Origin: Microbacterium proteolyticum
Lineage (GTDB): Bacteria; Actinomycetota; Actinomycetes; Actinomycetales; Microbacteriaceae
Length of the DNA: 64,000 nt
NCBI RefSeq assembly: GCF_030818075.1
Contig: NZ_JAUSZZ010000001.1
Location: 930,001-994,000 of the forward strand
Direction: 5' to 3'
Every line of letters begins with the position of its first letter. Position 1 is the stretch's first letter. Shown piece after piece: positions 1 through 64,000 of the stretch. The position numbers were made by a program, and so were the translations under genes. The notes beneath the pieces are model-generated. The model was not told where the DNA came from. It saw only the letters and a program-made list of their open reading frames with translations, and did no database searches.

Positions 1-918
1 GTCGTGTTCGGCACGCCCAACGGCTCACCCGTCGGCTTCTCGCTCATCGCCGACAACGGCGGGTTCCTCCCCAACGGCATCCTGCCCGCCATCCTGCTCA
101 TGCAGGGCGTCGTCTTCGCGTACGCCTCGATCGAGCTGATCGGCACCGCCGCCGGTGAGACGAAGAATCCCGAGAAGGTCATGCCCCGCGCCATCAACTC
201 GGTGGTGCTGCGCGTGGCGGTGTTCTACGTCGGGTCGGTGCTGCTGCTGTCGCTGCTGCTCCCGTTCACGGCCTACTCGGCCGACGAGAGCCCGTTCGTG
301 ACCTTCTTCGCCTCGATCGGCGTGCCGGGCGTCGACGTCATCATGAACATGGTCGTGCTGACCGCGGCGCTGTCGTCGCTGAATGCGGGGCTCTACTCCA
401 CGGGACGCATCCTGCGGTCGATGGCCATCGCCGGTTCCGCCCCGCAGTTCGCGGCCCGCATGAACAAGGCGGGCGTGCCGTACGGCGGCATCGCCATCAC
501 CGCGGCCGTGGCGCTGCTGGGCGTCGTGCTGAACTTCTTCGTCCCCGCCGAGGCGTTCGAGACGGTGCTGAGCGTGGCCTCGGTCGGCATCATCTCGACC
601 TGGGCGACGATCATCATCTGCCAGATGCGGCTCAAGCAGCTCGCCGACCGCGGTGAGCTCGTTCGGCCGTCGTTCCGGCTCTTCGGGGCGCCGTACACGA
701 ACTGGGTGACGCTGGTGTTCCTCGCGAGCGTGCTCGTGCTGGTGTTCATCGACTCCCCGGCGACGCTGGTGGCCACGGTCGTCGCGGTGATCGGCATCGT
801 CATCGGCTGGTACGCCTGCCGCACGCGCATCGCCGAGCTCGCGGCGGAGCGCGAGGGCTACACCGGCACGCACCCCGTGGTGCCGAGCCCGTTCCCCAAG
901 ACGTCCGACAACGCCTGA
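1..918 (+). CDS. Amino-acid permease, APC superfamily (partial, 5' end outside window)
   Basis: Last 305 residues of a cytoplasmic-membrane amino-acid/proton symporter. The frame is open to the left edge, so the start and first membrane helices are outside. A stretch reading ASIELIGTAAGETKNPEK (about positions 124-180) matches the conserved region after helix 6 of the AAT branch (AnsP, GabP, CycA), and about six hydrophobic segments follow, as expected for the second half of a 12-helix carrier. The C-terminus is a short charged cytoplasmic tail. It resembles L-asparagine or GABA permeases most, but the substrate cannot be fixed from this half. No operon link to the minus-strand pobA that follows. 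Confidence 0.85.
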   Translation, partial: VVFGTPNGSPVGFSLIADNGGFLPNGILPAILLMQGVVFAYASIELIGTAAGETKNPEKVMPRAINSVVLRVAVFYVGSVLLLSLLLPFTAYSADESPFVTFFASIGVPGVDVIMNMVVLTAALSSLNAGLYSTGRILRSMAIAGSAPQFAARMNKAGVPYGGIAITAAVALLGVVLNFFVPAEAFETVLSVASVGIISTWATIIICQMRLKQLADRGELVRPSFRLFGAPYTNWVTLVFLASVLVLVFIDSPATLVATVVAVIGIVIGWYACRTRIAELAAEREGYTGTHPVVPSPFPKTSDNA

Positions 919-1187
919 GTGTTCCGCGCTCCGGCGCGGTCGCGTGGCGTTCCCGACCGGGGGTGCGTCGCGGCGTGACGCGTCCGCTGGGGCGCCGGTG
1001 CGGGTGTGACCGCCCGGGGCGTGTCGTTCGCGCCCCGACCGGGGGATCCCGCTCCATGACGCGCGGGCCGGTTCACCTGGGCGGGCAGGGGAGTGGATGC
1101 CGGGGACTCGGCGTGCGAGTCGGGGTGCGTTTCCCGTGTGGGGCTTCTGTTTCGCGCCCCGCACGGCGGGTCCCGCCCGAACTCGTC

Positions 1188-1305
1188 GGCCGGTTCCCCT
1201 CCGCGGACGCGTGCCGGGCGAGGCCCGGGCCGGGCCGGGCGGCTTCGGCCGGTTCCCTTGCACGGACGCGTGCGGGGCGTGGCCGGGCCGGGCCGGGCGG
1301 CTTCA
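1188..1305. repeat. Two tandem 59-bp GC-rich repeats downstream of permease and pobA
   Basis: Two direct copies of a unit beginning GGCCGGTTCCC and ending GGGCCGGGCGGCTTC (1188-1246 and 1247-1305), diverged at a few bases. They fill the end of the 384-bp gene-free stretch between the convergent permease and pobA, and the last copy runs into the pobA stop codon. The rest of the stretch (919-1187) is GC-rich with no gene or clear terminator that I can support. Confidence 0.6.
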
Positions 1306-2478
1306 GCCGTCGAGGGGCCAGCCGCAGTAGGCCTCGGCGAGGTACGCGCGGCCGTGTTCCGACTCCACGACGGTGCGCAGCTCGCCGAGCTGGCGGCGGC
1401 GGTCGAAGTCGGTGGCATCCGGGGCCACGTGCAGCAGGCTCGTCATCCACCACGAGAAGTGCTGCGCCTTCCAGATGCGGCGGCTGGCCGTCTCGGGGTA
1501 GGCGTCGAGCAGGCGCTCGTCGCCGGCGAGCAGCAGATCGCGCAGGGCCGCGGCGAGCAACCGCACGTCGGCGATCGCGAGGTTCATGCCCTTCGCGCCC
1601 GTGGGCGGAACCGTGTGGGCCGCGTCGCCGACGAGAGCGACGCGGCCGCGGCGCAGCTCGTGCGCGACGAAGCTGCGGAAGCGCAGCACGTCGCGCTGGA
1701 AGATCGGCCCCTGCTTGAGCTCCGTGCCGGGCACGCGCTTCTGCAGCTCGTCCCACAGCTGCGCCTCGCTGTACGCGGCGGTGTCGGTGTCGGGGTCGCA
1801 CTGGAAGTACATGCGCTGCACGGTCGCCGACCGCTGGCTGACCAGGGCGAAGCCGTCGGGGGAGTTGCTGTAGATGAGCTCCTCGCTCGAGGGCGGGGCC
1901 TCGCACAGGATGCCGAACCAGGCGAACGGGTACTCGCGGAAGTAGCCGCCGGTGCTCGACCCGGTGACGGCTGCGCGGGCGACGCTGCGCGAGCCGTCGG
2001 AGCCGACGACGAACTCCGCCTCGATCTCGAAGGGGGCGCCGTCGGCGTCGCGGGCGATCACGCGCGGCCGCTCCCCGTTCTCGACGCTCTCGGCGGTGAT
2101 GCCGAAGCGCACGTCCTGACCCGCCTCCAGTCGCGCGGCGATCAGGTCCTTCAGCACCTCGTGCTGCGGGTACAGCCAAACGGCCCGGCCGACGGATGCC
2201 CCGAAGTCGATGCGGTGCCCCTCGCCCTCGAAGCGCAGTTCGATGCCGTCGTGGCGATGGCCGACGGTGCGGGCGCGCGAGGCCGGGCCGATGGTGTCGA
2301 GCAGCTCGACGGTGCCCTGCTCGAGGATGCCGGCGCGGATGGTGCTCTCGATCTCGTCGCGCGAGCGCTGGTCGATGACGACCGATTCGATGCCGGCCTG
2401 CTCGAGCAGGTGCGACAGCAGGAGGCCGGCGGGGCCGGCGCCGACGATGGCGACGCGGGTGCGGATGGTGGTGGTCAT
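1303..2478 (-). CDS. pobA: 4-hydroxybenzoate 3-monooxygenase
   Basis: 391-residue flavoprotein hydroxylating 4-hydroxybenzoate to protocatechuate with NAD(P)H and O2, the entry step to the adjacent pca pathway. The N-terminal Rossmann motif GAGPAG (residues 13-18), the internal VVGSDGSRS (DG motif) and VALVGDAAHTVPPTGAKG (GD motif) are class A flavin monooxygenase hallmarks. Length matches the family (about 390-395). The start was placed at the ATG at 2478 because it has a strong GAAGGAGAC site 5-6 bases upstream; the much longer open frame further upstream runs through repeats and is not coding. A candidate IclR operator lies at 2543-2557. Nothing odd in the sequence; coenzyme preference cannot be read. 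Confidence 0.95.
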   Translation of the reverse strand: MTTTIRTRVAIVGAGPAGLLLSHLLEQAGIESVVIDQRSRDEIESTIRAGILEQGTVELLDTIGPASRARTVGHRHDGIELRFEGEGHRIDFGASVGRAVWLYPQHEVLKDLIAARLEAGQDVRFGITAESVENGERPRVIARDADGAPFEIEAEFVVGSDGSRSVARAAVTGSSTGGYFREYPFAWFGILCEAPPSSEELIYSNSPDGFALVSQRSATVQRMYFQCDPDTDTAAYSEAQLWDELQKRVPGTELKQGPIFQRDVLRFRSFVAHELRRGRVALVGDAAHTVPPTGAKGMNLAIADVRLLAAALRDLLLAGDERLLDAYPETASRRIWKAQHFSWWMTSLLHVAPDATDFDRRRQLGELRTVVESEHGRAYLAEAYCGWPLDG

Positions 2479-2542
2479 GGCGTCTCCTTCGACGGTGGCT
2501 GTGGTCGATGGTGCCCGCAGCGCATCCTTCTGGCTAGCTGAC

Positions 2543-2557
2543 TCCCATTGATCGGGA
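2543..2557. promoter_or_regulatory. Candidate IclR operator upstream of pobA
   Basis: TCCCATTGATCGGGA, an interrupted inverted repeat (TCCC/GGGA) about 65 bp before pobA. The same core with the same preceding bases (GACTCCCATT) occurs at 3923-3937 between the IclR gene and pcaH, so the two are plausibly bound by the same regulator. Inference from two matching sites only. Confidence 0.5.
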
Positions 2558-2606
2558 TGCCGCGCGGCATCCAGATCGCTGGCGATGAGCGTCGTGTCGA
2601 GGGCGG

Positions 2607-2979
2607 TGACTTCGGGGAAATGTACGCCGGGAGAGGGTGGAGGCGTGCATTTGGCCGAAGTCATCGGGGATGCGGCGCGGTGCGGCGGGTGGCGCGGCGG
2701 GCGGGCGGCACGGCGCGGCGCGGGTGGCGGGGTATCGCGCGGGTGGTGGGCCGGGGGTGGGCGGTGACTTCGGGGAAATGTACGCCGGGAGAGGGTGGAG
2801 GCGTGCATTTGGCCGAAGTCAGCGGGAACGCGGCGCGGTGTAGCGGGTGGCGCGGCGGGCGGGCGGCACGGCGCGGCGCGGGTGGCGGGGTACCGCGCGG
2901 GTGGTGGGCCGGGGGCGGGCGATGACTTCGGGGAAATGTACGCCGCGGGAGGGTGGGGGCGTGCATTTGGCCGAAGTCA
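2607..2979. repeat. 158-bp tandem repeat, three long palindromes
   Basis: Three 57-bp copies at 2607-2663, 2765-2821 and 2923-2979, exactly 158 bp apart, with the GC-rich spacers also repeated. Each copy has arms TGACTTCGGGGAAATGTACG and GCATTTGGCCGAAGTCA separated by about 13 bases; the 22-bp arms pair with about three mismatches, so each copy can form a long hairpin. They lie between the start of pobA (2478) and the end of the IclR gene (3151), a 672-bp gene-free stretch. Not CRISPR: spacers are not unique. Confidence 0.85.
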
Positions 2980-3150
2980 GCGGGGGTGCGGCGCGGCGCG
3001 CGGCGGGCGGCACGGCGAGGCGCGGAGGGGCGCGGCGCGCGGCGCGAGCCGCGGAGGGCGGCGGACGCGGCGGGCGGCGGACGCGGCGGGCAGTGGGCGC
3101 GGCGGGCGAGGAGGCCGGAGGGGGAGGAGGGGCGGGAGGGGGAGGAGGGG

Positions 3151-3903
3151 TCAGCGGCGGTAGCCGAGGGCGCGCTCGGTGTCGCGGGCGGCGCGGTGCA
3201 ACTCGACGAGGGCGAACTGCGTCTCGGCGTCGCGCGGCAGCACCACCGACAGAGCGGCGATCACCGCGCCGGTCTCGTCGCGGACGGGCACGGCGACGCC
3301 CGTCGAGACCTCGTCGACGTACCCGGGCGCGATGACGCGGCCGAGCGTGCGGATCTCGGCGAGGGTGCGGCGAAGCGCCGCCGGGTCGACGATCGTCTCG
3401 GGTGTGACGCGGGGGAGGGGGCCTGCCAGCACTCGCTCTTGCAGGTCGTGTGGGGCGAATGCCAGCAGCACCAAGCCCGACGACGACGCGTGCACCGGCA
3501 GGCGCCCCGCGACCCGCGTGATGTTGGCGCCCGAGTCGGGAGCGCTCAGACGCTCCAGGAACAGCGCCTCGTCGTGCTCGAGGATCGCGAGCTGCGTGTG
3601 TTCGCGGACGCGCTGCTGCACGCGCTCCATGTACGGAAGGGCCGCCTGGCGCAGGCGCAGGGCGTGCGACGAGCGCGTCGCCAACTCCCAGAGCCGCATG
3701 CCCACGCGGACGCGGCGCTCCTCGTCGCGCTCGAGCAGGCCGGCATCCACCAGCTCGTTGACGATGCGGTGCGCCGACGAGCTCGGCAGGCCCGCCCGCC
3801 GGCCGATGTCGGCCGTCGTCTGGGCGGTGCGCGTGGGGGTGAACGTCTCGAGGATGCGCACGAGCCGGTCGGTCACAGAGTCGCCGGAGGGGGAGTTGGC
3901 CAC
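3151..3903 (-). CDS. IclR-family transcriptional regulator of the pob/pca genes
   Basis: 250-residue regulator. Residues about 12-65 form the winged helix-turn-helix (SVTDRLVRILETF through PSSSAHRIVNELVDAGLL) and the remainder is the IclR effector-binding domain (ITRVAGRLPVHASSSGLVLLAF, GYVDEVSTGVAVPVRDETG). It is divergent from pcaH with about 90 bp between, the classical arrangement of PcaR/PcaU/PobR-type regulators that sense protocatechuate, 4-hydroxybenzoate or 3-oxoadipate. The start is taken as the GTG at 3903, preceded by a GGAG that is rather close; a GTG ten codons inside (VTDRLV) is the alternative. Likely controls both pobA and pcaH through the matching inverted repeats at 2543 and 3923. 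Ligand unknown. Confidence 0.85.
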   Translation of the reverse strand: MANSPSGDSVTDRLVRILETFTPTRTAQTTADIGRRAGLPSSSAHRIVNELVDAGLLERDEERRVRVGMRLWELATRSSHALRLRQAALPYMERVQQRVREHTQLAILEHDEALFLERLSAPDSGANITRVAGRLPVHASSSGLVLLAFAPHDLQERVLAGPLPRVTPETIVDPAALRRTLAEIRTLGRVIAPGYVDEVSTGVAVPVRDETGAVIAALSVVLPRDAETQFALVELHRAARDTERALGYRR

Positions 3904-3922
3904 GACTCCAGGATGCCACGAC

Positions 3923-3937
3923 TCCCATTCAGTGGGA
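3923..3937. promoter_or_regulatory. Candidate IclR operator between regulator gene and pcaH
   Basis: TCCCATTCAGTGGGA, a perfect 5-bp inverted repeat with 5-bp spacer, 20 bp upstream of the regulator start and 56 bp upstream of pcaH. Shares its left half and flanks with the site at 2543-2557 before pobA. Confidence 0.55.
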
Positions 3938-3993
3938 ACGGTCTGGCTTCCCGCCGGGCGGTGTCGGACGATGGAGGCGTCGAAGGAGACCCC

Positions 3994-4803
3994 ATGTCCC
4001 ACACCCCCGCCGCGGCGCCCGAGACGCTGCTGGCCGCCCCCGACCAGGCGTCGCAGTCCGAGATCGTCGACGAGATCCGCGCCCGTCACGCCGAGCTCGC
4101 CGCGCTCGAGGCCGCCGGGGAGCGCGTCGCCGCCACCGCGCACGACTTCCCCGCGTACCGCTCGAGTGTGCTGCGGCATCCGACCAAGAACCCCAAGCTC
4201 GTCGACCCCGAGACGATCGAGCTGTTCTCGCCCGCGTTCGGGCAGCGCGACGTCGCCGCGATCGAGTCCGACCTCACCCTGCAGCACGCCGGGGAGCCGC
4301 TGGGCGAGCGCATGAGCGTGCAGGGGCGCCTGCTCGACTCGTGGGGGCGGCCGATCGCGAATCAGCTCATCGAGATCTGGCAGGCGAATTCCGCCGGGCG
4401 CTACATCCATCAGCGCGACCAGCACCCCGCCCCGCTCGACCCGAACTTCACCGGCGCCGGGCGCGCGGTCACGAACGCGAACGGCGAGTACCGCTTCACC
4501 ACGATCAAGCCCGGGCCGTACCCCTGGAAGAACCACCGCAATGCGTGGCGTCCGGCGCACATCCACTTCTCGGTGTTCGGCTCGTCTTTCACGCAGCGAC
4601 TCGTGACGCAGATGTACTTCCCGGGCGATCCCCTCTTCGCGCTCGACCCGATCTACAACAGCATCCACCGGCAGAAGGACCGCGACGCCCTCGTCGGCGT
4701 CTACGACCACGACCTCACCTCGCCCGAGTGGGCGACGGGGTACCGCTTCGACATCGTCGTCGACGGACCGGATGCCACCTACTTCGAGCAGGAGGGCGAG
4801 TGA
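3994..4803 (+). CDS. pcaH: Protocatechuate 3,4-dioxygenase, beta subunit
   Basis: 269-residue iron-binding subunit of the intradiol dioxygenase that opens protocatechuate to 3-carboxy-cis,cis-muconate. The four Fe(III) ligands are visible as Tyr137 (SAGRYIHQ), Tyr176 (KPGPYPW), His189 and His191 (RPAHIHFS); their spacing (39, 52, 54) equals that of the characterised Pseudomonas enzyme. The start at 3994 follows a strong GAAGGAGAC. An N-terminal extension of about 30 residues precedes the family core. First gene of the pcaHGBDCIJF operon; pcaG follows after one base. Confidence 0.96.
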   Translation: MSHTPAAAPETLLAAPDQASQSEIVDEIRARHAELAALEAAGERVAATAHDFPAYRSSVLRHPTKNPKLVDPETIELFSPAFGQRDVAAIESDLTLQHAGEPLGERMSVQGRLLDSWGRPIANQLIEIWQANSAGRYIHQRDQHPAPLDPNFTGAGRAVTNANGEYRFTTIKPGPYPWKNHRNAWRPAHIHFSVFGSSFTQRLVTQMYFPGDPLFALDPIYNSIHRQKDRDALVGVYDHDLTSPEWATGYRFDIVVDGPDATYFEQEGE

Positions 4804-4804
4804 G

Positions 4805-5446
4805 ATGACGACGACATCGATTCACGGAGAGGTCCCTGAGCCTGTCGATGGGGTCCCTGAGCCTGTCGATGGGGTCCCTGAGCCTGTCGAAGGGCCCGCC
4901 AAGACCCACCGCCCGACCCCCGGCCAGACGGTCGGCCCCTTCTTCGCGTACGGCCTCGAGTTCCCGAAGCAGCACCAGGTCGCGTTCCCGCACTCGCCCG
5001 GGGCGATCGTGCTGGGCGGCACCGTGTACGACGGCGCCGGGGCGCCCATCCCCGACGCGCTGATCGAGATCTTCGGGGCGGATGCCGACGGCTCGGTGCC
5101 GCGGGCGCGCGGCGCGTTCCGCCGCGACGACCACACGTTCACCGGCTTCGGTCGCGCCTTCACCGACGACGAGGGGCACTTCGAGTTCTGGACGCGCGAG
5201 CCCGGCGGCATCCAGGGCCGCCCCGGCTTCTTCGCCGCGATCGTGTTCGCCCGCGGCCTGCCCGACAAGCTCCACACGCGCATCTACTCGCCCGCCGATG
5301 AGGCCGCGCTCGCCGCCGACTCGCTGCTGGCCTCACTGACGTCGGAGGAGCGCGCTAGCCTCATCGCGACGCGCACGCCCGACGGCGGTCTGCGGCACGA
5401 CATCCGGCTGCAGGGCGAGAAAGAGACGGTGTTCCTTGCCTTCTGA
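4805..5446 (+). CDS. pcaG: Protocatechuate 3,4-dioxygenase, alpha subunit
   Basis: 213-residue partner of PcaH, sharing the intradiol dioxygenase fold (GQTVGPFFAYGL near the N-terminus, GGTVYDGAGAPIPDALIEI in the middle, GFFAAIVFARGLPDKLHTRIY near the end) but lacking the iron ligands, as is normal for alpha subunits. Begins one base after the pcaH stop. Odd feature: residues about 9-28 (EVPEPVDGVPEPVDGVPEP) are translated from three 21-bp copies of a dispersed DNA repeat (4831-4891), so the start of the protein is a repeat-derived insertion not found in ordinary alpha subunits. Confidence 0.95.
   Translation: MTTTSIHGEVPEPVDGVPEPVDGVPEPVEGPAKTHRPTPGQTVGPFFAYGLEFPKQHQVAFPHSPGAIVLGGTVYDGAGAPIPDALIEIFGADADGSVPRARGAFRRDDHTFTGFGRAFTDDEGHFEFWTREPGGIQGRPGFFAAIVFARGLPDKLHTRIYSPADEAALAADSLLASLTSEERASLIATRTPDGGLRHDIRLQGEKETVFLAF
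4831..4891. repeat. 21-bp dispersed repeat, three tandem copies inside pcaG
   Basis: Three copies of GGTCCCTGAGCCTGTCGATG-type units, the reverse complement of the CCTTCGACAGGCTCAGGGAC family also found at 22421, 23602, 26011 and 48089. The 21-bp period keeps the reading frame, giving three VPEPVDG/VPEPVEG heptapeptides at the PcaG N-terminus. Confidence 0.9.
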
Positions 5447-6845
5447 GGCCTTCGATCGCGGGCTGCTCACGCCGGTGGCCGTCGGTCACGATGCCCTCGT
5501 GTCGGATGCCTCGGTGCTCGACGCCCTCGTGCGGGCGGAGTGCGCGCTCGTCGCGGCCTACGCCGAGCTGGGCGTGGCGCCGCAGGAGGCTCGTGCCGAG
5601 ATCGACCACGTCTTCGGCCTCGACGAGAAGGGCGGTGCCCCGTCGGCGACGCTCGACGTCGACGCACTCCTCTCGGCCTCGGTGGCGGGCGGGAACCCCG
5701 TGATCCCGCTCGTGGGGATGCTGAAGGACCAGGTGCCGGCGGCTCACCGCCCCTGGATCCACCGCGGCGCGACGAGCCAGGACATCCTCGACACCGCCCT
5801 CATGATCGTCGCGCGCCGCGCTGTGGAGCAGGTGCGCGCCTCGCTCGGGAACACGGCCGAGTGGCTGCGGCAGCTGGCCGGGCGTCACGCCGACGACGTG
5901 GCCGTCGCGCGCACGCTGACCCAGCACGCCGTGCCGACCACCGTGGGCGCCCGGGCGGCGACGTGGGTGCAGGCGATCGCGCGCGCGGCATCCCGTCTCG
6001 ATGCGCTGACCTTCCCGGCGCAACTCGGCGGTGCGGGCGGAACGCTGGCGTCGTTCGTCGAGATCACCGGATCGGTGGATGCCGCGGCCGCACTGCCCGC
6101 GGCCTACGCTCGGGCGACGGGGCTCGACGCCCCCGACGCGCCCTGGCACGTGACGCGCTGGCCCGTCACCGAGCTCGGCGACGCCCTCGTGCAGGCGCTC
6201 GATGCGCTCGGCAAGTTCTCCGCCGACGTCGCCACCCTCAGCCGCACCGAGATCGGCGAGGTCTCGGAGGGCGTCGGCGGCGGATCGTCGGCGATGCCTC
6301 AGAAGCAGAACCCCGCGGAGGCGGTGCTCATCCGTTCCGCCGCTCTCCGCGCGCCGCAGTTGGGCGCGACGCTGCACCTGGCGGCATCCCTCGCCGTCGA
6401 CGAGCGCCCCGACGGCGCGTGGCACGCCGAGTGGCCGACGCTGCGCGACCTGCTGCGGCTGGCGCTGGGGGCGTCGTGGCACGCCTCTTCCCTCGCGGCG
6501 CACCTGCGGGTGGATGCCGTGGCGGCGGCGCGGAACGCGGGGATCACCGGCGGACGCGTCGTGAGCGAGCGCCTGCGCGGCGTGCTGGTGCCGCTGATCG
6601 GCGCTGCGCGATTCGCGGAGCTGCTGAACGGCTCCGATGGCCTGGCCGCGCGGCTCCGGGCGCTGCCCGAGGCCGCCGGGCTCGACGTCGACGCCCTGCT
6701 CGACCCGCGGGCGTACGTCGGACTGGCGCCGCGGCTCGCGCGCGGCGGGGCGGCGGGCGCGCGCGAGGGCGGCGACGCCGGAACCGCGGGCGATCGCCGA
6801 GACCGCCCGGGATCTGGCAACAACGCGTGCGGGGTGGGCGCATGA
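5436..6845 (+). CDS. pcaB: 3-carboxy-cis,cis-muconate cycloisomerase
   Basis: 469-residue fumarase/aspartase-superfamily lyase that lactonises 3-carboxy-cis,cis-muconate to 4-carboxymuconolactone. The superfamily signature GGSSAMPQKQNP is visible around residue 285, with the catalytic serine in the flexible loop, and the earlier conserved HRGATSQDILDTA near residue 110. The likely start is the TTG at 5436, which overlaps the end of pcaG by 11 bases and gives MPSEAFDRGLLTPV; no upstream alternative fits. The last 35 or so residues (from ARGGAAGAREGG) are low-complexity and lie beyond the usual end of the fold. Confidence 0.93.
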   Translation: MPSEAFDRGLLTPVAVGHDALVSDASVLDALVRAECALVAAYAELGVAPQEARAEIDHVFGLDEKGGAPSATLDVDALLSASVAGGNPVIPLVGMLKDQVPAAHRPWIHRGATSQDILDTALMIVARRAVEQVRASLGNTAEWLRQLAGRHADDVAVARTLTQHAVPTTVGARAATWVQAIARAASRLDALTFPAQLGGAGGTLASFVEITGSVDAAAALPAAYARATGLDAPDAPWHVTRWPVTELGDALVQALDALGKFSADVATLSRTEIGEVSEGVGGGSSAMPQKQNPAEAVLIRSAALRAPQLGATLHLAASLAVDERPDGAWHAEWPTLRDLLRLALGASWHASSLAAHLRVDAVAAARNAGITGGRVVSERLRGVLVPLIGAARFAELLNGSDGLAARLRALPEAAGLDVDALLDPRAYVGLAPRLARGGAAGAREGGDAGTAGDRRDRPGSGNNACGVGA

Positions 6846-7624
6846 GTGCGGTTCCGCTGATCTCGCTGACGGCCCCCGTCGGGCCCGCCGAGGCGCCGCT
6901 CGTGGTGGTGGGACCCTCGCTCGGCACGTCGACCATCCTGTGGGACGACGTCGTGCCGCTGCTCGCCGACGACTACCGCGTCGCCGCCTGGGACCTCCCG
7001 GGCCACGGCGCCGGACCCGTCGCGCGGGAGCCGTTCACGGTCGCCGACCTCGCCGACGCGGTCGCCCGGGCCGTTCCCGACGACACCTTCCTCTACGCCG
7101 GCGTCTCGCTCGGCGGGGCCACCGGCCTCGAGCTCGCCCTGCGGCACGGCTCGCGTCTGCGGGGCGCCGCGATCGTGGCATCCGGAGCCCAGCTCGGCGA
7201 CCCCGCCGCCTGGCACGATCGCGCGGCGCAGTCGCGGACGCAGAGTACCTCGAGCCTCATCGTGCCCTCCGCGCAGCGCTGGTTCGCGCCCGACTCGATC
7301 GCTCGACGACCCGAGCTGACCGGTCGTCTGCTGCACGCGCTTCAGGATGCCGACGACGAGAGCTATGCCCGCTGCTGCGAGGCGCTCGCCGCGTACGACG
7401 TGCGGTCCTCGCTGAGCGGGATCGAGGTGCCGGTCCTGGCCGCCTGGGGCGCCGTCGACGCCGTTGCGCCCGAGGCCAAGGCCGTCGAGATCGCGGAGGG
7501 CGTGCGCGACGGCCGCATCGCCCGCATCGACGACGCCGGGCACCTGCCGCCCGCCGAACAACCCGAGGCCGTGGCGGCGCTGCTGCGGTCGTTCTTCGCA
7601 TCCGTTTCTGGAAAGGACGCCTGA
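6842..7624 (+). CDS. pcaD: 3-oxoadipate enol-lactonase
   Basis: 260-residue alpha/beta hydrolase converting 3-oxoadipate enol-lactone to 3-oxoadipate. Nucleophile elbow GVSLGG (Ser near residue 89), acid in AAWGAVDAV and catalytic His in DDAGHLPPAEQP are all present in the right order. The ATG overlaps the pcaB stop by four bases (ATGA), and its own TGA overlaps the pcaC ATG. In some bacteria pcaD and pcaC are fused as pcaL; here they are separate but abutting. Confidence 0.94.
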   Translation: MSAVPLISLTAPVGPAEAPLVVVGPSLGTSTILWDDVVPLLADDYRVAAWDLPGHGAGPVAREPFTVADLADAVARAVPDDTFLYAGVSLGGATGLELALRHGSRLRGAAIVASGAQLGDPAAWHDRAAQSRTQSTSSLIVPSAQRWFAPDSIARRPELTGRLLHALQDADDESYARCCEALAAYDVRSSLSGIEVPVLAAWGAVDAVAPEAKAVEIAEGVRDGRIARIDDAGHLPPAEQPEAVAALLRSFFASVSGKDA

Positions 7625-8154
7625 TGCCCACCGATCAGGAACGCTACGACCAGGGCATGGCCGTGCGCCGCGCCGTGCTGTCGGACGCGCACGTCGACCG
7701 CGCCACCGCGGCCGCAACCGACCTCACCGCGGACTGGCAGGACTTCATCACGCGCGTGGCCTGGGGCGATGTGTGGTCGCGCCCGGGCCTCGACCGCCGC
7801 TCGCGCTCGGTCGCCGTGCTCAGCTCGCTCATCGCGCACGGGCACCACGAGGAGCTCGCGATGCACCTGCGGGCGGCGCTGCGCAACGGTCTGACGATCG
7901 AGGAGATCCGCGAGGTCATCCTGCAGGCGGCGATCTACTCGGGTGTCCCGGCCGCGAACACCGCGTTCCGCATCGCGTCCGAGGTGTTCGGCGCCCTGCC
8001 CGGTGACCAGGCTCCGGGCGCGGCATCGAACGCGACCCCGGGAACCCCGGCGTCCGCATCCGCGGACGTTTCGGCATCCGCTCCCGCCGGAACCCCGGTC
8101 TCGGCGCCCGCCGACGTTCCGGCATCCGCTCCCGACGAGGGAGGCGCGAAGTGA
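7624..8154 (+). CDS. pcaC: 4-carboxymuconolactone decarboxylase with proline/alanine tail
   Basis: 176-residue cofactor-free decarboxylase of the carboxymuconolactone decarboxylase/AhpD superfamily giving 3-oxoadipate enol-lactone. The core (residues 1-130) holds the family hallmarks: LDRRSRSVAVLSSLIAHGHHEEL and EEIREVILQAAIYSGVPAAN. The rest, about 45 residues, is an Ala/Pro/Ser-rich tail with repeated PASAS/PVSAP phrases that ordinary PcaC proteins of about 130 residues lack. DNA of the tail has repeated GGCATCCGC blocks, suggesting slippage or repeat expansion. Coupled at both ends by stop/start overlaps. Confidence 0.93.
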   Translation: MPTDQERYDQGMAVRRAVLSDAHVDRATAAATDLTADWQDFITRVAWGDVWSRPGLDRRSRSVAVLSSLIAHGHHEELAMHLRAALRNGLTIEEIREVILQAAIYSGVPAANTAFRIASEVFGALPGDQAPGAASNATPGTPASASADVSASAPAGTPVSAPADVPASAPDEGGAK

Positions 8155-8897
8155 TCGACAAGACCGTGCCCGACGTCGCGGCGGCCGTCGCCGGCATCCC
8201 CGACGGTGCCACCGTGATGATCGGCGGCTTCGGCCGCGCCGGGCAGCCCGTCGAGCTCATCGACGCGCTCATCGCGCACGGCGCGCGCGAGCTCACCGTC
8301 GTCAACAACAACGCCGGCAACGGCGACACGGGCCTCGCGGCCCTGCTCGCGGCGGGCCAGGTGCGCAAGATGATCTGCTCGTTCCCGCGGCAGAGCGACT
8401 CATGGGTGTTCGACCGGCTGTACCGCGAGGGGAAGGTCGAGCTCGAGCTCGTGCCGCAGGGCAACCTCGCCGAGCGCATCCGCGCCGCGGGCGCCGGCAT
8501 CGGCGGCTTCTTCACCCCCACCGGGTTCGGCACGCAGCTGGCTGAGGGCAAGGAGACGCGGCGCATCGACGGCCGCGACTACGTGCTCGAGTATCCGATC
8601 CACGCCGACGTCGCGCTCATCAGCGCGCGAGCCGCCGACCGCTGGGGCAACCTCGTCTACCGCGAGACCGCGCGTAATTTCGGGCCGATCATGGCCGCGG
8701 CTGCGACGACCACCGTGGTGCAGGTCGACGAGATCGTGCCGCTCGGCTGGCTCGACCCCGAGACCGTGATCACCCCGGGGTTGTACGTCGACCGCGTCGT
8801 CGCGGTCGGGGAGCGTCCGTGGCTGCGCGACGGCGAGTTCGTGGGAGGCGTCGACATCGAGGGTCGGCCCCTCGCACCCGAGGAGGGTGCGGCATGA
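8151..8897 (+). CDS. pcaI: 3-oxoadipate CoA-transferase, subunit A
   Basis: 248-residue alpha subunit of the succinyl-CoA:3-oxoadipate CoA-transferase. Coenzyme A-binding glycine-rich stretch VMIGGFGRAGQP near residue 25, GGFFTPTGFGT around residue 120 and the conserved YPIHADVALISARAADRWGNLVYR follow the family order. GTG start overlaps the pcaC stop by four bases. Its TGA overlaps the ATG of a 23-codon reading frame that leads to pcaJ. Confidence 0.94.
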   Translation: MIDKTVPDVAAAVAGIPDGATVMIGGFGRAGQPVELIDALIAHGARELTVVNNNAGNGDTGLAALLAAGQVRKMICSFPRQSDSWVFDRLYREGKVELELVPQGNLAERIRAAGAGIGGFFTPTGFGTQLAEGKETRRIDGRDYVLEYPIHADVALISARAADRWGNLVYRETARNFGPIMAAAATTTVVQVDEIVPLGWLDPETVITPGLYVDRVVAVGERPWLRDGEFVGGVDIEGRPLAPEEGAA

Positions 8898-8965
8898 GCG
8901 TGTGGACCGCCGAGGCCGAGTCCCGCGGCGCGGATCCGCGCACCGACGAAAGGGCAGCACAGTGA
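8894..8965 (+). CDS. 23-codon bridging reading frame between pcaI and pcaJ
   Basis: ATG overlaps the pcaI stop (ATGA) and its TGA overlaps the pcaJ GTG (GTGA), so it exactly bridges the two genes. The 23-residue product begins MSVWTAEAES, is hydrophilic and has no recognisable domain. It may be a translated spacer that keeps ribosomes moving into pcaJ rather than a functional peptide. It could also be chance, although both junctions match the coupling style of the operon. Confidence 0.35.
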   Translation: MSVWTAEAESRGADPRTDERAAQ

Positions 8966-9600
8966 CCACCCGCATCTCCCGGCGCGACCTCGCCGCCCGA
9001 CTGGCATCCGACATTCCCGAGGGCGCCGTCGTGAACCTGGGCATCGGGGCGCCCACCCTCGTGGCCGACTACTTGCCCGAAGGCCTCGAGATCGTGCTGC
9101 ACACCGAGAACGGCATGCTCGGTATGGGCCCGGCGCCCGAGCGAGGGCGGGTGGATCCGGATCTCATCAACGCGGGCAAGCAGCCGGTCACGGCGCTCGC
9201 CGGAGCCGCATACTTCCACCACGCCGACTCGTTCGCGATGATGCGCGGCGGGCACCTCGACGTGTGCGTGCTGGGGGCGTTCCAGGTGTCGGCGACCGGC
9301 GACCTCGCCAACTGGTCGACGGGCGAGCCCGGGGCCATCCCGGCGGTGGGCGGCGCGATGGACCTCGCCATCGGCGCGAAGGACGTCTACGTCATGACCG
9401 ACCTGCTGACGAAGGGCGGCGAGCCCAAGCTCGTCGAGGTGTGCACCTACCCCCTCACCGGCGTCGGATGCGTCTCGCGCGTCTACACCGACCACGGCGT
9501 CTTCGACGTCACGCCTGACGGCTTCCGCGTGCGCGAGCTGTTCGGCGACAACACGCATGACGAGATCGAGGCGCTGCTCGGTCTGGAACTGGAGGCCTGA
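8962..9600 (+). CDS. pcaJ: 3-oxoadipate CoA-transferase, subunit B
   Basis: 212-residue beta subunit carrying the catalytic glutamate in HTENGMLGMGP (residues about 47-57), followed by the conserved VDPDLINAGKQPVT and FHHADSFAMMRGGHLD. The GTG at 8962 was chosen because the homology starts there (TTRISRRDLAARLAS) and it has an AAAGG site; an ATG farther upstream gives a non-homologous leader. Separated from pcaI by 64 bases, which the 23-codon frame spans. Confidence 0.94.
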   Translation: MTTRISRRDLAARLASDIPEGAVVNLGIGAPTLVADYLPEGLEIVLHTENGMLGMGPAPERGRVDPDLINAGKQPVTALAGAAYFHHADSFAMMRGGHLDVCVLGAFQVSATGDLANWSTGEPGAIPAVGGAMDLAIGAKDVYVMTDLLTKGGEPKLVEVCTYPLTGVGCVSRVYTDHGVFDVTPDGFRVRELFGDNTHDEIEALLGLELEA

Positions 9601-9603
9601 GCC

Positions 9604-10770
<1,167 letters not shown>

Positions 10771-10815
10771 GTCCCGGCATCCGGGCTACCTCTTGCTCCG
10801 GGGGCGCGCGCATGC

Positions 10816-11384
10816 GTGTCCCACTTCGTGCGGGTTTGGGCGGCTGGGGCTGCACTTTGCGGGACATGGGGTGCGGTGGGTGAGCTGAGCCGTGGGTGGG
10901 CTGTGCCGTGGGTGGGCTGTGCCCTGGGTGGGCTGTGCCGTGGGTGGGCTGTGCCTTGGGTCGGGGTGAGCGTGTCCCACTTCGTGCGGGTTTGGGCGGC
11001 TGGGGCTGCACTTTGTGGGACATGGGGTGCGGTGGGTGGGCTGTGCCGTGGGTGGGCTGTGCCGTGGGTGGGCTGTGCCGTGGGTCGGGGCGCGCGTGTC
11101 CCACTTCGTGCGGGTTTGGGCGGCTGGGGCTGCACATTGTGGGACATGGGGTGCGGTGGGTGGGCTGTGCCGTGGGTGGGCTGAGCCGTGGGTGGGCTGT
11201 GCCGTGGGTCGGGGCGCGCGTGTCCCACTTCGTGCGGGTTTGGGCGGCTGGGGCTGCACTTCGTGGGACATGGGGTGCGGTGGGTGAGCGGAGCCCGACG
11301 CGAGGTTCGTATGTCCCACTTTGCGCGGTGTGGGGGTGCTCCAGACAGCCGGTTTCGGGACATGGTCTGTGCACAAGTGGGACG
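10816..11384. repeat. Tandem array of 124-bp units with TGTCCCAC hairpins
   Basis: Units start with GTGTCCCACTTCGTGCGGGT at 10816, 10972, 11096 and 11220, with a diverged copy at 11311. The last full units are 124 bp apart and the first is 156 bp because of extra internal copies of CCGTGGGTGGGCTGTG. Each unit contains TGTCCCAC and, about 28 bases on, GTGGGACA, able to pair as an 8-bp stem. The array fills the 774-bp gene-free stretch between pcaF and the first fusion gene. Reading frames across it are artefacts of the repeat. Confidence 0.85.
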
Positions 11385-11477
11385 AGGGGTCGCTGAGTGG
11401 GCGCAGGACGCAGGACGCAGGACGCGGGACGGGTGCGGGAGCAGGTGTGAAGCCGCGGGTGATGCGCGGCATCAGAA

Positions 11478-11497
11478 CCTCTTATGTCTGAAAGAGG
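11478..11497. promoter_or_regulatory. Candidate operator upstream of the fused deglycosidase operon
   Basis: CCTCTT and AAGAGG form a 6-bp inverted repeat around TTATGTCTGAA, about 48 bp before the 11545 start. The centre matches the left half of the perfect palindrome at 21934-21950 upstream of the split deglycosidase genes. Candidate only; the binding protein is unknown. Confidence 0.35.
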
Positions 11498-11544
11498 CCA
11501 AAGCGGGGTAGCGTCGAAGCGAACCACAGAGAGAGTGAGCGACG

Positions 11545-12846
11545 ATGCTTCTCGAAAGAGACCTCATCCAGTCCGTCGGCTTCCGCAACGTCCGCGAGGG
11601 CGGTGAGATCACCGGCTTCCAGTTCCGCGTCCGGATGCCGTCGTACCGCGGCATGGCGGCCTCGCTGATCGACGGCATCGGCGTCCGCATCCCGGGTCTG
11701 GTCGACGTCGCGCCCGACGTGCCGCTGTGGACCCTGCAGGGCGGGACCTACACGCTCGCCGAGCTGTGGGACGGCGACGGCGTGCGCTGGCCGCTCGAGG
11801 ACGCCGCGATCATCACCGTGCCGCTTCCCGGTGGTCTGCCCGACGGGGTGCACGAGTTGTCGATCGAGCTGCGGCTGCGGATGTCGTACATCCCGCAGGA
11901 GCACCAGCCGAGCACCTACCGGGTCACCAAGCACGTCACGCTCGCGCCCGAGGCACCCGGCGCCCCGTTCCGATACGGCGTCTCGCTCTACAGCTACATG
12001 AGCGATTTCGGCACGGTCATGGACCTCGAGACCGCCATGGCCTCGATCGCCGACCTGGGGGCGACGGGCCTGGAGATCCTCGGCGAAGCGCACGTGCCGA
12101 ACTACCCGAACCCCACCGACGCGTGGGTCGAGCAGTGGTTCGCCCTGCTCGAGAAGTACGGGCTCGAGCCCACCAACATGGGCTCGTGGATCGACACGCG
12201 CCTGCACTCCAGCGGCCCGAACGGCCGTGACATGACGGTCGAGGAGGGCACGGCGGCCCTGCAGCGCGACCTGCGCCTGGCCAAGCGCCTGGGCTTCCGT
12301 TTCGTGCGACCCAAGATCGGGGTCGTCTCGGGCGATCTCGTCCCGCACCCGATCTGGACCGAGGTCGTCGAGGCATCCCTCCCGCTCGCCGAAGAGCTCG
12401 ACGTCATCATCTGCCCCGAGATCCACTCACCGACCCCCATCAAGCACGAGGTCGTCGACGACTACATCGCCCTCATCCACCGCACCGGTACGAAGCACTT
12501 CGGCCTGCTGCTGGACACCGGCATCTTCCAGGACCGCCCGATTCCGCTGAAGCCCGGTGAGCTGCCGGGCCAGCGCCCGGCGTTCCTCGACGGCATCCAC
12601 GTCGACCCGAACGATGTGTTCGACGTGATCGAGAACGTCGTGTTCATCCAGGCGAAGTTCCACGACATCGACGAGGAGCTCGACGACAAGCAGATCCCCT
12701 GGGAGCCGGTGCTGAAGGCCCTCAAGGACGCGGGCTACACCGGCTACCTCTCCAGCGAGTACGAGGGAGAGCGTGAGCCGTGGCGCTCCATCGAGCAGGT
12801 GCGCCGCCAACACTCGCTCATCCGCCAGATCGCCGACCGGATCTGA
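11545..12846 (+). CDS. Single-chain C-glycoside deglycosidase-like protein (DUF6379 fused to TIM barrel)
   Basis: 433 residues. Residues 1-135 form a beta-rich DUF6379 domain (VHELSIELRLRMSYIP near its end), the beta subunit type of the CarB/CarC and DgpB/DgpC C-glycoside deglycosidases. Residues 145-433 are a sugar phosphate isomerase/epimerase TIM barrel, the alpha type. Three expected metal-site positions are kept: Glu292 (ICPEIHS), Asp324 (LLLDTG) and Glu405 (SSEYEG). The position usually His in HVHAKF is Gln369 (FIQAKF). Characterised enzymes have separate subunits, so this is a natural fusion in beta-alpha order. ATG at 11545 after GAGAGAG. Eight bases separate it from a second fusion gene. 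Expected substrate: a 3-keto glycoside; the reaction is inferred. Confidence 0.7.
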   Translation: MLLERDLIQSVGFRNVREGGEITGFQFRVRMPSYRGMAASLIDGIGVRIPGLVDVAPDVPLWTLQGGTYTLAELWDGDGVRWPLEDAAIITVPLPGGLPDGVHELSIELRLRMSYIPQEHQPSTYRVTKHVTLAPEAPGAPFRYGVSLYSYMSDFGTVMDLETAMASIADLGATGLEILGEAHVPNYPNPTDAWVEQWFALLEKYGLEPTNMGSWIDTRLHSSGPNGRDMTVEEGTAALQRDLRLAKRLGFRFVRPKIGVVSGDLVPHPIWTEVVEASLPLAEELDVIICPEIHSPTPIKHEVVDDYIALIHRTGTKHFGLLLDTGIFQDRPIPLKPGELPGQRPAFLDGIHVDPNDVFDVIENVVFIQAKFHDIDEELDDKQIPWEPVLKALKDAGYTGYLSSEYEGEREPWRSIEQVRRQHSLIRQIADRI

Positions 12847-12854
12847 GGAACGTC

Positions 12855-14333
12855 ATGCCCAACGGACTCATTCACGACGACAGCCTGCGCGCGCACCCCG
12901 AGGGACTCGCGCTGCGGCTCACGATCCCCTGGTACCGGAGCCTCTGGCTGTCGTCGGTGACGACGCTCGACCTGACCGTCGACGGCGAGCAGGTGGATGC
13001 CGACGACCTCCGCGTCGAGTTCGGTGACGCCTCGTACCGACTCGACGAACTCCCGCAGCAGAGCGAACGGCTCTGGTTCCTGCAGGAGCACCCCCTCCTC
13101 GTCGCCCGCCGCCCCGAGCCGGTCGCCCTCGGCGAGACCCACGACGTCGTGCTGCACGGCGAGCTGCGCCTGCCGTACATGCAGATCGCCCCCGGGCAGG
13201 ACGGCGGGCCGGGGCTCTACGTGCCGAACGTCGTGCACGACGTGAAACCCCTTACGGTCGTCGATGCGGATGCCACGCCCCCGGCGCTCGTGTCCGACGT
13301 CACGCCCCCGCCGCCGGCCGCCGACGACGATCCGTTCCGCCTCGGCCTGACGCTGTACTCGGCGAGCGCGGAGTTCCGCGCCGGCTACTACGACTTCGAC
13401 GGGCTGCTGGACCGGGTGGCGGAGCTGGGGATCGGCCCGGGCATCGAGATCGTGGCATCCCAGGTGCTGCCGACCTACCCGGTCGTCTCCGACGCGTTCG
13501 TCGACACGTGGCGCGCGGCGTTCGACCGGCACGGCTTCGTCGCCAGCTCGTTCGGCGCGAATCTCGACATGGGGCGGCGTCGCGACCGCGACATGACGCC
13601 CGACGAGGAGTTCGCGTTCTCGAAGCTCATGTTCGAGGGGGCGAAGAAGCTGGGCTTCCCGCTCGTGCGCATCCAGAGCGCCAAGCCCGAGCTGCTGCGT
13701 CGCCTGCTGCCGATCGCCGAAGACCTCGAGCTGAAGCTCGCGTACGAGATCCACGCCCCGATGGGGCCGAACGCCGAGCCGATTCTGCGCGTGCGCGAGA
13801 CGTACGCCGAGCTCGACTCGCCCCTGCTCGGCTTCGTCGCCGACTTCTCGTCGACCATGCACGCCATGTCGCCGACGCTGCTGCGGGCCGTGCAGCGCGC
13901 CGGGCTCGACGAGGAGGCGGTCGCGAAGCTGCAGGAGATCTGGACGACGGATGCCACGATGCAGGCGCGCCAGCAGGAGTTCATCGCGTACCTGCGCGGA
14001 CGGGACTTCGACCCGGGCCGCCTCGGTGCCTTCGCGCACCTCGCGTTCAACATGCACGGCCACGTCGACCCGCGCGAGTGGGCCGACATCATGCCGCAGA
14101 TCCTGCACGTGCACGCGAAGTTCTACGACATCGACGACGCGGGGCAGGAACCGGCCATCGACTACCCGGAGCTCGTGCGGGTGTTCGTCGAGGGCGGCTA
14201 CCGCGGCTTCTGGTCGAGCGAGTGGGAGGGTCACGCCTTCGCCGAACTCGGCGAGGTCGACCCGCTGCTCTTGGTCAGGCGCCAGCACGACCTCATCCGC
14301 GCGTCGATGCGGGCGGTGACGGCGGGGGTCTGA
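12855..14333 (+). CDS. Second single-chain DUF6379/TIM-barrel deglycosidase-like protein
   Basis: 492 residues. The N-terminal 130 residues are DUF6379 (RLTIPWYRSLWLSSVTTLDL, LRLPYMQIAPGQDGGPG) and closely resemble the free subunit at 25595. A Pro/Asp-rich linker (TPPPPAADDDP) leads to a TIM barrel from about residue 160 that resembles the free alpha protein at 23736. The full metal set is present: Glu298 (YEIHAP), Asp330 (VADFSS), His420 (HVHAKFYD) and Glu456 (SSEWEG). It therefore looks like an intact one-chain version of the 23736/25595 pair. Co-transcribed with 11545. Activity on C- or O-glycosides is inferred from family only. Confidence 0.72.
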   Translation: MPNGLIHDDSLRAHPEGLALRLTIPWYRSLWLSSVTTLDLTVDGEQVDADDLRVEFGDASYRLDELPQQSERLWFLQEHPLLVARRPEPVALGETHDVVLHGELRLPYMQIAPGQDGGPGLYVPNVVHDVKPLTVVDADATPPALVSDVTPPPPAADDDPFRLGLTLYSASAEFRAGYYDFDGLLDRVAELGIGPGIEIVASQVLPTYPVVSDAFVDTWRAAFDRHGFVASSFGANLDMGRRRDRDMTPDEEFAFSKLMFEGAKKLGFPLVRIQSAKPELLRRLLPIAEDLELKLAYEIHAPMGPNAEPILRVRETYAELDSPLLGFVADFSSTMHAMSPTLLRAVQRAGLDEEAVAKLQEIWTTDATMQARQQEFIAYLRGRDFDPGRLGAFAHLAFNMHGHVDPREWADIMPQILHVHAKFYDIDDAGQEPAIDYPELVRVFVEGGYRGFWSSEWEGHAFAELGEVDPLLLVRRQHDLIRASMRAVTAGV

Positions 14334-14441
14334 CGCGCCGCCGGGTGGGCGAGCCCGGGTATCTCGGACACGTGACCCCACCTCGAAGGGCGGGCGGGAA
14401 TTACGCGGTTGTAGTTTCGAAGCTTCGCTCGGAGCGGCGAC

Positions 14442-14505
14442 TTTCCACAGGGCGTGTGCACAGAGAACCGGGGTTTACGCACACCTCTCCACAGAGTTAT
14501 CCACA
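14442..14505. other. Cluster of DnaA-box-like nonamers
   Basis: TTATCCACA at 14497-14505 is a consensus DnaA box. Three near matches lie just before it: TTTCCACAG (14442), TGTGCACAG (14455) and TCTCCACAG (14486). They sit in the gene-free stretch between convergent genes. No dnaA, dnaN or AT-rich unwinding region is present, so this is not the origin; a DnaA-titrating site or coincidence are possible. Confidence 0.35.
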
Positions 14506-14654
14506 GGTGTGAGGGAATTCTCTCGTAGGGGCGTGCGGCCCGGACCGGGTGAGGGGTCGGATGCCGAGCCGTCGGGCGTCCACGAGACTCCGTCGGGGTG
14601 TTTCCGAGGCTCGACGCGGTCGCTGTCGCTGTCGCTGTTACGGTCGCGGCTCGC

Positions 14655-14860
14655 GTGGCGCGGGGCGCAGGGCCGCGGGCGGAGCGTCACGGGGCGCGGG
14701 GCGTAGGGCCGCGGGCGGAGCGTCACGGGGCGCGGGGCGCAGAGTCGTAGGCCGCGCGTCGCGGGACGCCGGGCGTGCGACGGGGTGGGGCGCGTGGCGC
14801 GTGGCGCAGGCCGCGCGTCGCGGGACGCCGGGCGTGCGACGGGGCGGGTCAGTGTGGCGC
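14655..14860. repeat. Degenerate GC-rich tandem repeats beside LysR gene
   Basis: About three copies of a 36-bp unit containing GCGTCACGGGGCGCGGGGCG (to about 14745), then two 59-bp-spaced copies containing GGCCGCGCGTCGCGGGACGC (near 14750 and 14809). They end at the LysR stop codon. With the DnaA-like boxes they account for the 529-bp gap between the convergent fusion gene and lysR; I see no gene in it. Confidence 0.65.
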
Positions 14861-14862
14861 GG

Positions 14863-15804
14863 TCAGTGTGGCGCGTGGCCCGCGGCGATCACGCGACCGG
14901 CCTCGGCGAAGAGGCCGCGCATCCACTCGTGCTCGGGATCCCGGTTGTGCGAGGGATGCCACCACAGCGCGCTCACGATGGGAGTCGCCACGAACGGCAG
15001 CGGCACCACGCGGATCCCGCCGATGCGCAGCAGGTGCGGGGCCAGGGCCGACTGCACCAGTCCGACGCGGCGTGTGCCGCTGATGAAGTGACCGACCGAC
15101 AGGAAGCTCTCCAGCACGACCTCGATGTGCGGCTCGACGCCGAGCTGCTGGATCTGTCGAGCGGCCGAGGTGAAGGCCGAGCGCGACTGGAAGGTCAGCA
15201 CCCACGGCATGTCGGCCAGGTTCTGCATCGTGAGCTCGTCGCCGACGGCGTCGTTGTCGTCGGCGACGACGGCGAGCCAGTCGTCCTGCCAGAGGTCGAG
15301 GTAGGGCAGGTCCGAGACCGGCCCGTGGGGGATCACCATCGCATCGGCCGATCGCAGTCGGGTCGCCGCGTCTTCGACGATGCCGGGATTGTGCAGCATG
15401 AAGCGGAAGCGCACCCCGGGCGCGCGCTCGGCGGCGAGTTGCGACACGATCGTGCCGACGGTGACGAAACCGTAGTCCGACCCGTAGATCGAGAACTCCC
15501 GCGCGGACTCCGACGGCGACCACGACGCCTGACTCTCGAAGACGCGCCGGGCGGCCTCGAGGGCCGTGCTCGTGTGGTCGGTGAGACGGATCGCGAACGG
15601 GGTCAGCTCGTAGGTGTTGCCCCGACGCGCGAGGATCTGGTCGTTGAAGTGCGTACGCAGGCGCGAGAGTGAGGCGCTGAGGGCGGGCTGGCTGAGGTGC
15701 AGGCTTTCCGCCGCGCGCGTGACGCTGCGCTCCGTGAGCAGGGCGTCGAGCGCGACGAGGAGGTTGAGGTCGAGGCGCGAGAGCGTCGCATGATCGGTCA
15801 CCAC
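14863..15804 (-). CDS. LysR-family transcriptional regulator
   Basis: 313 residues. The winged helix-turn-helix is at residues 8-65 (LDLNLLVALDALLTERSVTRAAESLHLSQPALSASLSRLR in register), followed by a substrate-binding-like effector domain of normal length. It is divergent from the sugar ABC importer starting at 16031 with 226 bp between, which suggests it controls that transporter and the glycoside genes behind it. The start was set at the GTG at 15804 with AAGGA about ten bases upstream; an adjacent GTG one codon in is equally possible. The N-terminal DLNLL and effector domain resemble the NodD/LinR side of the family, which answers to aromatics; ligand unknown. Confidence 0.88.
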   Translation of the reverse strand: MVTDHATLSRLDLNLLVALDALLTERSVTRAAESLHLSQPALSASLSRLRTHFNDQILARRGNTYELTPFAIRLTDHTSTALEAARRVFESQASWSPSESAREFSIYGSDYGFVTVGTIVSQLAAERAPGVRFRFMLHNPGIVEDAATRLRSADAMVIPHGPVSDLPYLDLWQDDWLAVVADDNDAVGDELTMQNLADMPWVLTFQSRSAFTSAARQIQQLGVEPHIEVVLESFLSVGHFISGTRRVGLVQSALAPHLLRIGGIRVVPLPFVATPIVSALWWHPSHNRDPEHEWMRGLFAEAGRVIAAGHAPH

Positions 15805-16030
15805 GTCGTGATCCTTCGTCGGGGGAGCTGTGGCGAAAGTGTATCAATCACGTCTATGCCGGTGCTAGTGCGTATATCTCTGAGCGATGCGTGTTCTGCG
15901 GCGCCGCCCCTTATGCGCCGCATCGCAAAGACTTATGTGCTTTTCTGGCGCATCGCGCCGATACTGAGTCACACAGCACAGGCGCTTCCGCTGAAGGGAC
16001 CGCCGACAACGACGTCAGAAAGGCTGGCCC

Positions 16031-17323
16031 ATGGCTCCGCAACGCCGCTTCACGCGTATCGCAGGTCTTCTCGTTCTTCCCGCCACCGCTTCCCTCGTGC
16101 TCGCCGGGTGCTCCGGCTCCGGCTCGGGCGACGCCTCGCAGGGCGGATCGAACTCGTTCTCCCTCACCTACGCCACCTCCAACAACATCGAAAGCCCCTT
16201 CGAGGCGCTGGCGAAGAAGTACATGGAGGCGAACCCCGATGTCACCATCACCCTGAACCCCCAACCGAACGACACGTACGGCGACACGCTGCGCACGCAG
16301 CTGCAGGCGGGCAACGCCTCCGACGTCCTCGAGACCGAGGCGGGGAGCGGCCAGACCCGCAGCATCATCCCGCTCGCCAGGGCCAACTTCCTCGAGCCGC
16401 TGCCGGAGTCGGTGAAGGACGTCATCCCGGCGGGCAGCGAAAACCTCGTGACACTGGACGGCACCATCTACGGCCAGCCGTTGGGCATCTCGTACGCCGG
16501 TCTCATCTACAACGAGGTGGCGGCCACCGCGGCCGGCATCACCTCCTTCGCCACGACCGAGAACGAGCTGATCACGCAGTGTCAGGAGGCGAGCGCGGCG
16601 GGGAAGAGCCTGTTCGTCCTGGCGGGAGCGACCGTGCCGAACGCCGGCATCACGGCATCCATCGTCGCCGCCACCCGCGTGTACGCCGAGACGCCGGACT
16701 GGAACCAGCAGCGACTCGACGGTGAGGTGACCTTCGCCGACAGCGCCGGGTGGAAGGACACGCTCGAGACCGTCAAGAAGTTGTACGACGAGGGCTGCTT
16801 CCAGGCGGGGGCGGAAGGCGCCGGATTCGACGCCATCACCAACGGCCTGACGTCGGGAACGAACATCAGCTTCTTCGGCCCCGTTTCCAACGCCGCGCAG
16901 CTGCAGTCGGCCGCTCCCGAGCAGAAGTTCGTCGCCCAGGCGTTCCCGCCGGCCACGGCCGGTGACAAGTCCTTCGGCGTGGCCAGCCCCACGTATTCGC
17001 TGTCGCTGAACGCCGCCTCCGCGAACAAGGACGCCGCGAACGCCTTCCTCGACTGGGTGGCCGCGCCCGAGCAGGCCAACCTGTTCGCCGATGTCTCCGG
17101 GCTGCTTCCCGTCAGCGGCCTGTCGTCGCTCGACCTGTCCAGCACGATCTACGCCGACGTCGCCGATCAGATCGAGAACGGTGACTACACCCCGCTGGCC
17201 AACTCCGACTGGCCCAACGCATCCGTCTACGACGCCCTCGCGACGGGCGTGCAGGGACTGCTGACCGGGCAGAGCACGGTCGAGAGCGTCCTCGCCTCGC
17301 TGGACACCGCCTGGGATCAGTGA
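16031..17323 (+). CDS. Sugar ABC transporter substrate-binding lipoprotein
   Basis: 430-residue extracellular binding protein of family 1. The N-terminus has a positively charged start, hydrophobic core and lipobox LVLAGC, so it should be lipid-anchored at the outer face of the membrane. The mature part begins with a Ser/Gly linker and has the alternating beta-alpha pattern typical of oligosaccharide binders (FEALAKKYMEANPDVTITL, EAGSGQTRSIIPLA). ATG at 16031 after AGAAAGG. First gene of an importer with the two permeases that follow; a strong stem-loop at 17331 separates it from them. The ligand is unknown but context suggests a glycoside. Confidence 0.9.
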   Translation: MAPQRRFTRIAGLLVLPATASLVLAGCSGSGSGDASQGGSNSFSLTYATSNNIESPFEALAKKYMEANPDVTITLNPQPNDTYGDTLRTQLQAGNASDVLETEAGSGQTRSIIPLARANFLEPLPESVKDVIPAGSENLVTLDGTIYGQPLGISYAGLIYNEVAATAAGITSFATTENELITQCQEASAAGKSLFVLAGATVPNAGITASIVAATRVYAETPDWNQQRLDGEVTFADSAGWKDTLETVKKLYDEGCFQAGAEGAGFDAITNGLTSGTNISFFGPVSNAAQLQSAAPEQKFVAQAFPPATAGDKSFGVASPTYSLSLNAASANKDAANAFLDWVAAPEQANLFADVSGLLPVSGLSSLDLSSTIYADVADQIENGDYTPLANSDWPNASVYDALATGVQGLLTGQSTVESVLASLDTAWDQ

Positions 17324-17330
17324 GTCCCCG

Positions 17331-17358
17331 CCGGCCGGAGCGCTCGCGCTCCGGCCGG
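17331..17358 (+). promoter_or_regulatory. Intercistronic stem-loop after binding-protein gene
   Basis: Perfect 12-bp stem, CCGGCCGGAGCG pairing with CGCTCCGGCCGG around a CTCG loop, eight bases after the binding-protein stop and 33 bases before the first permease. No T-tract follows. Such structures commonly protect the upstream message so the binding protein is made in excess over the permeases. Confidence 0.7.
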
Positions 17359-17391
17359 CGCATCCCCCACGACGACGGAGCAGAGGGCGAC

Positions 17392-18348
17392 ATGACAGCG
17401 ACATTGCAATCCGAGACCGAAGCGGTGATCGTTCCGCGACGCAACGGTCACCGCCGCCGGGTGCGGCCACCCCGCCGGCCGGGCCTGTTGAAGTTCGGTT
17501 ACTGGTGGTGGGCCCTGCCCGGCATCCTGATGGTCCTGGCCATCCACTACGTCGCGACGACCGTCGGCGGGTTCTTCTCGTTCACGAACTGGACCGGAAT
17601 CGGGGACTTCGACTTCGTCGGGTTTGAGAACTTCCGGAGGATCTTCGCCGATCCCACCAAGATCGCGGCCCTCGGCAACACGCTCTTCCTCGCCTTCGCT
17701 TCCGTCATCCTGTCGAACGCGGCGGGCCTCGGGATCGCGGTCGGCCTGAACCGCGTTCTGAAGACCCGATACATCCTGCGCACGCTGTTCTTCATGCCGG
17801 TGGTGCTCAGCCCGCTGGCGACGTCCTACATCTGGAAGTTCATCTTCCAGTTCGACGGTCCGCTCAACGTCATCCTCCGGGCGGCCGGGCTCGGCGACTA
17901 CGCCAAGACCTGGCTGGCCGACCCGGCGTGGGCCATCTGGGCGGTGCTCATCGTCGTGGTGTGGCAGAACATCGGCTTCGCGATGGTGATCTACATGGCG
18001 GGCCTCGCCGCTGTCCCCGTCGAGATCGAGGAAGCCGCGGCCATCGACGGCGCGAACCTCTGGCAGCGCTTCTGGCACGTCACCATTCCCTCGATCCGTC
18101 CCGCGATCGCCATCGCCACGACTCTCGGTCTCGTCAACGGTCTGCGCATCTTCGACCAGATCATGGCGTTGACCGGCGGCGGCCCCGCCAACGCCACCGC
18201 CACTCTGGCCACCGAGGTCTACAAGCAGGCCTTCTCACTGGGCAACTTCGGCTACGGCGCGGCCCTGGCGCTGTTGCTCACCGTGATCATCCTGGCCTTC
18301 GCCGTCGTGCAGCAGCGCGCCGGTCAGGGCCGCAACGCGGAGGACTGA
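17392..18348 (+). CDS. Sugar ABC transporter permease, MalF type
   Basis: 318-residue inner-membrane subunit with six predicted helices. The EAA loop reads EEAAAIDGANLWQRFWHVTI, the docking site for the ATPase. The ATG at 17392 has GAGGG upstream; an earlier in-frame start would run through the stem-loop. Six bases before the second permease. No ATP-binding gene is in the cluster, so it probably uses a shared MsiK-type ATPase, as is common for actinobacterial sugar importers. Confidence 0.9.
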   Translation: MTATLQSETEAVIVPRRNGHRRRVRPPRRPGLLKFGYWWWALPGILMVLAIHYVATTVGGFFSFTNWTGIGDFDFVGFENFRRIFADPTKIAALGNTLFLAFASVILSNAAGLGIAVGLNRVLKTRYILRTLFFMPVVLSPLATSYIWKFIFQFDGPLNVILRAAGLGDYAKTWLADPAWAIWAVLIVVVWQNIGFAMVIYMAGLAAVPVEIEEAAAIDGANLWQRFWHVTIPSIRPAIAIATTLGLVNGLRIFDQIMALTGGGPANATATLATEVYKQAFSLGNFGYGAALALLLTVIILAFAVVQQRAGQGRNAED

Positions 18349-18354
18349 CGCACG

Positions 18355-19191
18355 ATGTTCCGCTACACAAAACTCTCAGCGCTGCGCGAAGTCGGTTTCT
18401 GGATCGTCGCCCTGCTGTATCTCGCACCGTTCTACCTGCTCGTGACGATCTCGCTGAAAGGCGACCAAGAAAGCGTGTCGTCCTCGCCGCTGGCTCTGCC
18501 GACGGCTCCCTCGTTCGACAACTTCGCGAAGGTGCTGAACGCGACGGGCAACTCCAACGTCGTGCTGGGCCTCGTGAACAGCGTCATCATCACGGCGGGC
18601 AGCATCGTCTTGATGGTGCTGCTCGGCTCTTTGACCGGCTACGTGATCGCGCGCTCGACCCGACGGTGGAGCCGCGGCGTCTACTACCTGTTCCTCGTCG
18701 CGATCGTCCTGCCGACGCAGCTGGGTACCGTCCCGCTCTACATCGGCGCGCGGACACTCGGTCTCACCGGTACGACGTGGGGCATGATCCTGCTCTACTC
18801 GGGGATGCTGATGCCGCTGGCGATCTTCCTCTACGCCGGGTTCTTCCGCGGGCTCGGCACCGAGTACGAAGAAGCTGCGGCCATCGACGGGGCGTCCCGC
18901 ACGCAGATCTTCTTCCGTATCGTCCTGCCCCTGATGTCTCCTGCGACCGGAACCGTGGCGATCCTCGCGGGGCTCATCGTCTGGAACGACTTCTTCACGT
19001 CGCTGATCTTCCTCGGGGGCTCCAAGTCGCAGACGCTGCCGGTCGCGATGTATTACTACATCGGCTCGCTGGTCTCTCAGTGGAACCAGATCTTCGCGAT
19101 CGTCATCATCTCGATGATCCCGATCCTCGCGTTCTACCTGTTCGCACAGAAGCGATTCATCCAGGGATTCGCCGGCGGGCTGAAGGGCTGA
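18355..19191 (+). CDS. Sugar ABC transporter permease, MalG type
   Basis: 278-residue partner permease. Six hydrophobic helices; EAA loop EEAAAIDGASRTQIFFRIVL; the C-terminal FAQKRFIQGFAGGLKG is typical of the MalG/UgpE group, where this end contacts the ATPase. The following SnoaL-like gene begins three bases after the stop, so transport and enzyme genes appear to be in one operon. Confidence 0.9.
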   Translation: MFRYTKLSALREVGFWIVALLYLAPFYLLVTISLKGDQESVSSSPLALPTAPSFDNFAKVLNATGNSNVVLGLVNSVIITAGSIVLMVLLGSLTGYVIARSTRRWSRGVYYLFLVAIVLPTQLGTVPLYIGARTLGLTGTTWGMILLYSGMLMPLAIFLYAGFFRGLGTEYEEAAAIDGASRTQIFFRIVLPLMSPATGTVAILAGLIVWNDFFTSLIFLGGSKSQTLPVAMYYYIGSLVSQWNQIFAIVIISMIPILAFYLFAQKRFIQGFAGGLKG

Positions 19192-19194
19192 GAC

Positions 19195-19566
19195 GTGACC
19201 GACAATCGTGCGGCGTTCGAGGCGTTCTGCGACCTGTTCTATACGCAGAAGCGCGTGGCGGCGGCCTTCGCGTTCCTCGTCGCGGACGACTACATCCAGC
19301 ACAATCCGAACGTGCCCGACGGCCCGCAGCCGGCGATCGACATGCTGACGCCGAAGTTCGACGGCTCCCCGGACGCCCGCTTCGAGATCCAGCGCATCCT
19401 CGTCGACGGCGACCTGGCGATGGTGCACGTCAGAGCGAGCCTCCCCGGCCTGCCCGTCGCGGCCGTGGCCGACATCTACCGATTCGAGAACGGCCGGATC
19501 GTCGAGCACTGGGACGTGTTGCAACCCGTCCCGGCGCATGCCGCTCACGATCACCCGATGTTCTGA
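19195..19566 (+). CDS. SnoaL-like (NTF2-fold) protein
   Basis: 123 residues with the NTF2-like cone fold: an N-terminal helical part (FEAFCDLFYTQKRVAAAF), DDYIQHNPNVPDG, and the ending IYRFENGRIVEHWDVLQP that typifies predicted SnoaL-like aldol-condensation proteins (COG4922 type). GTG start three bases after the permease. The real substrate is unknown. In this setting it may act on a keto-sugar or unsaturated sugar released by the deglycosidases, but that is inference. Confidence 0.75.
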   Translation: MTDNRAAFEAFCDLFYTQKRVAAAFAFLVADDYIQHNPNVPDGPQPAIDMLTPKFDGSPDARFEIQRILVDGDLAMVHVRASLPGLPVAAVADIYRFENGRIVEHWDVLQPVPAHAAHDHPMF

Positions 19567-19584
19567 CCACCAGGAGACCCGCTC

Positions 19585-20379
19585 ATGTACCAACTCGCCC
19601 CCAACATCGAACTCCTCTTCACGGAGGCCGGCGACTACCACGACCGCGTTCGCGCGGCGGCGGCGGCCGGCTTCGACGCCGTCGAGATGTGGGGTCCGAC
19701 CGGTGTCGATGCGCCCGCCAAGCCGAAAGACCTGCCGGCCCTCAAGGCCGCACTGCAGGAGTCCGGCGTGCAGCTGACGGCGCAGCTCGCCGAACCGCGG
19801 ACGCAGTTCATGATCCCGCCGTGGGACCACTCGGAGTTCTTCCGCACGCTCGACGAGAGCGTCGAGATCGCCCGGGACCTCGGCTGCCCGCGCATCGTCG
19901 TCGGCAGCGGCACGGGCTTCGGCGGGTGGAAGCGACAGGTGCAGCTCGACAAGCTCATCGAGATCTACCGCAAAGCGATCGCGCAGATCGAGGGGACGGG
20001 CGTGGGCCTCGTGCTCGAGCCGGTCAACGTCCGCGTCGACCACCCCGGCTCGCTGCTCGACCGCACCGCCGAGGCCGTCTACGTCGCGCGGGGCGTCGCC
20101 TCGCCGCAGTTCGGCGTGCTGTACGACATCTACCACTCGGCCGTCGAGGGCGAGGACATGCAGGCCGAGCTGGCGAACGCCGGTGACCTCATCCACTACG
20201 TGCAGCTCGCCGACGCCCCGGGCCGGGGTGAGCCCGGCACGGGGAACCTCGACTGGAACGAGCGCTTCCGGCTGCTGCGCGACAGCGGCTACGACGGGCC
20301 GGTCGGTCTGGAGTACTACCCGACCACCGCGTCGGAGGCCTCGGTCGCGCACGTCGTCGAGATCGCGCGCGCGGCATGA
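19585..20379 (+). CDS. Sugar isomerase, hydroxypyruvate isomerase-like TIM barrel
   Basis: 264 residues, close to the usual Hyi length of about 260. Begins MYQLAPNIELLFTEAG, with FDAVEMWGP near residue 35 and barrel-site residues in LVLEPVNV, LYDIYHSA, YVQLADAPGR and GLEYYP, the E-D-Q/H-E arrangement of the AP-endonuclease-2 superfamily. Good AGGAGA site before ATG. Stop overlaps the GMC oxidase start (ATGA). Probably isomerises or epimerises a sugar product of the glycoside pathway; true hydroxypyruvate isomerase activity is less likely in this context. Confidence 0.75.
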   Translation: MYQLAPNIELLFTEAGDYHDRVRAAAAAGFDAVEMWGPTGVDAPAKPKDLPALKAALQESGVQLTAQLAEPRTQFMIPPWDHSEFFRTLDESVEIARDLGCPRIVVGSGTGFGGWKRQVQLDKLIEIYRKAIAQIEGTGVGLVLEPVNVRVDHPGSLLDRTAEAVYVARGVASPQFGVLYDIYHSAVEGEDMQAELANAGDLIHYVQLADAPGRGEPGTGNLDWNERFRLLRDSGYDGPVGLEYYPTTASEASVAHVVEIARAA

Positions 20380-21924
20380 GCGCTCGGGAGTACCCGACCG
20401 CGGTCGACGTCGTCATCGTCGGCAGCGGACCGACCGGCTCGGCGTATGCGCGCATCCTCTCGGAGCGCGCGCGTGGAACCACCATCGCCATGTTCGAGGT
20501 GGGGCCGACGGTGTCGGATCCACCCGGCGCGCACGTGAAGAACATCGCCGACCCCGCTGAGCGGACCCGCGCGCAGGTGGCCTCGGAAGGGCCGGGCGAG
20601 CGCGGCGAGAAGGTCGCCAATCCCGGCGCGGCGAGGGCCGGCGTGCGCGGCGCGCGTCCCGGCACCTTCCTGCTCGACGACGGCTACGCCTTCGAGGGTG
20701 AGGACGGGATGCCGGTGGTGGCGATGTCGAGCAACGTCGGCGGCATGTCGGCGCACTGGACGGGCGCCTGCCCGCGCCCGAACGACAGCGAGCGCATCGA
20801 GTTCCTCCCCGATCTCGACGAGCTGCTCGACGAGGGCGACCGCCTGCTCGGCGTCACCACGCACGCCTTCGACTCGGCACCGTTCGGGGCGATCGTGCGC
20901 GAACGGCTCTCGACCGCGGTCGACGCGGGTCGCGTCGACGAGACGAAGGTGCAGCGGATGCCGCTCGCCGTTCACCGTCGCGACGACGGGGCGCCTGGTG
21001 TGGTCGGGCTCGGACGTGGTGCTCGGCGAGGCGACGCGGGAGAACCCCGGGTTCTCGCTGTTCGACGAATCCCTCGTGGTGCGCGTGGTCGTCGAGGGCG
21101 GCCGCGCCGCGGGGGTGATCGTCCGCGATCTGCGATCGGGCGAGGAGCACCGGGTCGCGGCGCGCTTCGTCGTCGTTGCGGCCGATGCGCTGCGGACGCC
21201 TCAGCTGCTGTGGGCGTCGGGCGTGCGTCCGGAGGCACTGGGGCGCTACCTGAACGATCAGGCGCAGGTCGTCTTCGCCTCCCGGCTGCGCGACATGCCG
21301 CCGCTCGCGGAGGACGCCCCGACGGCCGGGCTCGCGGAGTACAGCGGTGTCAGCTGGGTGCCGTTCACCGACGACATGCCGTTCCACGGCCAGATCATGC
21401 AGCTCGACGCCTCGCCCATCCCGCTCGCCGAGGACGACCCGGTCGTGCCGGGGTCGATCGTGGGACTCGGACTGTTCTGCGCGAAGGACCTGCGGGCCGA
21501 CGACCGCGTCGTCTTCGACGACGAACACGTCGACGGATACGGGATGCCGGCTCCGCGCATCCATTACCGCCTCACCGAACGGGACCACGGGGTGATCGAG
21601 CGGGCGCGGCAGGAGATCGTGCGCTTGGCCGAGGCCATCGGCGACCCGGTCGGCGATCGGCCCTTCACGCTGCCGCTCGGTTCGTCGCTGCATTACCAGG
21701 GCTCGACGCGGATGGGCCTCGTGGACGACGGCACGAGCGTGTGCGACCTCGACAGCGAGGTGTGGGGTGTGCCGGATCTGTTCGTCGCCGGCAACGGCGT
21801 CATCCCGACCGCGACCGCGTGCAACCCGACGGTCACCTCGGTGGCGCTCGCCGTGCGAGGAGCCCGCAAGATCGCGGCCGTGCTCTCTCAGGAGCGGACT
21901 TCGACGGTCTCGGCATCCGCTTGA
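20376..21924 (+). pseudogene. GMC-family FAD glycoside oxidase, one apparent +1 frameshift
   Basis: Two overlapping frames make one GMC oxidoreductase of about 515 residues. The first supplies the FAD motif VVIVGSGPTGSAYARILSE and continues to VQRMPLAVHRRDDG. The second resumes at RLVWSGSDVVLGE and carries the C-terminal active site: the His in LHYQGSTRMG and the Asn in ATACNPTVTSVALA. Reading the GGGG at 20988-20991 as GGG joins them exactly. The family includes pyranose 2-oxidases and the FAD-dependent C-glycoside 3-oxidase CarA, which makes the 3-keto substrate for deglycosidases; position beside five deglycosidase-type loci supports that role. Either a sequencing indel or a genuinely broken gene. 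ATG overlaps the preceding stop. Confidence 0.75.
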
Positions 21925-21933
21925 TCCTTGCTT

Positions 21934-21950
21934 ATGTCTAAATTAGACAT
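21934..21950. promoter_or_regulatory. Perfect 17-bp palindrome, candidate repressor operator
   Basis: ATGTCTAAATTAGACAT is perfectly palindromic around one central base and is strikingly AT-rich for this DNA. It lies 60 bp upstream of the DUF6379/TIM-barrel pair. Its right half, AATTAGACATTA, matches AATTCGACATTA upstream of the second glycoside operon (42519-42530, minus strand) in 11 of 12 bases, and its left half resembles 11484-11492. A common regulator, perhaps the ROK protein at 42529, is plausible. Confidence 0.55.
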
Positions 21951-22009
21951 TAGACTGCAGAAATAAGGACAAAGAAGTTCGCGGCATCGGCCGCACCGAC
22001 GAGGAGGTC

Positions 22010-22420
22010 ATGGTGATCCCGGATCGCATCATCGAGCAGGGCACGCTCACCGCCCGCGAGGGACGGGTGTCGGTGGAGGTTCGCCTTCCCTGGTACCGGG
22101 CACTGCCGGCATCCTGCATCTCCGGAGCGAAGCTCGCCGTCGACGGCGTCGAAGCGCCCGCGGAGTCGCTGCGCTGGGAGATGAACGGCGAGGAGTTCAC
22201 CTTCGTCGAGATGAAGACGAACACCTCGGAGTGGTGGTTCCCGACCGATTCCGCGGTGCTGTCGGGAGACTTCTCCGTGGATGCCGGGGAGCACGAGGTC
22301 CGCGTCGACCTCGAGCTCTTCATCCCGTACATCATCATCGCCGACGACCAGGTGCTGCACATCGAGGAGCACGACACGAAGACGATGACCGTCCGCCAGG
22401 TCGAGGAGGCCCGCGCATGA
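22010..22420 (+). CDS. DUF6379 protein, C-glycoside deglycosidase beta subunit-like
   Basis: 136 residues, one beta-rich DUF6379 domain: RLPWYRALPASCISGAKLAVDG, EEFTFVEMKTNTSEWWF and VDLELFIPYIII. In characterised deglycosidases (CarB/CarC, DgpB/DgpC) this small subunit packs on the TIM-barrel subunit and both are needed. The ATG at 22010 has GAGGAGG three bases upstream; the next codon GTG is better spaced and may be the real start. Overlaps the TIM-barrel gene by ATGA, keeping the same beta-alpha order as the fused proteins at 11545 and 12855. Confidence 0.75.
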   Translation: MVIPDRIIEQGTLTAREGRVSVEVRLPWYRALPASCISGAKLAVDGVEAPAESLRWEMNGEEFTFVEMKTNTSEWWFPTDSAVLSGDFSVDAGEHEVRVDLELFIPYIIIADDQVLHIEEHDTKTMTVRQVEEARA

Positions 22421-23601
22421 CCCTTCGACAGGCTCAGGGACCCCTTCGACAGGCTCAGGGACCCCTTCGACAGGCTCAGGGACCCCTTCGACAGGCTCAG
22501 GGACCCGAGCTCGGCACGCCCATCCAGGGCGTCACCCTCTACAGCTTCACCCGTGCGTTCCACGGCCGCGAGTACGACCTCGACCAGCTCATCCGCAAGA
22601 CCGCGGCCGAGGGTTTCGGGCCGGGTCTGGAGATCATCGGGTTCTCGAGCTTCCGCGGCTTCCCCGAGATCGACGACCACTTCGCCGGCCGCTTCGGCGA
22701 CCTCATCGACGAGGTGGGGCTCGTCCGCACCTCGCTGGCGGTCAACGCCGACATCGGCCTGCGCCCCGACAGGCTCATGGACCAGGACGAGCTCATCGCC
22801 TACATGCGCAAGCAGATCGCCGCGGCGGCCAAGCTCGGCTTCCCCATCGCGCGGGTGCAGATCTCGCTCACGCCCGACTCGATGGAGGCCCTGGCCCCCA
22901 TCGCCGAGGAGTACGGCGTGACGCTCGCCCTCGAGGTGCACGCCGACCAGTACGCCTCGCACCCCCGCATCCTGGCTCTGCGCGACCGTTACGAGAAGGT
23001 CGGCTCGCCCTTCCTCGGATTCACGATGGACTGGGGCGCCACCGTCACCGGTTTCGCGCCCTCGCTCATCGAGGCCTATCGCCGCCGGGGTGCGTCGGAG
23101 GAGCTGCTGTCCGCGGTCGTCGCCCTCTGGGACGAGTACTACGAGCAGGGTCCGCCCGCCGATCAGGCCGACCACGGTCAGCGTTTCGGCCGCTTCATCG
23201 GGCTCGCCCACCAGCACGGACGCCCCGACCTCGGCATCGACTTCGGCATCAACGGCACCGGGCTCTTCGGGCCGGCGCGCGTGGACGACTGGCTCGAGAT
23301 CTTCCCGTGGATCCGTCACGTGCACGGCAAGTTCTTCGGCATCGACGACAACGGCGACGAGCCGTCGGTGCCCGTGGCCGACCTCATCACGCTGCTGGTC
23401 GAGAACGGCTACAGCGGCGCCGTGTCGAGCGAGTACGAGGGGTGGCACTGGAACCACTGGCAGAGCCCGTTCGAGATCATCCGCGGTGAGCAGGTCATCC
23501 AGCGTGCGGCGGCCGAGAAGGCCGGCTCGCACATGGTGACGGATGCCGTGGCCGCCCGCCGCGCCCTCAACGCCCACCTCGCGCACGCCGTGCGCGTCTG
23601 A
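22417..23601 (+). CDS. TIM-barrel protein, C-glycoside deglycosidase alpha subunit-like, with repeat-derived N-terminus
   Basis: 394 residues. Residues 2-29 are four copies of LRQAQGP encoded by four 21-bp DNA repeats placed immediately after the start codon. The sugar-isomerase barrel starts at about residue 35 (IQGVTLYSFTRAFHGREYDL). Metal residues are Glu173 (LEVHAD), Asp205 (TMDWG), His303 (HVHGKFF) and Glu339 (SSEYEG). ATG overlaps the DUF6379 stop by four bases, so the pair is translationally coupled. Its own TGA is the first three bases of another repeat block. Probably cleaves a 3-keto glycoside together with the 22010 product. Confidence 0.75.
   Translation: MTLRQAQGPLRQAQGPLRQAQGPLRQAQGPELGTPIQGVTLYSFTRAFHGREYDLDQLIRKTAAEGFGPGLEIIGFSSFRGFPEIDDHFAGRFGDLIDEVGLVRTSLAVNADIGLRPDRLMDQDELIAYMRKQIAAAAKLGFPIARVQISLTPDSMEALAPIAEEYGVTLALEVHADQYASHPRILALRDRYEKVGSPFLGFTMDWGATVTGFAPSLIEAYRRRGASEELLSAVVALWDEYYEQGPPADQADHGQRFGRFIGLAHQHGRPDLGIDFGINGTGLFGPARVDDWLEIFPWIRHVHGKFFGIDDNGDEPSVPVADLITLLVENGYSGAVSSEYEGWHWNHWQSPFEIIRGEQVIQRAAAEKAGSHMVTDAVAARRALNAHLAHAVRV
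22421..22505. repeat. Four tandem 21-bp repeats at a start/stop junction
   Basis: Four near-identical copies of CCCTTCGACAGGCTCAGGGA plus one base, directly after the overlapping TGA/ATG. In frame they code LRQAQGP four times. Same family as 4831, 23602, 26011 and 48089. Confidence 0.92.
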
Positions 23602-23693
23602 CCCTTCGACAGGCTCAGGGACCCCCTTCGACAGGCTCAGGGACCCCTTCGACAGGCTCAGGACCCCGGCAGAGGTGGCTGAGCTTGTCGAAG
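23602..23693. repeat. 21-bp repeat block between two TIM-barrel genes
   Basis: Three direct copies of CCTTCGACAGGCTCAGGGAC-type units (to about 23673) followed by one partial inverted copy (GGCTGAGCTTGTCGAAG). The block starts directly after the TGA of the 22417 gene and ends 40 bp before the next ATG. The inverted copy can pair with a direct one to form a hairpin. Confidence 0.88.
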
Positions 23694-23735
23694 CCCCCCC
23701 CCGTCCCCCCTCCCGCCCCGACCCAAGGACCGGAA

Positions 23736-24779
23736 ATGACGAACGACACCAACGGCATCGCCGGAACAGGCATCAAACTCGGCACCACTCTCTACTCGAT
23801 GACGAGTGAGTTCGCCGCGGGGCTCTACACCCCCGAGACACTCATCAAAGAGGTGCACGATCAGGGCATCGGCCCCGGCGTCGAGTTCAACTTCGCCCAG
23901 CTGCTGCGCTCGTACCCCGACGTCGACGCGGAGTTCACGAAGCTCTGGTTCGACTCGCTCGAGACCTACGGGCTCGAGGCGAGCGCCGTCGGCACGAACC
24001 TCGACATGGGGCGCCGAAAAGACCGCGATATGACGCCGGACGAGGAGCACGACTTCTTCGCCCGCCAATTGAAGTCGGCGCACACCCTCGGCTTCAAGAC
24101 GGTCGTCATCCGCTCGGCCGGCAAAGAGCTGCTGCGGAGCCTGCTGCCCCTCGCCGAGAAGTACGACCAGCGGCTCGGCTACGAGATCCACGCGCCCTCG
24201 GGCCCGAACGACCCCAAGGTGCTCGAGATCCGCGAGGTCTACGACGAGCTCGGCAGCGACCGGCTCGGCTTCACCGCCGACTTCTCGTCGACCATGCACT
24301 CGCTGTCGCCGACGCTGCTGCGCACGCTCGGGCAGATGGGCATGGACGAGAAGCACTTCCCGGTCATGGAGGAGATCTGGCACGAGCCCACGCCCATGCA
24401 CGTGCGCAACCAGAAGTTCGAGGACTACCTGTCGGGCGAGGGCGTCGACTTCCTGCGCTTCGGGCCGTTCACCCGCCTGGCGTTCAACATGCACGGGCTC
24501 GTGCCGCCGGAGGAGTGGCTCGACATCATGCCGCAGATCTTCCACGTGCACGCGAAGTTCTACGACATCGGCGCCGACGGCGAAGAGCCCGCCATGGACA
24601 TCCCGCGCATCGTGAAGCAGTTCGTCGAGGGCGGGTACCGGGGTTACCTCTCGAGCGAGTGGGAGGGCCACGCCTTCGCCGACCTCGGCGAGGCCGACCC
24701 CATCGACCTCGTCAAGAAGCAGCACGCGCTCATGCGCCAGGCCATCGAAGACACCGTCGCGGCGCACCAGCCCGCGTGA
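23736..24779 (+). CDS. TIM-barrel protein, C-glycoside deglycosidase alpha subunit-like
   Basis: 347 residues of the sugar phosphate isomerase/epimerase superfamily. It closely resembles the barrel half of the fusion at 12855 (TTLYSMTSEFAAG, NLDMGRRKDRDMTPDEE, ADFSSTMHSLSPTLLR). Metal residues are Glu150 (YEIHAP), Asp182 (TADFSS), His272 (HVHAKFYD) and Glu308 (SSEWEG). ATG at 23736 with AAGGA upstream; the longer upstream frame is only repeat DNA. Its likely DUF6379 partner is two genes on (25595), with a SnoaL-like gene between. Confidence 0.75.
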   Translation: MTNDTNGIAGTGIKLGTTLYSMTSEFAAGLYTPETLIKEVHDQGIGPGVEFNFAQLLRSYPDVDAEFTKLWFDSLETYGLEASAVGTNLDMGRRKDRDMTPDEEHDFFARQLKSAHTLGFKTVVIRSAGKELLRSLLPLAEKYDQRLGYEIHAPSGPNDPKVLEIREVYDELGSDRLGFTADFSSTMHSLSPTLLRTLGQMGMDEKHFPVMEEIWHEPTPMHVRNQKFEDYLSGEGVDFLRFGPFTRLAFNMHGLVPPEEWLDIMPQIFHVHAKFYDIGADGEEPAMDIPRIVKQFVEGGYRGYLSSEWEGHAFADLGEADPIDLVKKQHALMRQAIEDTVAAHQPA

Positions 24780-24803
24780 CGACAGCACCACGAAGGAGTC
24801 ACC

Positions 24804-25586
24804 ATGTCGAACACCACCACCGACGTCTCGGTCGACCAGCTCATCGCCGAAGTCGCGCGCCTGCGCGAACAGGTCGAGGCCGCGCACGCCCTCGCGCAGC
24901 GCGCCGAGGACCGCGGTCAGGTCGAGAACCTGTTCAACCGCTACATGTTCCTGCACAACGCCTTCGAGGACGAGCAGATCATCCCGATGTGGGTGAAGGA
25001 GGGCACCGAGGGCATCCGTGCGCGCTACACCAACGCCGGCCAGTACACGACGTGGCAGAGCGTCACCGACTACCACCGCGGTCGCCCCCACCCCGAGGGC
25101 AAGCTCATCCTTCACACCACCAACACGCCGGTGATCGAGGTCGCCGCCGACGGCAAGACGGCCAAGGGCGTCTGGCTGATGGCCGGCACCGAGTCGGGGC
25201 TCACCGACCCGAAGGTCGCGGAGGCGTTTCCCGAGATGTACTCGCCCGACGAGGTGCTCGGCAAGAAGGTCTGGGCCCACTGGGTGTGGTGCAAGTACGC
25301 CATCGATTTCCTCAAGCAGGACGGCGAGTGGAAGTTCTGGAAGTTCCGCTGCTACGAACTCGCCCGCGCGCCGTTCGAGGAGAACTGGGTGAGCTTCGGC
25401 CTGAAGAACCAGGGCGCGTTCGACCTCGACCTCATGTACTTCGGCGACGACGGAAAGCCCGTCTTCATGCCGAAGGCCGACGAGCCGGTGCCGTCGACGA
25501 ACCACCCGTACAGCCCCGAGACCACGCAGAAGCTCGAGCCGGTGCCGCCGGTGCCGCACCAGAGCTTCACCGACACCTTCGCCTGA
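24804..25586 (+). CDS. Large SnoaL-like (NTF2-fold) protein
   Basis: 260 residues, about twice a single SnoaL domain. Starts with a predicted coiled-coil helix (VDQLIAEVARLREQVEAAHALAQ), then VENLFNRYMFLHNAFEDEQI typical of SnoaL_4-type proteins, and the closing beta strands WVWCKYAIDFLKQDGEWKFW. Good AAGGAG before ATG. Such proteins recur in actinobacterial aromatic and steroid clusters with unproven roles. Here it lies between alpha and beta subunit genes, hinting that it acts on the same substrate or its product. Confidence 0.7.
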   Translation: MSNTTTDVSVDQLIAEVARLREQVEAAHALAQRAEDRGQVENLFNRYMFLHNAFEDEQIIPMWVKEGTEGIRARYTNAGQYTTWQSVTDYHRGRPHPEGKLILHTTNTPVIEVAADGKTAKGVWLMAGTESGLTDPKVAEAFPEMYSPDEVLGKKVWAHWVWCKYAIDFLKQDGEWKFWKFRCYELARAPFEENWVSFGLKNQGAFDLDLMYFGDDGKPVFMPKADEPVPSTNHPYSPETTQKLEPVPPVPHQSFTDTFA

Positions 25587-25594
25587 GAGACACC

Positions 25595-26011
25595 ATGGCC
25601 ACCCACAACTCGCTCTTCGCCGAGAAAGACGTCCGACGCACCGACGACGGCCTCGCCGTCTCGGTGCAGCTGCCCTGGTACCGGAGCCTCTGGCTGTCGG
25701 CGGTGGACGACGTCGCCGTCACCGTCAACGGGGTCGCGGTGCCCACGGACGACATCCGCTTCGCTCTCGAGGGGCGCGAGTACCGCGTCGAGGAGCTGCC
25801 CGAGCAGTCGGAGACGCTGTGGTTCGTCGCCGACCGCCCCGACGTGCTGATCCACCTCGACACCCCGCCCGCCGCGGGCGAGACGGTGACCGTCGAGGTC
25901 GTGCTCACGATGCGTCTGCTCTACATGCAGATCATGCCGGGCGTCGACGGCGGCCCCGGCCGCTACGTCACCAACCGGGTTCCGGTCGAGCGCGAGCTGG
26001 TGCTGTCGTGA
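25595..26011 (+). CDS. DUF6379 protein, C-glycoside deglycosidase beta subunit-like
   Basis: 138 residues, single DUF6379 domain: VQLPWYRSLWLSAVDDVAVTV, YRVEELPEQSETLWFV and LLYMQIMPGVDGGPGRYVTN. Very similar to the N-terminal half of the 12855 fusion, as 23736 is to its C-terminal half, so this pair and that fusion are paralogues. Eight bases after the SnoaL gene. Its TGA overlaps the GTG of the next gene and begins a block of 21-bp repeats. Confidence 0.75.
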   Translation: MATHNSLFAEKDVRRTDDGLAVSVQLPWYRSLWLSAVDDVAVTVNGVAVPTDDIRFALEGREYRVEELPEQSETLWFVADRPDVLIHLDTPPAAGETVTVEVVLTMRLLYMQIMPGVDGGPGRYVTNRVPVERELVLS

Positions 26012-27234
26012 CCCTTCGACAAGCTCAGGGACCCCATCGACAAGCTCAGGGACCCCTGCGGGTTGCGATGATCGGCTACGGCTTCATGGGCGCCGCGCAC
26101 TCGGTGGGCTGGCGCCAGGCGCCCCGCATGTTCGATCTGCCGCGCGCGGTCGAGATGACCGTGGTGGTGGGCCGGAACGCGGATGCCGTGGCATCCGCCG
26201 CCGAGAAGTGGGGATGGGCCGAGTCGGCCACCGATTGGCGCGAGGTGATCGCCCGTGACGACATCGACATCGTCGACATCGTCACGCCCGGCGACTCCCA
26301 CGCGGAGATCGCGATCGCCGCCCTCGAGGCCGGCAAGCACGTGCTGTGCGAGAAGCCGCTGGCCAACACCGTGGCCGAGGCCGAGGCGATGGCCGAGGCG
26401 GCCGAGCGGGCCCGTGCCCGTGGCATCCGGTCGATGGTCGGATTCACGTATCGCCGCGTACCGGCGGTGACGCTGTTGCGCGACATGATCGCCGAGGGCG
26501 CTGTCGGCACGGTGCAGCAGGTGCGCGCGGCGTACCGGCAGGACTGGCTCGTCGACCCCGAGATGCCGCTCGCGTGGCGCCTGCAGAAGGAGCACGCGGG
26601 CTCCGGCGCGCTCGGCGACATCGGTGCGCACATCATCGACATGACCCAGTTCGTCACTGGGCAGGGCGTCGAGAAGGTGTCGGGCACGATCGACACCATC
26701 GTCGCCGAGCGCCCGTTGCCCGCCGACGGCTCGATGGGGCTCGCCAAGGGCGCCGGCGCAGGGGAGAAGGGCGCCGTGACGGTCGACGACGTCGCCCTCT
26801 TCACCGGCCGTCTCGCGAACGGTGCGCTGGTGTCGTTCGAGGCGACGCGGTTCGCGACCGGACGCAAGAATTCGCTCACCATCGAAGTGTCGGGCGACCG
26901 CGGCGCGCTCGCGTTCGACCTGGAAGACCTCAACAGCCTGCGGTTCTACGACCGCACGGCGCCCGAGGGGCGCCAGGGCTTCACGCAGGTGCTGGTGACC
27001 GAGCCGCAGCATCCGTACGTCTCGGCGTGGTGGCCCGCGGGGCACATGCTCGGCTACGAGCACGGCTTCAGCCATCAGGTCGTCGACCTCGTCGCCGCGA
27101 TCGACGTCGGCACCGACCCGCACCCCTCGTTCGACGAGGGCCTGAGCGTGCAGCGCGTGCTCGACGCGGTCGAGCGCAGCAGCGCCGCCGAGTCGGCCTG
27201 GACGCGCGTGGGCGCACCCGTTCCCGCTCTCTGA
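26008..27234 (+). CDS. Gfo/Idh/MocA-family oxidoreductase
   Basis: 408 residues. The NAD(P)-binding Rossmann motif [12 protein letters not shown] comes after a 20-residue leader containing two repeat-encoded units ([15 protein letters not shown]). EKPLANT (residues about 114-120) is the conserved catalytic-lysine motif, and [16 protein letters not shown] carries the usual Asp/His pair. Start taken as the GTG at 26008, overlapping the previous stop (GTGA). The ATG at 26068 would drop the first strand and is less likely, but may mark the pre-repeat start region. Probably oxidises or reduces a keto-sugar derived from the glycosides, as ThuB-type enzymes do beside ThuA. Confidence 0.85.
26011..26056. 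repeat. Two 21-bp repeats at a start/stop junction
   Basis: Two copies of CCTTCGACAAGCTCAGGGAC-type units directly after the overlapping GTGA of the 25595/26008 gene pair, in frame with the dehydrogenase and coding LRQAQGP and HRQAQGP. Confidence 0.88.
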
Positions 27235-27319
27235 CATCTCGCGCGCGCCCGTCCGGGGCGCCTCGCACCCGTGCCGCGCATCCACACGCGGTGCGACCCC
27301 GCCTCGAAAGGACCCTGCC

Positions 27320-28324
27320 ATGGCTCGCCCGATCACCCTGTTCACCGGTCAGTGGGCCGACCTCCCCTTCGAAGAGGTGGCACGACTCGCGGGCGAATGG
27401 GGCTACGACGGCCTCGAGATCGCCTGCTGGGGCGACCACATCGACGTCTCGCGCTGGGACGACGCCGACTACGTCCAGTCGCGCCTCGACATCCTCGAGA
27501 AGAACGGCCTGAAGGTGTGGACGATCTCCAACCACCTCGTCGGCCAGGCCGTCTGCGACGACCCCATCGACGAGCGCCACCACGACATCGTGCCCGCGCG
27601 CGTGTGGGGCGACGGGGATGCCGAGGGCGTACGCCAGCGCGCGGCCGAAGACCTCAAGAACACGGCGCGCTTCGCGGCGAAGCTCGGAGTCAAGACGGTC
27701 ACCGGCTTCACGGGTTCGAGCATCTGGAAGTACGTGGCGATGTTCCCGCCGGCCTCCGAGGCCATGATCGAGGCCGGGTATCGCGACTTCGCCGAGCGCT
27801 GGCATCCGATCCTCGATGTCTTCGAGGAGGTGGGGGTGCGCTTCGCGCTCGAGGTGCATCCGTCCGAGATCGCCTACGACTACTGGACGGCGAAGAAGAC
27901 GCTCGAGGCGATCGGACACCGCCCCAGCTTCGGGTTCAACTTCGACCCGTCGCACTTCGTCTGGCAGCAGCTGGACTCGGTCGCGTTCGTGCTCGACTTC
28001 GCCGAGCACATCTTCCACGTGCACTGCAAGGAGTCCACGACCAACCTCGACGGGCGAAACGGCGTGCTCGGCTCGCACCTGTCGTGGGACAACCCGCGCC
28101 GCGGGTGGACGTTCGTCTCGACCGGACACGGCGACGTGCCGTGGGAGCCGCTCTTCCGCGCGCTCAACGCCATCGGCTACGACGGCCCCACCAGCGTCGA
28201 GTGGGAGGACGCCGGCATGGACCGTCTCGTCGGCGGGCCCGAGGCGCTCGCCTTCGTCCGCAAGCTCGGCGAGATCACCCCGCCGCGCCAGCTGTTCGAC
28301 GCGGCCTTCTCGAACAAGGGATGA
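27320..28324 (+). CDS. Sugar phosphate isomerase/epimerase family protein
   Basis: 334-residue TIM barrel. Begins [30 protein letters not shown]; metal-site candidates are Glu in ALEVHPSE, Asp in NFDPSHF, His in HVHCKES and Glu in [14 protein letters not shown] site before the ATG, 85 bp after the dehydrogenase. This longer (about 330 residue) type often accompanies Gfo/Idh/MocA and ThuA genes in sugar clusters, as here. No DUF6379 partner next to it, so it is more likely an isomerase of the released keto-sugar than a deglycosidase. Confidence 0.8.
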
Positions 28325-28328
28325 CCCG

Positions 28329-29192
28329 GTGATCGACGTTCTGATCCTCTCGGGGCATATGACCACCGAGCACGACAATGCCCACCGCAGCTTCCGCCTG
28401 CACAACCAGTGGATCACCACGCTGCTGGAGGACACCGGCCGCTTCACGGTGCGCGTCGTCGAGGACCCGCGGGGGCTCCCGGCCGCCGTCATCGACAAGT
28501 ACGACGTGCTCATCGTCATCTTCGAGGGCCGCGACGGCTACCACGACAAGGCCGTCGGCTTCGGCGAGGAGACGGATGCCGCGATCCTGCGCTTCGTGCA
28601 CGACGAGGGCAAGGGCATCGTCTGGTTCCACGGCTCCGCCGCCCAGGAGGATCGCTGGGGCTACCCCGAGGAGTACAACGTCATGCGCGGCGCCAAGCTC
28701 AGCGCGTGGGAGACGGGCCTGCGCCCCCGCCCGTGGGGCGAGGCGCAGCTGCACACGGCCGAGCCGCGGCATCCCATCACCGAGGGCATCAACGCCACGT
28801 GGACCGTCACCGGCGATGACATCCTCGTCGGCGTCGAGATGTACGACGGCGCGCAGGTGCTGCTGACGACGTTCGACGACCTCGAGGCCTACGAGAAGGC
28901 GCCGGTGTGGCCGATGTCGCACTACCCCGTCGACATTCCGCCCGAGGGCATCGCCGCCCTGCCCGGGATCAACACCGAGCAGCCGCTGGCGTGGATCAAC
29001 GAGTACGGGGCGGGGCGCTCGTTCACCATCACCATCGGGCACGACATCGACACGTTCCGCCGCATCGAGTTCATCCGCCTGTTCCCGCGCGGCGTGGAGT
29101 GGGCGGCGACCGGCGAGGTGACGCTGACCGGCCCCGACCGCCGCGGCGACCGCCGCATCAACCCCTGGCCGTACTACAACGGCGAGGGGTGA
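28329..29192 (+). CDS. ThuA-domain protein
   Basis: 287 residues with the class I amidotransferase-like fold of ThuA (trehalose utilisation). LILSGH with TTEHDNAHRS at the start, YDVLIVIFEGRDGYHD, GKGIVWFHGSAA and SHYPVDIP are the recognisable blocks. ThuA/ThuB convert 3-keto disaccharide derivatives in rhizobia, so a role on 3-keto sugars fits this cluster. GTG at 28329, four bases after the isomerase stop. It ends ten bases before the convergent iron-uptake ATPase gene. Confidence 0.8.
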   Translation: MIDVLILSGHMTTEHDNAHRSFRLHNQWITTLLEDTGRFTVRVVEDPRGLPAAVIDKYDVLIVIFEGRDGYHDKAVGFGEETDAAILRFVHDEGKGIVWFHGSAAQEDRWGYPEEYNVMRGAKLSAWETGLRPRPWGEAQLHTAEPRHPITEGINATWTVTGDDILVGVEMYDGAQVLLTTFDDLEAYEKAPVWPMSHYPVDIPPEGIAALPGINTEQPLAWINEYGAGRSFTITIGHDIDTFRRIEFIRLFPRGVEWAATGEVTLTGPDRRGDRRINPWPYYNGEG

Positions 29193-29202
29193 GGCGCGGC
29201 GG

Positions 29203-30051
29203 CTACGCGCCCAGCCTCGTGATCCCGCGCCTCGGCTCACGCGAGGCATCCGGGCCCGTCCGGTCGCCCGGCGACGCGAGCGGTACCACCATCGGTGTGC
29301 CCGTCTCCGGATCGGACAGGATGCGACAGGGGAGTCCGTACACATGCGCGACCATCTCGGCCGTGATGACATCCGAGGGCGCACCCGCGGCGACGACGTG
29401 ACCTTCCTTCATGACGATCAGGCTGTCTGCGTATCGCGCCGCCTGGTTCAGGTCGTGCAAGACGACCACGATCGTCCGGGCGTCGTCGTCGCGGAGACGT
29501 CGGAACAGGTCGAGGAGCCCGTACTGGTGGGCGATGTCGAGGAACGTCGTCGGCTCGTCGAGCAGGAGCAGGGGGGTGTCTTGCGCGAGCACCATCGCGA
29601 GCCAGACGCGCTGGCGCTGACCGCCCGACAGTTCGTCGACGAGCTGACCCGAGAGATCGGTCGTGCCGGTCACCTCCAACGCCCGCTTGACCGCGTGCTC
29701 GTCGGTTTGCGACCACCGATCGAACGCTCGTTGGTGTGGATGCCGCCCGCGCGCGACGAGGTCGGCGACACGGATGCCCTCGGGTGCGGCGGACGTCTGC
29801 GGCAGCAGCCCGAGGCTGCGCGCCAGCTCCTTCGTCCGAAAGGCGGCGACGTCTCGTCCGTCGAGCAGCACGGACCCCGCGCTCGCGGGGAGAATGCGCG
29901 CCATGGCGCGTAACAGCGTCGATTTGCCGCACGCGTTCGGACCGATGATCGCGGTCAACGAGCCGGCGACGATGTCCATGGTCACACCGTCGCAGACGAC
30001 ACGACCGTCGTAACCGACACGCAGGTCGTCGGTGCGCAGGAGAGTGCTCAT
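29203..30051 (-). CDS. Iron-siderophore ABC transporter ATP-binding protein
   Basis: 282-residue FecE/FepC-type ATPase. Walker A GPNACGKST, Q-loop in LGLLPQTS, signature LSGGQRQR and Walker B LLLLDEPTT are all present, with the H-loop in VVVLHDLNQAARYAD. ATG overlaps the stop of the upstream permease (ATGA). Last gene of the minus-strand uptake operon. The 20-residue C-terminal tail is variable. Confidence 0.93.
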   Translation of the reverse strand: MSTLLRTDDLRVGYDGRVVCDGVTMDIVAGSLTAIIGPNACGKSTLLRAMARILPASAGSVLLDGRDVAAFRTKELARSLGLLPQTSAAPEGIRVADLVARGRHPHQRAFDRWSQTDEHAVKRALEVTGTTDLSGQLVDELSGGQRQRVWLAMVLAQDTPLLLLDEPTTFLDIAHQYGLLDLFRRLRDDDARTIVVVLHDLNQAARYADSLIVMKEGHVVAAGAPSDVITAEMVAHVYGLPCRILSDPETGTPMVVPLASPGDRTGPDASREPRRGITRLGA

Positions 30052-31131
30052 ATCTTCTGGGTCCTCCGCAATTCTGTCGCGAGCAGCCACGCCAAGTACG
30101 CGCCGCCCAGGGCTGCAGTGACCACGCCGACGGGGAAGCCGAGGCGCTGGGCGAGGATGTCGGACGCGAGAAGGACGCTCGCGCCGACGAGGGCTGAGCT
30201 CGTGAGGTTCAGTCCGGGAGAGCGCGTCAGCCTCCGGGCGATCTGTGGAGCCGCGAGGGCGACGAAGGAAATGGGGCCGGCCGCGGCGGTGACCAGCGCC
30301 GTGAGGGCGACTCCGACGACGACGGATGCCGATCGCACGGCGTTGGCACGCACCCCGACGCCGCGCGCCGCGTCGTCGCCCGATTCGAGTTGGCCGATGC
30401 TCGGCGCGAGGACCGCGAGGGCGACGACGAGGATCGCGAGGACTCCGGCGAGGGGGACGAGTTGCTCGTACCCGAGACCGTTCAGAGACCCGGGCGGCCC
30501 ACACGGCCGCGAGCATCGCGGTGTCGACATCGACGAAGAGCATGAGGGCCGAGTTCAGCGACGACAGAAGCGCGCCGACCCCGATCCCCATGATGATCAG
30601 ACGGAAAGGCTGGGCGCTTCCGTTGCGAGTCGCCAGCGCGTAGACGAGGACCGCGGTCGCGCATCCCCCGACGAGGGATGCCGCGGCGACGTCGAGGTAT
30701 CGCGTCGACCCGAACCCAAACATCATCACGACCGCGCCCGTATACGATCCCGAAGAGAAGCCGATGACGTCGGGTGAGCCCAGCGGGTTGCGCGTCAACG
30801 ACTGGAAGATCGCACCCGAGAGGGCGAGCGCCACTCCGCACGCCAGCGCGAAGAGCGCACGCGGCAACCGCCACCCGGTGACGAGGAGTGTGGTCTGGGT
30901 GTCCGCGGTTCCGATGAGCGCGGAGGCGACCTGGGCCAGGCTCAGCGGGTACGTTCCGACGGAGACCGCCACGATCGTCAACGAGAGGGCGGTGACACCG
31001 AGAACGGTTCCGACGATCGCGCTGCGACGACTCCAGCGACCGGAGAGTCGCCCCCGGCGGAAGATGAGGACGCGATAGCCGAAATCGGTTCTCGCGTCCG
31101 CGTCCGCGGTGAGGGCATCAGAGGCTGTCAC
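30048..31131 (-). pseudogene. Iron-siderophore ABC permease (FecCD family), one apparent +1 frameshift
   Basis: About 360 residues in two frames. The first runs from TASDALTAD through GWRLPRALFALACGVALALSG and the RNPLGSPDVIG motif to AMLAAVWAA. The second resumes GSLNGLGYEQLVPLAG and ends in the EAA-like AAGPISFVALAAPQIARRL and LATELRRTQKI. Removing one C from the GCCGCCCGGG run (near 30492-30494) restores VWAAGSLNGLG, the normal family sequence. GTG at 31131 overlaps the first permease stop. All other elements are intact, so a sequencing indel is as likely as true inactivation; if real, uptake through this system would fail. Confidence 0.8.
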
Positions 31132-32207
31132 AGTCCGCTCGCCATCCGGCGCCGTGCGAGCAGGATCAGCACGGGCGCGCCGATGATCGCGGTGACCAGG
31201 CCCACGCGGAGTTCGCCGTTGGGGAGGATGATCCGCCCGACCACATCGGCGAGCAGCAGCAGGATGGGGCCGCACACGAGCGTGTAGAGGGCGATCCACC
31301 GCTGGTCAGGACCGACGAACCAGCGCACGACGTGCGGAACCATCAGACCCACGAACGCGATCGGGCCCGCGAGGGCCGTCGCCGTTCCCGCAAGCAGCGT
31401 CACCGCCACGATCACGCCGACACGCACGGTTCCGGTGCGCACGCCCAGTGACGTGGCGAGCTCGTCACCGAGGGCGAGAGCGTTCAGCGAGCGCGACACC
31501 GCGAGCGACAAGACCAGCCCTCCCACAATGAGCCAGGAGAGGCCGACCACGACGCCGAGGTCTCTCCCTCCGATCGATCCCACGCCCCAGAATCGAAGAT
31601 CCTGGAAGGCGTCGCGGTTCGCCAGCGTCAGGGCGGTGGTGACGCCGCCGAGCGCAGCACTGATCGCGACGCCGGCCAGTGTCAGCCGGATCGGGTCGGC
31701 CTGTCGATGGCCGAGCGAGCCGAGCATGTACACCAGGACGGTCGCACCGGCGGCTCCACAGAGCGCGAACCAGACGTATCCCCACGGGGCTGTTACGCCG
31801 AAGACTCCTACGGCGATGGTCACGGCGAAGCTCGCTCCCGCATTGACGCCGAGGATCCCGGGGTCGGCGAGAGGGTTTCGAGTGAAGGCTTGGATGAGCG
31901 CCCCGCACATTCCGAGGGCGGGGCCGACGACGAGCGCCGTGACCGTCCGCGGCACGCGAAGCTGGAGGACGATGAGGTGCTCGTCGTTCGCGGGGTCGAA
32001 CTGCGTGAGCGCCGCCCACACGGTCGGGAGGGCGATATCCCGCGCTCCCACCCCGAGACTCAGCACGACGGCGGCTCCGAGGATGACGACGCACCCGACC
32101 AGACCGCCCATGCGAGGGCCGTTCGCGGTGACGAGGCCCGCACGGCGGGCCTCGAGCCGCAGGCCGTCGGCGGCCGTCGGGGACTGTCGGCGAGAGATGG
32201 TCGGCAT
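31128..32207 (-). CDS. Iron-siderophore ABC permease (FecCD family)
   Basis: 359-residue FecCD-type membrane protein with about nine to ten helices. VLQLRVPRTVTALVVGPALGMCGAL and the RNPLADPGILG motif are diagnostic, and LAGPIAFVGLMVPHVVRW is the ATPase-coupling loop. ATG at 32207 after GAGGG, three bases downstream of the siderophore reductase gene. Works as a heterodimer with the next permease. Confidence 0.92.
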   Translation of the reverse strand: MPTISRRQSPTAADGLRLEARRAGLVTANGPRMGGLVGCVVILGAAVVLSLGVGARDIALPTVWAALTQFDPANDEHLIVLQLRVPRTVTALVVGPALGMCGALIQAFTRNPLADPGILGVNAGASFAVTIAVGVFGVTAPWGYVWFALCGAAGATVLVYMLGSLGHRQADPIRLTLAGVAISAALGGVTTALTLANRDAFQDLRFWGVGSIGGRDLGVVVGLSWLIVGGLVLSLAVSRSLNALALGDELATSLGVRTGTVRVGVIVAVTLLAGTATALAGPIAFVGLMVPHVVRWFVGPDQRWIALYTLVCGPILLLLADVVGRIILPNGELRVGLVTAIIGAPVLILLARRRMASGL

Positions 32208-32210
32208 CCC

Positions 32211-33128
32211 TCAGAGTCCGGCTGTCTCGTACATCTCTGAGATCTGGTCGGCGATCTCTTCGGCGTCGCCCTCGCTGGCGTAGAGCGCATCGAGCCGGTC
32301 GTGGAACTCCTTCCCGAGCTGCTCGTAGCGCGCTTCCCACTCCTCCGCGTGGTCGGTCCAGTACCCCACGCACTTGTACGCTTCGCCCGCCAGCCGACGT
32401 TCGTGTCGGAGGTACTTCCGGGCGTCGCGGGTCAGACGGGTCTCGCCCGCGACCCACACGTACGTCTCCTGGTCGATGTTTGCCCGGCGCAGGGCGCTGA
32501 CCAGCGCGCTCGGGGCGCGACCGTTCCCACTTCCTCGCAACCAGACGTAGGCGGGATGGATGCCGATCGCTTCCACGCCGAGCTGATGTTCGCTCGTGGG
32601 CACCTCGGCGATCACCGTCGTCTCGATCGCGGCGCCGGTCAGTTCCGCGATCCGGAGAGCCGCGGGAAGGGCGGGCTGGTCCGCGAGAAGAACCTGGCGG
32701 CGTGCCCACGAGGGACGGTCGTAGAGGGCGATGGGCGGGGTGAGCCCGACCTGCTGCCCGACGCGTGCCTGTGCCGCCCAGGCGGCCGCGACCCCACCCT
32801 CGTGCGACACGAAGTCGACGTCCACGGAGCCGGGGCGGTGCGCGCGCATCGTGTAGGTCCGCATGACGGAGGGCTCGACCCCTTCCGGGTAATCCCACCC
32901 GCGGCCGGCGACGAAGGGCAGTCGTACGTGCTCGTCGGGCTCGTCGGGGAAGAAGAGACGGACGTACTCGTCCCCGATGCCGGTCGTGGGGTAGTCGCTC
33001 ATCTCCGGGCCGCCCAGAGTGACGCGGACCATTCCCGCCCCGACGCGGGCCACCGCCGTGACCTCGGCGACGTGGACGCGGGGCGCGTATGTCGACGGGA
33101 GACCCGGGTAGGTGTCGCGCACGTTCAT
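32211..33128 (-). CDS. Siderophore-interacting protein (ferric-siderophore reductase, ViuB/YqjH family)
   Basis: 305 residues. The FAD-binding motif RTYTMR (with following D-V-D-F-V) and the C-terminal NAD(P)H-binding part (VWVAGETRLTRDARKYLRHE, KCVGYWTDH) are typical. It reduces ferric siderophore in the cytosol to release iron. The start at 33128 overlaps the binding-protein stop (ATGA). A C-terminal extension of about 40 acidic residues follows the usual YW-rich end. Confidence 0.9.
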   Translation of the reverse strand: MNVRDTYPGLPSTYAPRVHVAEVTAVARVGAGMVRVTLGGPEMSDYPTTGIGDEYVRLFFPDEPDEHVRLPFVAGRGWDYPEGVEPSVMRTYTMRAHRPGSVDVDFVSHEGGVAAAWAAQARVGQQVGLTPPIALYDRPSWARRQVLLADQPALPAALRIAELTGAAIETTVIAEVPTSEHQLGVEAIGIHPAYVWLRGSGNGRAPSALVSALRRANIDQETYVWVAGETRLTRDARKYLRHERRLAGEAYKCVGYWTDHAEEWEARYEQLGKEFHDRLDALYASEGDAEEIADQISEMYETAGL

Positions 33129-34183
33129 TCGGCGGATCCTGATGCCGCGCGGACGGCGGGCGTACCCGCGACAGCGGACGAGAGGTCGTCGAGGAGCCCT
33201 TGGTCGATCGCCCACGGGACGCTCAACACCGACGGCACGGTGATCGCTGCCAACAGCGGAGGGTCCTGAACGTAGAAGTACCGTCCTTCCGCGATCGGTG
33301 CCCACCGAGCCATGAGCGGATTGGCCAAGGTCTGGTCGATCTTCTCGGGACTGTTGGCCCAACCGACGTAGACATCGGTGGAGAGGGTGTCCACGTTCTC
33401 GAGACTGACGTAGCCGTAGTACTGGTCGGCGAAAGTACCCACCGCCTCGTTCACCGACGGGGCATCGATCATCCCGAATCCGCGGAGCAGGTTCGTGCGA
33501 GGGTCTTCGGGCGAGTAGACCGCGAGGTCCGTCATGCCGTCCTCGACCCATTCGCCGAAGATGAAGCTGCGTCCCGCGAGCTGGGGGTGGTCGTCGGCGG
33601 CCGCGCTGATCGTGTCCGTCGTCTGCGCGATGAGCTCTCGCGCTCGATCGGAACGTCCGAGAACGGTGCCGGCGAGCTGCACGACATCCGACCAGCCGCC
33701 GTACGTCCACGGCGTCTGTGCGTAGGGAATCGTCGGGGCGATGTCGCTGAACTGCTTGTACTCCGCCTCCGTCATCCCCGAGTACGGGGCGAAGATCACG
33801 TCGGGCGCGTAGCTCAGCACCTCTTCGGGGTCGTAGGAGCCATCGCCGTCCGCGGTGAGCACCGGAGGGAGATCGGCGCCGAGCTCACCGGTCACGTAAT
33901 CGGTGAACCACTCGGTGTAACCGTCCGTCGTGCCGTACTCGTGTGGCACCGCCACGGGGACGACACCCAGGGCGGCGACCGCGTCCTCCGCGCTGCTTCC
34001 CTGGACCACGACGCGCTCCGGGGCGGCGAGGATGGTCGTTTCCCCGTGCGCGTGAGAGATGGTCACCGGGAATTCGTCGGGGGAGTCGTTCGATGGCGAG
34101 ATCGGGGCGGGTGACGCACAACCAGCGAGCGCGAGGACGCTGACGAGAACGACGGTTGCGGCCGAGCGGAGATGAAGAGACAT
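33125..34183 (-). CDS. Iron-siderophore ABC transporter substrate-binding lipoprotein
   Basis: 352-residue class III binding protein (FecB/FepB type). Signal peptide with lipobox LALAGC near residue 22, a Pro/Ser linker, then two lobes joined by a long helix: PERVVVQGSSAEDAVAALGVVP, YDPEEVLSYAPDVIFAP and TVLGRSDRARELIAQT. Start set at the ATG at 34183 because the signal peptide begins there; its ribosome site is weak. First gene of the uptake operon, with an iron box 26 bp upstream. Confidence 0.9.
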   Translation of the reverse strand: MSLHLRSAATVVLVSVLALAGCASPAPISPSNDSPDEFPVTISHAHGETTILAAPERVVVQGSSAEDAVAALGVVPVAVPHEYGTTDGYTEWFTDYVTGELGADLPPVLTADGDGSYDPEEVLSYAPDVIFAPYSGMTEAEYKQFSDIAPTIPYAQTPWTYGGWSDVVQLAGTVLGRSDRARELIAQTTDTISAAADDHPQLAGRSFIFGEWVEDGMTDLAVYSPEDPRTNLLRGFGMIDAPSVNEAVGTFADQYYGYVSLENVDTLSTDVYVGWANSPEKIDQTLANPLMARWAPIAEGRYFYVQDPPLLAAITVPSVLSVPWAIDQGLLDDLSSAVAGTPAVRAASGSAE

Positions 34184-34208
34184 TGCGGTCCAGTCGGGTG
34201 TTCGGTGA

Positions 34209-34227
34209 TCAGGTAAGGCAAACCTAA
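34209..34227. promoter_or_regulatory. DtxR/IdeR-type iron box
   Basis: TCAGGTAAGGCAAACCTAA matches the 19-bp consensus TTAGGTTAGSCTAACCTAA at 16 positions and lies directly upstream of the siderophore binding-protein gene. Predicts repression of the operon when iron is plentiful. Confidence 0.75.
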
Positions 34228-34287
34228 CTACACCGTACGCAATCACTCTGTCGTGCAGAGGACAGAATGTGACGCTGGCGCGACAGT

Positions 34288-35085
34288 TCAGCGGTGATGA
34301 CCCGCGCGATAGGCACGAGGGGGCTGCTGGAGGATCCCGCGGAAAGCCGCCGTGAACGCACTGTTGCTCGTGTACCCCACGCGACGAGCGACAATCCCGA
34401 CGGGGATGCCGTCTTCCAGGAGGCGGATGGCGAGGGCGAGGCGGGCGCGTGTCCGCCATTGCGTGAACGTCCATCCCGTCTCCGCTTTGAACACTCGCGC
34501 GACGGTGCGCGAGCTGTGCGCGGTCAGGGTCGCCCACTCTTCGAGCGAGCGGTCGTCGGCGGGGTCGTGCGCGAGGGATGCCGCGATCGGGGCGATTCGC
34601 TCATCGCGGGGGAGAGGGAGCTCGATGTGAGGTCGGGTTTCGCGGGTCACGAGGTCGAGGCACACCGTCTGCGCGCGCAGACGCTGTGCGCGCGGCATCC
34701 CCGTGAGCTCGAGGTGCTGCAGGAGCTCCCTGAGAGCGGAGCCCACCGTGACGTACCCCACCTCGTCGAGAGGGGCCGACGCCATTCCCGTGTCGATGAA
34801 TGTCACCGCCAGTGTGGACTTCAGAGACCGGCTCGCGCTGTGGACGGTACCGGCGGGAACCCACAGCCCTTGACCCAGCGAGAGAGGCCACTCGCGGTCG
34901 TCGGCGACGAGGGTCGCCGTCGCGCGCTCCGGATAGAACACCGCGTGCTCGACGTGGGCGTGCGGCTCTTCGCGGCATCCATTCTCGTCGTCCACGTATC
35001 GGAGAGCGAGTGACCTCTTCGTCAGCAGGTACCCGGTGGGAACGATGGCGGCCGTGCGCTCGACGTCTCGTCGCGGTACAGGCAT
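34288..35085 (-). CDS. AraC-family regulator, cupin plus HTH_18
   Basis: 265 residues. N-terminal cupin-like sensor (EEPHAHVEHAVFYPERATATL, SLGQGLWVPAGTVHS) and C-terminal double helix-turn-helix (SLEEWATLTAHSSRTVARVFKAETG and PVGIVARRVGYTSNSAFTAAFRGI). ATG at 35085. It precedes the iron-uptake genes in the same direction with 104 bp between, so it may be an iron or siderophore-responsive activator of them. Effector unknown. Confidence 0.85.
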   Translation of the reverse strand: MPVPRRDVERTAAIVPTGYLLTKRSLALRYVDDENGCREEPHAHVEHAVFYPERATATLVADDREWPLSLGQGLWVPAGTVHSASRSLKSTLAVTFIDTGMASAPLDEVGYVTVGSALRELLQHLELTGMPRAQRLRAQTVCLDLVTRETRPHIELPLPRDERIAPIAASLAHDPADDRSLEEWATLTAHSSRTVARVFKAETGWTFTQWRTRARLALAIRLLEDGIPVGIVARRVGYTSNSAFTAAFRGILQQPPRAYRAGHHR

Positions 35086-35221
35086 GGGCTGTCAGTGTAG
35101 TGGCGGGGTGGGCGCCCGAGGGCGAGCCGGCTCTGCACGCGGCCCGCGGCCTCACCCCAGAGACGGCACATCGTTCGAAAGACGCGCGGCGGGGCTGCAG
35201 CCGCAGACCGTTTGCCGCGGC

Positions 35222-35307
35222 GGTGTCACGAGGACAGGGGATGCCACGGGAACAGGCGGTTTCGGCGTGGATCGCTCTGTTTTCGTCGCGGAGCCTGTTC
35301 TCGTGGC
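35222..35307. repeat. Palindromic repeat unit A (GAGAACAGG family)
   Basis: About 86 bp: GTGTCACGAGGACAGGGGAT then GGGAACAGG, a middle with GTTTCGG, and the inverted halves CTGTTTTCG and CCTGTTCTCGTGGC. Two GAGAACAGG-type boxes face two CCTGTTCTC boxes. Four more copies follow up to 37540. Units A and B account for the 380-bp gap between the AraC gene and the GNAT gene. Confidence 0.8.
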
Positions 35308-35334
35308 GGGGTCGGCGGGGGCAGCGGTCCGCGG

Positions 35335-35423
35335 CGGTGTCACGAGGACAGGGGATGCCACGGGAACAGGCCGTTTCGGCGGGCGGATCGCCCTGTTTTC
35401 GGCGTGGAGCCTGTTCTCGTGGC
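35335..35423. repeat. Palindromic repeat unit B
   Basis: Second copy, 113 bp after unit A, preceded by the same GCGGTCCGCGGCG leader. Ends 42 bp before the GNAT start. Confidence 0.8.
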
Positions 35424-35465
35424 CGTCGTCCCGTGGGGCCTGACGACGCCGCTATCGTCGGGACC

Positions 35466-35903
35466 ATGACCGATGACCCCGCGCAGCCCGTCGTAGAGAC
35501 CGCCACTCTCGCCGATGTCGACGCGCTGCTGGCATTCTGGGCGATCGCGGGCGAGAACGACGCGCGGCCGAGCGACTCGGCCCCGGTCGTCGAGGCGCTG
35601 CTGCGGCGCGATCCGGACGCGGTACTCGTCGTCCGCGCGGACGGTCGGATCATCGGCACCGTCATCGCGGGCTGGGACGGATGGCGCGCCCACCTCTACC
35701 GTCTCGCCGTCCACCCGGATCATCGTCGGCAGGGCATCGCCCACCTCCTCCTGGACGCGGCCGAGCACCGGCTGCGCGTACTCGGGGCGGGCCGGTTCGA
35801 CGCGATGGTGCTCGACGGCAACGCCCTCGGCTCATCCGCCTGGGCGGCGCGGGGGTACGCGCCGCAGGGGCAGTGGCGGCGCTGGGTGCGCTCGGCGCAC
35901 TGA
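35466..35903 (+). CDS. GNAT-family N-acetyltransferase
   Basis: 145 residues. Acetyl-CoA-binding motif A VHPDHRRQGIAHLLL (residues about 80-95) with the preceding strand AHLYRLAV, and the C-terminal GYAPQGQWRRWVR. Close to single-domain RimI-like acetyltransferases. Flanked on both sides by palindromic repeats; no functional link to neighbours and no substrate can be inferred. Confidence 0.85.
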   Translation: MTDDPAQPVVETATLADVDALLAFWAIAGENDARPSDSAPVVEALLRRDPDAVLVVRADGRIIGTVIAGWDGWRAHLYRLAVHPDHRRQGIAHLLLDAAEHRLRVLGAGRFDAMVLDGNALGSSAWAARGYAPQGQWRRWVRSAH

Positions 35904-35916
35904 GCCCCGGCATCCT

Positions 35917-36000
35917 GTGTCACGAGAACAGGGGATGCCGTGGGGACAGGCCGTTTCGGAGTCGACCGCCCTGTTCTCGTGGCGGAGCCTGTTCTCATGA
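35917..36000. repeat. Palindromic repeat unit C
   Basis: Third copy, 14 bp after the GNAT stop, with TGTCACGAGAACAGGGGATG at the left and CGGAGCCTGTTCTCATG at the right. Confidence 0.8.
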
Positions 36001-36019
36001 CGGCGGTGGCGCCTGCGGT

Positions 36020-36085
36020 CCGCGGCCGTGTCATCAAAACAGGGGATGCCACGAGAACAGGCCCTTTCGGCGGGCGCACTCAAGT
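36020..36085. repeat. Palindromic repeat unit D, left part, split by IS30-family element
   Basis: Begins GTGTCATCAAAACAGGGGAT and runs through GAACAGGCCCTTTCGGCG before meeting the IS left end. The missing right part (CGCCCTGTTTCC through GAGCCTGTTCTCGTG) is at 37371-37412 on the other side of the element. Confidence 0.75.
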
Positions 36086-37358
36086 GGTCAGTGCAACACC
36101 CTGATTGAGGGGGTGGGCGGTGTTCAGTGTGTTGCGGAGTGTGAAGCGGGAGTTTTGGCGAGGTATCGCGGCGGGATTGTCGACGGCGGATGCGGCGGGG
36201 GCGGCGGGCGCGTCGCGGCAGGGTGCGGAGAGATGGTTTCGGGATGCTGGCGGTATGTCACCGTTGTCGTTGTCTGATCCCTCGGGTCGGTTTCTGACCC
36301 TTCTCGAGCGTGAGCAGATCGCTGTTGGAGTGGCGCGGGGCGAATCGATCCGTCAGATCGCTCGGGGCCTTGGCCGGCATCCCTCGACGGTGCTGCGGGA
36401 GTTGCGTCGCAATCGCGGCAATCTGCCGCGCTACCGGGCGAAACGCACGATGCGCCCGCCCACCCAGTCGGTGTTCTACTCACCCTCGACCGCGCAGGGC
36501 CGCGCGGATCGGCGCCTATCGCGCCCTAAGCCATCCAAGCTCGCTTCGCAGCTCTCGCTGCGGGTCGAGGTGCAGCGGCGGTTGAGGCTGGGACACTCCC
36601 CGCAGCAGATCAGCCGACGCCTGCGGGTGGACTTCCCGGATGATGAGAGCATGCGCATCTCGCACGAGGCGATCTACCGGTCCCTGTTCGTGCAGGGTCG
36701 CGGTGAGTTACGCAACGAGCTCACACGGGCGCTGCGCTCAGGCCGCACCACCCGCAAGCCCCGCGCCCGAACCCAACGTCAAGCGGCCGCAGCGGCCGGG
36801 CCAGGAAAGATCCCCGGGATGGTGATGATCTCCGACCGTCCCGCCGAAGCAGAAGATCGCGCCGTCCCCGGCCACTGGGAAGGGGACCTCATCATCGGCA
36901 AGGACGGTCTGTCACAGATTGGAACCCTGGTCGAACGCGCCACCCGGTTCGTGATCTTGCTGCACTTGCCCGCCCGCCGAGACGCCGAGACTGTCGCCGA
37001 TCAGATGATCCAACAAATGCGGCGACTGCCCGACCTGCTGCGACGATCCATCACCTGGGACCAAGGCAAGGAGCTGTCCGCCCACGCCAGGATCACCGTC
37101 GAAGCCGACCTGCGCGACGGGGTCTTCTTCTGCGACCCGCACTCACCCTGGCAGCGCGGAACGAACGAGAACACAAACGGCCTGCTCCGGCAATACTTCC
37201 CCAAAGGCACCGACCTCTCCGGCTACACCGCCGACTACCTCGACTACGTCGCCACCCAACTCAACGACCGCCCCCGCATGACCCTCGACTGGGCCACCCC
37301 CACCGAAGCCCTTGAACGACTACTCTCAACCCCACCAGACAACGGTGTTGCACTGACC
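36086..37358. mobile_element. IS30-family insertion sequence
   Basis: About 1.27 kb bounded by perfect 15-bp inverted repeats GGTCAGTGCAACACC (36086-36100) and GGTGTTGCACTGACC (37344-37358), enclosing one transposase gene. It interrupts palindromic repeat unit D. Exact outer ends and target duplication are uncertain: flanks show weak extra symmetry, and the transposase stop codon falls six bases outside the right repeat. Its moderate GC inside the gene differs from the neighbouring catabolic genes. Confidence 0.85.
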
Positions 37359-37364
37359 GCCTGA
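36120..37364 (+). CDS. IS30-family transposase
   Basis: 414 residues. N-terminal helix-turn-helix region (FLTLLEREQIAVGVARGESIRQIARGLGRHPSTVLRELRRN in register) for end binding, then a DDE catalytic core: Asp in GHWEGDLIIG, Asp in TWDQGKELS and Glu in GTNENTNGLLRQYFP. GTG at 36120 chosen for its GAGGGGG site; a TTG five codons upstream also opens the frame. Appears full length and intact. Confidence 0.92.
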   Translation: MFSVLRSVKREFWRGIAAGLSTADAAGAAGASRQGAERWFRDAGGMSPLSLSDPSGRFLTLLEREQIAVGVARGESIRQIARGLGRHPSTVLRELRRNRGNLPRYRAKRTMRPPTQSVFYSPSTAQGRADRRLSRPKPSKLASQLSLRVEVQRRLRLGHSPQQISRRLRVDFPDDESMRISHEAIYRSLFVQGRGELRNELTRALRSGRTTRKPRARTQRQAAAAAGPGKIPGMVMISDRPAEAEDRAVPGHWEGDLIIGKDGLSQIGTLVERATRFVILLHLPARRDAETVADQMIQQMRRLPDLLRRSITWDQGKELSAHARITVEADLRDGVFFCDPHSPWQRGTNENTNGLLRQYFPKGTDLSGYTADYLDYVATQLNDRPRMTLDWATPTEALERLLSTPPDNGVALTA

Positions 37365-37370
37365 AACCGC

Positions 37371-37412
37371 CGCGTCAATCGCCCTGTTTCCGGCGCGGAG
37401 CCTGTTCTCGTG
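37371..37412. repeat. Palindromic repeat unit D, right part
   Basis: Remainder of unit D to the right of the IS element: CGCCCTGTTTCCGGCGCGGA followed by GCCTGTTCTCGTG. Confidence 0.7.
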
Positions 37413-37455
37413 CTGGCGCCGACGTGGCGCGCGCGGTCGCAGCGGTCCGCAGCGG

Positions 37456-37540
37456 CGTTACGAAAACAGGGGATGCCACCGGAACAGGCCGTTTCGGCCT
37501 CGATCGCCCTGTTCTCGGGGCGAAGCCTGTTCTCGTGGCA
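37456..37540. repeat. Palindromic repeat unit E
   Basis: Fifth copy (GTTACGAAAACAGGGGATGC through AGCCTGTTCTCGTGGC), ending two bases before the P450 stop codon. It lies downstream of that minus-strand gene and may act as a terminator. Confidence 0.8.
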
Positions 37541-37542
37541 GG

Positions 37543-38850
37543 TCACCCCCGGTGGAACGGGCAGCCCGACGGCGCGTCCGCGCGGCGCACACGGCCACCG
37601 GAACGCGGCTTCGTCGGCATCCGTCGCCTGTTCACCTCGAGGCCCCGGCCGCTGATGCGGATGCGCGGGTCGCTGAGGGCGGAGATGGATGCCGCGAGCC
37701 CGGCGATCGCGAGCTTCTCGCCGGGGCAGCGGTGTCCGGTCGCGACGTCCGCGCCGCCGTGCGGGACGAACGCCGCGAGAGCCTCGTAGTCGTCGACGCC
37801 CCGGAATCGTTCGGGGTCGAATGCCGACGGGCGCTCCCACTCGCGGGTGTCGGTGTCGGTGCCGAGGATGTCGAGCACGACCCGGCCGCCGGCGGAGACG
37901 CGCTCGCCGTCGAGCTCGACGTCGGTCACGGCCCAGGCGGGCAGCATCGGAACGAAGGGTGCGGTGCGGCGGATCTCCTGCGCGAACATCGTCGCCAGCT
38001 CCCCGCCGACCAGCGTGCCGCGCTCGGCGGCCTCGGCCGCGATGCGCTCCCGCCATTCGGGGCGGTCGTGCAGCTCCTTCGCGGCGAACGCGACGAAGCG
38101 CGAGACCGCGATCATCGGGCGGAAACTGTTCTGCAGCTCGACCCCGGCCCGTTTTGCGGGCAGCAGCTCGCCGTCGCGGTCGCGATGCCAGGCCCAGGCG
38201 TGCAGCGCGGTGCCCTCGGCGGGGTCGAGGGTGCCCGAGCGGACGGCCTCGATCAGCTCGGCGGCGTGCCGGTCGGACCAGCGGCGGTTCAGCAGCGCCA
38301 GGGCGAACTCGGGCGAGTACGGCACGCCGAACCCGTCGACGATCTGCGCCTGCCGCTTCGCCCACCGCGTCTGCGCCGCCGGCGTGCCGGGGATGCCGGC
38401 CCACCGCATGATCGCGCGACCGAGGGCGCCCACCGCCGCCTCGTACGCGCTGCGCTCGCCGCCGGCGATCCACGCGTCGAGCTCTCCGCGCCACTCGCGA
38501 TCGAGTTCGGGGAGCAGTCGCGCGACCTCGACGTCGTCGTACAGCACGTCGACGAAGGTCGACTTGCGGTGGCGGTGCTCGTCGCCGTCGAGGCTGTGCA
38601 CGGAGCCGTGGCCGAAGAGCGACTCCTGGATGAACGCGGGCATCGCCCCGTGGCGGCGGGTGAGCGACTCGTCGTAGAAGAGCCGCACCCCCTCCTCGCC
38701 CCGCACGAACAGCGCCTCGCGCCCCAGCAGGCGGAACGGCACGGCGCGCGCACCGCGGTCGGCCCGGCGCCAGAGGTGGGCGCCGAAGTCGTAGCCGCGC
38801 ACGAGGAGCGAAAGCGAGTCGTCGCGGAGCAGGGCGAGGGGGGATGCCAT
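37543..38850 (-). CDS. CYP152-type cytochrome P450 peroxygenase
   Basis: 435 residues. The heme-thiolate motif is HGGADVATGHRCPGEK with Cys375. The I-helix lacks the usual acid-alcohol pair and instead has Arg244-Pro245 (QNSFRPMIAVSRF), the diagnostic pair of CYP152 fatty-acid peroxygenases (Bacillus BS-beta, Clostridium, OleT), which use H2O2 and bind the substrate carboxylate through that Arg. His82-type region is GHGSVHSLDGDEHRHRK. The ATG at 38850 has GGAAG ten bases upstream; a GTG three codons earlier is too close to it. Hydroxylase or decarboxylase outcome cannot be told. The last residues (PSGCPFHRG) are a typical CYP152 ending. No redox partner nearby, as expected. Confidence 0.88.
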   Translation of the reverse strand: MASPLALLRDDSLSLLVRGYDFGAHLWRRADRGARAVPFRLLGREALFVRGEEGVRLFYDESLTRRHGAMPAFIQESLFGHGSVHSLDGDEHRHRKSTFVDVLYDDVEVARLLPELDREWRGELDAWIAGGERSAYEAAVGALGRAIMRWAGIPGTPAAQTRWAKRQAQIVDGFGVPYSPEFALALLNRRWSDRHAAELIEAVRSGTLDPAEGTALHAWAWHRDRDGELLPAKRAGVELQNSFRPMIAVSRFVAFAAKELHDRPEWRERIAAEAAERGTLVGGELATMFAQEIRRTAPFVPMLPAWAVTDVELDGERVSAGGRVVLDILGTDTDTREWERPSAFDPERFRGVDDYEALAAFVPHGGADVATGHRCPGEKLAIAGLAASISALSDPRIRISGRGLEVNRRRMPTKPRSGGRVRRADAPSGCPFHRG

Positions 38851-38942
38851 GCCCGTCACGCTTCCACGCCCCCTCGCCGTCGCCGAGGGGGCGGCGCATC
38901 CCCACCCCGTGTGCTACCGCGCCGCGCCGCGCCGACCCGCGC

Positions 38943-38998
38943 GAGGGGTCAAGATCTGTCGCCCCGGGGGCTCCCTCGGCGACAGAAATCGACCCCTC
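38943..38998. terminator. Long imperfect hairpin downstream of isomerase operon
   Basis: GAGGGGTC/GACCCCTC and CTGTCGCC/GGCGACAG nest around a short loop, 42 bp beyond the stop of the minus-strand operon ending at 39040. No T-tract. Plausible terminator or mRNA 3' structure. Shares the GTCGCC core with the hairpin at 41007-41066. Confidence 0.5.
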
Positions 38999-39039
38999 AC
39001 GCGGCGGCGCGCGGCGAGCGCGGCGAGCGCGGCGGGTAA

Positions 39040-40029
39040 TCAGGCGCGGACCCGCGCGCCCTCGAGGAGCGGGCGCAGCACCTTCTGCACGTACCAGCCG
39101 GCCACCATCGTGCTCTCGGCGGGGTGGGGGCTCTGGTCGGACTCGACGACGATCCAGCCGCGGTAGCCGTGCTCGGCCAGCGCGCCCACGAAGCCCTCGA
39201 AGTCGACCAGCGCGCGTTCGTCGCTCGGCTCGAAGAACCAGCGGAGGATCTTCCGTGCACCGCCCTCGGTGCGGATGAACTGCTCCGCATGCGGCGTCGA
39301 CGCCTCCTCGTCGTCCACCGTCTCGCGCGCGTCCTTGAGCTGCACGTGCACGACGCGGCCGGCGTGGCGGCGGTAGAAGGCGACCGGGTCGATGCCGGCG
39401 ATCGCGTACTCGGCGGTGTCGATCGCGAGGCCCACGGTGTCGGCATCCGTCGCTGCGAGCAGGCGCGAGATGCCGTCGTCGAGGCGGAGCGCCGAGAGGA
39501 AGTCGACGTGCAGGCCCAGCGTGACACCGTCGGCGGCGATGGCCGCGCCGACGGCGTTCCACAGGCTCGCGAGCACACCGATCTGCTCGGCCGACAGCGC
39601 GCCGGTCTGCCAGGCCGACGGCGCGGCCCGCACGACGAGGACGCTCCCGCCCAGCCGGCGGATGGCGTCAGAGAACCAGCGCGCGGTGCGCACGATCTGG
39701 TCGACCGCCGCGGGGTCGAGCGGGTCGGGCCCGCGGCCCATCTCGACCTCGAAGCCGACGGAAGGGTCGTACACGTAGCTGCTCACGGCGTCGATCGCGC
39801 ACGAGGCCAGGAACTCCTTGAAGCCCTCGACCGAGCCGTACAGGTCGGCGAGCTGCTGGGGTGTGCCCAGCGGTTCCCACGGCCCGAAGCTCTCCGCCGT
39901 CAGTTCGACGCCCGAGAAGCCGCTGATCGACACGGTCTTGAACGCCCGCTCGTGTTCGCGCGTGCGCACGAACGAGTCGATGTTGGTGTCCCACTGGTTG
40001 ATGGCGTAAGCCCAGCGCACGTCGCTCAT
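39040..40029 (-). CDS. Sugar phosphate isomerase/epimerase family protein
   Basis: 329-residue TIM barrel. Begins VRWAYAINQWDTNIDSFVRTREHERAFKTV in register. Barrel site residues: GLHVDFLS in place of the usual E-x-H-x, AIDTAEYA (Asp), VVHVQLKDAR (His) and VVESDQSP (Glu). The first ligand position looks unlike the canonical Glu. ATG overlaps the upstream stop (ATGA). Last gene of the minus-strand operon 42456-39040; probably acts on the sugar side. Confidence 0.75.
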   Translation of the reverse strand: MSDVRWAYAINQWDTNIDSFVRTREHERAFKTVSISGFSGVELTAESFGPWEPLGTPQQLADLYGSVEGFKEFLASCAIDAVSSYVYDPSVGFEVEMGRGPDPLDPAAVDQIVRTARWFSDAIRRLGGSVLVVRAAPSAWQTGALSAEQIGVLASLWNAVGAAIAADGVTLGLHVDFLSALRLDDGISRLLAATDADTVGLAIDTAEYAIAGIDPVAFYRRHAGRVVHVQLKDARETVDDEEASTPHAEQFIRTEGGARKILRWFFEPSDERALVDFEGFVGALAEHGYRGWIVVESDQSPHPAESTMVAGWYVQKVLRPLLEGARVRA

Positions 40030-40976
40030 CGCGCGACCTCCTCGGTGTAGATGCCGTCCAGCACGTTCTTCGCGTACCACCGGGCGATGGCGGTGCTCTC
40101 GGCGTAGTCGCCGCCGAGCTTGTCGGCCTTGTCGTGCTCGACGCTGATCCAGCCGCTGTAGCCGTGGTCGCGCACCGAGCGCATCATGGCCTCGAAGTCG
40201 ACGAGCCCCTCGTCGGTGCCCATCTCGTAGAACCATTTCTCGGTGGTCTTCGCCGAGACCTCGGCATCCGGGAACATCCGGTAGTCGTCGTTGACGTCCT
40301 TGTGCCGGGTGTCTTTGAAGTGGAAACCCGTCACCCGCTCGTGGTGCTTCTCGTACACGTCGACGGGGTCGACGTCGGCGATGCAGTGCTGCGCGGTGTC
40401 GACGAAGAACTTCACGTACCGCGGGTCGGCGTACGAGTAGAAGCGGTCGATCTGATCGCGCGTGCGGATGCCGGCGTAGAACTCGTGGTGGCAGGTGAGG
40501 TTGACGCCGTACTGCTGCGTCAGCTCGCCCACCTTGCCCCACACGTCGGCGGCGTGCTTCAGACCGTCGTCGGGCACGCCCGCCTCGTCGAAGTAGCGCG
40601 AGCCCGGCATGACGATGATGTTGTCGAGCTGGATGCCGGACCACATGTCCAGCGTCCGCTGGAAGTCCTCGATGATCGTGGGGTGCGTCGCCGGCACCTC
40701 GGGGGCGTACCGGTCGGGCGAGTAGTACACGCCGTGGAAGGTGTTGACGATGCGCTCCAACCCCTGCTCCTGCACGAACTCCTGGTAGTTCGCGACCGAG
40801 CCGTACTGCTCGAAGATCTGCCAGATGCGGAAGTCGAACGTGTCGATCGCGTCGAAGCCGACAGCGGCGACCTGCTGCAGGAAGCGCTTCATGGCCAGCT
40901 TGGACTGCCACTGGTCGTAGGGCCCGGCGGGGCCCTGGGCCCGCCAGTGATCCATGTAGCTCCACTTGATCGTCAT
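40026..40976 (-). CDS. Sugar phosphate isomerase/epimerase family protein
   Basis: 316-residue TIM barrel. Begins MTIKWSYMDHWRAQGPAGPY and continues with AAVGFDAIDTFDFRIWQIF. Metal-site candidates are Glu in CHHEFYAG, Asp in FVDTAQH, His in GFHFKDTRHKD and Glu in SVEHDKADKLGGD. Good AAGAGGAG site before the ATG at 40976. It lies behind a 23-bp perfect hairpin (41007-41066) that separates it from the deglycosidase-like genes of the same operon, so its level may be set separately. Confidence 0.78.
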   Translation of the reverse strand: MTIKWSYMDHWRAQGPAGPYDQWQSKLAMKRFLQQVAAVGFDAIDTFDFRIWQIFEQYGSVANYQEFVQEQGLERIVNTFHGVYYSPDRYAPEVPATHPTIIEDFQRTLDMWSGIQLDNIIVMPGSRYFDEAGVPDDGLKHAADVWGKVGELTQQYGVNLTCHHEFYAGIRTRDQIDRFYSYADPRYVKFFVDTAQHCIADVDPVDVYEKHHERVTGFHFKDTRHKDVNDDYRMFPDAEVSAKTTEKWFYEMGTDEGLVDFEAMMRSVRDHGYSGWISVEHDKADKLGGDYAESTAIARWYAKNVLDGIYTEEVAR

Positions 40977-41006
40977 TACTGCTCCTCTTGGTCGGTACGT
41001 GTGCGC

Positions 41007-41066
41007 GTGAGTCGCCACGATGTGTCGCCGCGAGCGTGCTCGGGGCGACACATCGTGGCGACTCAC
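41007..41066. promoter_or_regulatory. Perfect 23-bp stem-loop between operon genes
   Basis: Arms at 41007-41029 and 41044-41066 pair without mismatch over 23 bp (GTGAGTCGCCACGATGTGTC begins the left arm), with a 14-base loop. It starts inside the stop codon of the 41063 gene. Without a T-tract it may be a terminator-attenuator or a processing/stability element. Confidence 0.75.
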
Positions 41067-42046
41067 GCGGCGGGTGGGGCGGAGAGTGCGGCGGCGGCCA
41101 GGGCGAGATGACGCGAGGTCATCTCCCACGGGTCGTCGTCGAGCCACTCCTGGCCGCCCCACTCGCTGCAGAGCGTGCCGGTGAATCCCGCCGCGGCGAG
41201 GGCTGTGCCCACGTCGCGAAGGGGGTCGGAGAGACGGTCGTCGTCGTCGACGAGGTCCCAGAACTTCAGGTGCACCGCCCCGACGAGGGGGAGGACGGAT
41301 GCCAGATCAGCGACGCGCGAACGCCCGAACCGCACGAGCAGGTTCATGTACAACGTGTGAATGGGCCCCGGCACCCCGCCCGAGCGCAGCTGGTCGAGCA
41401 CTGCTTCGTGGGTCGCGGGATCGCGCCACTCGCCGCGGAGGCGCCGGACGAGGTCGGCGGGGAGGCCGCCGCGCTCGATCTCGTCGAGATAGGTCACGGG
41501 CAGCGCCGGCATGAGCATGCTGATGTCGAGCAGCAGCCGCACGTGCGGGGAGTCGAGGTCGGCGATGCGGTCGTACGCGTTCGGGCGGGCGGCGGGCGTC
41601 TCGTGCCCTTGCGCCTCCTCGTAGAGCACGAGGTCGAGCTCCTCCAGCAGCGGCACGAGATCGTCGAGCAGTGAGCCCGCCTGGCCGATCGGCAGGCGAA
41701 CGCCCGCGGCGCCGGCCTGAGCCGCCGCGCGCAGCTGCGGTTCGAGGAACGCCCGGCGCTCGGCATCCGTCCGCCGGCGCCCGCGGTCGAACTCGTCGAT
41801 GCTCACGCCGACGACGCTGACGCGGCCGCCCGCGGCGGCCAGGCGATCACGGAAGGTCTCGGCGTCGGCGGCGGACGGCGCGGGGAATCCACGCCACATC
41901 TGACCCAGTTCGATCTCGATCGCGGCGGCGATGTCCCGCTCGACCAGCGTGAGCGCCAGGTCCGGGGCGGTGCGTTCGGCGCGGATGACCTCGGGGGTGA
42001 GATTGAACGCGCTGGCGGAGAGCGTCCAGCCCGCGGGGAGGCTCAT
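41063..42046 (-). CDS. TIM-barrel protein, deglycosidase alpha subunit-like
   Basis: 327 residues of the sugar isomerase superfamily. Resembles the barrel half of the 11545 fusion: Glu in LYEEAQGH, Asp in LLLDISM, His in VHLKFWD and Glu in CSEWGGQEW, so the full metal set is present, unlike that fusion. Coupled by ATGA to the DUF6379 gene just upstream, forming a beta-alpha pair like 22010/22417. Expected to cleave a keto-glycoside; substrate unknown. Confidence 0.72.
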   Translation of the reverse strand: MSLPAGWTLSASAFNLTPEVIRAERTAPDLALTLVERDIAAAIEIELGQMWRGFPAPSAADAETFRDRLAAAGGRVSVVGVSIDEFDRGRRRTDAERRAFLEPQLRAAAQAGAAGVRLPIGQAGSLLDDLVPLLEELDLVLYEEAQGHETPAARPNAYDRIADLDSPHVRLLLDISMLMPALPVTYLDEIERGGLPADLVRRLRGEWRDPATHEAVLDQLRSGGVPGPIHTLYMNLLVRFGRSRVADLASVLPLVGAVHLKFWDLVDDDDRLSDPLRDVGTALAAAGFTGTLCSEWGGQEWLDDDPWEMTSRHLALAAAALSAPPAA

Positions 42047-42456
42047 GAGGTGCCGTCCACATCGCGCGACACGCTGCCGGCGGCGGCGCCGGTCGTCAGC
42101 GGACGGGTGAAGGCGAAGGGAATGCGCAGCGGCTGGTCCGGTCCGCCGGGGAGATAGGGGATCTCGAGGCGGAACGACACCGACACCTCATGGATGCCGG
42201 GGCTCACGGCATCCGGGATCTGCAGTACGACGCGGTCCTGGAGGTACCACCAGGCGTCTTCGTCGGCGAGGGCTGCGGCGCTGACCCGGCGCGCGCCGAG
42301 GGCGATCGCCGGCTCGGTCGCGTGTCCGTCGATCTGCACCACCGGCTCGAGGAGGCCGGCCAGTGGAAGCGAGCGGATCCACGGCAGCGACAGACGGACC
42401 TCGGCCCCGTCGGCGGTGGCGCGCAGCGCGTCGTCGCGCAGAGCGGAAAGGGTCAT
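42043..42456 (-). CDS. DUF6379 protein, deglycosidase beta subunit-like
   Basis: 137 residues. RLSLPWIRSLPLAGLLEPVVQIDG, WWYLQDRVVLQ and HEVSVSFRLEIPYLPGG mark DUF6379. ATG at 42456 with GAGGA ten bases upstream; a GTG three codons earlier sits too close to it. First gene of the operon running down to 39040 and preceded by an AT-rich candidate operator. Confidence 0.72.
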   Translation of the reverse strand: MTLSALRDDALRATADGAEVRLSLPWIRSLPLAGLLEPVVQIDGHATEPAIALGARRVSAAALADEDAWWYLQDRVVLQIPDAVSPGIHEVSVSFRLEIPYLPGGPDQPLRIPFAFTRPLTTGAAAGSVSRDVDGTS

Positions 42457-42518
42457 GGCGGGCACGTCCTCGTGTCACGGCGCGCCGCACGGCGCGCTTC
42501 CGCCTACAAGCTACTCAA

Positions 42519-42530
42519 TAATGTCGAATT
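42519..42530. promoter_or_regulatory. Candidate operator before the second glycoside operon
   Basis: On the minus strand AATTCGACATTA, AT-rich in GC-rich surroundings, 63 bp upstream of the DUF6379 gene and overlapping the ROK stop codon. It matches 11 of 12 bases with the right half of the palindrome at 21934-21950. Confidence 0.4.
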
Positions 42531-43809
42531 AAGGAAGAAGTCGGACGCTCGCACCATGGACCGCCGCCACCGTGGGGCGTCCCTCGGCGAACCAGCGGGG
42601 CAGAGACACCTCGAACAGCTGCTCGAGAGCGAGGTCGACGCCGCCGCGCACCGGCGCACTGCTGTCGCTCTCGCTGGTCCTGATGTCGAGATCGCGAGTG
42701 GCCAGGGGCAGCGACAGCTCGTACACGCGCTGGCGGATCTCGGCGAGGAACAGCTCGCCCGTCGACGCCACCGCGCCGCCGACCACGATCACGCCGGGGT
42801 TGAACATGTTCACGAGGGCGGCCACCGCCTCCCCGACCTGCCGGGCCGCGGCCTGGACGAGCGAGATGGCGAGGGGGTCGCCGCGCTCCGCCGCACGGGC
42901 CACGTGCTCGGGGGTCAGCTCTGTTCCCGCGGCGACGGCGTCGGCGAGGGCGCCCGTCGCCCCACCGTCGATCGCGGCGCGCGCGTCGCGCACGAGCGCC
43001 CATCCGCCGGCGACGGCCTCCAGGCAGCCGGTCTTGCCGCAGCGGCACACCTGCTCGGCGCCCGGCACGCGGACGTGACCCATGTCGCCGGCCGCACCGT
43101 TCGCGCCGCGATGCAGTCGCCCGTGCGAGACGAGCCCCGCGCCGATGCCCGTGCCCACCTTGCAGTAGATGAGGTCGATGCTCTCGTCGCGACGGCGGGC
43201 GCGCTCGCCCGCAGCGAGGAGATTGACGTCGTTGTCGACCCAGACGGGGGCGTCGTAGCGCTGCTCGAACGCCGTGCGGACGTCGTAGCCGTTCCACCCG
43301 GGCATGATCGGCGGGGCGACCGGGCGGCCGGTCTCGAAGTCCACCGGCCCGGGCAGGCCCACGACGAGCGCCCAGACCGGGGTGCCGTCGCCCGCGGCGA
43401 GCAGCTCGTCGACCATGGCGGTGGCCGTCGCGAGGGTCTCCTCGGGGCCGCGCGCGATGTCCCACGCGCGGTGGGCCTCGGCGAGGATGGCGCCGTCGAG
43501 GTCGGTGACGCCGACGTGGATGTGCAGGCCGCCGAGGGCGCACACGACGATGCGTCCACGCTCGGTGCGGAAGCGCAGGGTGCGCGGGGCGCGGCCCCCC
43601 GAGGAGGGGGCGTACTCGGCATCCTCGAGGAAGCCCATCTCGACGGCGCGGTCGACGCGCTGGGCGACGACGCCGCGTCCGAGGCCGGTCACGCGTCCGA
43701 TCTCGGGCCGGGTCACCGCGTCACCGAGGCGCACCATGTTGACGATGCGCAACAGGCTCGTGACCTCGTCGGTCTGGGCGCCGAACCGCAGGGTGGACAC
43801 GTTGGCCAT
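42529..43809 (-). CDS. ROK-family transcriptional repressor
   Basis: 426 residues. N-terminal winged helix (VTSLLRIVNMVRLGDAVTRPEIGRVTGLGRGVVAQRV in register), then the ROK sugar-kinase-like domain: VDNDVN, KVGTGIGAGL, and the zinc motif CRCGKTGCLE. NagC/XylR-type proteins of this build sense sugars. It sits between two glycoside gene sets, in line with the operon it probably controls and divergent from the Gfo/Idh gene. ATG at 43809 lacks a strong ribosome site; an in-frame start at 43878 exists but would add non-homologous sequence. Confidence 0.88.
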   Translation of the reverse strand: MANVSTLRFGAQTDEVTSLLRIVNMVRLGDAVTRPEIGRVTGLGRGVVAQRVDRAVEMGFLEDAEYAPSSGGRAPRTLRFRTERGRIVVCALGGLHIHVGVTDLDGAILAEAHRAWDIARGPEETLATATAMVDELLAAGDGTPVWALVVGLPGPVDFETGRPVAPPIMPGWNGYDVRTAFEQRYDAPVWVDNDVNLLAAGERARRRDESIDLIYCKVGTGIGAGLVSHGRLHRGANGAAGDMGHVRVPGAEQVCRCGKTGCLEAVAGGWALVRDARAAIDGGATGALADAVAAGTELTPEHVARAAERGDPLAISLVQAAARQVGEAVAALVNMFNPGVIVVGGAVASTGELFLAEIRQRVYELSLPLATRDLDIRTSESDSSAPVRGGVDLALEQLFEVSLPRWFAEGRPTVAAVHGASVRLLP

Positions 43810-43919
43810 GCGTTGATTTTCACACAGGAGAGGCCTCCCGCTGCCGCAGAGCCGTGGTCTATAGTCCGTGAGAGACACACTTCTGCGTGATTCGTGCTGA
43901 AGTGGGCGAGGGGGCCGGG

Positions 43920-44966
43920 ATGACGTGGGGCGTGGGCATCATCGGAGCGGGCCCCGGCGTCGCGGCGTTGCACGCGCCGACGCTCGCGCGGACCGGCGGC
44001 GATTTCCGGCTCGTGCACGTCAGCGACGCCGGGAGCGGGCGGGCAGCGCTCGTCGCCGAGCGGTTCGGCGCGCGGGCGTCGACGGGCATCGACGCGCTCC
44101 TCGCCGATCCGGACGTCGATGTCGTCGCGGTGTGCAGTCCTCCCGCGCAGCATGCGGCGCACGTGCGGGCCAGCCTCGCTGCGGGGCGGCGCGCGATCTT
44201 CTGCGAGAAGCCGCTCGCCGACACGGCCGCGGAGGCGGAGCGACTCGTCGCCGAGTGCGCCGCGGTCGGAGCTCTGCTCGTCGTCGGAGCCAACCACCTG
44301 TTCGACCCCGCGTGGGGGCGCGCCACTCACCACATCGGTGCTCTGGACGGGCGCATCGCCTCGGTCACCGTGACCCTGTGCCTCTCGCCCAACGACCGCT
44401 ACCACGCGCTGACGATGGGGGAGCGCCTGCCCGCGGCGGCGCCGCCGCGGCGGCCGCCCCTCGACCTCGACGACCCCGAGCAGAGCGCCGCGATCGTGCG
44501 ACAGCTCGTCGCCGGTCTCGGCGTGCACGACCTTCCCCTCGTCCGCGACCTCCTGCCCGCGGCTCCCGAGCTGGTGTGGGCGCGGCCCGTCGCGCCGATC
44601 GGGTTCGACCTGGCGCTCCGGGCGGACGGGGCGCTCGTGCGATTCACCGCGGTCATGCTGCCGGAGGGCGCGGATTCGCTGTGGCGCGTGAGCGTGGCGA
44701 CGGCGGCGGCTCGCGTCGAGATCGAATTCCCGCCCCCGTTCGTCCACGTCGGCGGCGCCCGCACCACGGTGCGCGACGCGCAGGGGGTGCGAACGGTCTA
44801 CCCCGTCGACCGACGCGACGGGTACGAGGTCGAGTGGCGGGCGCTCGCCGCACTGCTGCGCGGAGAGTCCGCGATGGAATACGACGAGCTCCGCGCGGAC
44901 GCGGTGTTCGTCACGACCATCGCCGATGCGGCGGCTGCCGCGGTGCGGGCGGGGGGCATGCGGTGA
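43920..44966 (+). CDS. Gfo/Idh/MocA-family oxidoreductase
   Basis: 348 residues. Rossmann motif VGIIGAGPGVAALH; CEKPLADT as the catalytic lysine motif; VVGANHLFDPAW follows. The ATG at 43920 is preceded by GAGGGGG and gives a normal start; an earlier in-frame start at 43887 adds eleven residues. Divergent from the ROK repressor with 110 bp between, suggesting control by it. Coupled to the next gene by GTGA. Confidence 0.85.
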   Translation: MTWGVGIIGAGPGVAALHAPTLARTGGDFRLVHVSDAGSGRAALVAERFGARASTGIDALLADPDVDVVAVCSPPAQHAAHVRASLAAGRRAIFCEKPLADTAAEAERLVAECAAVGALLVVGANHLFDPAWGRATHHIGALDGRIASVTVTLCLSPNDRYHALTMGERLPAAAPPRRPPLDLDDPEQSAAIVRQLVAGLGVHDLPLVRDLLPAAPELVWARPVAPIGFDLALRADGALVRFTAVMLPEGADSLWRVSVATAAARVEIEFPPPFVHVGGARTTVRDAQGVRTVYPVDRRDGYEVEWRALAALLRGESAMEYDELRADAVFVTTIADAAAAAVRAGGMR

Positions 44967-45700
44967 CCCCGCACGACGTGCTCGCCGACGCGGCACCGTA
45001 CCGGGCGGCCGTGGCCGAGCTCGCCCCTCGGGTGCGCCTCGGCGACGGTGCCGGCGGTATCCGCGTGGTCGAGGGGCGCGGTGCCTGGTGGGAGCGGCTC
45101 GTCGACGCGGCGGCCTTCGTCGTCGACGAGCCCGACCCGGCGCCGGCCGTGGTCCACGAACGACTCGGTGCGATCGGCGTTCCGGTCGTGGTCGTGCGCC
45201 GCCGCCTGCGCCCCGATGTCGTCGTCGATGCGCGCGCCGGAACCGCCGTGCCGCATCACATCGTGGTCGACGCCTGGGGCGGGCGGACGGATGCCGCGGC
45301 GCTCCTGCGTGACGCGGTCGGATGGGCGCGGGTGCTCGCCGGCGGCCCGCTGAGCGTCGTCGGTCGCGCCGACACGACCTCGGCGACGACGGTCGCCCTG
45401 CGCGGTGCAGGGGGTATCGGCGCAAGCGTGACCCGGGCGATCGGCGGCGGGGTGGGCGGCGCGCTCACCGCCACCGCCCTCGGCCCGTGCCGCATCGAGG
45501 TGCGGGTGGACTCGGCCTCGCCGCTCTGCGAGGTGGTACTCGAGGACGAGGAGGGGCGTCGGGCCCGTCCCGTCCGTCGAGAGTCCCCGGAGCGTCTCGC
45601 GCTGCGACGGATCGTGGATGCCATCGAGGCGGGCGCTGCGCTGACCGACCTCGACGAGCTGTCGGCGGATGACGCGGTCATCTCGCATCCGCTCCGGTGA
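44963..45700 (+). CDS. Unrecognised protein paired with Gfo/Idh dehydrogenase
   Basis: 245 residues that I cannot place in a family. GTG overlaps the dehydrogenase stop. Visible features: a basic/acidic N-terminal half (VVVRRRLRPDVVVDARAG, HHIVVDAWGG), a Gly-rich middle (GAGGIGASVTRAIGGGVGG) and a C-terminal helix (RRIVDAIEAGAALTDLDELS). The layout suggests a small accessory subunit or a degenerate dehydrogenase-related protein; its C-terminus resembles the substrate-domain end of Gfo/Idh proteins. Function unknown. Confidence 0.65.
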   Translation: MTPHDVLADAAPYRAAVAELAPRVRLGDGAGGIRVVEGRGAWWERLVDAAAFVVDEPDPAPAVVHERLGAIGVPVVVVRRRLRPDVVVDARAGTAVPHHIVVDAWGGRTDAAALLRDAVGWARVLAGGPLSVVGRADTTSATTVALRGAGGIGASVTRAIGGGVGGALTATALGPCRIEVRVDSASPLCEVVLEDEEGRRARPVRRESPERLALRRIVDAIEAGAALTDLDELSADDAVISHPLR

Positions 45701-45813
45701 GCACGGCCGCCCTCGTCGCAGCATGTCCCCGTCGTGGCGGGTTGCGGACCCCGGGGGTGGCCGAATGTGGGGGACATGTGCCGTCACACGGGGGACGCGC
45801 GCCGTCCTCCCTC

Positions 45814-45950
45814 CGCGCAACGCTCCTCAGCCCGCGCAACGCTCCGCAGCCCGCGCAACGCTCCGCAGCCCGCGCGATGCCCCGCAGCCCGCGCGACGCC
45901 CGCCGCTCCGCGCGATGCCCCGCCGCTCCGCGCAACGCCCCGGCAGCCGC
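45814..45950. repeat. Degenerate 19-bp tandem repeat
   Basis: Roughly seven copies of CGCGCAACGCTCCGCAGCC, increasingly diverged to the right. They occupy the centre of the 390-bp stretch between the unknown gene and the dioxygenase operon. The rest of the stretch has two direct ATCGGCTTC copies near 46011 and 46028 but no gene. Confidence 0.7.
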
Positions 45951-46090
45951 GCGCCAGCCGCCACCCGAGACGGTCGAGCGAATAAGCCACCCCGATACCC
46001 GGCATCCACAGGATCGGCTTCCCTGATATCGGCTTCGGTCGGATAGTGGAAAAAGAGTCGGAACGACCCGATTCACCGAAAGGATCGAAG

Positions 46091-47107
46091 ATGATCAAGC
46101 TTCTCTCTCATCTGTCGTTCGTCGCGATCACGACTCCTGATGTCGAGGCCTCGGTGGACTTCTACGTCAACCAGGTGGGGCTGACCGGGGTCGCCCGCGA
46201 AGACGACCGCGTGTATCTCCGCTGCTGGGGCGACTACTACGCCTACTCCGTCGTCGTGGCGAAGGGCGACGAGCCCACGCTCGAGACCATGGCCTGGCGC
46301 ACGTCGTCGGCCGAGGCGTTGGAAGAGGCCGCCAAGCGCGTGCAGGCCGCGGGCATCGAGGGCGAGTGGTTCGAGGGCCGGGGCATCGGCCGCGCGTTCC
46401 GCTTCACCGGCCCCTTCGGCCACAACATGACCCTGCACTGGGACGTCGAGCGCCACCGCGCCGAGCCGCACACGGCCTCGATCTTCCCCGACCGTCCCGA
46501 GAAGCGCAGCCCCGTCGCCGGCGCCCCGCGCCAGCTCGATCACGTCACCGTCGCCACGCAAGACGTCGACGCGTTCGTGCAGTGGTACGTCGACACGCTC
46601 GGCTTCCGCTTCATGGCACGCACCGTGCTCGACGAGGCACCCATCTCGGTGTTCTCGGTGCTGACGACCAACGAGAAGTCGCACGACCTGGGCGTCGTCC
46701 TCGACGGCTCGACCCGCGCCGGCCGCATCAACCACTACGCCTTCTGGGTCGACACCCGCGAGGAGCTGCTCATCGCCGCCGACACGCTCATGGAGAACGG
46801 CATCCCGATCGAGTACGGCCCCAACATCCACGGCATCGGCGAGCAGACGTTCCTCTACTACCGCGAGCCCTCGAGCCTGCGCATCGAGCTCAACACCGGC
46901 GGGTACCGCAACTACGTGCCCGACTGGGAGGCCAACACCTGGAAGCCGTCGCAGGGCTCGAACAACTTCTACCGCAACGGCCGCATGCCGATGTCGATGA
47001 CCGAGTCGTTCCCGCCCGCCGACGGCCCCAGCGCCACCGAAGAGGGCGTGCCCGACGAGATCAAGGACGCCCTGCTCAACCCCTACGCGGTCGAAGGCCG
47101 GGGCTGA
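46091..47107 (+). CDS. Extradiol ring-cleavage dioxygenase (VOC family)
   Basis: 338 residues, two VOC modules (residues 5-125 and 155-280), the build of type I catechol 2,3-dioxygenases. Fe(II) ligands are His in LDHVTVAT, His in RINHYAFW and Glu in SSLRIELNTGG, preceded by the signature FLYYREPSS. A charged C-terminal extension of about 50 residues follows. ATG at 46091 after GAAAGGA. First gene of a seven-gene aromatic operon; it opens a catechol-type ring in the meta position. The exact diphenol is unknown. Confidence 0.9.
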   Translation: MIKLLSHLSFVAITTPDVEASVDFYVNQVGLTGVAREDDRVYLRCWGDYYAYSVVVAKGDEPTLETMAWRTSSAEALEEAAKRVQAAGIEGEWFEGRGIGRAFRFTGPFGHNMTLHWDVERHRAEPHTASIFPDRPEKRSPVAGAPRQLDHVTVATQDVDAFVQWYVDTLGFRFMARTVLDEAPISVFSVLTTNEKSHDLGVVLDGSTRAGRINHYAFWVDTREELLIAADTLMENGIPIEYGPNIHGIGEQTFLYYREPSSLRIELNTGGYRNYVPDWEANTWKPSQGSNNFYRNGRMPMSMTESFPPADGPSATEEGVPDEIKDALLNPYAVEGRG

Positions 47108-47141
47108 GCGACGATCCCGGTCGGGGAAAGTGAGCACCACC

Positions 47142-48089
47142 ATGACCACCGCATCGTTCGCCCTCGCACGCTTCCGAGACGGGGATGCCGTGCGCGTCGG
47201 CCTCGTGGCCGGCGACCGCATCCGCCCGCTCGACGACGACGAGCTGGGCGGGGGTCTCAACGCGTTCCTCGCCGACCCCGACTGGGATCGCCTCGCCGCA
47301 TTGGTCGACGCGCCGGGGGAGTGGCATCCCCTCTCCGATGTCACTCTCACGGCGCCCGTCGAGCCCCGGCAGGTGCTGCAGACCGGCGCCAATTACCGCC
47401 AGCACGTGATCGAGCTGGTGGCCGCGGGCCTGACGCAGAACACCGACCGCACGCCCGAGGAGGCCCGCGCGTTCGCCGCCGACATGATGGACGAGCGCGC
47501 CCGCAGCGGCGAGCCGTACTTCTTCATCGGCCTGACCGCGTGCGTGGTCGGCGACGACGTGCCCCTCGTGCTCCCCGCGTACAGCGAGGTGCACGACTGG
47601 GAGCTGGAGCTCGCCGTCGTGATCGGCCGCGAGGCATTCCGCGTCTCGCGCGAGGACGCGCTCGACCACGTCGCCGGGTACACGATCGTCAATGACATCA
47701 CGACGCGGGACCTGGTGTTCCGGAAGGACATGAAGGAGATCGGCACCGACTGGTACCGCTCCAAGAACGCCCCGGGGTTCCTCCCGACCGGGCCGCTGCT
47801 CGTTCCCGCCCGCTTCGTCGACCCCGCCGACACCCCCGTGCGCCTCGAGCTGAATGGACAGGTGATGCAGGATGCCCGCACCTCCGACCTGCTCTTCGAC
47901 GTACCGGCGCTCATCTCGGCGGCATCCCAGACCCACCCGTTGCTGCCCGGCGACCTGCTGCTCACCGGCAGCCCGGCCGGAAACGGGCAGCACTGGAAGA
48001 GGTTCCTGCGCGACGGCGACGTGATGACGGGAACCATCGGCGCGCTCGGCACGCAGGTCGTGCGGTGCGTGGCGGAGGGGGCGAAGTGA
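47142..48089 (+). CDS. Fumarylacetoacetate hydrolase-family protein
   Basis: 315 residues. FAH fold with metal-binding Glu/Asp residues in EVHDWELELAVVIG and the conserved NDITTRDLVFR; LLTGSPAGNG near the end. Such enzymes act as hydrolases, decarboxylases or hydratases of ring-cleavage products. ATG at 47142 follows GGGGAAAG by 11 bases; a GTG at 47130 is an alternative. An insert of about 30 residues after the first strands (LTQNTDRTPEEARAFAADMM) is longer than in simple members. Coupled to the next gene by GTGA. Confidence 0.85.
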   Translation: MTTASFALARFRDGDAVRVGLVAGDRIRPLDDDELGGGLNAFLADPDWDRLAALVDAPGEWHPLSDVTLTAPVEPRQVLQTGANYRQHVIELVAAGLTQNTDRTPEEARAFAADMMDERARSGEPYFFIGLTACVVGDDVPLVLPAYSEVHDWELELAVVIGREAFRVSREDALDHVAGYTIVNDITTRDLVFRKDMKEIGTDWYRSKNAPGFLPTGPLLVPARFVDPADTPVRLELNGQVMQDARTSDLLFDVPALISAASQTHPLLPGDLLLTGSPAGNGQHWKRFLRDGDVMTGTIGALGTQVVRCVAEGAK

Positions 48090-49156
48090 CCCTCGAGCAG
48101 GCTCAGGGACCGGATAGGGCTCAGGGGCCGGAGGCGGGTCGGGGGGCCCTTCGACAGGCTCAGGGGCCGGCGCCGTCGGAGGACCCGGCCGACCTCGACC
48201 GGCAGAACCCCGAGGCCGAGATCGCCGCGCGCGCCGAGGCCTACCGCAATTGGGGCCGCTGGGGCGAGGACGACGTGCTCGGCACCCTGAACTTCATCGA
48301 CGCCGACAAGCGCCGCCAGGCAGCCGCGCTCGTGCGCGACGGCGTCTCGATCTCGCTCTCGCAGCGCTTCGACACCGACGGTCCGCAGAAGGGCTGGCGC
48401 CGCCGGACCAATCCGGTGCACACGATGACCGACACGGGAACGGATGCCGAGCGCGGCAACCAGGGCTTCCCGCACGGCATCGGCGGGGCGGATGACGTCA
48501 TCTCGATGCCCCTGCAGTGCTCCACGCAGTGGGACGGCCTCGGCCACATCTTCGACCACGGGTTCGCCTGGAACGGTCGCCGCGCGGGCGACGTCGTCAC
48601 GAGCGACGGCGACCTGGTCACGGGCATCGAGCACGCGGCATCCGTCATCGTCTCGCGCGGTGTGCTGCTCGATGTGGGCCGCCACCTGGCGCCGGAGACC
48701 GGCGAGCTCGCCGACGGGTACGCGATCACCGTCGCCGACCTCGAGGCCTGTGCCGCCGCCGAGGGCGTCGAGGTCGCGCGCGGCGACATCGTGCTCGTGC
48801 GCACCGGCCACTACACCCGCGCTCGCCGCGAGGGCTGGGGCGACTACGCCGGCGGACCGGCGCCCGGCCTCTCGCTCACGACGGCCGGGTGGCTGCACCG
48901 CACCGAGATCGCCGCGATCGCGACCGACACCTGGGGCTTCGAGGTGCGGCCAAATGAGTTCGACGTGCCGGCGTTCCAGCCGCTGCACCAGGTCGTCATC
49001 CCCAACCTCGGGCTCACCATCGGCGAGATGTGGAACCTCGACGCCCTCGCCGACGCCTGCGCCGATGCGGGACGCTGGGAGTTCTTCCTCGCAGCTCCCC
49101 CGTTGCCGATCACCGGTGCCGTCGGCTCCCCGGTGAACCCCCTGGCCCTTCTCTAA
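48086..49156 (+). CDS. Cyclase-family (kynurenine formamidase-like) hydrolase
   Basis: 356 residues. The metal-binding motif of this superfamily is present as QWDGLGHIFDHG near residue 150, and GVLLDVGRHL and DIVLVRTGHYTR are its conserved companions. Members hydrolyse formamides or cyclise/lactonise polyketide-like acids. Residues 2-34 (TLEQAQGPDRAQGP, later LRQAQGP) come from a degenerate block of the 21-bp repeat family, again directly after a GTG that overlaps the preceding stop. Confidence 0.82.
   Translation: MTLEQAQGPDRAQGPEAGRGALRQAQGPAPSEDPADLDRQNPEAEIAARAEAYRNWGRWGEDDVLGTLNFIDADKRRQAAALVRDGVSISLSQRFDTDGPQKGWRRRTNPVHTMTDTGTDAERGNQGFPHGIGGADDVISMPLQCSTQWDGLGHIFDHGFAWNGRRAGDVVTSDGDLVTGIEHAASVIVSRGVLLDVGRHLAPETGELADGYAITVADLEACAAAEGVEVARGDIVLVRTGHYTRARREGWGDYAGGPAPGLSLTTAGWLHRTEIAAIATDTWGFEVRPNEFDVPAFQPLHQVVIPNLGLTIGEMWNLDALADACADAGRWEFFLAAPPLPITGAVGSPVNPLALL
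48089..48169. repeat. Degenerate 21-bp repeat block at a start/stop junction
   Basis: One diverged copy (CCCTCGAGCAGGCTCAGGGA), one shortened copy and one good copy (CCTTCGACAGGCTCAGGGG) at the 5' end of the cyclase-family gene, in frame. Confidence 0.8.
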
Positions 49157-49186
49157 ACCCCCGCCCCAGAACAGAGAGGTTCTGAC

Positions 49187-50320
49187 ATGACCGCCGTTCA
49201 GAAAGTCGCGATCGCCGGAGCCGGCGTCGCGGGCCTGGCCACCGCCATCTTCCTCGCGAAGGCCGGTGTCGAGGTCGATCTCTACGACGCCCAGCCCGCG
49301 CTCACCACGCGCGGCTCGGGCATCACGCTGCAGGGCAACGCCCTGCGGGTGTTCGACGAGCTCGGCGTGTGGGACGAGGTGGCCGCCGCCGGCAAGGCGT
49401 TCGAGGGTCTCAACCTGCGAGCCCCGGGACCGGGCGCCCCGGTCGTCGCGGCCCTGCCCGACCTCAAGACCGGCGGCCCCGACTACCCCTCCACGATGGG
49501 CATGTCGCGCCCCGACCTGGCCCGCATCCTGCTCGCCGCGGCCGAGAAGCACGGCGCGCGCGTGCACTTCGGCACCCGCGTCACCGGCGTCTCGCAGACC
49601 GACGACGGCGTCGCCGTCGAGGTCGACGGGGAGCCCGCGGGCACGTTCGACCTGCTCGTCGGCGCCGACGGCCTGCACTCCGCGGTGCGCGAGATGATCG
49701 GCATCCACGTTTCGCCCGAGCAGACCGGCATGGGCATCTGGCGCACGTTCGTGTCGCTGCCGCCCGACGTCGACCGCAGCGAGCTGTACTACGGCGGGCC
49801 GATGTACATCGCGGGCTACACCCCCACCGGCGACGACACCATGTACGCCTTCCTCGTCGAGGCCGCGCAAGACCGCTCGCTCGTCGCGCCCGACGAGGCC
49901 CGGCGCATCATGGTCGAGCAGTCGCGCGCATACGACGGTCCGTGGAACCACATCCGCGCCGACATCGAAGCGGGCGCCGACGCGAATTACACCTGGTTCA
50001 CCCGGCACCTCGTCGACGCTCCCTGGAACCGCGGTCGGGCCGTGGTCATCGGCGACGCCGCCCACAGCTGCCCGCCCACCATCGCCCAGGGCGCGGCTCA
50101 GGGTCTCGAAGACGCGGCGGTCCTCAGCGAGCTGCTCGTGGAGAGGGATGCCGTCGACCAAGCGCTGTGGGATGCCTTCCACGAGCGCCGGGTGGCGCGG
50201 GCGAAGGCCATCGTCGACGCGTCGGTGCAGCTCGGGCAGTGGCAGCTCGACGGCGTCCGCGACGCCGACATGGGCGGACTGATGTTCGGGGTGGCGCAGC
50301 TGACGGCGGCCCGCGCGTGA
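49187..50320 (+). CDS. FAD-dependent aromatic monooxygenase
   Basis: 377 residues, class A flavin monooxygenase. Rossmann motif AIAGAGVAGLATAIFLAKAG, DG motif LLVGADGLHSAVR, GD motif VVIGDAAHSCPPTIAQGAAQ. ATG after AGAGAGG. Placed within the ring-cleavage operon, so it probably hydroxylates the aromatic substrate to the diphenol that the 46091 dioxygenase opens. Resembles 3-hydroxybenzoate/salicylate hydroxylase-type enzymes in length; substrate unknown. Confidence 0.87.
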   Translation: MTAVQKVAIAGAGVAGLATAIFLAKAGVEVDLYDAQPALTTRGSGITLQGNALRVFDELGVWDEVAAAGKAFEGLNLRAPGPGAPVVAALPDLKTGGPDYPSTMGMSRPDLARILLAAAEKHGARVHFGTRVTGVSQTDDGVAVEVDGEPAGTFDLLVGADGLHSAVREMIGIHVSPEQTGMGIWRTFVSLPPDVDRSELYYGGPMYIAGYTPTGDDTMYAFLVEAAQDRSLVAPDEARRIMVEQSRAYDGPWNHIRADIEAGADANYTWFTRHLVDAPWNRGRAVVIGDAAHSCPPTIAQGAAQGLEDAAVLSELLVERDAVDQALWDAFHERRVARAKAIVDASVQLGQWQLDGVRDADMGGLMFGVAQLTAARA

Positions 50321-51384
50321 CCGGCGTCGTCGACGGCACCGCGGCCGTCACGGGCGACCACGGTTCGGCGCACACGGGTGAGATCACCGACGTGCACGCG
50401 CACCTGCTCATGCCGGGGCTGCACGCCGAGGTCGAGCGCCGCGTGCCCGACGAGGTGAAGGCCGCGGCCGACCTCGAGCTGAGACGCAACGGGCTCCCGA
50501 GCCTGCAGGCCTCGGGCCGCATGATCGGCGAGCGCTTCCCGCAGCTGACCTCGGTCGACGCGCGCCTGGCCGCGATGGACGCGCAGGGCGTCGACCGGCA
50601 GTGGGTGAGCCCCTCGCCGAACCACTTCTACCCGTGGGCGAACGAGGGCCTGGCGACCTGGGCTACCGGCGAGGCGAACCGTCTGATCGCCGAGCACGTC
50701 GCTGCAGCGCCCGAACGGCTGGTCGGGCTCGGAACCGTGCCGCTGCAGCATCCGCACCTTGTCGTCGACGCGCTCGATGACGCGGTGCTCGGGCGCGGCC
50801 TGGCTGGTGTCGAGATCTCCTCGTTCGCCGGTGACGTGGAGCTCGGCGACGAGCGGCTCGAGCCGTTCTGGGCGCGGGCGGCGGAGCTGCGCGCCGTGGT
50901 GTTCCTCCACCCCTTCGGCTGCTCGCTCGACGAGCGTCTCGACCGGTTCTACCTCTCCAACACCGTGGGGCAGCCCATTGAGAACGCCGTCGCGCTGTCG
51001 CACCTCATCTTCGCCGGCGTGCTGGATCGGCATCCGGGCCTGCGCCTCGTCGCCGCGCACGGCGGCGGGTACCTGCCCACCGCGATCGGACGATCGGACC
51101 GCGCGTGGAGAGTGCGGCCCGAGGCGCACGGCTGCGCTCACGCGCCCTCGACCTACCTGTCGAAGCTGTGGTTCGACACCGTCGTCCACGACGAACGGGC
51201 CCTGCGCTGGCTCGTCGAGGTGGCCGGCGCCGACCGCGTGCTGCTCGGCAGCGACTTCCCCTTCGACATGGGGCTCGACGACCCCGTCGCCTTCGTGCGG
51301 GGGGCGGGCCTTCCGGAGTCGGACGTCACCGGCATCCTGGGCGCGAACGCCGCCGAGCTGCTGCGCACCCGGGTGCACGCGTGA
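50317..51384 (+). CDS. Amidohydrolase-family protein (ACMSD-like)
   Basis: 355 residues. Metal-dependent TIM barrel of the amidohydrolase 2 group: HxH in ITDVHAHLLMPG, His in FLHPFGCS and AAHGGGYLP, and Asp in LLGSDFPFDMG. The group includes ACMS decarboxylase and resorcylate-type decarboxylases as well as hydrolases of ring-cleavage products. GTG overlaps the monooxygenase stop and its TGA overlaps the next GTG. Either decarboxylation or hydrolysis would suit a meta-cleavage route. Confidence 0.82.
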   Translation: MTGVVDGTAAVTGDHGSAHTGEITDVHAHLLMPGLHAEVERRVPDEVKAAADLELRRNGLPSLQASGRMIGERFPQLTSVDARLAAMDAQGVDRQWVSPSPNHFYPWANEGLATWATGEANRLIAEHVAAAPERLVGLGTVPLQHPHLVVDALDDAVLGRGLAGVEISSFAGDVELGDERLEPFWARAAELRAVVFLHPFGCSLDERLDRFYLSNTVGQPIENAVALSHLIFAGVLDRHPGLRLVAAHGGGYLPTAIGRSDRAWRVRPEAHGCAHAPSTYLSKLWFDTVVHDERALRWLVEVAGADRVLLGSDFPFDMGLDDPVAFVRGAGLPESDVTGILGANAAELLRTRVHA

Positions 51385-52352
51385 GGATCGCGCGCTGGGC
51401 CGATGGCGCCGACGTGGGCGAGGGGTTCGTCGTCGGCGATGAGGTCGTGCCCTTCCCCGACGGTCTGCGCGTCGCGGAGGTGCTCGCGCAGGGGCTGTCG
51501 GCCGCTGCGGCGCTGTTCGAACGCCGGGACCGCTCCGCCGCGCGGCCGCTCGCCGAGGTGCGCCTGCTCGCCCCGCTCGTGCCCGCGTCGATCCGCGACT
51601 TCGTGGCCTTCGAGGAGCACGTGGAGGGCGTGAGCGCCTCGGTCGACGGCAAGAGCGAGGTCGTGCCCGAGTGGTACGAGGCGCCGACGTTCTACTTCAC
51701 CAACCCGCACACCGTGCGGGCGACCGGAGATGTGGTCGCGATCCCCGAGACGCAGCGCCTCGACGTCGAACTCGAGCTGGCGGTCGTGATCGGCGCGGTG
51801 CCCGGCTCGACCGGCGAGAACCTGGATGCCGCAGCGGCGGCATCCCACATCTTCGGCTACACCGTGATGAACGACTGGTCGGCGCGCGATCTGCAGTCGC
51901 GCGAGATGAAGGTGCGCCTCGGCCCGGCCAAGGGCAAGGACTTCGCGATGACGCTGGGTCCGTGGATCGTCACGGCCGACGAACTGGAGCCGTACCTCGA
52001 CGACGACGGCTTCCTCGCCGTGCGAGCCGAGCTGTTCATCAACGGCGAGCTGATCGGCCACGACCTCGTGTCGAACATGGGGTGGCCGTTCCCCGAGCTC
52101 GTCGCCTACGCCGCGCGCAACTCGGTGGTCGTGCCGGGTGACGTGCTGGGCTCGGGGACCGTGGGCAACGGCGGCTGCCTCGGCGAGCTGTGGGGCCGCC
52201 GCGGTGGGCTCGACCCGCGACCGCTCGAACCGGGCGATGAGGTGCGCCTCGTGATCGAGGGCGTGGGCGAGATCGTGAACGTCGTGGGGGAGCGGGTGGC
52301 GGCGCCGTCCGTGGCGCGGGCGCGGGGGCGCTCGCGAGCGCGGGCGCGATGA
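51381..52352 (+). CDS. Fumarylacetoacetate hydrolase-family protein (second)
   Basis: 323 residues. VELELAVVIGAVPG, MNDWSARDLQSREM and GSGTVGNGGCLGE are FAH-family blocks, closest in feel to fumarylacetoacetase/acylpyruvase enzymes that cut a C-C bond in 1,3-diketo acids. Coupled at both ends by stop/start overlaps. The C-terminal 20 residues (ARARGRSRARAR) are low-complexity and basic. Two FAH-type genes in one operon suggest successive hydration/decarboxylation and C-C hydrolysis steps. Confidence 0.83.
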   Translation: MRIARWADGADVGEGFVVGDEVVPFPDGLRVAEVLAQGLSAAAALFERRDRSAARPLAEVRLLAPLVPASIRDFVAFEEHVEGVSASVDGKSEVVPEWYEAPTFYFTNPHTVRATGDVVAIPETQRLDVELELAVVIGAVPGSTGENLDAAAAASHIFGYTVMNDWSARDLQSREMKVRLGPAKGKDFAMTLGPWIVTADELEPYLDDDGFLAVRAELFINGELIGHDLVSNMGWPFPELVAYAARNSVVVPGDVLGSGTVGNGGCLGELWGRRGGLDPRPLEPGDEVRLVIEGVGEIVNVVGERVAAPSVARARGRSRARAR

Positions 52353-53107
52353 GCACCCCCGGGCTCACCGGGAACCTGTTCGTCGTCACGGGGGCCGCCG
52401 CCGGACAGGGCGCCGCCGAGGCCCGCGCTCTCGCGCGTGCGGGCGCCGACGTGGTCGCGGTCGACGTCGCCCCCGAGGCCCCCGATCTCGACGAATCGGA
52501 CCGCGTCACCTACCGCCGCCTCGACGTCTCATCGGAAGAGGGCTGGGCCGCGCTCGCCGCTGCGCTCGCGGGTCGCCGGGTGCGGGGCCTCGTGAACAAT
52601 GCCGGGATCACGCATCGCGCCCGCATCGGCACGCTCACCCGGCACGACTGGGATCGCGTCTTCGCCGTCAATGTCACCGGGGCGATGCTCGGCATCCAGG
52701 CTCTTCTTCCGCTGATGGATGCCGGCTCGTCGATCGTCAACATCGGCTCGGTCGCGGGGCTCACCGGGCACTACACGGCGGCCTACACCGCCAGCAAGTG
52801 GGCGCTGCGCGGCCTCACGCACGCCTGCGTCACCGAGCTCGGTCCGCGCGGCATCCGGGTCAATCTCGTGCACCCCGGCTTCATCGACACGGCGATGACC
52901 GCGAGCGCCCCGCCGGCGTTCCGGGCCGCGAACGACTCCGTCATCCCGCTCGGTCGGGCGGGTTCCGCCGACGAGGTGGCGGGGATGGTGGCGTTCCTCC
53001 TGTCGGACGCGGCGGCCTTCGTCACGGGCGCGGAGATCACCGTCGACGGGGGTCAGACCGTGTCGGGAGCGGCATCCGTTCTTTCTCGCGCCCTGCGTCC
53101 ACGGTGA
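52349..53107 (+). CDS. Short-chain dehydrogenase/reductase
   Basis: 252 residues, classical SDR. Cofactor motif TGAAAGQG, NNAG, catalytic Ser in NIGSVAG and Tyr-Lys in YTASK, with HPGFIDTAM and the C-terminal GAEITVDGGQTVSG. Final gene of the aromatic operon (ATGA overlap). Likely interconverts an alcohol and ketone in the pathway. The 316 bp after it, up to the convergent M20 gene, hold no gene or clear repeat that I can support. Confidence 0.88.
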   Translation: MSTPGLTGNLFVVTGAAAGQGAAEARALARAGADVVAVDVAPEAPDLDESDRVTYRRLDVSSEEGWAALAAALAGRRVRGLVNNAGITHRARIGTLTRHDWDRVFAVNVTGAMLGIQALLPLMDAGSSIVNIGSVAGLTGHYTAAYTASKWALRGLTHACVTELGPRGIRVNLVHPGFIDTAMTASAPPAFRAANDSVIPLGRAGSADEVAGMVAFLLSDAAAFVTGAEITVDGGQTVSGAASVLSRALRPR

Positions 53108-53423
53108 ACGGGCGCGGGCTGCGGCCGATGCGTCGGAGACGGCGTGGATGGAATGGGCGGCTCGTCCCTGCTCTCCGAGATGGGGCGGGCAGCCACCGCA
53201 AGCCGAACGAGAACACCGTCGTCAGCACGACGCCCGGGAGGACAAGACGGCGTCGACACCGCGATGAGCTCGAACCCCTGAGCGCCTGGGCGAACGGGCG
53301 CCGGCCGCTCGTGCAGCGTGCGCACGGCGGCACGGATCCACGAACTGCCGCGACCCGACCGGACCGGGACGCCGGGTTCCGGCGCGGCGTCGTCGATCGG
53401 GTGCGGCCGCACGTCCTGCAGGG

Positions 53424-54737
53424 TCACGGCGCCACTCTCCGCCGACCGCCGGTGGCGGCGAACTCCGCGGCGACGTCGGCGCGCAGCTCCTCGTCCGAGA
53501 CGAAGTCGGCCGCCGCCCCGGCCAGGGCGATTGCGGCATCCACGAGGGCGTCGAAGGCGGCCGGCTGCACGGTGCTGTCGGCGAAGGCCGCGTTGTGGGG
53601 CAGGACGCCGGGCGCCGCTCCCAGGCCCAGCGTCGGGTGGATCGACGGCACGAACCAGCTGACGTTGCCCATGTCGGTCGACGGGCCGCCTTGCCGGGCG
53701 GTCCGCGGGCGGAGGGGCACGACGCGGCCCCGACGTTCCAGCGCCGTCGCCCATCGTTCCGTGAGGGTGACGTTCGGCCGGAGAGGGAGGTAGGCGGGCA
53801 CGAAGTCGAGGTCGAGGTCGAGCCGCGTGCCGGTCGACAGCGCCGCCGCCTCGAGGATCGCGACGACCCGCTCGACGAGGACGTCGAGGGTGGCGATGTC
53901 GTCGGAGCGGATGAGGAACTCCGCCGATGCGCGCTCGGGGACGACGTTCGCCGCCGCGCCACCGTCGGTGATGATGCCGTGGATGCGGTCGACGGGCAGG
54001 ATGTGCTGTCGCAGCTGAGCGATCGACTGGTACGCCGTGACCACGGCATCCAGGGCGTTCAAGCCGAGGTAGGGGCTGAGCGCCGCGTGCCCGGCGCGGC
54101 CGTGATACGTCGCGATGAGGCGGCGCACGCCGCTGGTGCCCCCGCCGAGGATCGCGCCGACGTCGTCGCCCGTCGAGGGGTGAACCATGCCCGCCGCATC
54201 GACGTCGTCGAAGCCTCCGGCGCGGAGGATGAGTTCTTTCCCCCCTCCGCCCTCTTCGGCGGGGGCGCCGATGATGCTGATGCGCCCGTCGCGGACGACG
54301 TCGGATGCCGCCAGGAAAGCGCCGGCGGCGATCGCCGCGATGACGTTGTGGCCGCACGCGTGACCGATCCCGGGAAGCGCGTCGTACTCGGCGACGACGG
54401 CGAAGTGCGCTCCGCCCGCTCCGCTGGTGGCGCGGAACGCCGTGGGCAGTGCGAAGGCGCCGCGCTCGACCTCGGCCCCGTGCGCCTCGAGCAGGTCGGC
54501 GATCCGGGCGGCGCTGCGCACCTCTTCGAAACCGACCTCGGGGTTCGCGTGCAGATCCACCGCGAGGGCGGTCAGCTCGGGACGCAACTGCTCGACCCGT
54601 GCGGCGATCGCGGCGTGGACCGACGGCCCCGCGCCTCGGCGGTCGCGTCGGACCGGTTCCGCGACGGTGGCCTCCGCGCGGGCCCGGCCCCACGCGGTGT
54701 ACACCTCGAGGGGGTCGACGGTGTGTCGAGCGCTCAT
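53424..54737 (-). CDS. M20 family metallo-amidohydrolase
   Basis: 437 residues. Zinc-binding GIGHACGHN and PAEEGGGGKEL are the M20D (AbgB/aminoacylase-like) hallmarks, with TYHGRAGHAALSPYLGLNALDAV from the dimerisation domain. An N-terminal extension of about 60 residues precedes the fold. ATG overlaps the stop of the aldo/keto reductase upstream. Probably deacylates an amide-linked compound, perhaps brought in by the ABC importer on the other side. Confidence 0.85.
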   Translation of the reverse strand: MSARHTVDPLEVYTAWGRARAEATVAEPVRRDRRGAGPSVHAAIAARVEQLRPELTALAVDLHANPEVGFEEVRSAARIADLLEAHGAEVERGAFALPTAFRATSGAGGAHFAVVAEYDALPGIGHACGHNVIAAIAAGAFLAASDVVRDGRISIIGAPAEEGGGGKELILRAGGFDDVDAAGMVHPSTGDDVGAILGGGTSGVRRLIATYHGRAGHAALSPYLGLNALDAVVTAYQSIAQLRQHILPVDRIHGIITDGGAAANVVPERASAEFLIRSDDIATLDVLVERVVAILEAAALSTGTRLDLDLDFVPAYLPLRPNVTLTERWATALERRGRVVPLRPRTARQGGPSTDMGNVSWFVPSIHPTLGLGAAPGVLPHNAAFADSTVQPAAFDALVDAAIALAGAAADFVSDEELRADVAAEFAATGGRRRVAP

Positions 54738-55678
54738 GCCTCGTCCTTCGATCGTCGGGGATCGAACGCCGTATCGCCCACTTCTCGAGCGACGACGTGG
54801 TCGATCCGTGCCAAGGTCTCGGCATCCAGTCGGATGCCGGCGGCTCGCGCGTTGGCCGCGAGATGGGCCGAGGAGCGACTGCCCACCACCGCCCCCGCCC
54901 CGGGCGCCGTGGTGAAGATCCAGGCCAGGGCCACCTGGGCGCCGTCGAGGCCGAGCGGCGCGCCGATGGCGGACAGGCCGGCGAACAGCGCCCGGTGCTG
55001 GTCGGCGCCGATCCCGCGCCCCAGCAGCGGCCAGTACGCGAGGAAAGGGATGCCGCGCTGCTCGAGACCGCGGACGAGATCGGCGTCGCCCCGCGCCACG
55101 ACGTTGTAGAGGCTCTGAACGGCGGCGAGGTCGGGCTCGAGCGCGAGGACCTCGTCGAGCTGCGTCGCGGAGGGCTGGCTGACGCCGATATGCCCGATCA
55201 GCCCCTGGCGGCGCAGCTGCTGCAACGCGCCGAGCTGATCGGCGAGCGGATAGTCGGGATCGATGCGGTGTAGATAGACCAGGTCGATGCGCTCGCGACG
55301 AAGTCGCGACAGGCTCGCGTGCACCTGCTGTCGCAGGTAGTCGGGGCGACCGAGCACCCCCCACTCCCCGGGACCGGGCCGCAGCATCCCGACCTTGGTG
55401 GCCACGAGCACATCGGCGCGATCGCCCACCACGTCGCCGATGATCTGCTCGCTGACGGCGGGGCCGAGCGAGTCGGCGGTGTCGATGTGGTCGATGCCGG
55501 CATCGAGGGCCGCCCGCAGGATGCCGCGGGGCACGTCGAGGTCACGGGGCACGCCCCACCCGTCCCCGGCGGTCAGCCGCGCCCCGCCGAGAGCGACGCG
55601 AGAAACACGGTGTCCGGCGAGGTCGAGGACGGCGCGCGCGGGCGCGTCGAGGTGGGGCGGCGAGGCGGCGAGGCTCAC
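54734..55678 (-). CDS. Aldo/keto reductase-family protein lacking the catalytic tyrosine
   Basis: 314-residue AKR barrel. The tetrad Asp (HIDTAD), Lys (VATKVG) and His (LVYLHRID) are present, but the position that is normally Tyr in DTADSYGP is Leu (DTADSLGP, codon CTC). GTG at 55678 has AAAGGATC eight bases upstream. Expected to be an NADPH aldehyde/ketone reductase by family, but the Tyr loss predicts little reductase activity or a changed role. Heads a two-gene minus-strand unit with the M20 gene and is divergent from the ABC importer. Confidence 0.82.
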   Translation of the reverse strand: MSLAASPPHLDAPARAVLDLAGHRVSRVALGGARLTAGDGWGVPRDLDVPRGILRAALDAGIDHIDTADSLGPAVSEQIIGDVVGDRADVLVATKVGMLRPGPGEWGVLGRPDYLRQQVHASLSRLRRERIDLVYLHRIDPDYPLADQLGALQQLRRQGLIGHIGVSQPSATQLDEVLALEPDLAAVQSLYNVVARGDADLVRGLEQRGIPFLAYWPLLGRGIGADQHRALFAGLSAIGAPLGLDGAQVALAWIFTTAPGAGAVVGSRSSAHLAANARAAGIRLDAETLARIDHVVAREVGDTAFDPRRSKDEA

Positions 55679-55970
55679 GGTGATCCTTTCGAGCGGGGCG
55701 AGGCACGACGCTAGGGGAGCGTCGCGGCCCGCACGGCATCAGCCGACACGCGAGGTCAAACCCGGTAACGCAACGACAACGACCGTCACAATCCGGAACC
55801 TTTCTCGTCGCGCCCGTCGTCGGGCTGCTCGTTTCCGGGGGTGCGGCTGACGGCAGCGGGGTTACGAAACGTGACCGTCCGGTTCGAGATGTGTTCGTTC
55901 GTCGTGATGAGGTGGGCATCCCGTCAGCACCTTCCCTCGCCCGCCGTTGTTCGGCACCTCTGGAGATCAC

Positions 55971-57624
55971 ATGTCACGACTGACCCGCACAGCCGTGACC
56001 GCGGCATCGACACTCGCCGTGGTCGCCCTTCTCGCCGGTTGCTCTGCGAGCCCCAGCCCGTCCGCGTCGGATCAGGGAGGCGAGCCCGTCAGCGGCGGCA
56101 CCCTGACCTACCTCGAGCCGCAGACCTGGACGACGCTGTACCCGCCGTCCGCGGGGTTCTACCCGAACGGGGGAATCGTCAACAACATCACCGACCGGTT
56201 GCTCTACCAGAACCCCGAGACCCTCGAGCTCGAGCCGTGGATCGCGACCGACTACACGGTCAACGACGACGCGACGGAGTACACCTTCGACCTGCGCACC
56301 GACGTCACCTACTCGGACGGCACGGCGCTCACCGCCGCGAACGTCGTGAAGAACATCGACCTCTACGGCAAGGGCGACAAGGACCGGGCGCTGCCGATCT
56401 CGGAGGCCATCAACAACTACGACCGCGGCGAGGTCGTCGACGACGACACCGTGGTCTTCCGTTTCACGGCACCCTCGCCCGGCTTCGCCCAGGCGGTGTC
56501 GACGATCAACTCGGGCCTGCTCTCGGATGCCACCCTCGATCGCACCAGCGAGCAGTTCGGCCCCGGCAACGCCGCGGAGATCATCGGCAGCGGTCCGTTC
56601 GTCATCTCCGCCGAGCAGATCGGCACGCAGACGAGCGTCACCAAGCGCGACGACTACGACTGGGCGCCCGCTTCGGCGAGCCACCAGGGCCCCGCCTACC
56701 TCGACGGCATCGACTACATCCTCGCCGGCGAAGACAGCGTCCGGATCGGTACGGTCGTCGCGGGACAGGCCGACATCGCCCGCAACATCCCCGCCCCCGA
56801 CGAGGCGCAGTTCGCCGCGGGTGGTTTGTCGCTGCACGCGGCGGCCACGAACGGCGTCAACAACGGTCTGAGTTTCCGCTTCCGCGAGCCGCGGCTGGAG
56901 GACGTCCGGGTCCGCAAGGCCATCATCGCGGGCATCGACCGCCAGAAGATCGTCGACACCCTCTTCACCCAGAACTACCCGCTGGCCACCGGCCGCCCTC
57001 GCCAAGACGGCACTCGGCTATGTCGACACCTCGTCGTCCTACGTCTACGACCCCGACGAGGCGGCCGCGCTGCTCGATGAGGCCGGCTGGACGCGTGGCT
57101 CCGACGGCATCCGGGAGAAGGAGGGCGAGAAACTCACCCTCACCTTCAACGAGGCGTTGCCGCAGCCGCGTTCCCGCGAGGTCGTGACCCTCATCCAGGA
57201 GCAGCTCGGCGAGCTCGGCATCCAGGTCTCGCTCTTCGCCGGCGATCAGGCCGCGCAGACGAAGGCGTCGACCGATCAGAGCACCATCCAGGTGTACCAC
57301 TCGATGGTCGGCCGTGCGGATTTCGACGTCCTGAAGTCCCAGTACTTCTCCAAGAACCGCAACACGCTGCTGAACCTCAACCCGGCCGACGGCACGGTGG
57401 GCGACACCGAGCTCGACTCGCTCCTGCAGGCGATCGCGTCCAAGCCCACCACGCCCGAGCGTCAGGCGGCCTCCGAGGCCGCGCAGGCCTACCTCGCCGA
57501 GAACGCCCTCATCCTGCCCCTCTTCGAGGAGCCCCAGGTCTTCGGCCTGACGAGCCGGGTCCGGGGCTTCGAGACGGAGTCGGTGGGCCGGCCGTCGTTC
57601 TTCTCGACCTGGCTCGCAAGCTGA
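55971..57624 (+). pseudogene. Peptide-type ABC substrate-binding lipoprotein, one apparent +1 frameshift
   Basis: About 550 residues in two frames. The first has the signal peptide with lipobox VALLAGC and the family 5 binding fold (DRLLYQNPETLELEPWIATDYTV region, VRVRKAIIAGIDRQKIVDTLF) to NYPLATG. The second continues ALAKTALGYVDTSSS through LPLFEEPQVFGLTSRVRGFE to the stop at 57624. Dropping one C from the CC at 56993-56994 joins them. ATG at 55971 after TGGAGA. Same +1 type as at 20988 and 30492; sequencing error or real loss. Confidence 0.8.
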
Positions 57625-57654
57625 GGTCGTCGGACGAATCGATCCGGAGTATCC

Positions 57655-58701
57655 ATGTCCTTCGTCCTTCGTCGTGTGGGCCAGGCGCTGCTCGTGCTCG
57701 TCCTGGCCTACACGGCGGCCTATCTGCTCCTGGCCGCGCTCCCCGGCGACGCTGTCATCGCTCGGTACGGCAGCCCCGAGCTGGGCCTCACGCCCGAGCA
57801 GATCGAGGCCATCCGTCAGACTCTCGGGGCCGACCAGCCCCTCGTCGTGCAGTACGCCCGATCCATCGCGGGCTTCGTGACCGGCGACTTCGGGTATTCC
57901 GTCGCGAGCGGCGCGGCGGTCTCCGATCTGATCGCGACGGCGCTCCCGCCCACTCTCACCCTCGCCGTGCTCGGGCTCGGGCTCGCGATCCTGCTCGCGG
58001 TGACGATCGCCGTCACCGCGACGTACGGCGCCGGTCGCGGGCTCCGCCGGGTGTTCCGCGGCATCCCCCCGCTCTTCGTCTCCTTGCCGGTGTTCTGGAT
58101 CGGCATCATCCTCATCCAGGTGTTCTCGTTCCGCCTGGGCCTGGTGCCGGTGATCGGTGCGAACCCCGTGCAGGCGCTGATCCTGCCCGTCATCACCCTG
58201 GCCATCCCCATCGCTGCGCCGCTGGCGCAGGTGCTCATGCGCTCCATCGACGAGGTGCGCGAACAACCGTTCGTGGCCGTGGTGCGCGCGCGGGGCGCGA
58301 GCACGTCATGGCTGCTCTGGCGCAACGTCGCCCGCAACGCGCTCCTGCCCACCTTGACCATGGCCGGCCTGCTCTTCGGCGAACTGGTCGGCGGCGCGGT
58401 CGTGACCGAGACGGTCTTCGCTCGTGCCGGCATCGGCCAGCTCACGGCGCAGGCCGTGGCCAACCGCGACACCCCCGTGCTGCTGGCCGTCGTGGTCATC
58501 TCGACGGTGGCGTTCGTCGTCATCAACCTGATCGTCGACCTCCTCTACCCCGTCCTCGACGCGCGACTGCGCACCGCCGGCCGTACGCGCGGCGATGGTG
58601 CCCCGGCCCGGATCCCGGATGCCGCCGAGCACGCCGTCGACGAGCTCATCGAGGCCGAGGTCGGCGCGCCGCACGCCGGCTCGAGAGGAGGAGATCGATG
58701 A
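57655..58701 (+). CDS. Peptide-type ABC permease, DppB family
   Basis: 348 residues, six helices. N-terminal VLRRVGQALLVLVLAYTAAYLLL, the long periplasmic segment with LTPEQIEAIRQTLGADQPL, and the EAA loop VVRARGASTSWLLWRNVARNA. A C-terminal tail of about 45 hydrophilic residues is longer than usual. ATGA overlap with the next permease. Imports peptides, or other small ligands such as those containing sulfur or amides, in this family. Confidence 0.9.
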   Translation: MSFVLRRVGQALLVLVLAYTAAYLLLAALPGDAVIARYGSPELGLTPEQIEAIRQTLGADQPLVVQYARSIAGFVTGDFGYSVASGAAVSDLIATALPPTLTLAVLGLGLAILLAVTIAVTATYGAGRGLRRVFRGIPPLFVSLPVFWIGIILIQVFSFRLGLVPVIGANPVQALILPVITLAIPIAAPLAQVLMRSIDEVREQPFVAVVRARGASTSWLLWRNVARNALLPTLTMAGLLFGELVGGAVVTETVFARAGIGQLTAQAVANRDTPVLLAVVVISTVAFVVINLIVDLLYPVLDARLRTAGRTRGDGAPARIPDAAEHAVDELIEAEVGAPHAGSRGGDR

Positions 58702-59588
58702 CCGCTGTGACAACCGCGGACGCCGTCGCCGACGGGTCCGGTGGGAGAGGCCCCGCCGATGCGCCGCCCCGCCGCGGCATCCGGTGGAGCGTCGTCGCCT
58801 CCCGCGCCGGGTTCGTCGTGCCCTCGGCGATCATCCTGATCGCCCTGCTGTGGTCGGTTCTCCCGGGGGTGTTCACCGCGGTGGACCCCCTGGAGACCGT
58901 GGCGCCCGCTCTGCAGCCGCCGAGCGCGGAGCACTGGTTCGGCACCGATGCCACGGGCCGAGACCTCTATGCGCGCGTCGTCTACGGCGCATCGCAGTCG
59001 ATCCTCGGCGCCCTCGTCGCGGTGCTCGTGGGACTCGTCGTCGGAACGGCCGTGGGGCTGACCGCCGGTGCGCTGGGCGGCGCGGTCGACGACGTCCTCA
59101 TGCGGGTGGTCGACGTCCTGTTGGCGATCCCGGCGCTGCTGCTGTCACTGAGCGTCGTCATCCTGCTCGGTTTCGGCACCACCAGCGCCGCGGTCGCCGT
59201 GGGCGTCACCTCGATCGCCGTCTTCGCGCGACTGGCCCGCTCTCGCGTGGTCAGCGTGCGCGTGACCGATTACGTCGAGGCGGCCTACGGTTCGGGCGGC
59301 ACGTTCTTCGGCATCCTGTGGCGTCACATCCTGCCCAATTCGCTCACGCCGGTCATCGCGCTCGCCGCGCTGCAGTTCGGCTCGGCCATCCTGCAGATCT
59401 CGACGCTCGGCTTCCTGGGCTACGGCGCGCCGCCGCCCACGCCGGAATGGGGTCTGCTGATCGCCGAGGGCCGCAACTACGTCGCCACCGCCTGGTGGCT
59501 CACCGTGCTGCCGGGAGTCGTCGTCGTCCTCGTCGTGCTGGCGACGAACCGCCTCAGCCAGGCTCTTCGAGGAGGGGATGCCGCATGA
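58698..59588 (+). CDS. Peptide-type ABC permease, DppC family
   Basis: 296 residues. HWFGTDATGRDLYARVVYGA is the diagnostic DppC/OppC periplasmic motif and EAAYGSGGTFFGILWRHIL the ATPase-coupling loop. The first 40 residues are hydrophilic. GAGGAGGAG precedes the ATG. Overlaps the ATPase start by ATGA. Confidence 0.9.
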   Translation: MTAVTTADAVADGSGGRGPADAPPRRGIRWSVVASRAGFVVPSAIILIALLWSVLPGVFTAVDPLETVAPALQPPSAEHWFGTDATGRDLYARVVYGASQSILGALVAVLVGLVVGTAVGLTAGALGGAVDDVLMRVVDVLLAIPALLLSLSVVILLGFGTTSAAVAVGVTSIAVFARLARSRVVSVRVTDYVEAAYGSGGTFFGILWRHILPNSLTPVIALAALQFGSAILQISTLGFLGYGAPPPTPEWGLLIAEGRNYVATAWWLTVLPGVVVVLVVLATNRLSQALRGGDAA

Positions 59589-61285
59589 GCGCGCAACCGC
59601 TGCTGTCCATCCGCGACCTCGCCGTGTCCTACCGCACGCGTCGCGGCGAGGTCGATGCCGTTCGCGGAGTCTCGTTCGACGTCGAGGCGGGATCGGTCAC
59701 AGCGCTCGTGGGCGAGTCCGGTTCCGGCAAGAGCACCGTCGCCCAGTCGGTGATCGGGCTGCTCGCCACGAACGGCCGCGTCACCGGCGGCAGCATCCGT
59801 CTGTCGGAGCGCACCGACGGCCCGACCGAGCTGGTGGGTCTCGGCGAGCGGAGCTGGCGCCGCTTGCGCGGACGGTGCATCGGTCTCATCCCCCAGGATC
59901 CCGGCAACTCCCTCAACCCGGTGGCCACCATCGGGTGGAGCGTCGGCGAAGCTCTCCGCATCCACGGTTGGAGGGACTCCGCCAAGATCCGCGCCCGCGT
60001 GATCGATCTGCTCGAGCGTGTCGGCATCGACGAGCCCGAGGTGCGGGCGCGGCAGTATCCGCACGAGCTCTCCGGCGGCATGCGCCAACGCGTGCTCATC
60101 GCCGCGGCACTCGCCCTCCAGCCCGAGTTGATCATCGCCGACGAGCCGACGAGCGCTCTGGACGTGACGGTGCAGCGCACGGTCCTCGACCTGCTCGACG
60201 AGCTGCGGGCCGAGACGGGCACCGGCGTCCTGTTCATCACCCACGATCTCGCGGTCGCCGCCGACCGCTCCGACGCCCTCGTCGTCATGCAGGGCGGCCG
60301 GGTGCACGAGACCGGCCCGACGGCCCAGGTCCTGGCGGCGCCGTCCTCGGCGTACACGCGAACGCTCCTCGCCGACGCCCCGTCGCTCGCCCGTGTCGTC
60401 GAACGGGTCCCGCCCTCCCCGGCATCCACCCCCGGTGCGGTGCCACTGGTCGAGGTCGCGGGCGTGACCCAGGAGTTCCGCCGAGCGGGGCGGTCCCCGC
60501 TGGTCGCGGTGGACGACGTCTCGTTCACCGTCGCGCGCGGCACGACGCACGCGCTGGTCGGGGAGTCGGGATCGGGCAAGACCACGACCGGTCGATCCAT
60601 CGCGGGCTTCACCAAGCCGACGCGGGGTGTGATCCGCGTCGGCGGCACGGAGGTCACCTCGTTGCGCGGCCGTCGGACGCATCGCGCCTTCCACCGCACC
60701 ACCCAGTTGGTGTACCAGAACCCGTACGCCTCGCTCGACCCGCGCCAGAGCATCGCGCAGATCCTGACCGAACCCCTGCGGAACTTCGGCATCGGCTCGC
60801 GCTCCGAGCGGGCCGATCGCGTCGCGCATCACCTGTCGCTCGTGGCCCTGGCGCCGGAGATCGCGAACCGTCACCCCCGGGAGCTCTCCGGCGGTCAGCG
60901 CCAGCGCGTGGCCATCGCCCGGGCCCTGATCGTGGAGCCCGAGTTGATCGTGCTGGACGAGGCGGTGTCGGCGCTCGACGTCACGGTCCAGGCGCAGATC
61001 CTGCGTCTGCTCGCCCGCCTGCAGGCCGAGCTGGGCGTGACGTACGTGTTCATCTCGCACGACCTCGCGGTCGTCCGTCAGATCGCCGACACCGTCTCCG
61101 TCCTGCGGCGCGGCCGACAGGTCGAGTACGGCCGTGCCGATGCGGTGTTCGACGACCCGCAGCACGCGTACACGCGTGAGCTGCTCGCTGCCATCCCCGG
61201 CGCTTCCCTGCGTGACAGCGGCGCCCCACCGACCCACGCGGCAGTCGCCGCCGGTCTCGAACAGAAGGACGACGTGCCCGCATGA
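59585..61285 (+). CDS. Double ABC ATPase (DppD-DppF fusion)
   Basis: 566 residues with two complete nucleotide-binding domains. Domain 1: Walker A GESGSGKST, signature LSGGMRQR, Walker B LIIADEPTS. Domain 2 (from about residue 295): GESGSGKTT, LSGGQRQR, LIVLDEAVS (Ala-Val in place of the usual Pro-Thr). Fused DppD/DppF forms are common in actinobacteria. TGA overlaps the start of the luciferase-like gene, tying transport to the enzymes. Confidence 0.92.
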   Translation: MSAQPLLSIRDLAVSYRTRRGEVDAVRGVSFDVEAGSVTALVGESGSGKSTVAQSVIGLLATNGRVTGGSIRLSERTDGPTELVGLGERSWRRLRGRCIGLIPQDPGNSLNPVATIGWSVGEALRIHGWRDSAKIRARVIDLLERVGIDEPEVRARQYPHELSGGMRQRVLIAAALALQPELIIADEPTSALDVTVQRTVLDLLDELRAETGTGVLFITHDLAVAADRSDALVVMQGGRVHETGPTAQVLAAPSSAYTRTLLADAPSLARVVERVPPSPASTPGAVPLVEVAGVTQEFRRAGRSPLVAVDDVSFTVARGTTHALVGESGSGKTTTGRSIAGFTKPTRGVIRVGGTEVTSLRGRRTHRAFHRTTQLVYQNPYASLDPRQSIAQILTEPLRNFGIGSRSERADRVAHHLSLVALAPEIANRHPRELSGGQRQRVAIARALIVEPELIVLDEAVSALDVTVQAQILRLLARLQAELGVTYVFISHDLAVVRQIADTVSVLRRGRQVEYGRADAVFDDPQHAYTRELLAAIPGASLRDSGAPPTHAAVAAGLEQKDDVPA

Positions 61286-62358
61286 ACGCCCCCCGTCTCG
61301 GGTTCTTCAGTCGTGTGCTCGAACACGCCTCTGCCGCTGACCGCTACCGTTTCGCGGTGGAGCAGATCGCGCACGCGGAGCGCAGCGGCTTCGCGTCCGC
61401 CTGGATCGCGCAGCACCACTTCGGGGAGAACGAGGGCGGGATGCCGTCGCCCTTCGTCCTTCTCGCCGCCGCCGCGCAGCGGACGAGCCGCATCGCGCTC
61501 GCGACCGGCGTCGTGACCCTCCCGCTGGACGACCCCCTGCGTGTGGCCGAGGACGCCGCGGTGCTCGACCAGCTCAGCGGCGGACGCGTCCAACTCGGGC
61601 TCGCGACCGGCGGGACTCCGTCGTCGTTCGCGGCCTTCGGGCGCGAGTCGGATCGCCGGCGCGAGATCTTCGCCGATCACCTCGAGGTCCTCCTCGACGC
61701 CCTGGAGGGGCGGGGCGTGCGCGGTTCGCAATCGCGCATCTACCCGCACGCCGGCGACCTCTCGGAGCGCATCTGGCAGGCCACGTTCTCGGTGGACGGC
61801 GGCCGGCGCGCGGGTCAGCGGGGCGACGGCCTGTTGTTGTCGCGCACGCAGCCCCGCGCGGCGGACGCGCCGTCGGCGCCCCTGCATGATCTGCAGCTGC
61901 CCATCATCGAGGCCTACCGCGCGTCGCTGCCGCACGGAGCGCCCGTGCGGGTGCTCGCCTCCCGGACGGCACTCGTGGTCGACCCGGAGAATCGAACCCG
62001 CGCGCTCGAGCTCGCGGGCGACGGGCTGCGTCACCTGGCCCGGACGGTGCTCGGCATCGACACCGACGGAGTCGCGCTCGACGACCTCGTGCGTCTCACC
62101 GACACCCATGTCGGCACGGTGGACGAGGTCGTCGCGTCCCTGTCCGCCGATCGGACGCTCGCCGAGGCGAGCGACGTGTCGTTCCAGGTGCACTCGATCG
62201 CGGCGACGCACGAGCTGACCCTCCGTTCGCTCGAGCTGCTGGCGGACGAGGTCGCTCCCCGGCTCGGATTCGCCGTCGGACCGGATGCCGCAACCGACCT
62301 CCAGCGCGCGCACCGGCCGTTCGCCGCTGCATCCACTTCCTCGGAAGGCCCCGCATGA
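61282..62358 (+). CDS. Luciferase-like FMN monooxygenase (KPN_01858-type)
   Basis: 358-residue bacterial-luciferase-fold barrel. RLGFFSRVLEHASAADRYRFAVEQIAHAER at the start in register, AWIAQHHFGENEGGMPSPFVLLAAAA, and LSGGRVQLGLATGG. The set luciferase-like plus CMD-domain plus alkylhydroperoxidase-domain protein next to a peptide-type ABC importer is a recurrent but functionally unassigned group (the KPN_01858/Avi_7170/Avi_7169 families, from memory). Likely oxidises an imported compound, perhaps breaking a C-N or C-S bond. Confidence 0.82.
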   Translation: MNAPRLGFFSRVLEHASAADRYRFAVEQIAHAERSGFASAWIAQHHFGENEGGMPSPFVLLAAAAQRTSRIALATGVVTLPLDDPLRVAEDAAVLDQLSGGRVQLGLATGGTPSSFAAFGRESDRRREIFADHLEVLLDALEGRGVRGSQSRIYPHAGDLSERIWQATFSVDGGRRAGQRGDGLLLSRTQPRAADAPSAPLHDLQLPIIEAYRASLPHGAPVRVLASRTALVVDPENRTRALELAGDGLRHLARTVLGIDTDGVALDDLVRLTDTHVGTVDEVVASLSADRTLAEASDVSFQVHSIAATHELTLRSLELLADEVAPRLGFAVGPDAATDLQRAHRPFAAASTSSEGPA

Positions 62359-62978
62359 GCACGACCACCGCCGACATCATCGACCTCCTGGCCGGTATCG
62401 CGCCCGGCGACGCACTCGACGGTGTCCGCCGTCAGCGCGCCCAGGCGCGCGAGAACGCCCAGCGCAGCTTCGAGGCCCTGCTGGAGCCGGACGATCCGGG
62501 CACCTTCTCTCTCGCGGAGCGGTATGCCGTGGCGGTCTTCGTCTCGCAGCTGCACGGCTTCGACGCAGCCACGGCGTTCTACGGCGACGTGCTGGGCGAT
62601 GAGAGTCCCGAGCTGGCTCCGATCGTCACCACGGCTGCGACCGCCGCCGCGGCGACCGGCCCGTTCGGGTCGTACCGTGAACCGCGCCTCGAGCCGGAAT
62701 CGACGGACGGTCCGCGATGGACACCGGATGCCGCGGTCGCCGGCGAGCTCGGTAAGCGGCTGGCCGCGGCGCTCGCGCACGCGCACCTGCTCGTGTTCCG
62801 GCCCCGCGAGGCGCGCAGCGAGGCTCTGCGGGCGCTCGTGGATGCCGGGTGGGACCCGGACGCCATCGTCTCGCTGTCGCAGCTGGTCGCCTTCCTCACG
62901 TTCCAGCTGCGCGTCGCGTGGGGGCTGAGAGTGCTGGCCGAGGCCGCCCCCGCCGCATCCGTCGCCGAAGGAGTCTGA
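62355..62978 (+). CDS. CMD-domain protein (Avi_7170-like)
   Basis: 207 residues, carboxymuconolactone-decarboxylase/AhpD superfamily by pattern: AERYAVAVFVSQLHGFDAATAFYGDVLG in the first half and WDPDAIVSLSQLVAFLTFQLRVAWGLRVLAE in the second. There is no CxxC, so no peroxidase redox centre in this subunit. ATG overlaps the luciferase-like stop; one base separates it from the next gene. Confidence 0.75.
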   Translation: MSTTTADIIDLLAGIAPGDALDGVRRQRAQARENAQRSFEALLEPDDPGTFSLAERYAVAVFVSQLHGFDAATAFYGDVLGDESPELAPIVTTAATAAAATGPFGSYREPRLEPESTDGPRWTPDAAVAGELGKRLAAALAHAHLLVFRPREARSEALRALVDAGWDPDAIVSLSQLVAFLTFQLRVAWGLRVLAEAAPAASVAEGV

Positions 62979-62979
62979 C

Positions 62980-63603
62980 ATGACCGAGATCGTCACCGAG
63001 TACCCCCAGCTCGCTCGCCCCGACGCCTTCACGCAACGCGGGCTCGGCTGGGTGCCGTGGCTCGCCCCCGTCGCCGAGGACGAGCTGTCCGAGGCGCAAC
63101 GCGATGCCCTCATCGAACCGGCGCGCGCGAAGATGCCCTACTTCCGGTTGCTCGCCCGCGACCCCGCGGCCCTGCGCGCCCGCACCCTCACCGACCTGGA
63201 CATCTTCTACAACGTCTCCGGGGGCATCGGCCGTGCCGAGCGCGAGCTCGCCGCCGCCGCCACGTCCCGCCGCAACGGCTGCGTGTTCTGCGCGTCGGTG
63301 CACGCGGCATCCGCCACCCGGGAATCGGGTCGCGAAGCCGACGTGCAGCGCCTCCTCGACGAGGGAGTGGATGCCGATCTCGGCGACGAGAGGTGGAACG
63401 CGGTCGTCGCGGCCTCCGTCGCCCTGGCGGAGACGCCGCTCGCGTTCGGAGAGGCCGACATCGCCCGGCTTCGGGCGACCGGACTCGACGACGCCGAGAT
63501 CATCGACGTCATCGGTGGCGCGGCCTTCTTCAACTGGGCGAACCGCCTGATGCTCTCGCTCGGCGAACCCGAAGTACCCACCCCGAAGGGAGCGAAACAG
63601 TGA
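62980..63603 (+). CDS. AhpD-like alkylhydroperoxidase-domain protein (Avi_7169-like)
   Basis: 207 residues. RRNGCVFCASVHA carries the AhpD-type CxxC plus His redox centre, followed by the helices IDVIGGAAFFNWANRLMLSLGEPE. Together with the CMD protein before it, this may form a two-component AhpD-like complex serving the luciferase-like enzyme. GTGA overlap with the next gene. Confidence 0.8.
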   Translation: MTEIVTEYPQLARPDAFTQRGLGWVPWLAPVAEDELSEAQRDALIEPARAKMPYFRLLARDPAALRARTLTDLDIFYNVSGGIGRAERELAAAATSRRNGCVFCASVHAASATRESGREADVQRLLDEGVDADLGDERWNAVVAASVALAETPLAFGEADIARLRATGLDDAEIIDVIGGAAFFNWANRLMLSLGEPEVPTPKGAKQ

Positions 63604-64000
63604 CCATCCCCACTCTCCTCGACCACGTCGTCATTGCCGGCCCCGACCTCGCCGATCTCGTCGAGTGGTTCGCCGACCGGACCGGCGTGGTGGCCGCGCC
63701 CGGAGGCGCGCACCCGACGGGGACCGCCAACGCGCTCGTCGCGCTCACCGTCGACGGGCGCCGGGGCCCGCAGTACGTCGAGCTGATCGGGCCCGATCCC
63801 GCACGCGCAGAGGCCGCCCTGCCCCGGACCTTCGGCATCGACGCGCTCTCCGTTCCCGTCGTGCAGGCGTACGCCGTCCACCCCCACGACATCGACGCGA
63901 CCGTCGCGACCGCACGGGCGGCCGGTTACGACCCCGGCGACGTGCAGCCTCTCTCGCGGCGGACGCCGGCGGGGACGCTGCTGGAATGGCGGCTGACGCG
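63600..64000 (+). CDS. VOC-family (glyoxalase-like) protein, partial
   Basis: Open to the right edge; 133 residues seen. TIPTLLDHVVIAGPDLADLVEWFADRTGV is a typical beta-alpha start of a glyoxalase-like domain, with GPQYVELIGPDP as the next block. GTG overlaps the previous stop. Substrate unknown; probably part of the same operon as the importer and luciferase-like enzyme. Confidence 0.75.
   Translation, partial: MTIPTLLDHVVIAGPDLADLVEWFADRTGVVAAPGGAHPTGTANALVALTVDGRRGPQYVELIGPDPARAEAALPRTFGIDALSVPVVQAYAVHPHDIDATVATARAAGYDPGDVQPLSRRTPAGTLLEWRLT

Follow-up and report, generated by a model that had tools for sequence, protein, structure and literature searches.

A conserved, probably C-glycoside-degrading gene island of Microbacterium proteolyticum and its fifth deglycosidase-like pair

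The window analysed in this work, i.e., a stretch of 64,000 nucleotides of Microbacterium proteolyticum, carries a gene island of a widespread type, which is likely to be a conserved catabolic locus for plant C-glycosides and probably for some O-glycosides as well. The new point is the fifth of its pairs of C-glycoside deglycosidase (CGD) type, A5 and B5: an old, conserved CGD offshoot in which the metal site is kept and the published catalytic histidine and glutamate are gone. For a few soil strains, the parts of the literature considered here describe the first two steps in the breakdown of C-glycosides (PMC8563793, PMC12724307). The island proposes the remaining ones, with the sugar being hydrated and reduced and the ring of the aglycone cleaved, all within a single conserved locus that occurs in two actinobacterial families; a Deinococcus plasmid shows a similar coupling. 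Moreover, one organism here holds five CGD-type lineages, including two fusions and one that lacks the catalytic dyad, which makes it possible to test directly what the fusion, the beta subunit, and the His and Glu residues each contribute.

Content and spread of the island

The family that a preliminary description of this DNA called DUF6379 is PF19906, named CGDB in current Pfam, the beta subunit of CGD. All five copies listed there are real, four of them by Pfam and the fifth, B5, via its family profile and fold. Their arrangements were also read correctly: two beta-alpha fusions (fus1 and fus2), two pairs coupled by the four-base overlap ATGA (B3/A3 and B5/A5), and one pair, A4 and B4, parted by a SnoaL_4-like gene (Table 1). 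Nine barrels are indeed present (fus1, fus2, IsoA, A3, A4, Iso2, and, on the reverse strand, Bar7, Bar8, and A5), with A5 as the only one that does not pass the PF01261 cut-off, and Pfam bears out the sugar importer, with its binding protein and two permeases, as well as the ThuA-like protein and the two Gfo/Idh proteins. No ATPase gene stands alongside the importer genes in the set. The proposed end of the island at 45700 has to be given up, because a probable ring-cleavage cluster located downstream travels with it.

Table 1. Features of the island and of the adjoining cluster, in window coordinates.
Feature	Position	Strand	Basis or remark
fus1, fused CGD beta (1-115) and alpha barrel (about 140-430)	11545..12846	+	PF19906 2.7e-31, PF01261 3.3e-19
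fus2, second fused CGD beta and alpha	12855..14333	+	PF19906 1.3e-13, PF01261 1.2e-07
LysR-type regulator	14863..15804	-	Pfam HTH_1, LysR_substrate
Sugar ABC importer: binding protein 16097-17323, permeases 17488-18348 and 18355-19191	16097..19191	+	Pfam SBP_bac_1, BPD_transp_1
IsoA, hydroxypyruvate-isomerase-like barrel	19585..20379	+	PF01261 4.9e-42
GMC C-glycoside/glycoside 3-oxidase (CarA/PsG3Ox type)	20376..21924	+	Frameshifted near 20990 in this assembly
B3, CGD beta subunit	22010..22420	+	PF19906 1.4e-17; best PDB chain 7dnm_B 8.9e-13
A3, CGD alpha subunit	22417..23601	+	7dnm_A 3.8e-53; start overlaps B3 stop
A4, CGD alpha subunit, AgCGD2 alpha ortholog	23736..24779	+	Published residues kept
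SnoaL_4-like protein between A4 and B4	24804..25586	+	PF13577 3.1e-15
B4, CGD beta subunit, A4 partner	25595..26011	+	PF19906 1e-15
Gfo1, Gfo/Idh/MocA dehydrogenase	26068..27234	+	Pfam; nearest model levoglucosan dehydrogenase
Iso2, probable 2-hydroxy-3-keto-glucal hydratase	27320..28324	+	8ro4 3.1e-38
ThuA-like protein	28329..29192	+	PF06283 2.6e-26
P450, CYP152 peroxygenase-like, optional island part	37543..38859	-	PF00067 1.2e-08
Bar7, IolE-like barrel, optional	39040..40029	-	PF01261 3.6e-16
Bar8, IolE-like barrel, optional	40026..40976	-	PF01261 1.1e-18
A5, CGD-alpha-like barrel; metal site kept, His to Gln, Glu to Gly	41063..42046	-	Family profile against 7dnm_A
B5, diverged CGD beta, A5 partner	42043..42456	-	Profile against 8umc_B/8qvc_B 1.2e-14; fold match
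ROK-family regulator, upstream of B5-A5	42529..43809	-	PF00480 2e-55
Gfo2, Gfo/Idh-like N domain	43920-44966	+	PF01408 3.5e-25
Protein without family match	44963-45700	+	Pfam
Probable aglycone ring-cleavage cluster: extradiol dioxygenase-like, FAH-family, cyclase-family, FAD monooxygenase, amidohydrolase, FAH-family, SDR	46091..53107	+	Pfam; synteny

In the 3.77-Mb genome of this strain, all four PF19906 matches fall inside the window, and 0 of 14 control genomes has one, so that the family is not there by chance. Within the genus, 80 of 366 genomes carry PF19906, mostly in three to five copies each, although these genomes, like those behind the other genus-wide counts given below, are not phylogenetically independent. 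The gene order is largely the same in other Microbacteriaceae and in Arthrobacter, as seen in five relatives, one Arthrobacter plasmid, and many of 80 loci compared; in all five relatives mapped, the LysR-type gene has fus2 on one side and the importer genes on the other. Among these 80 loci, labels were given to B4 in 65, A4 in 64, the SnoaL_4-like gene in 42, Gfo2 in 69, its adjoining protein in 64, and the P450 in 3, and Bar7 and Bar8 were found in 27 and 26. The genome searches scored five to six candidates per genome, and for this reason absences from genomes are not strict.

Fused and heterodimeric deglycosidases

In a phylogeny of the alpha and beta types, each type forms an old lineage of its own, save for a few distant second-island rows, which supports the earlier suggestion of several paralogous deglycosidases. 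Both trees agree on the same sister relation, with fus2 next to A4 (98) in the alpha tree and to B4 (87) in the beta tree.

Over residues 1-433, fus1 and PDB entry 8qrz are 96% identical, a count by eye giving 16 differences, and the title of this entry is Microbacterium testaceum C-glucosyl deglycosidase. The M. testaceum enzyme (8qrz and 8un2, released in 2025) is the same fused beta-alpha protein, so the fused arrangement is already known, and a search of the open-access literature returned no relevant paper naming either entry. fus2 differs from it as a separate, second fused lineage that is nearest to AgCGD2. In the fus1-type alphas, the catalytic His149 and Glu307 are kept in 11 of 11 sequences, and one of the five published metal ligands, His269, is Gln in all 11 aligned; since it is equally missing from the solved protein titled as a CGD, the class may not depend strictly on this ligand.

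For fus2, A3/B3, and A4/B4, PF19906 scores above its curated cut-off, and the metal ligands Glu147, Asp179, His269, Lys271, and Glu305 (AgCGD2 numbering) are aligned with identical residues, as are His149 and Glu307. Taking together the 45 aligned alphas outside the A5 and fus1 types (these three included), Glu147, His149, and Asp179 occur in 45/45, and His269, Lys271, Glu305, and Glu307 in the 44/44 that reach them, the remaining one being a fragment. The pair A4/B4 is orthologous to the crystallised AgCGD2: the A4 found at the syntenic place in Arthrobacter globiformis NBRC 12137 aligns to 7dnm_A with 790 bits, and the A4 described here is 78% identical to it. Of these three, A4/B4 alone can be tied to a published activity, through this ortholog, and C-C lyase activity on 3-keto-C-glycosides is predicted for all of them. 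At the N-terminus of A3, four 21-bp repeats (22421-22506) insert an in-frame stretch, and none of the 16 relatives examined has these repeats at the B3/A3 junction.

The view of the barrels as deglycosidases thus holds for fus2, A3, and A4, with all of the published residues, and for fus1, with the catalytic His and Glu; it probably fails for A5, which lacks both, and for Iso2, IsoA, Bar7, and Bar8, which resemble other enzymes. IsoA, Bar7, and Bar8 look nearest to other isomerase or dehydratase models, at scores below the NCBIfam cut-offs where these apply (IsoA, 162 bits against 353 for TIGR03234; Bar7, 83 against 290 for TIGR04379, the cut-offs being unmet by Bar8 too), and Bar8 matches IolE (3cny) at 1.3e-13. 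The P450 likewise stays below its model (NF053744, 284 bits against 600). That the nine barrels are ordinary sugar isomerases, with DUF6379 incidental, is hardly credible: these three barrels, nearest to hydroxypyruvate isomerase and IolE models, would suit it, but fus1, A3, and A4 have their matches among the solved alpha/beta complexes of CGDs, and the catalytic His/Glu are kept in these and in fus2.

The fifth pair

Taken singly, neither member of the fifth pair is recognized by Pfam, A5 reaching only E=0.0024 with PF01261, under the cut-off, and B5 E=0.005 with PF19906 (17.1 bits, curated cut-off 27.6). Their families are more telling. The A5 family profile finds the alpha subunit of AgCGD2 (7dnm_A) at 2.6e-35; in the B5 ortholog alignment, 38 of 40 members match PF19906 at E<=0.1 (best 4.7e-08), and the profile of these 40 members retrieves CGD beta chains from the PDB. 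The AlphaFold model of B5 (pLDDT 90.5) gives 17 PDB matches at E<=0.001, and all 17 are CGD beta chains or the fused CGD. A5/B5 is therefore kin to the CGDs by sequence in both subunits and by fold in the beta subunit.

What sets the pair apart is its active site. In the first alignment of A5, the metal ligand Glu147 is kept in 29/29 sequences and the others in 30/30, the catalytic His149 is replaced by Gln in 29/29, and Glu307 by Gly in 30/30. The 80 loci give 80/80 for Glu147, 79/79 for the other ligands, 80/80 for the Gln, and 79/79 for the Gly, where His269, Lys271, Glu305, and the Gly lie in the search patterns and the Gln does not. Both changes occur together in all of the examined relatives whose sequences reach the two positions, in at least ten genera, and are shared by a second-island relative of 33-34% identity. 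A5 is found in 77 of the 80 PF19906-bearing genomes of the genus and, at that level, in 0 of the 286 others; of the 77 copies, two are split into two pieces and five have a stop within the matched region, which for at least two of them comes only right at the end of that region. The distance between B5 and A5 is 325 nt in one of the 80 loci and no more than 300 nt in the other 79.

We lean slightly toward seeing in A5/B5 a distinct, conserved CGD-like alpha/beta class in a different role, which could be that of a sensor of glycosides or aglycones, or of an enzyme that acts on the same substrates at a different step. Such a pair would probably not run the usual elimination; it would either bind or sense a ligand or perform another step. 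For instance, it might act on substrates with an anionic aglycone, given that an invariant RFGR stretch of A5 aligns with the aglycone-contacting Asn248 of AgCGD2 in two alignments, a third pairing another residue.

The preliminary description took all five pairs as ordinary CGDs differing in aglycone preference only, in which case the base of A5/B5 would be another residue, such as the extra Glu143. The metal ligands of A5, the beta partner that remains adjacent, the invariance of both Glu143 and Glu144 in a 38-row alignment, and purifying selection on A5 (uncorrected pN/pS of 0.22-0.25 against three close relatives) all speak in its favor. We nevertheless judge it unlikely, as the two changes co-occur over such a range of relatives, A3/A4 and B3/B4 diverge more slowly than A5 and B5 do, and alanine mutants at the dyad positions retain, in the published data consulted, 1.8% and 1.9% of the activity in MiCGD and 10.4% and 49.8% in PuCGD (PMC8563793). 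Another reading, less likely than not, is that A5/B5 cooperates with the adjacent ROK regulator as a pseudoenzyme that binds a ligand, or as a sensor. It agrees with the label of this regulator in 77 of the 80 loci, with the faster divergence of ROK, Gfo2, A5, and B5 than of A3/A4 in six comparisons, and with the loss of the dyad amid many invariant surrounding positions; it is at odds with the full metal site, needless for a pure sensor, and with the lack of any Pfam match to a DNA-binding or signalling domain in A5 or B5, and adjacency to a regulator is weak evidence.

Proposed pathway, probable ring cleavage, and known systems

From the gene content, homologies, residue patterns, synteny, and co-occurrence, all observed directly, we infer the reactions, their substrates, the order of the steps, and the working of the pathway in this strain. 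The ABC importer would take up the glycoside, and the GMC oxidase would oxidise its sugar at C3. Next would come one of four CGD alpha/beta enzymes, all metal-dependent, two of them fused and two heterodimeric, and probably each fitting different aglycones or attachment positions; it would eliminate the aglycone to leave 2-hydroxy-3-keto-glucal, which Iso2 would hydrate to 3-keto-glucose and Gfo1 reduce to glucose. Iso2 is the probable hydratase on account of the match of its residues 17-314 to 8ro4, solved as "2-hydroxy-3-keto-glucal hydratase", even though 2zds, which carries the deposited name "putative DNA-binding protein", is a closer match (4.5e-158). Gfo1 stays below the cut-off of its model (NF052479, 356.7 bits against 650), and the PDB matches of Gfo2 include DgpA (7xr9, 2.1e-12).

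This agrees with the earlier reading of uptake, C3-oxidation, deglycosylation, and keto-sugar handling, although the word "complete" is open to doubt for this genome, whose GMC gene reads as frameshifted. The N-terminal part of its product matches solved GMC oxidases (7qf8 at 3.4e-91, and 7dve likewise) with no Pfam match, and the C-terminal part resumes in a different frame, a break that the preliminary description had missed and that is absent at that spot from all 19 relatives compared. It is possible, yet not what we expect, that the island is decaying in this strain, with the GMC gene a pseudogene and the first step lost; a second frame break, at about 30530 in a FecCD gene, would fit this. 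However, sequencing error also fits two breaks that lie in the same 64 kb, in genes that are conserved otherwise, and of which one is in a short G run; fus1, fus2, A3, and A4 have no sign of decay (uncorrected pN/pS of 0.06-0.21 against three close relatives), and a second GMC copy, with an open frame of 614 codons, is found at contig position 996013, just beyond the window.

The pathway probably continues downstream into aromatic ring cleavage: in most Microbacteriaceae, the freed phenolic would be hydroxylated by the FAD monooxygenase and then opened by the extradiol dioxygenase cluster. The dioxygenase is a relative of catechol 2,3-dioxygenase and is not assigned as that enzyme (TIGR03211, 245.8 bits against an equivalog cut-off of 320.2). 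At >=72% identity its gene occurs in 75 of the 80 PF19906-bearing genomes of the genus and in 30 of the 286 others, so that 30 genomes have it without PF19906 and five are the reverse. Most Arthrobacter loci have few genes of the cluster within 10 kb of A5; on the plasmid of Arthrobacter sp. StoSoilB13, genes related to the dioxygenase (82%) and to the monooxygenase (66%) are situated about 25-28 kb past fus1. In the fde (Herbaspirillum) and ifc (Variovorax) clusters, the flavonoid A-ring is hydroxylated and dioxygenated with the help of an FAD monooxygenase and a glyoxalase-type protein, and the agreement with the cluster described here is in gene types alone; the sections consulted on fde and ifc describe no link to a deglycosidase (PMC11069340).

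The soil clusters carABC (Microbacterium sp. 5-2b), AgCGD1/2 (A. globiformis), purABC (Paenarthrobacter), and psg3ox with two CGDs (Pseudarthrobacter siccitolerans) combine, as here, a GMC 3-oxidase with metal-dependent CGD alpha/beta proteins, and the A. globiformis locus is of the same island type. The island differs from them in its five CGD-type lineages (two fused), its hydratase and reductase candidates, its ring-cleavage genes, and A5/B5; in strain 5-2b, according to the part of Mori 2021 considered, CarB and CarC are the only PuCGD-like gene products (PMC8563793). The gut dgp/dfg systems (PuCGD, EuCGD) share the CGD fold, metal site, and alpha/beta pairing, as far as the source consulted describes them (PMC8563793), but their oxidation is by the NAD-dependent DgpA (PMC12724307, as consulted in part), a Gfo/Idh/MocA enzyme according to the passage cited (PMC11239390), and not by a GMC oxidase. 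The Agrobacterium OGE/HYD/Gfo operon for glycosides follows, in the part of the report used here, the same logic of oxidation, elimination, hydration, and reduction (PMC10628242). Its HYD step is paralleled by the resemblance of Iso2 to a solved hydratase, and OGE, unlike the CGDs described here, has no beta subunit.

Outside the Actinobacteria, the CGD of Deinococcus aerius (8qvc, 8umc) is an alpha/beta enzyme like those of the island. Furlanetto 2024 reportedly deals with the CGD cluster of this species. On a plasmid of the related Deinococcus aetherius, a row of genes on one strand encodes an importer, a CGD alpha, a DUF6379 protein, a GMC oxidase, a relative of the dioxygenase (64%), and cyclase-family and FAH-family proteins. 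Profile searches with the A5 and B5 families found one CGD alpha and one beta only in this 29-kb stretch, and a relative of the FAD oxidoreductase (31%) lies farther down.

Gene content and deglycosidases of the island

The C-glycoside island in the window, which spans 930001-994000 of a single-contig 3.77-Mb genome, is real and conserved; it comprises many enzymes and belongs to a known kind, and the preliminary description identified it well. Genes were called with a codon model and 40 window proteins were scanned against Pfam, and the combined results recover each of the five DUF6379 copies and each of the nine TIM barrels at the expected positions (see the table), together with the three arrangements proposed for them, namely fused, coupled to a barrel by ATGA, and separated from the barrel by a SnoaL-like gene. 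The current Pfam lists DUF6379 as PF19906, under the name “C-glycoside deglycosidase beta subunit”. Taken alone, the copy termed B5 falls below the Pfam cut-off, and the suspicion that this fifth call is spurious was rejected because both profile and fold place its family among the beta subunits of C-glycoside deglycosidases (CGDs).

Features of the C-glycoside island and its surroundings (window coordinates unless stated)
Feature	Position	Strand	Description
Repeat units	4834-4889		CCCTTCGACAGGCTCAGGGAC
Tandem array	10871-11286		16-bp/124-bp repeats
fus1	11545		Fused CGD beta and alpha
fus2	12855		Fused CGD beta and alpha
IsoA	19585		Barrel
GMC oxidase	20376-21924		Frame shift near 20990
B3	22010		CGD beta
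A3	22417		CGD alpha
Repeat in A3	22421-22506		CCCTTCGACAGGCTCAGGGAC
Repeat units	23602-23667		CCCTTCGACAGGCTCAGGGAC
A4	23736		CGD alpha
B4	25595		CGD beta
Repeat units	26012-26056		CCCTTCGACAGGCTCAGGGAC
Gfo1	26068		Candidate reductase
Iso2	27320		Barrel, candidate hydratase
Apparent insertion	29203-37364		Siderophore uptake, GNAT, IS30-like transposase
FecCD permease	30048-31128	-	Split between frames at about 30530
Bar7	39040		Barrel
Bar8	40026		Barrel
A5	41063	-	CGD-like alpha
B5	42043	-	CGD-like beta
Probable ring-cleavage genes	3' of 45700
Repeat unit	48152		CCCTTCGACAGGCTCAGGGAC
Second GMC	996013 (genome)		614 codons
Third GMC	1159585 (genome)

Regarding the residues, Mori et al. 2021 (PMC8563793) described two CGD pairs whose subunits are not interchangeable, with Glu147, Asp179, His269, Lys271 and Glu305 as metal ligands and His149 as base together with Glu307 (AgCGD2 numbering). 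Of the nine barrels, which the preliminary description called sugar-isomerase barrels, three are the CGD alphas of fus2, A3 and A4, which keep every published metal and catalytic residue in the alignment; fus1 differs in one metal ligand, A5 is without the catalytic pair, and the other four resemble other enzymes. A4/B4 is the AgCGD2 ortholog: in Arthrobacter globiformis NBRC 12137, the gene at the syntenic position aligns to 7dnm_A at 790 bits. fus1 aligns end to end with PDB entry 8qrz, titled “Microbacterium testaceum C-glucosyl deglycosidase”, with 16 differences in 433 residues. Alphas of the fus1 type keep His149 and Glu307 and carry Gln for His269 (11/11), as does the solved 8qrz protein. 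Among all 56 non-A5 alphas aligned, His149 is invariant and Glu307 is found in 55, the remaining one being a fragment. In the open-licence PMC literature, no paper on DUF6379 and none relevant to PDB codes 8qrz, 8un2, 8qvc or 8umc was found, and the matches listed for deglycosylation with ring cleavage were mostly gut and food papers, with none on a soil C-glycoside island.

The A5/B5 pair

A5/B5 is a conserved CGD-like pair. Orthologs of A5 (identity of 56% or more over the match, a cut-off set by eye; two genomes have the gene in two pieces) occur in 77 of the 80 PF19906-bearing Microbacterium genomes and in none of the 286 others, where a weak match in one PF19906-negative genome (G141, E=5e-4) was not counted. 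An order-wide sample of 396 genomes, which misses genera where A5 loci were found by pattern search, contains seven with any match below 1e-20, among them five with an A5-level match (E<1e-150), all Microbacterium.

The 30 best-scoring protein-search hits, which represent 30 of the 77 genomes with A5, keep Asp179, His269, Lys271 and Glu305 in 30/30 and Glu147 in all 29 that cover it, while His149 is replaced by Gln (29/29) and Glu307 by Gly (30/30). The best 80 of 89 loci, from at least 10 genera, agree, with Gln149 in 80/80 and Gly307 in 79/79; the patterns used to find them contain His269, Lys271, Glu305 and Gly307, so that the 30 protein-search loci give the fairer count for these four positions, and Gln149 is in neither pattern. 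A PDB profile alignment of the A5 family pairs the same columns. Among the best 80 of 89 loci, 79 have B5 no more than 300 nt away from A5, and in 15 loci its strand is opposite. The EXQ and EWGG signature recurs in a relative of A5 (33-34%) that has a B5-like gene next to it, in a second, different CGD island of genome G352.

The loss of the catalytic pair might be read as simple decay, and some copies are indeed broken: of the 77, five are interrupted by a stop within the stretch that matches and two are in two pieces, and among the loci L079, L119 and L179 are short and L136 has a stop. Decay is nevertheless not supported, as the gene is conserved and under purifying selection. Judged by uncorrected pN/pS against three close relatives, A5 (0.22-0.25) and B5 (0.37-0.45) appear constrained, less so than A3 and A4 (0.10-0.21); B4 gives 0.10-0.15, and B3 (0.21-0.31) is also above A3 and A4, though under B5.

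Conservation and phylogeny

PF19906 was found in 80 of 366 Microbacterium genomes, mostly in 3-5 copies and at most in 7. In five relatives mapped in detail, gene order between fus1 and the second GMC is mostly retained, although individual genes have been lost or gained; one of these relatives, G001, has no Iso2 or SnoaL_4 label. The stretch from fus1 to B5 is also present on an Arthrobacter plasmid. On a plasmid of Novosphingobium sp. ES2-1, separate genes for alpha and beta, in that order, correspond to fus1, so not every member of the type is fused and the two parts can come in another order.

The phylogeny called for by the preliminary description was run with 75 alphas and 75 betas, after two L087 B4 pieces had been dropped from the beta set and with one identical B5 row (L097/L098) entered twice. 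It places the pairs in old, separate lineages, a few rows from the second G352 island excepted; as these rows fall elsewhere, the A3 and fus2A labels need two changes each in the alpha tree. The two trees agree in their sister groups, with A4 next to fus2A in one and B4 next to fus2B in the other, and the B5 group has weak support (60%) in the beta tree, the alignment of which has few columns. Recent tandem duplication of the pairs was rejected, each type being an old lineage common to several genera.

The second island (G352:C8:155001-194000, L181 and L182), in a Microbacterium testaceum genome, also bears further distant CGD-type pairs, two tandem GMC copies, IolE-like barrels and the distant A5/B5-like pair. 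Two contig titles are probably misleading: L154, titled Stenotrophomonas maltophilia P13, bears this actinobacterial island, probably by contamination or mislabelling, and L137, titled Planococcus sp., bears the island with Microbacterium-like genes and is probably mislabelled.

Pathway genes, frame breaks and insertions

For Agrobacterium, Bitter et al. 2023 (PMC10628242) set out a route that begins with oxidation and passes through elimination and hydration to reduction. In the window, Iso2 is a candidate for the hydratase: it matches the solved 2-hydroxy-3-keto-glucal hydratase 8ro4 at 3.1e-38 and is nearer to 2zds (4.5e-158), deposited as “putative DNA-binding protein”. Gfo1, whose nearest model is levoglucosan dehydrogenase with a score under the cut-off, would be a candidate reductase. 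The nearest models of IsoA, Bar7 and Bar8 are hydroxypyruvate isomerase and IolE, all under their cut-offs.

The island likely continues into ring cleavage of the aglycone, as Pfam labels an extradiol dioxygenase-like gene, two FAH-family genes, and cyclase-family, FAD monooxygenase, amidohydrolase and SDR genes on its 3' side. In 55 of the best 80 of 89 loci, three or more of the first six lie less than 10 kb from A5, and the dioxygenase (72% identity or more, set by eye) occurs in 75 of 80 PF19906-bearing genomes versus 30 of 286 others (Fisher p 1e-46 on genus co-occurrence counts, a value that ignores relatedness among genomes). In most Arthrobacter loci few of them are seen over that 10-kb range; the StoSoilB13 plasmid carries relatives of the dioxygenase (82%) and monooxygenase (66%) 25-28 kb beyond fus1. 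Deinococcus aetherius has a CGD alpha, DUF6379 and GMC and, immediately after them, a dioxygenase relative (64%) and genes of the cyclase and FAH families; a monooxygenase relative (31%) lies farther along. In the ifc and fde flavonoid clusters, the A-ring is the target of a monooxygenase together with a glyoxalase-type protein (PMC11069340, PMC11303751); the likeness to the present genes is one of gene types.

The N-terminal part of the GMC oxidase matches 7qf8 and 7dve, which we take to be PsG3Ox and MtCarA. In this assembly its frame shifts in a short G run, and the C-terminal part runs on in another frame; either a sequencing error or a genuine loss could account for this. The frame change is absent from 19/19 relatives compared, and the genome has two further GMC genes of this kind, the second with an open frame just beyond the window and a third farther away. 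The FecCD permease gene has a similar break.

This permease gene lies between ThuA and the P450 gene, in a stretch that looks like an insertion, since its siderophore genes and transposase are unlabelled in the islands of five relatives; part of the GNAT gene is labelled in one, G037. A 21-bp repeat with consensus CCCTTCGACAGGCTCAGGGAC recurs between island genes and farther out. Within A3 it lies in frame just past the start, adding about 28 residues, and it is absent from this junction in 16/16 relatives examined. A dense tandem array of another kind stands just upstream of fus1.
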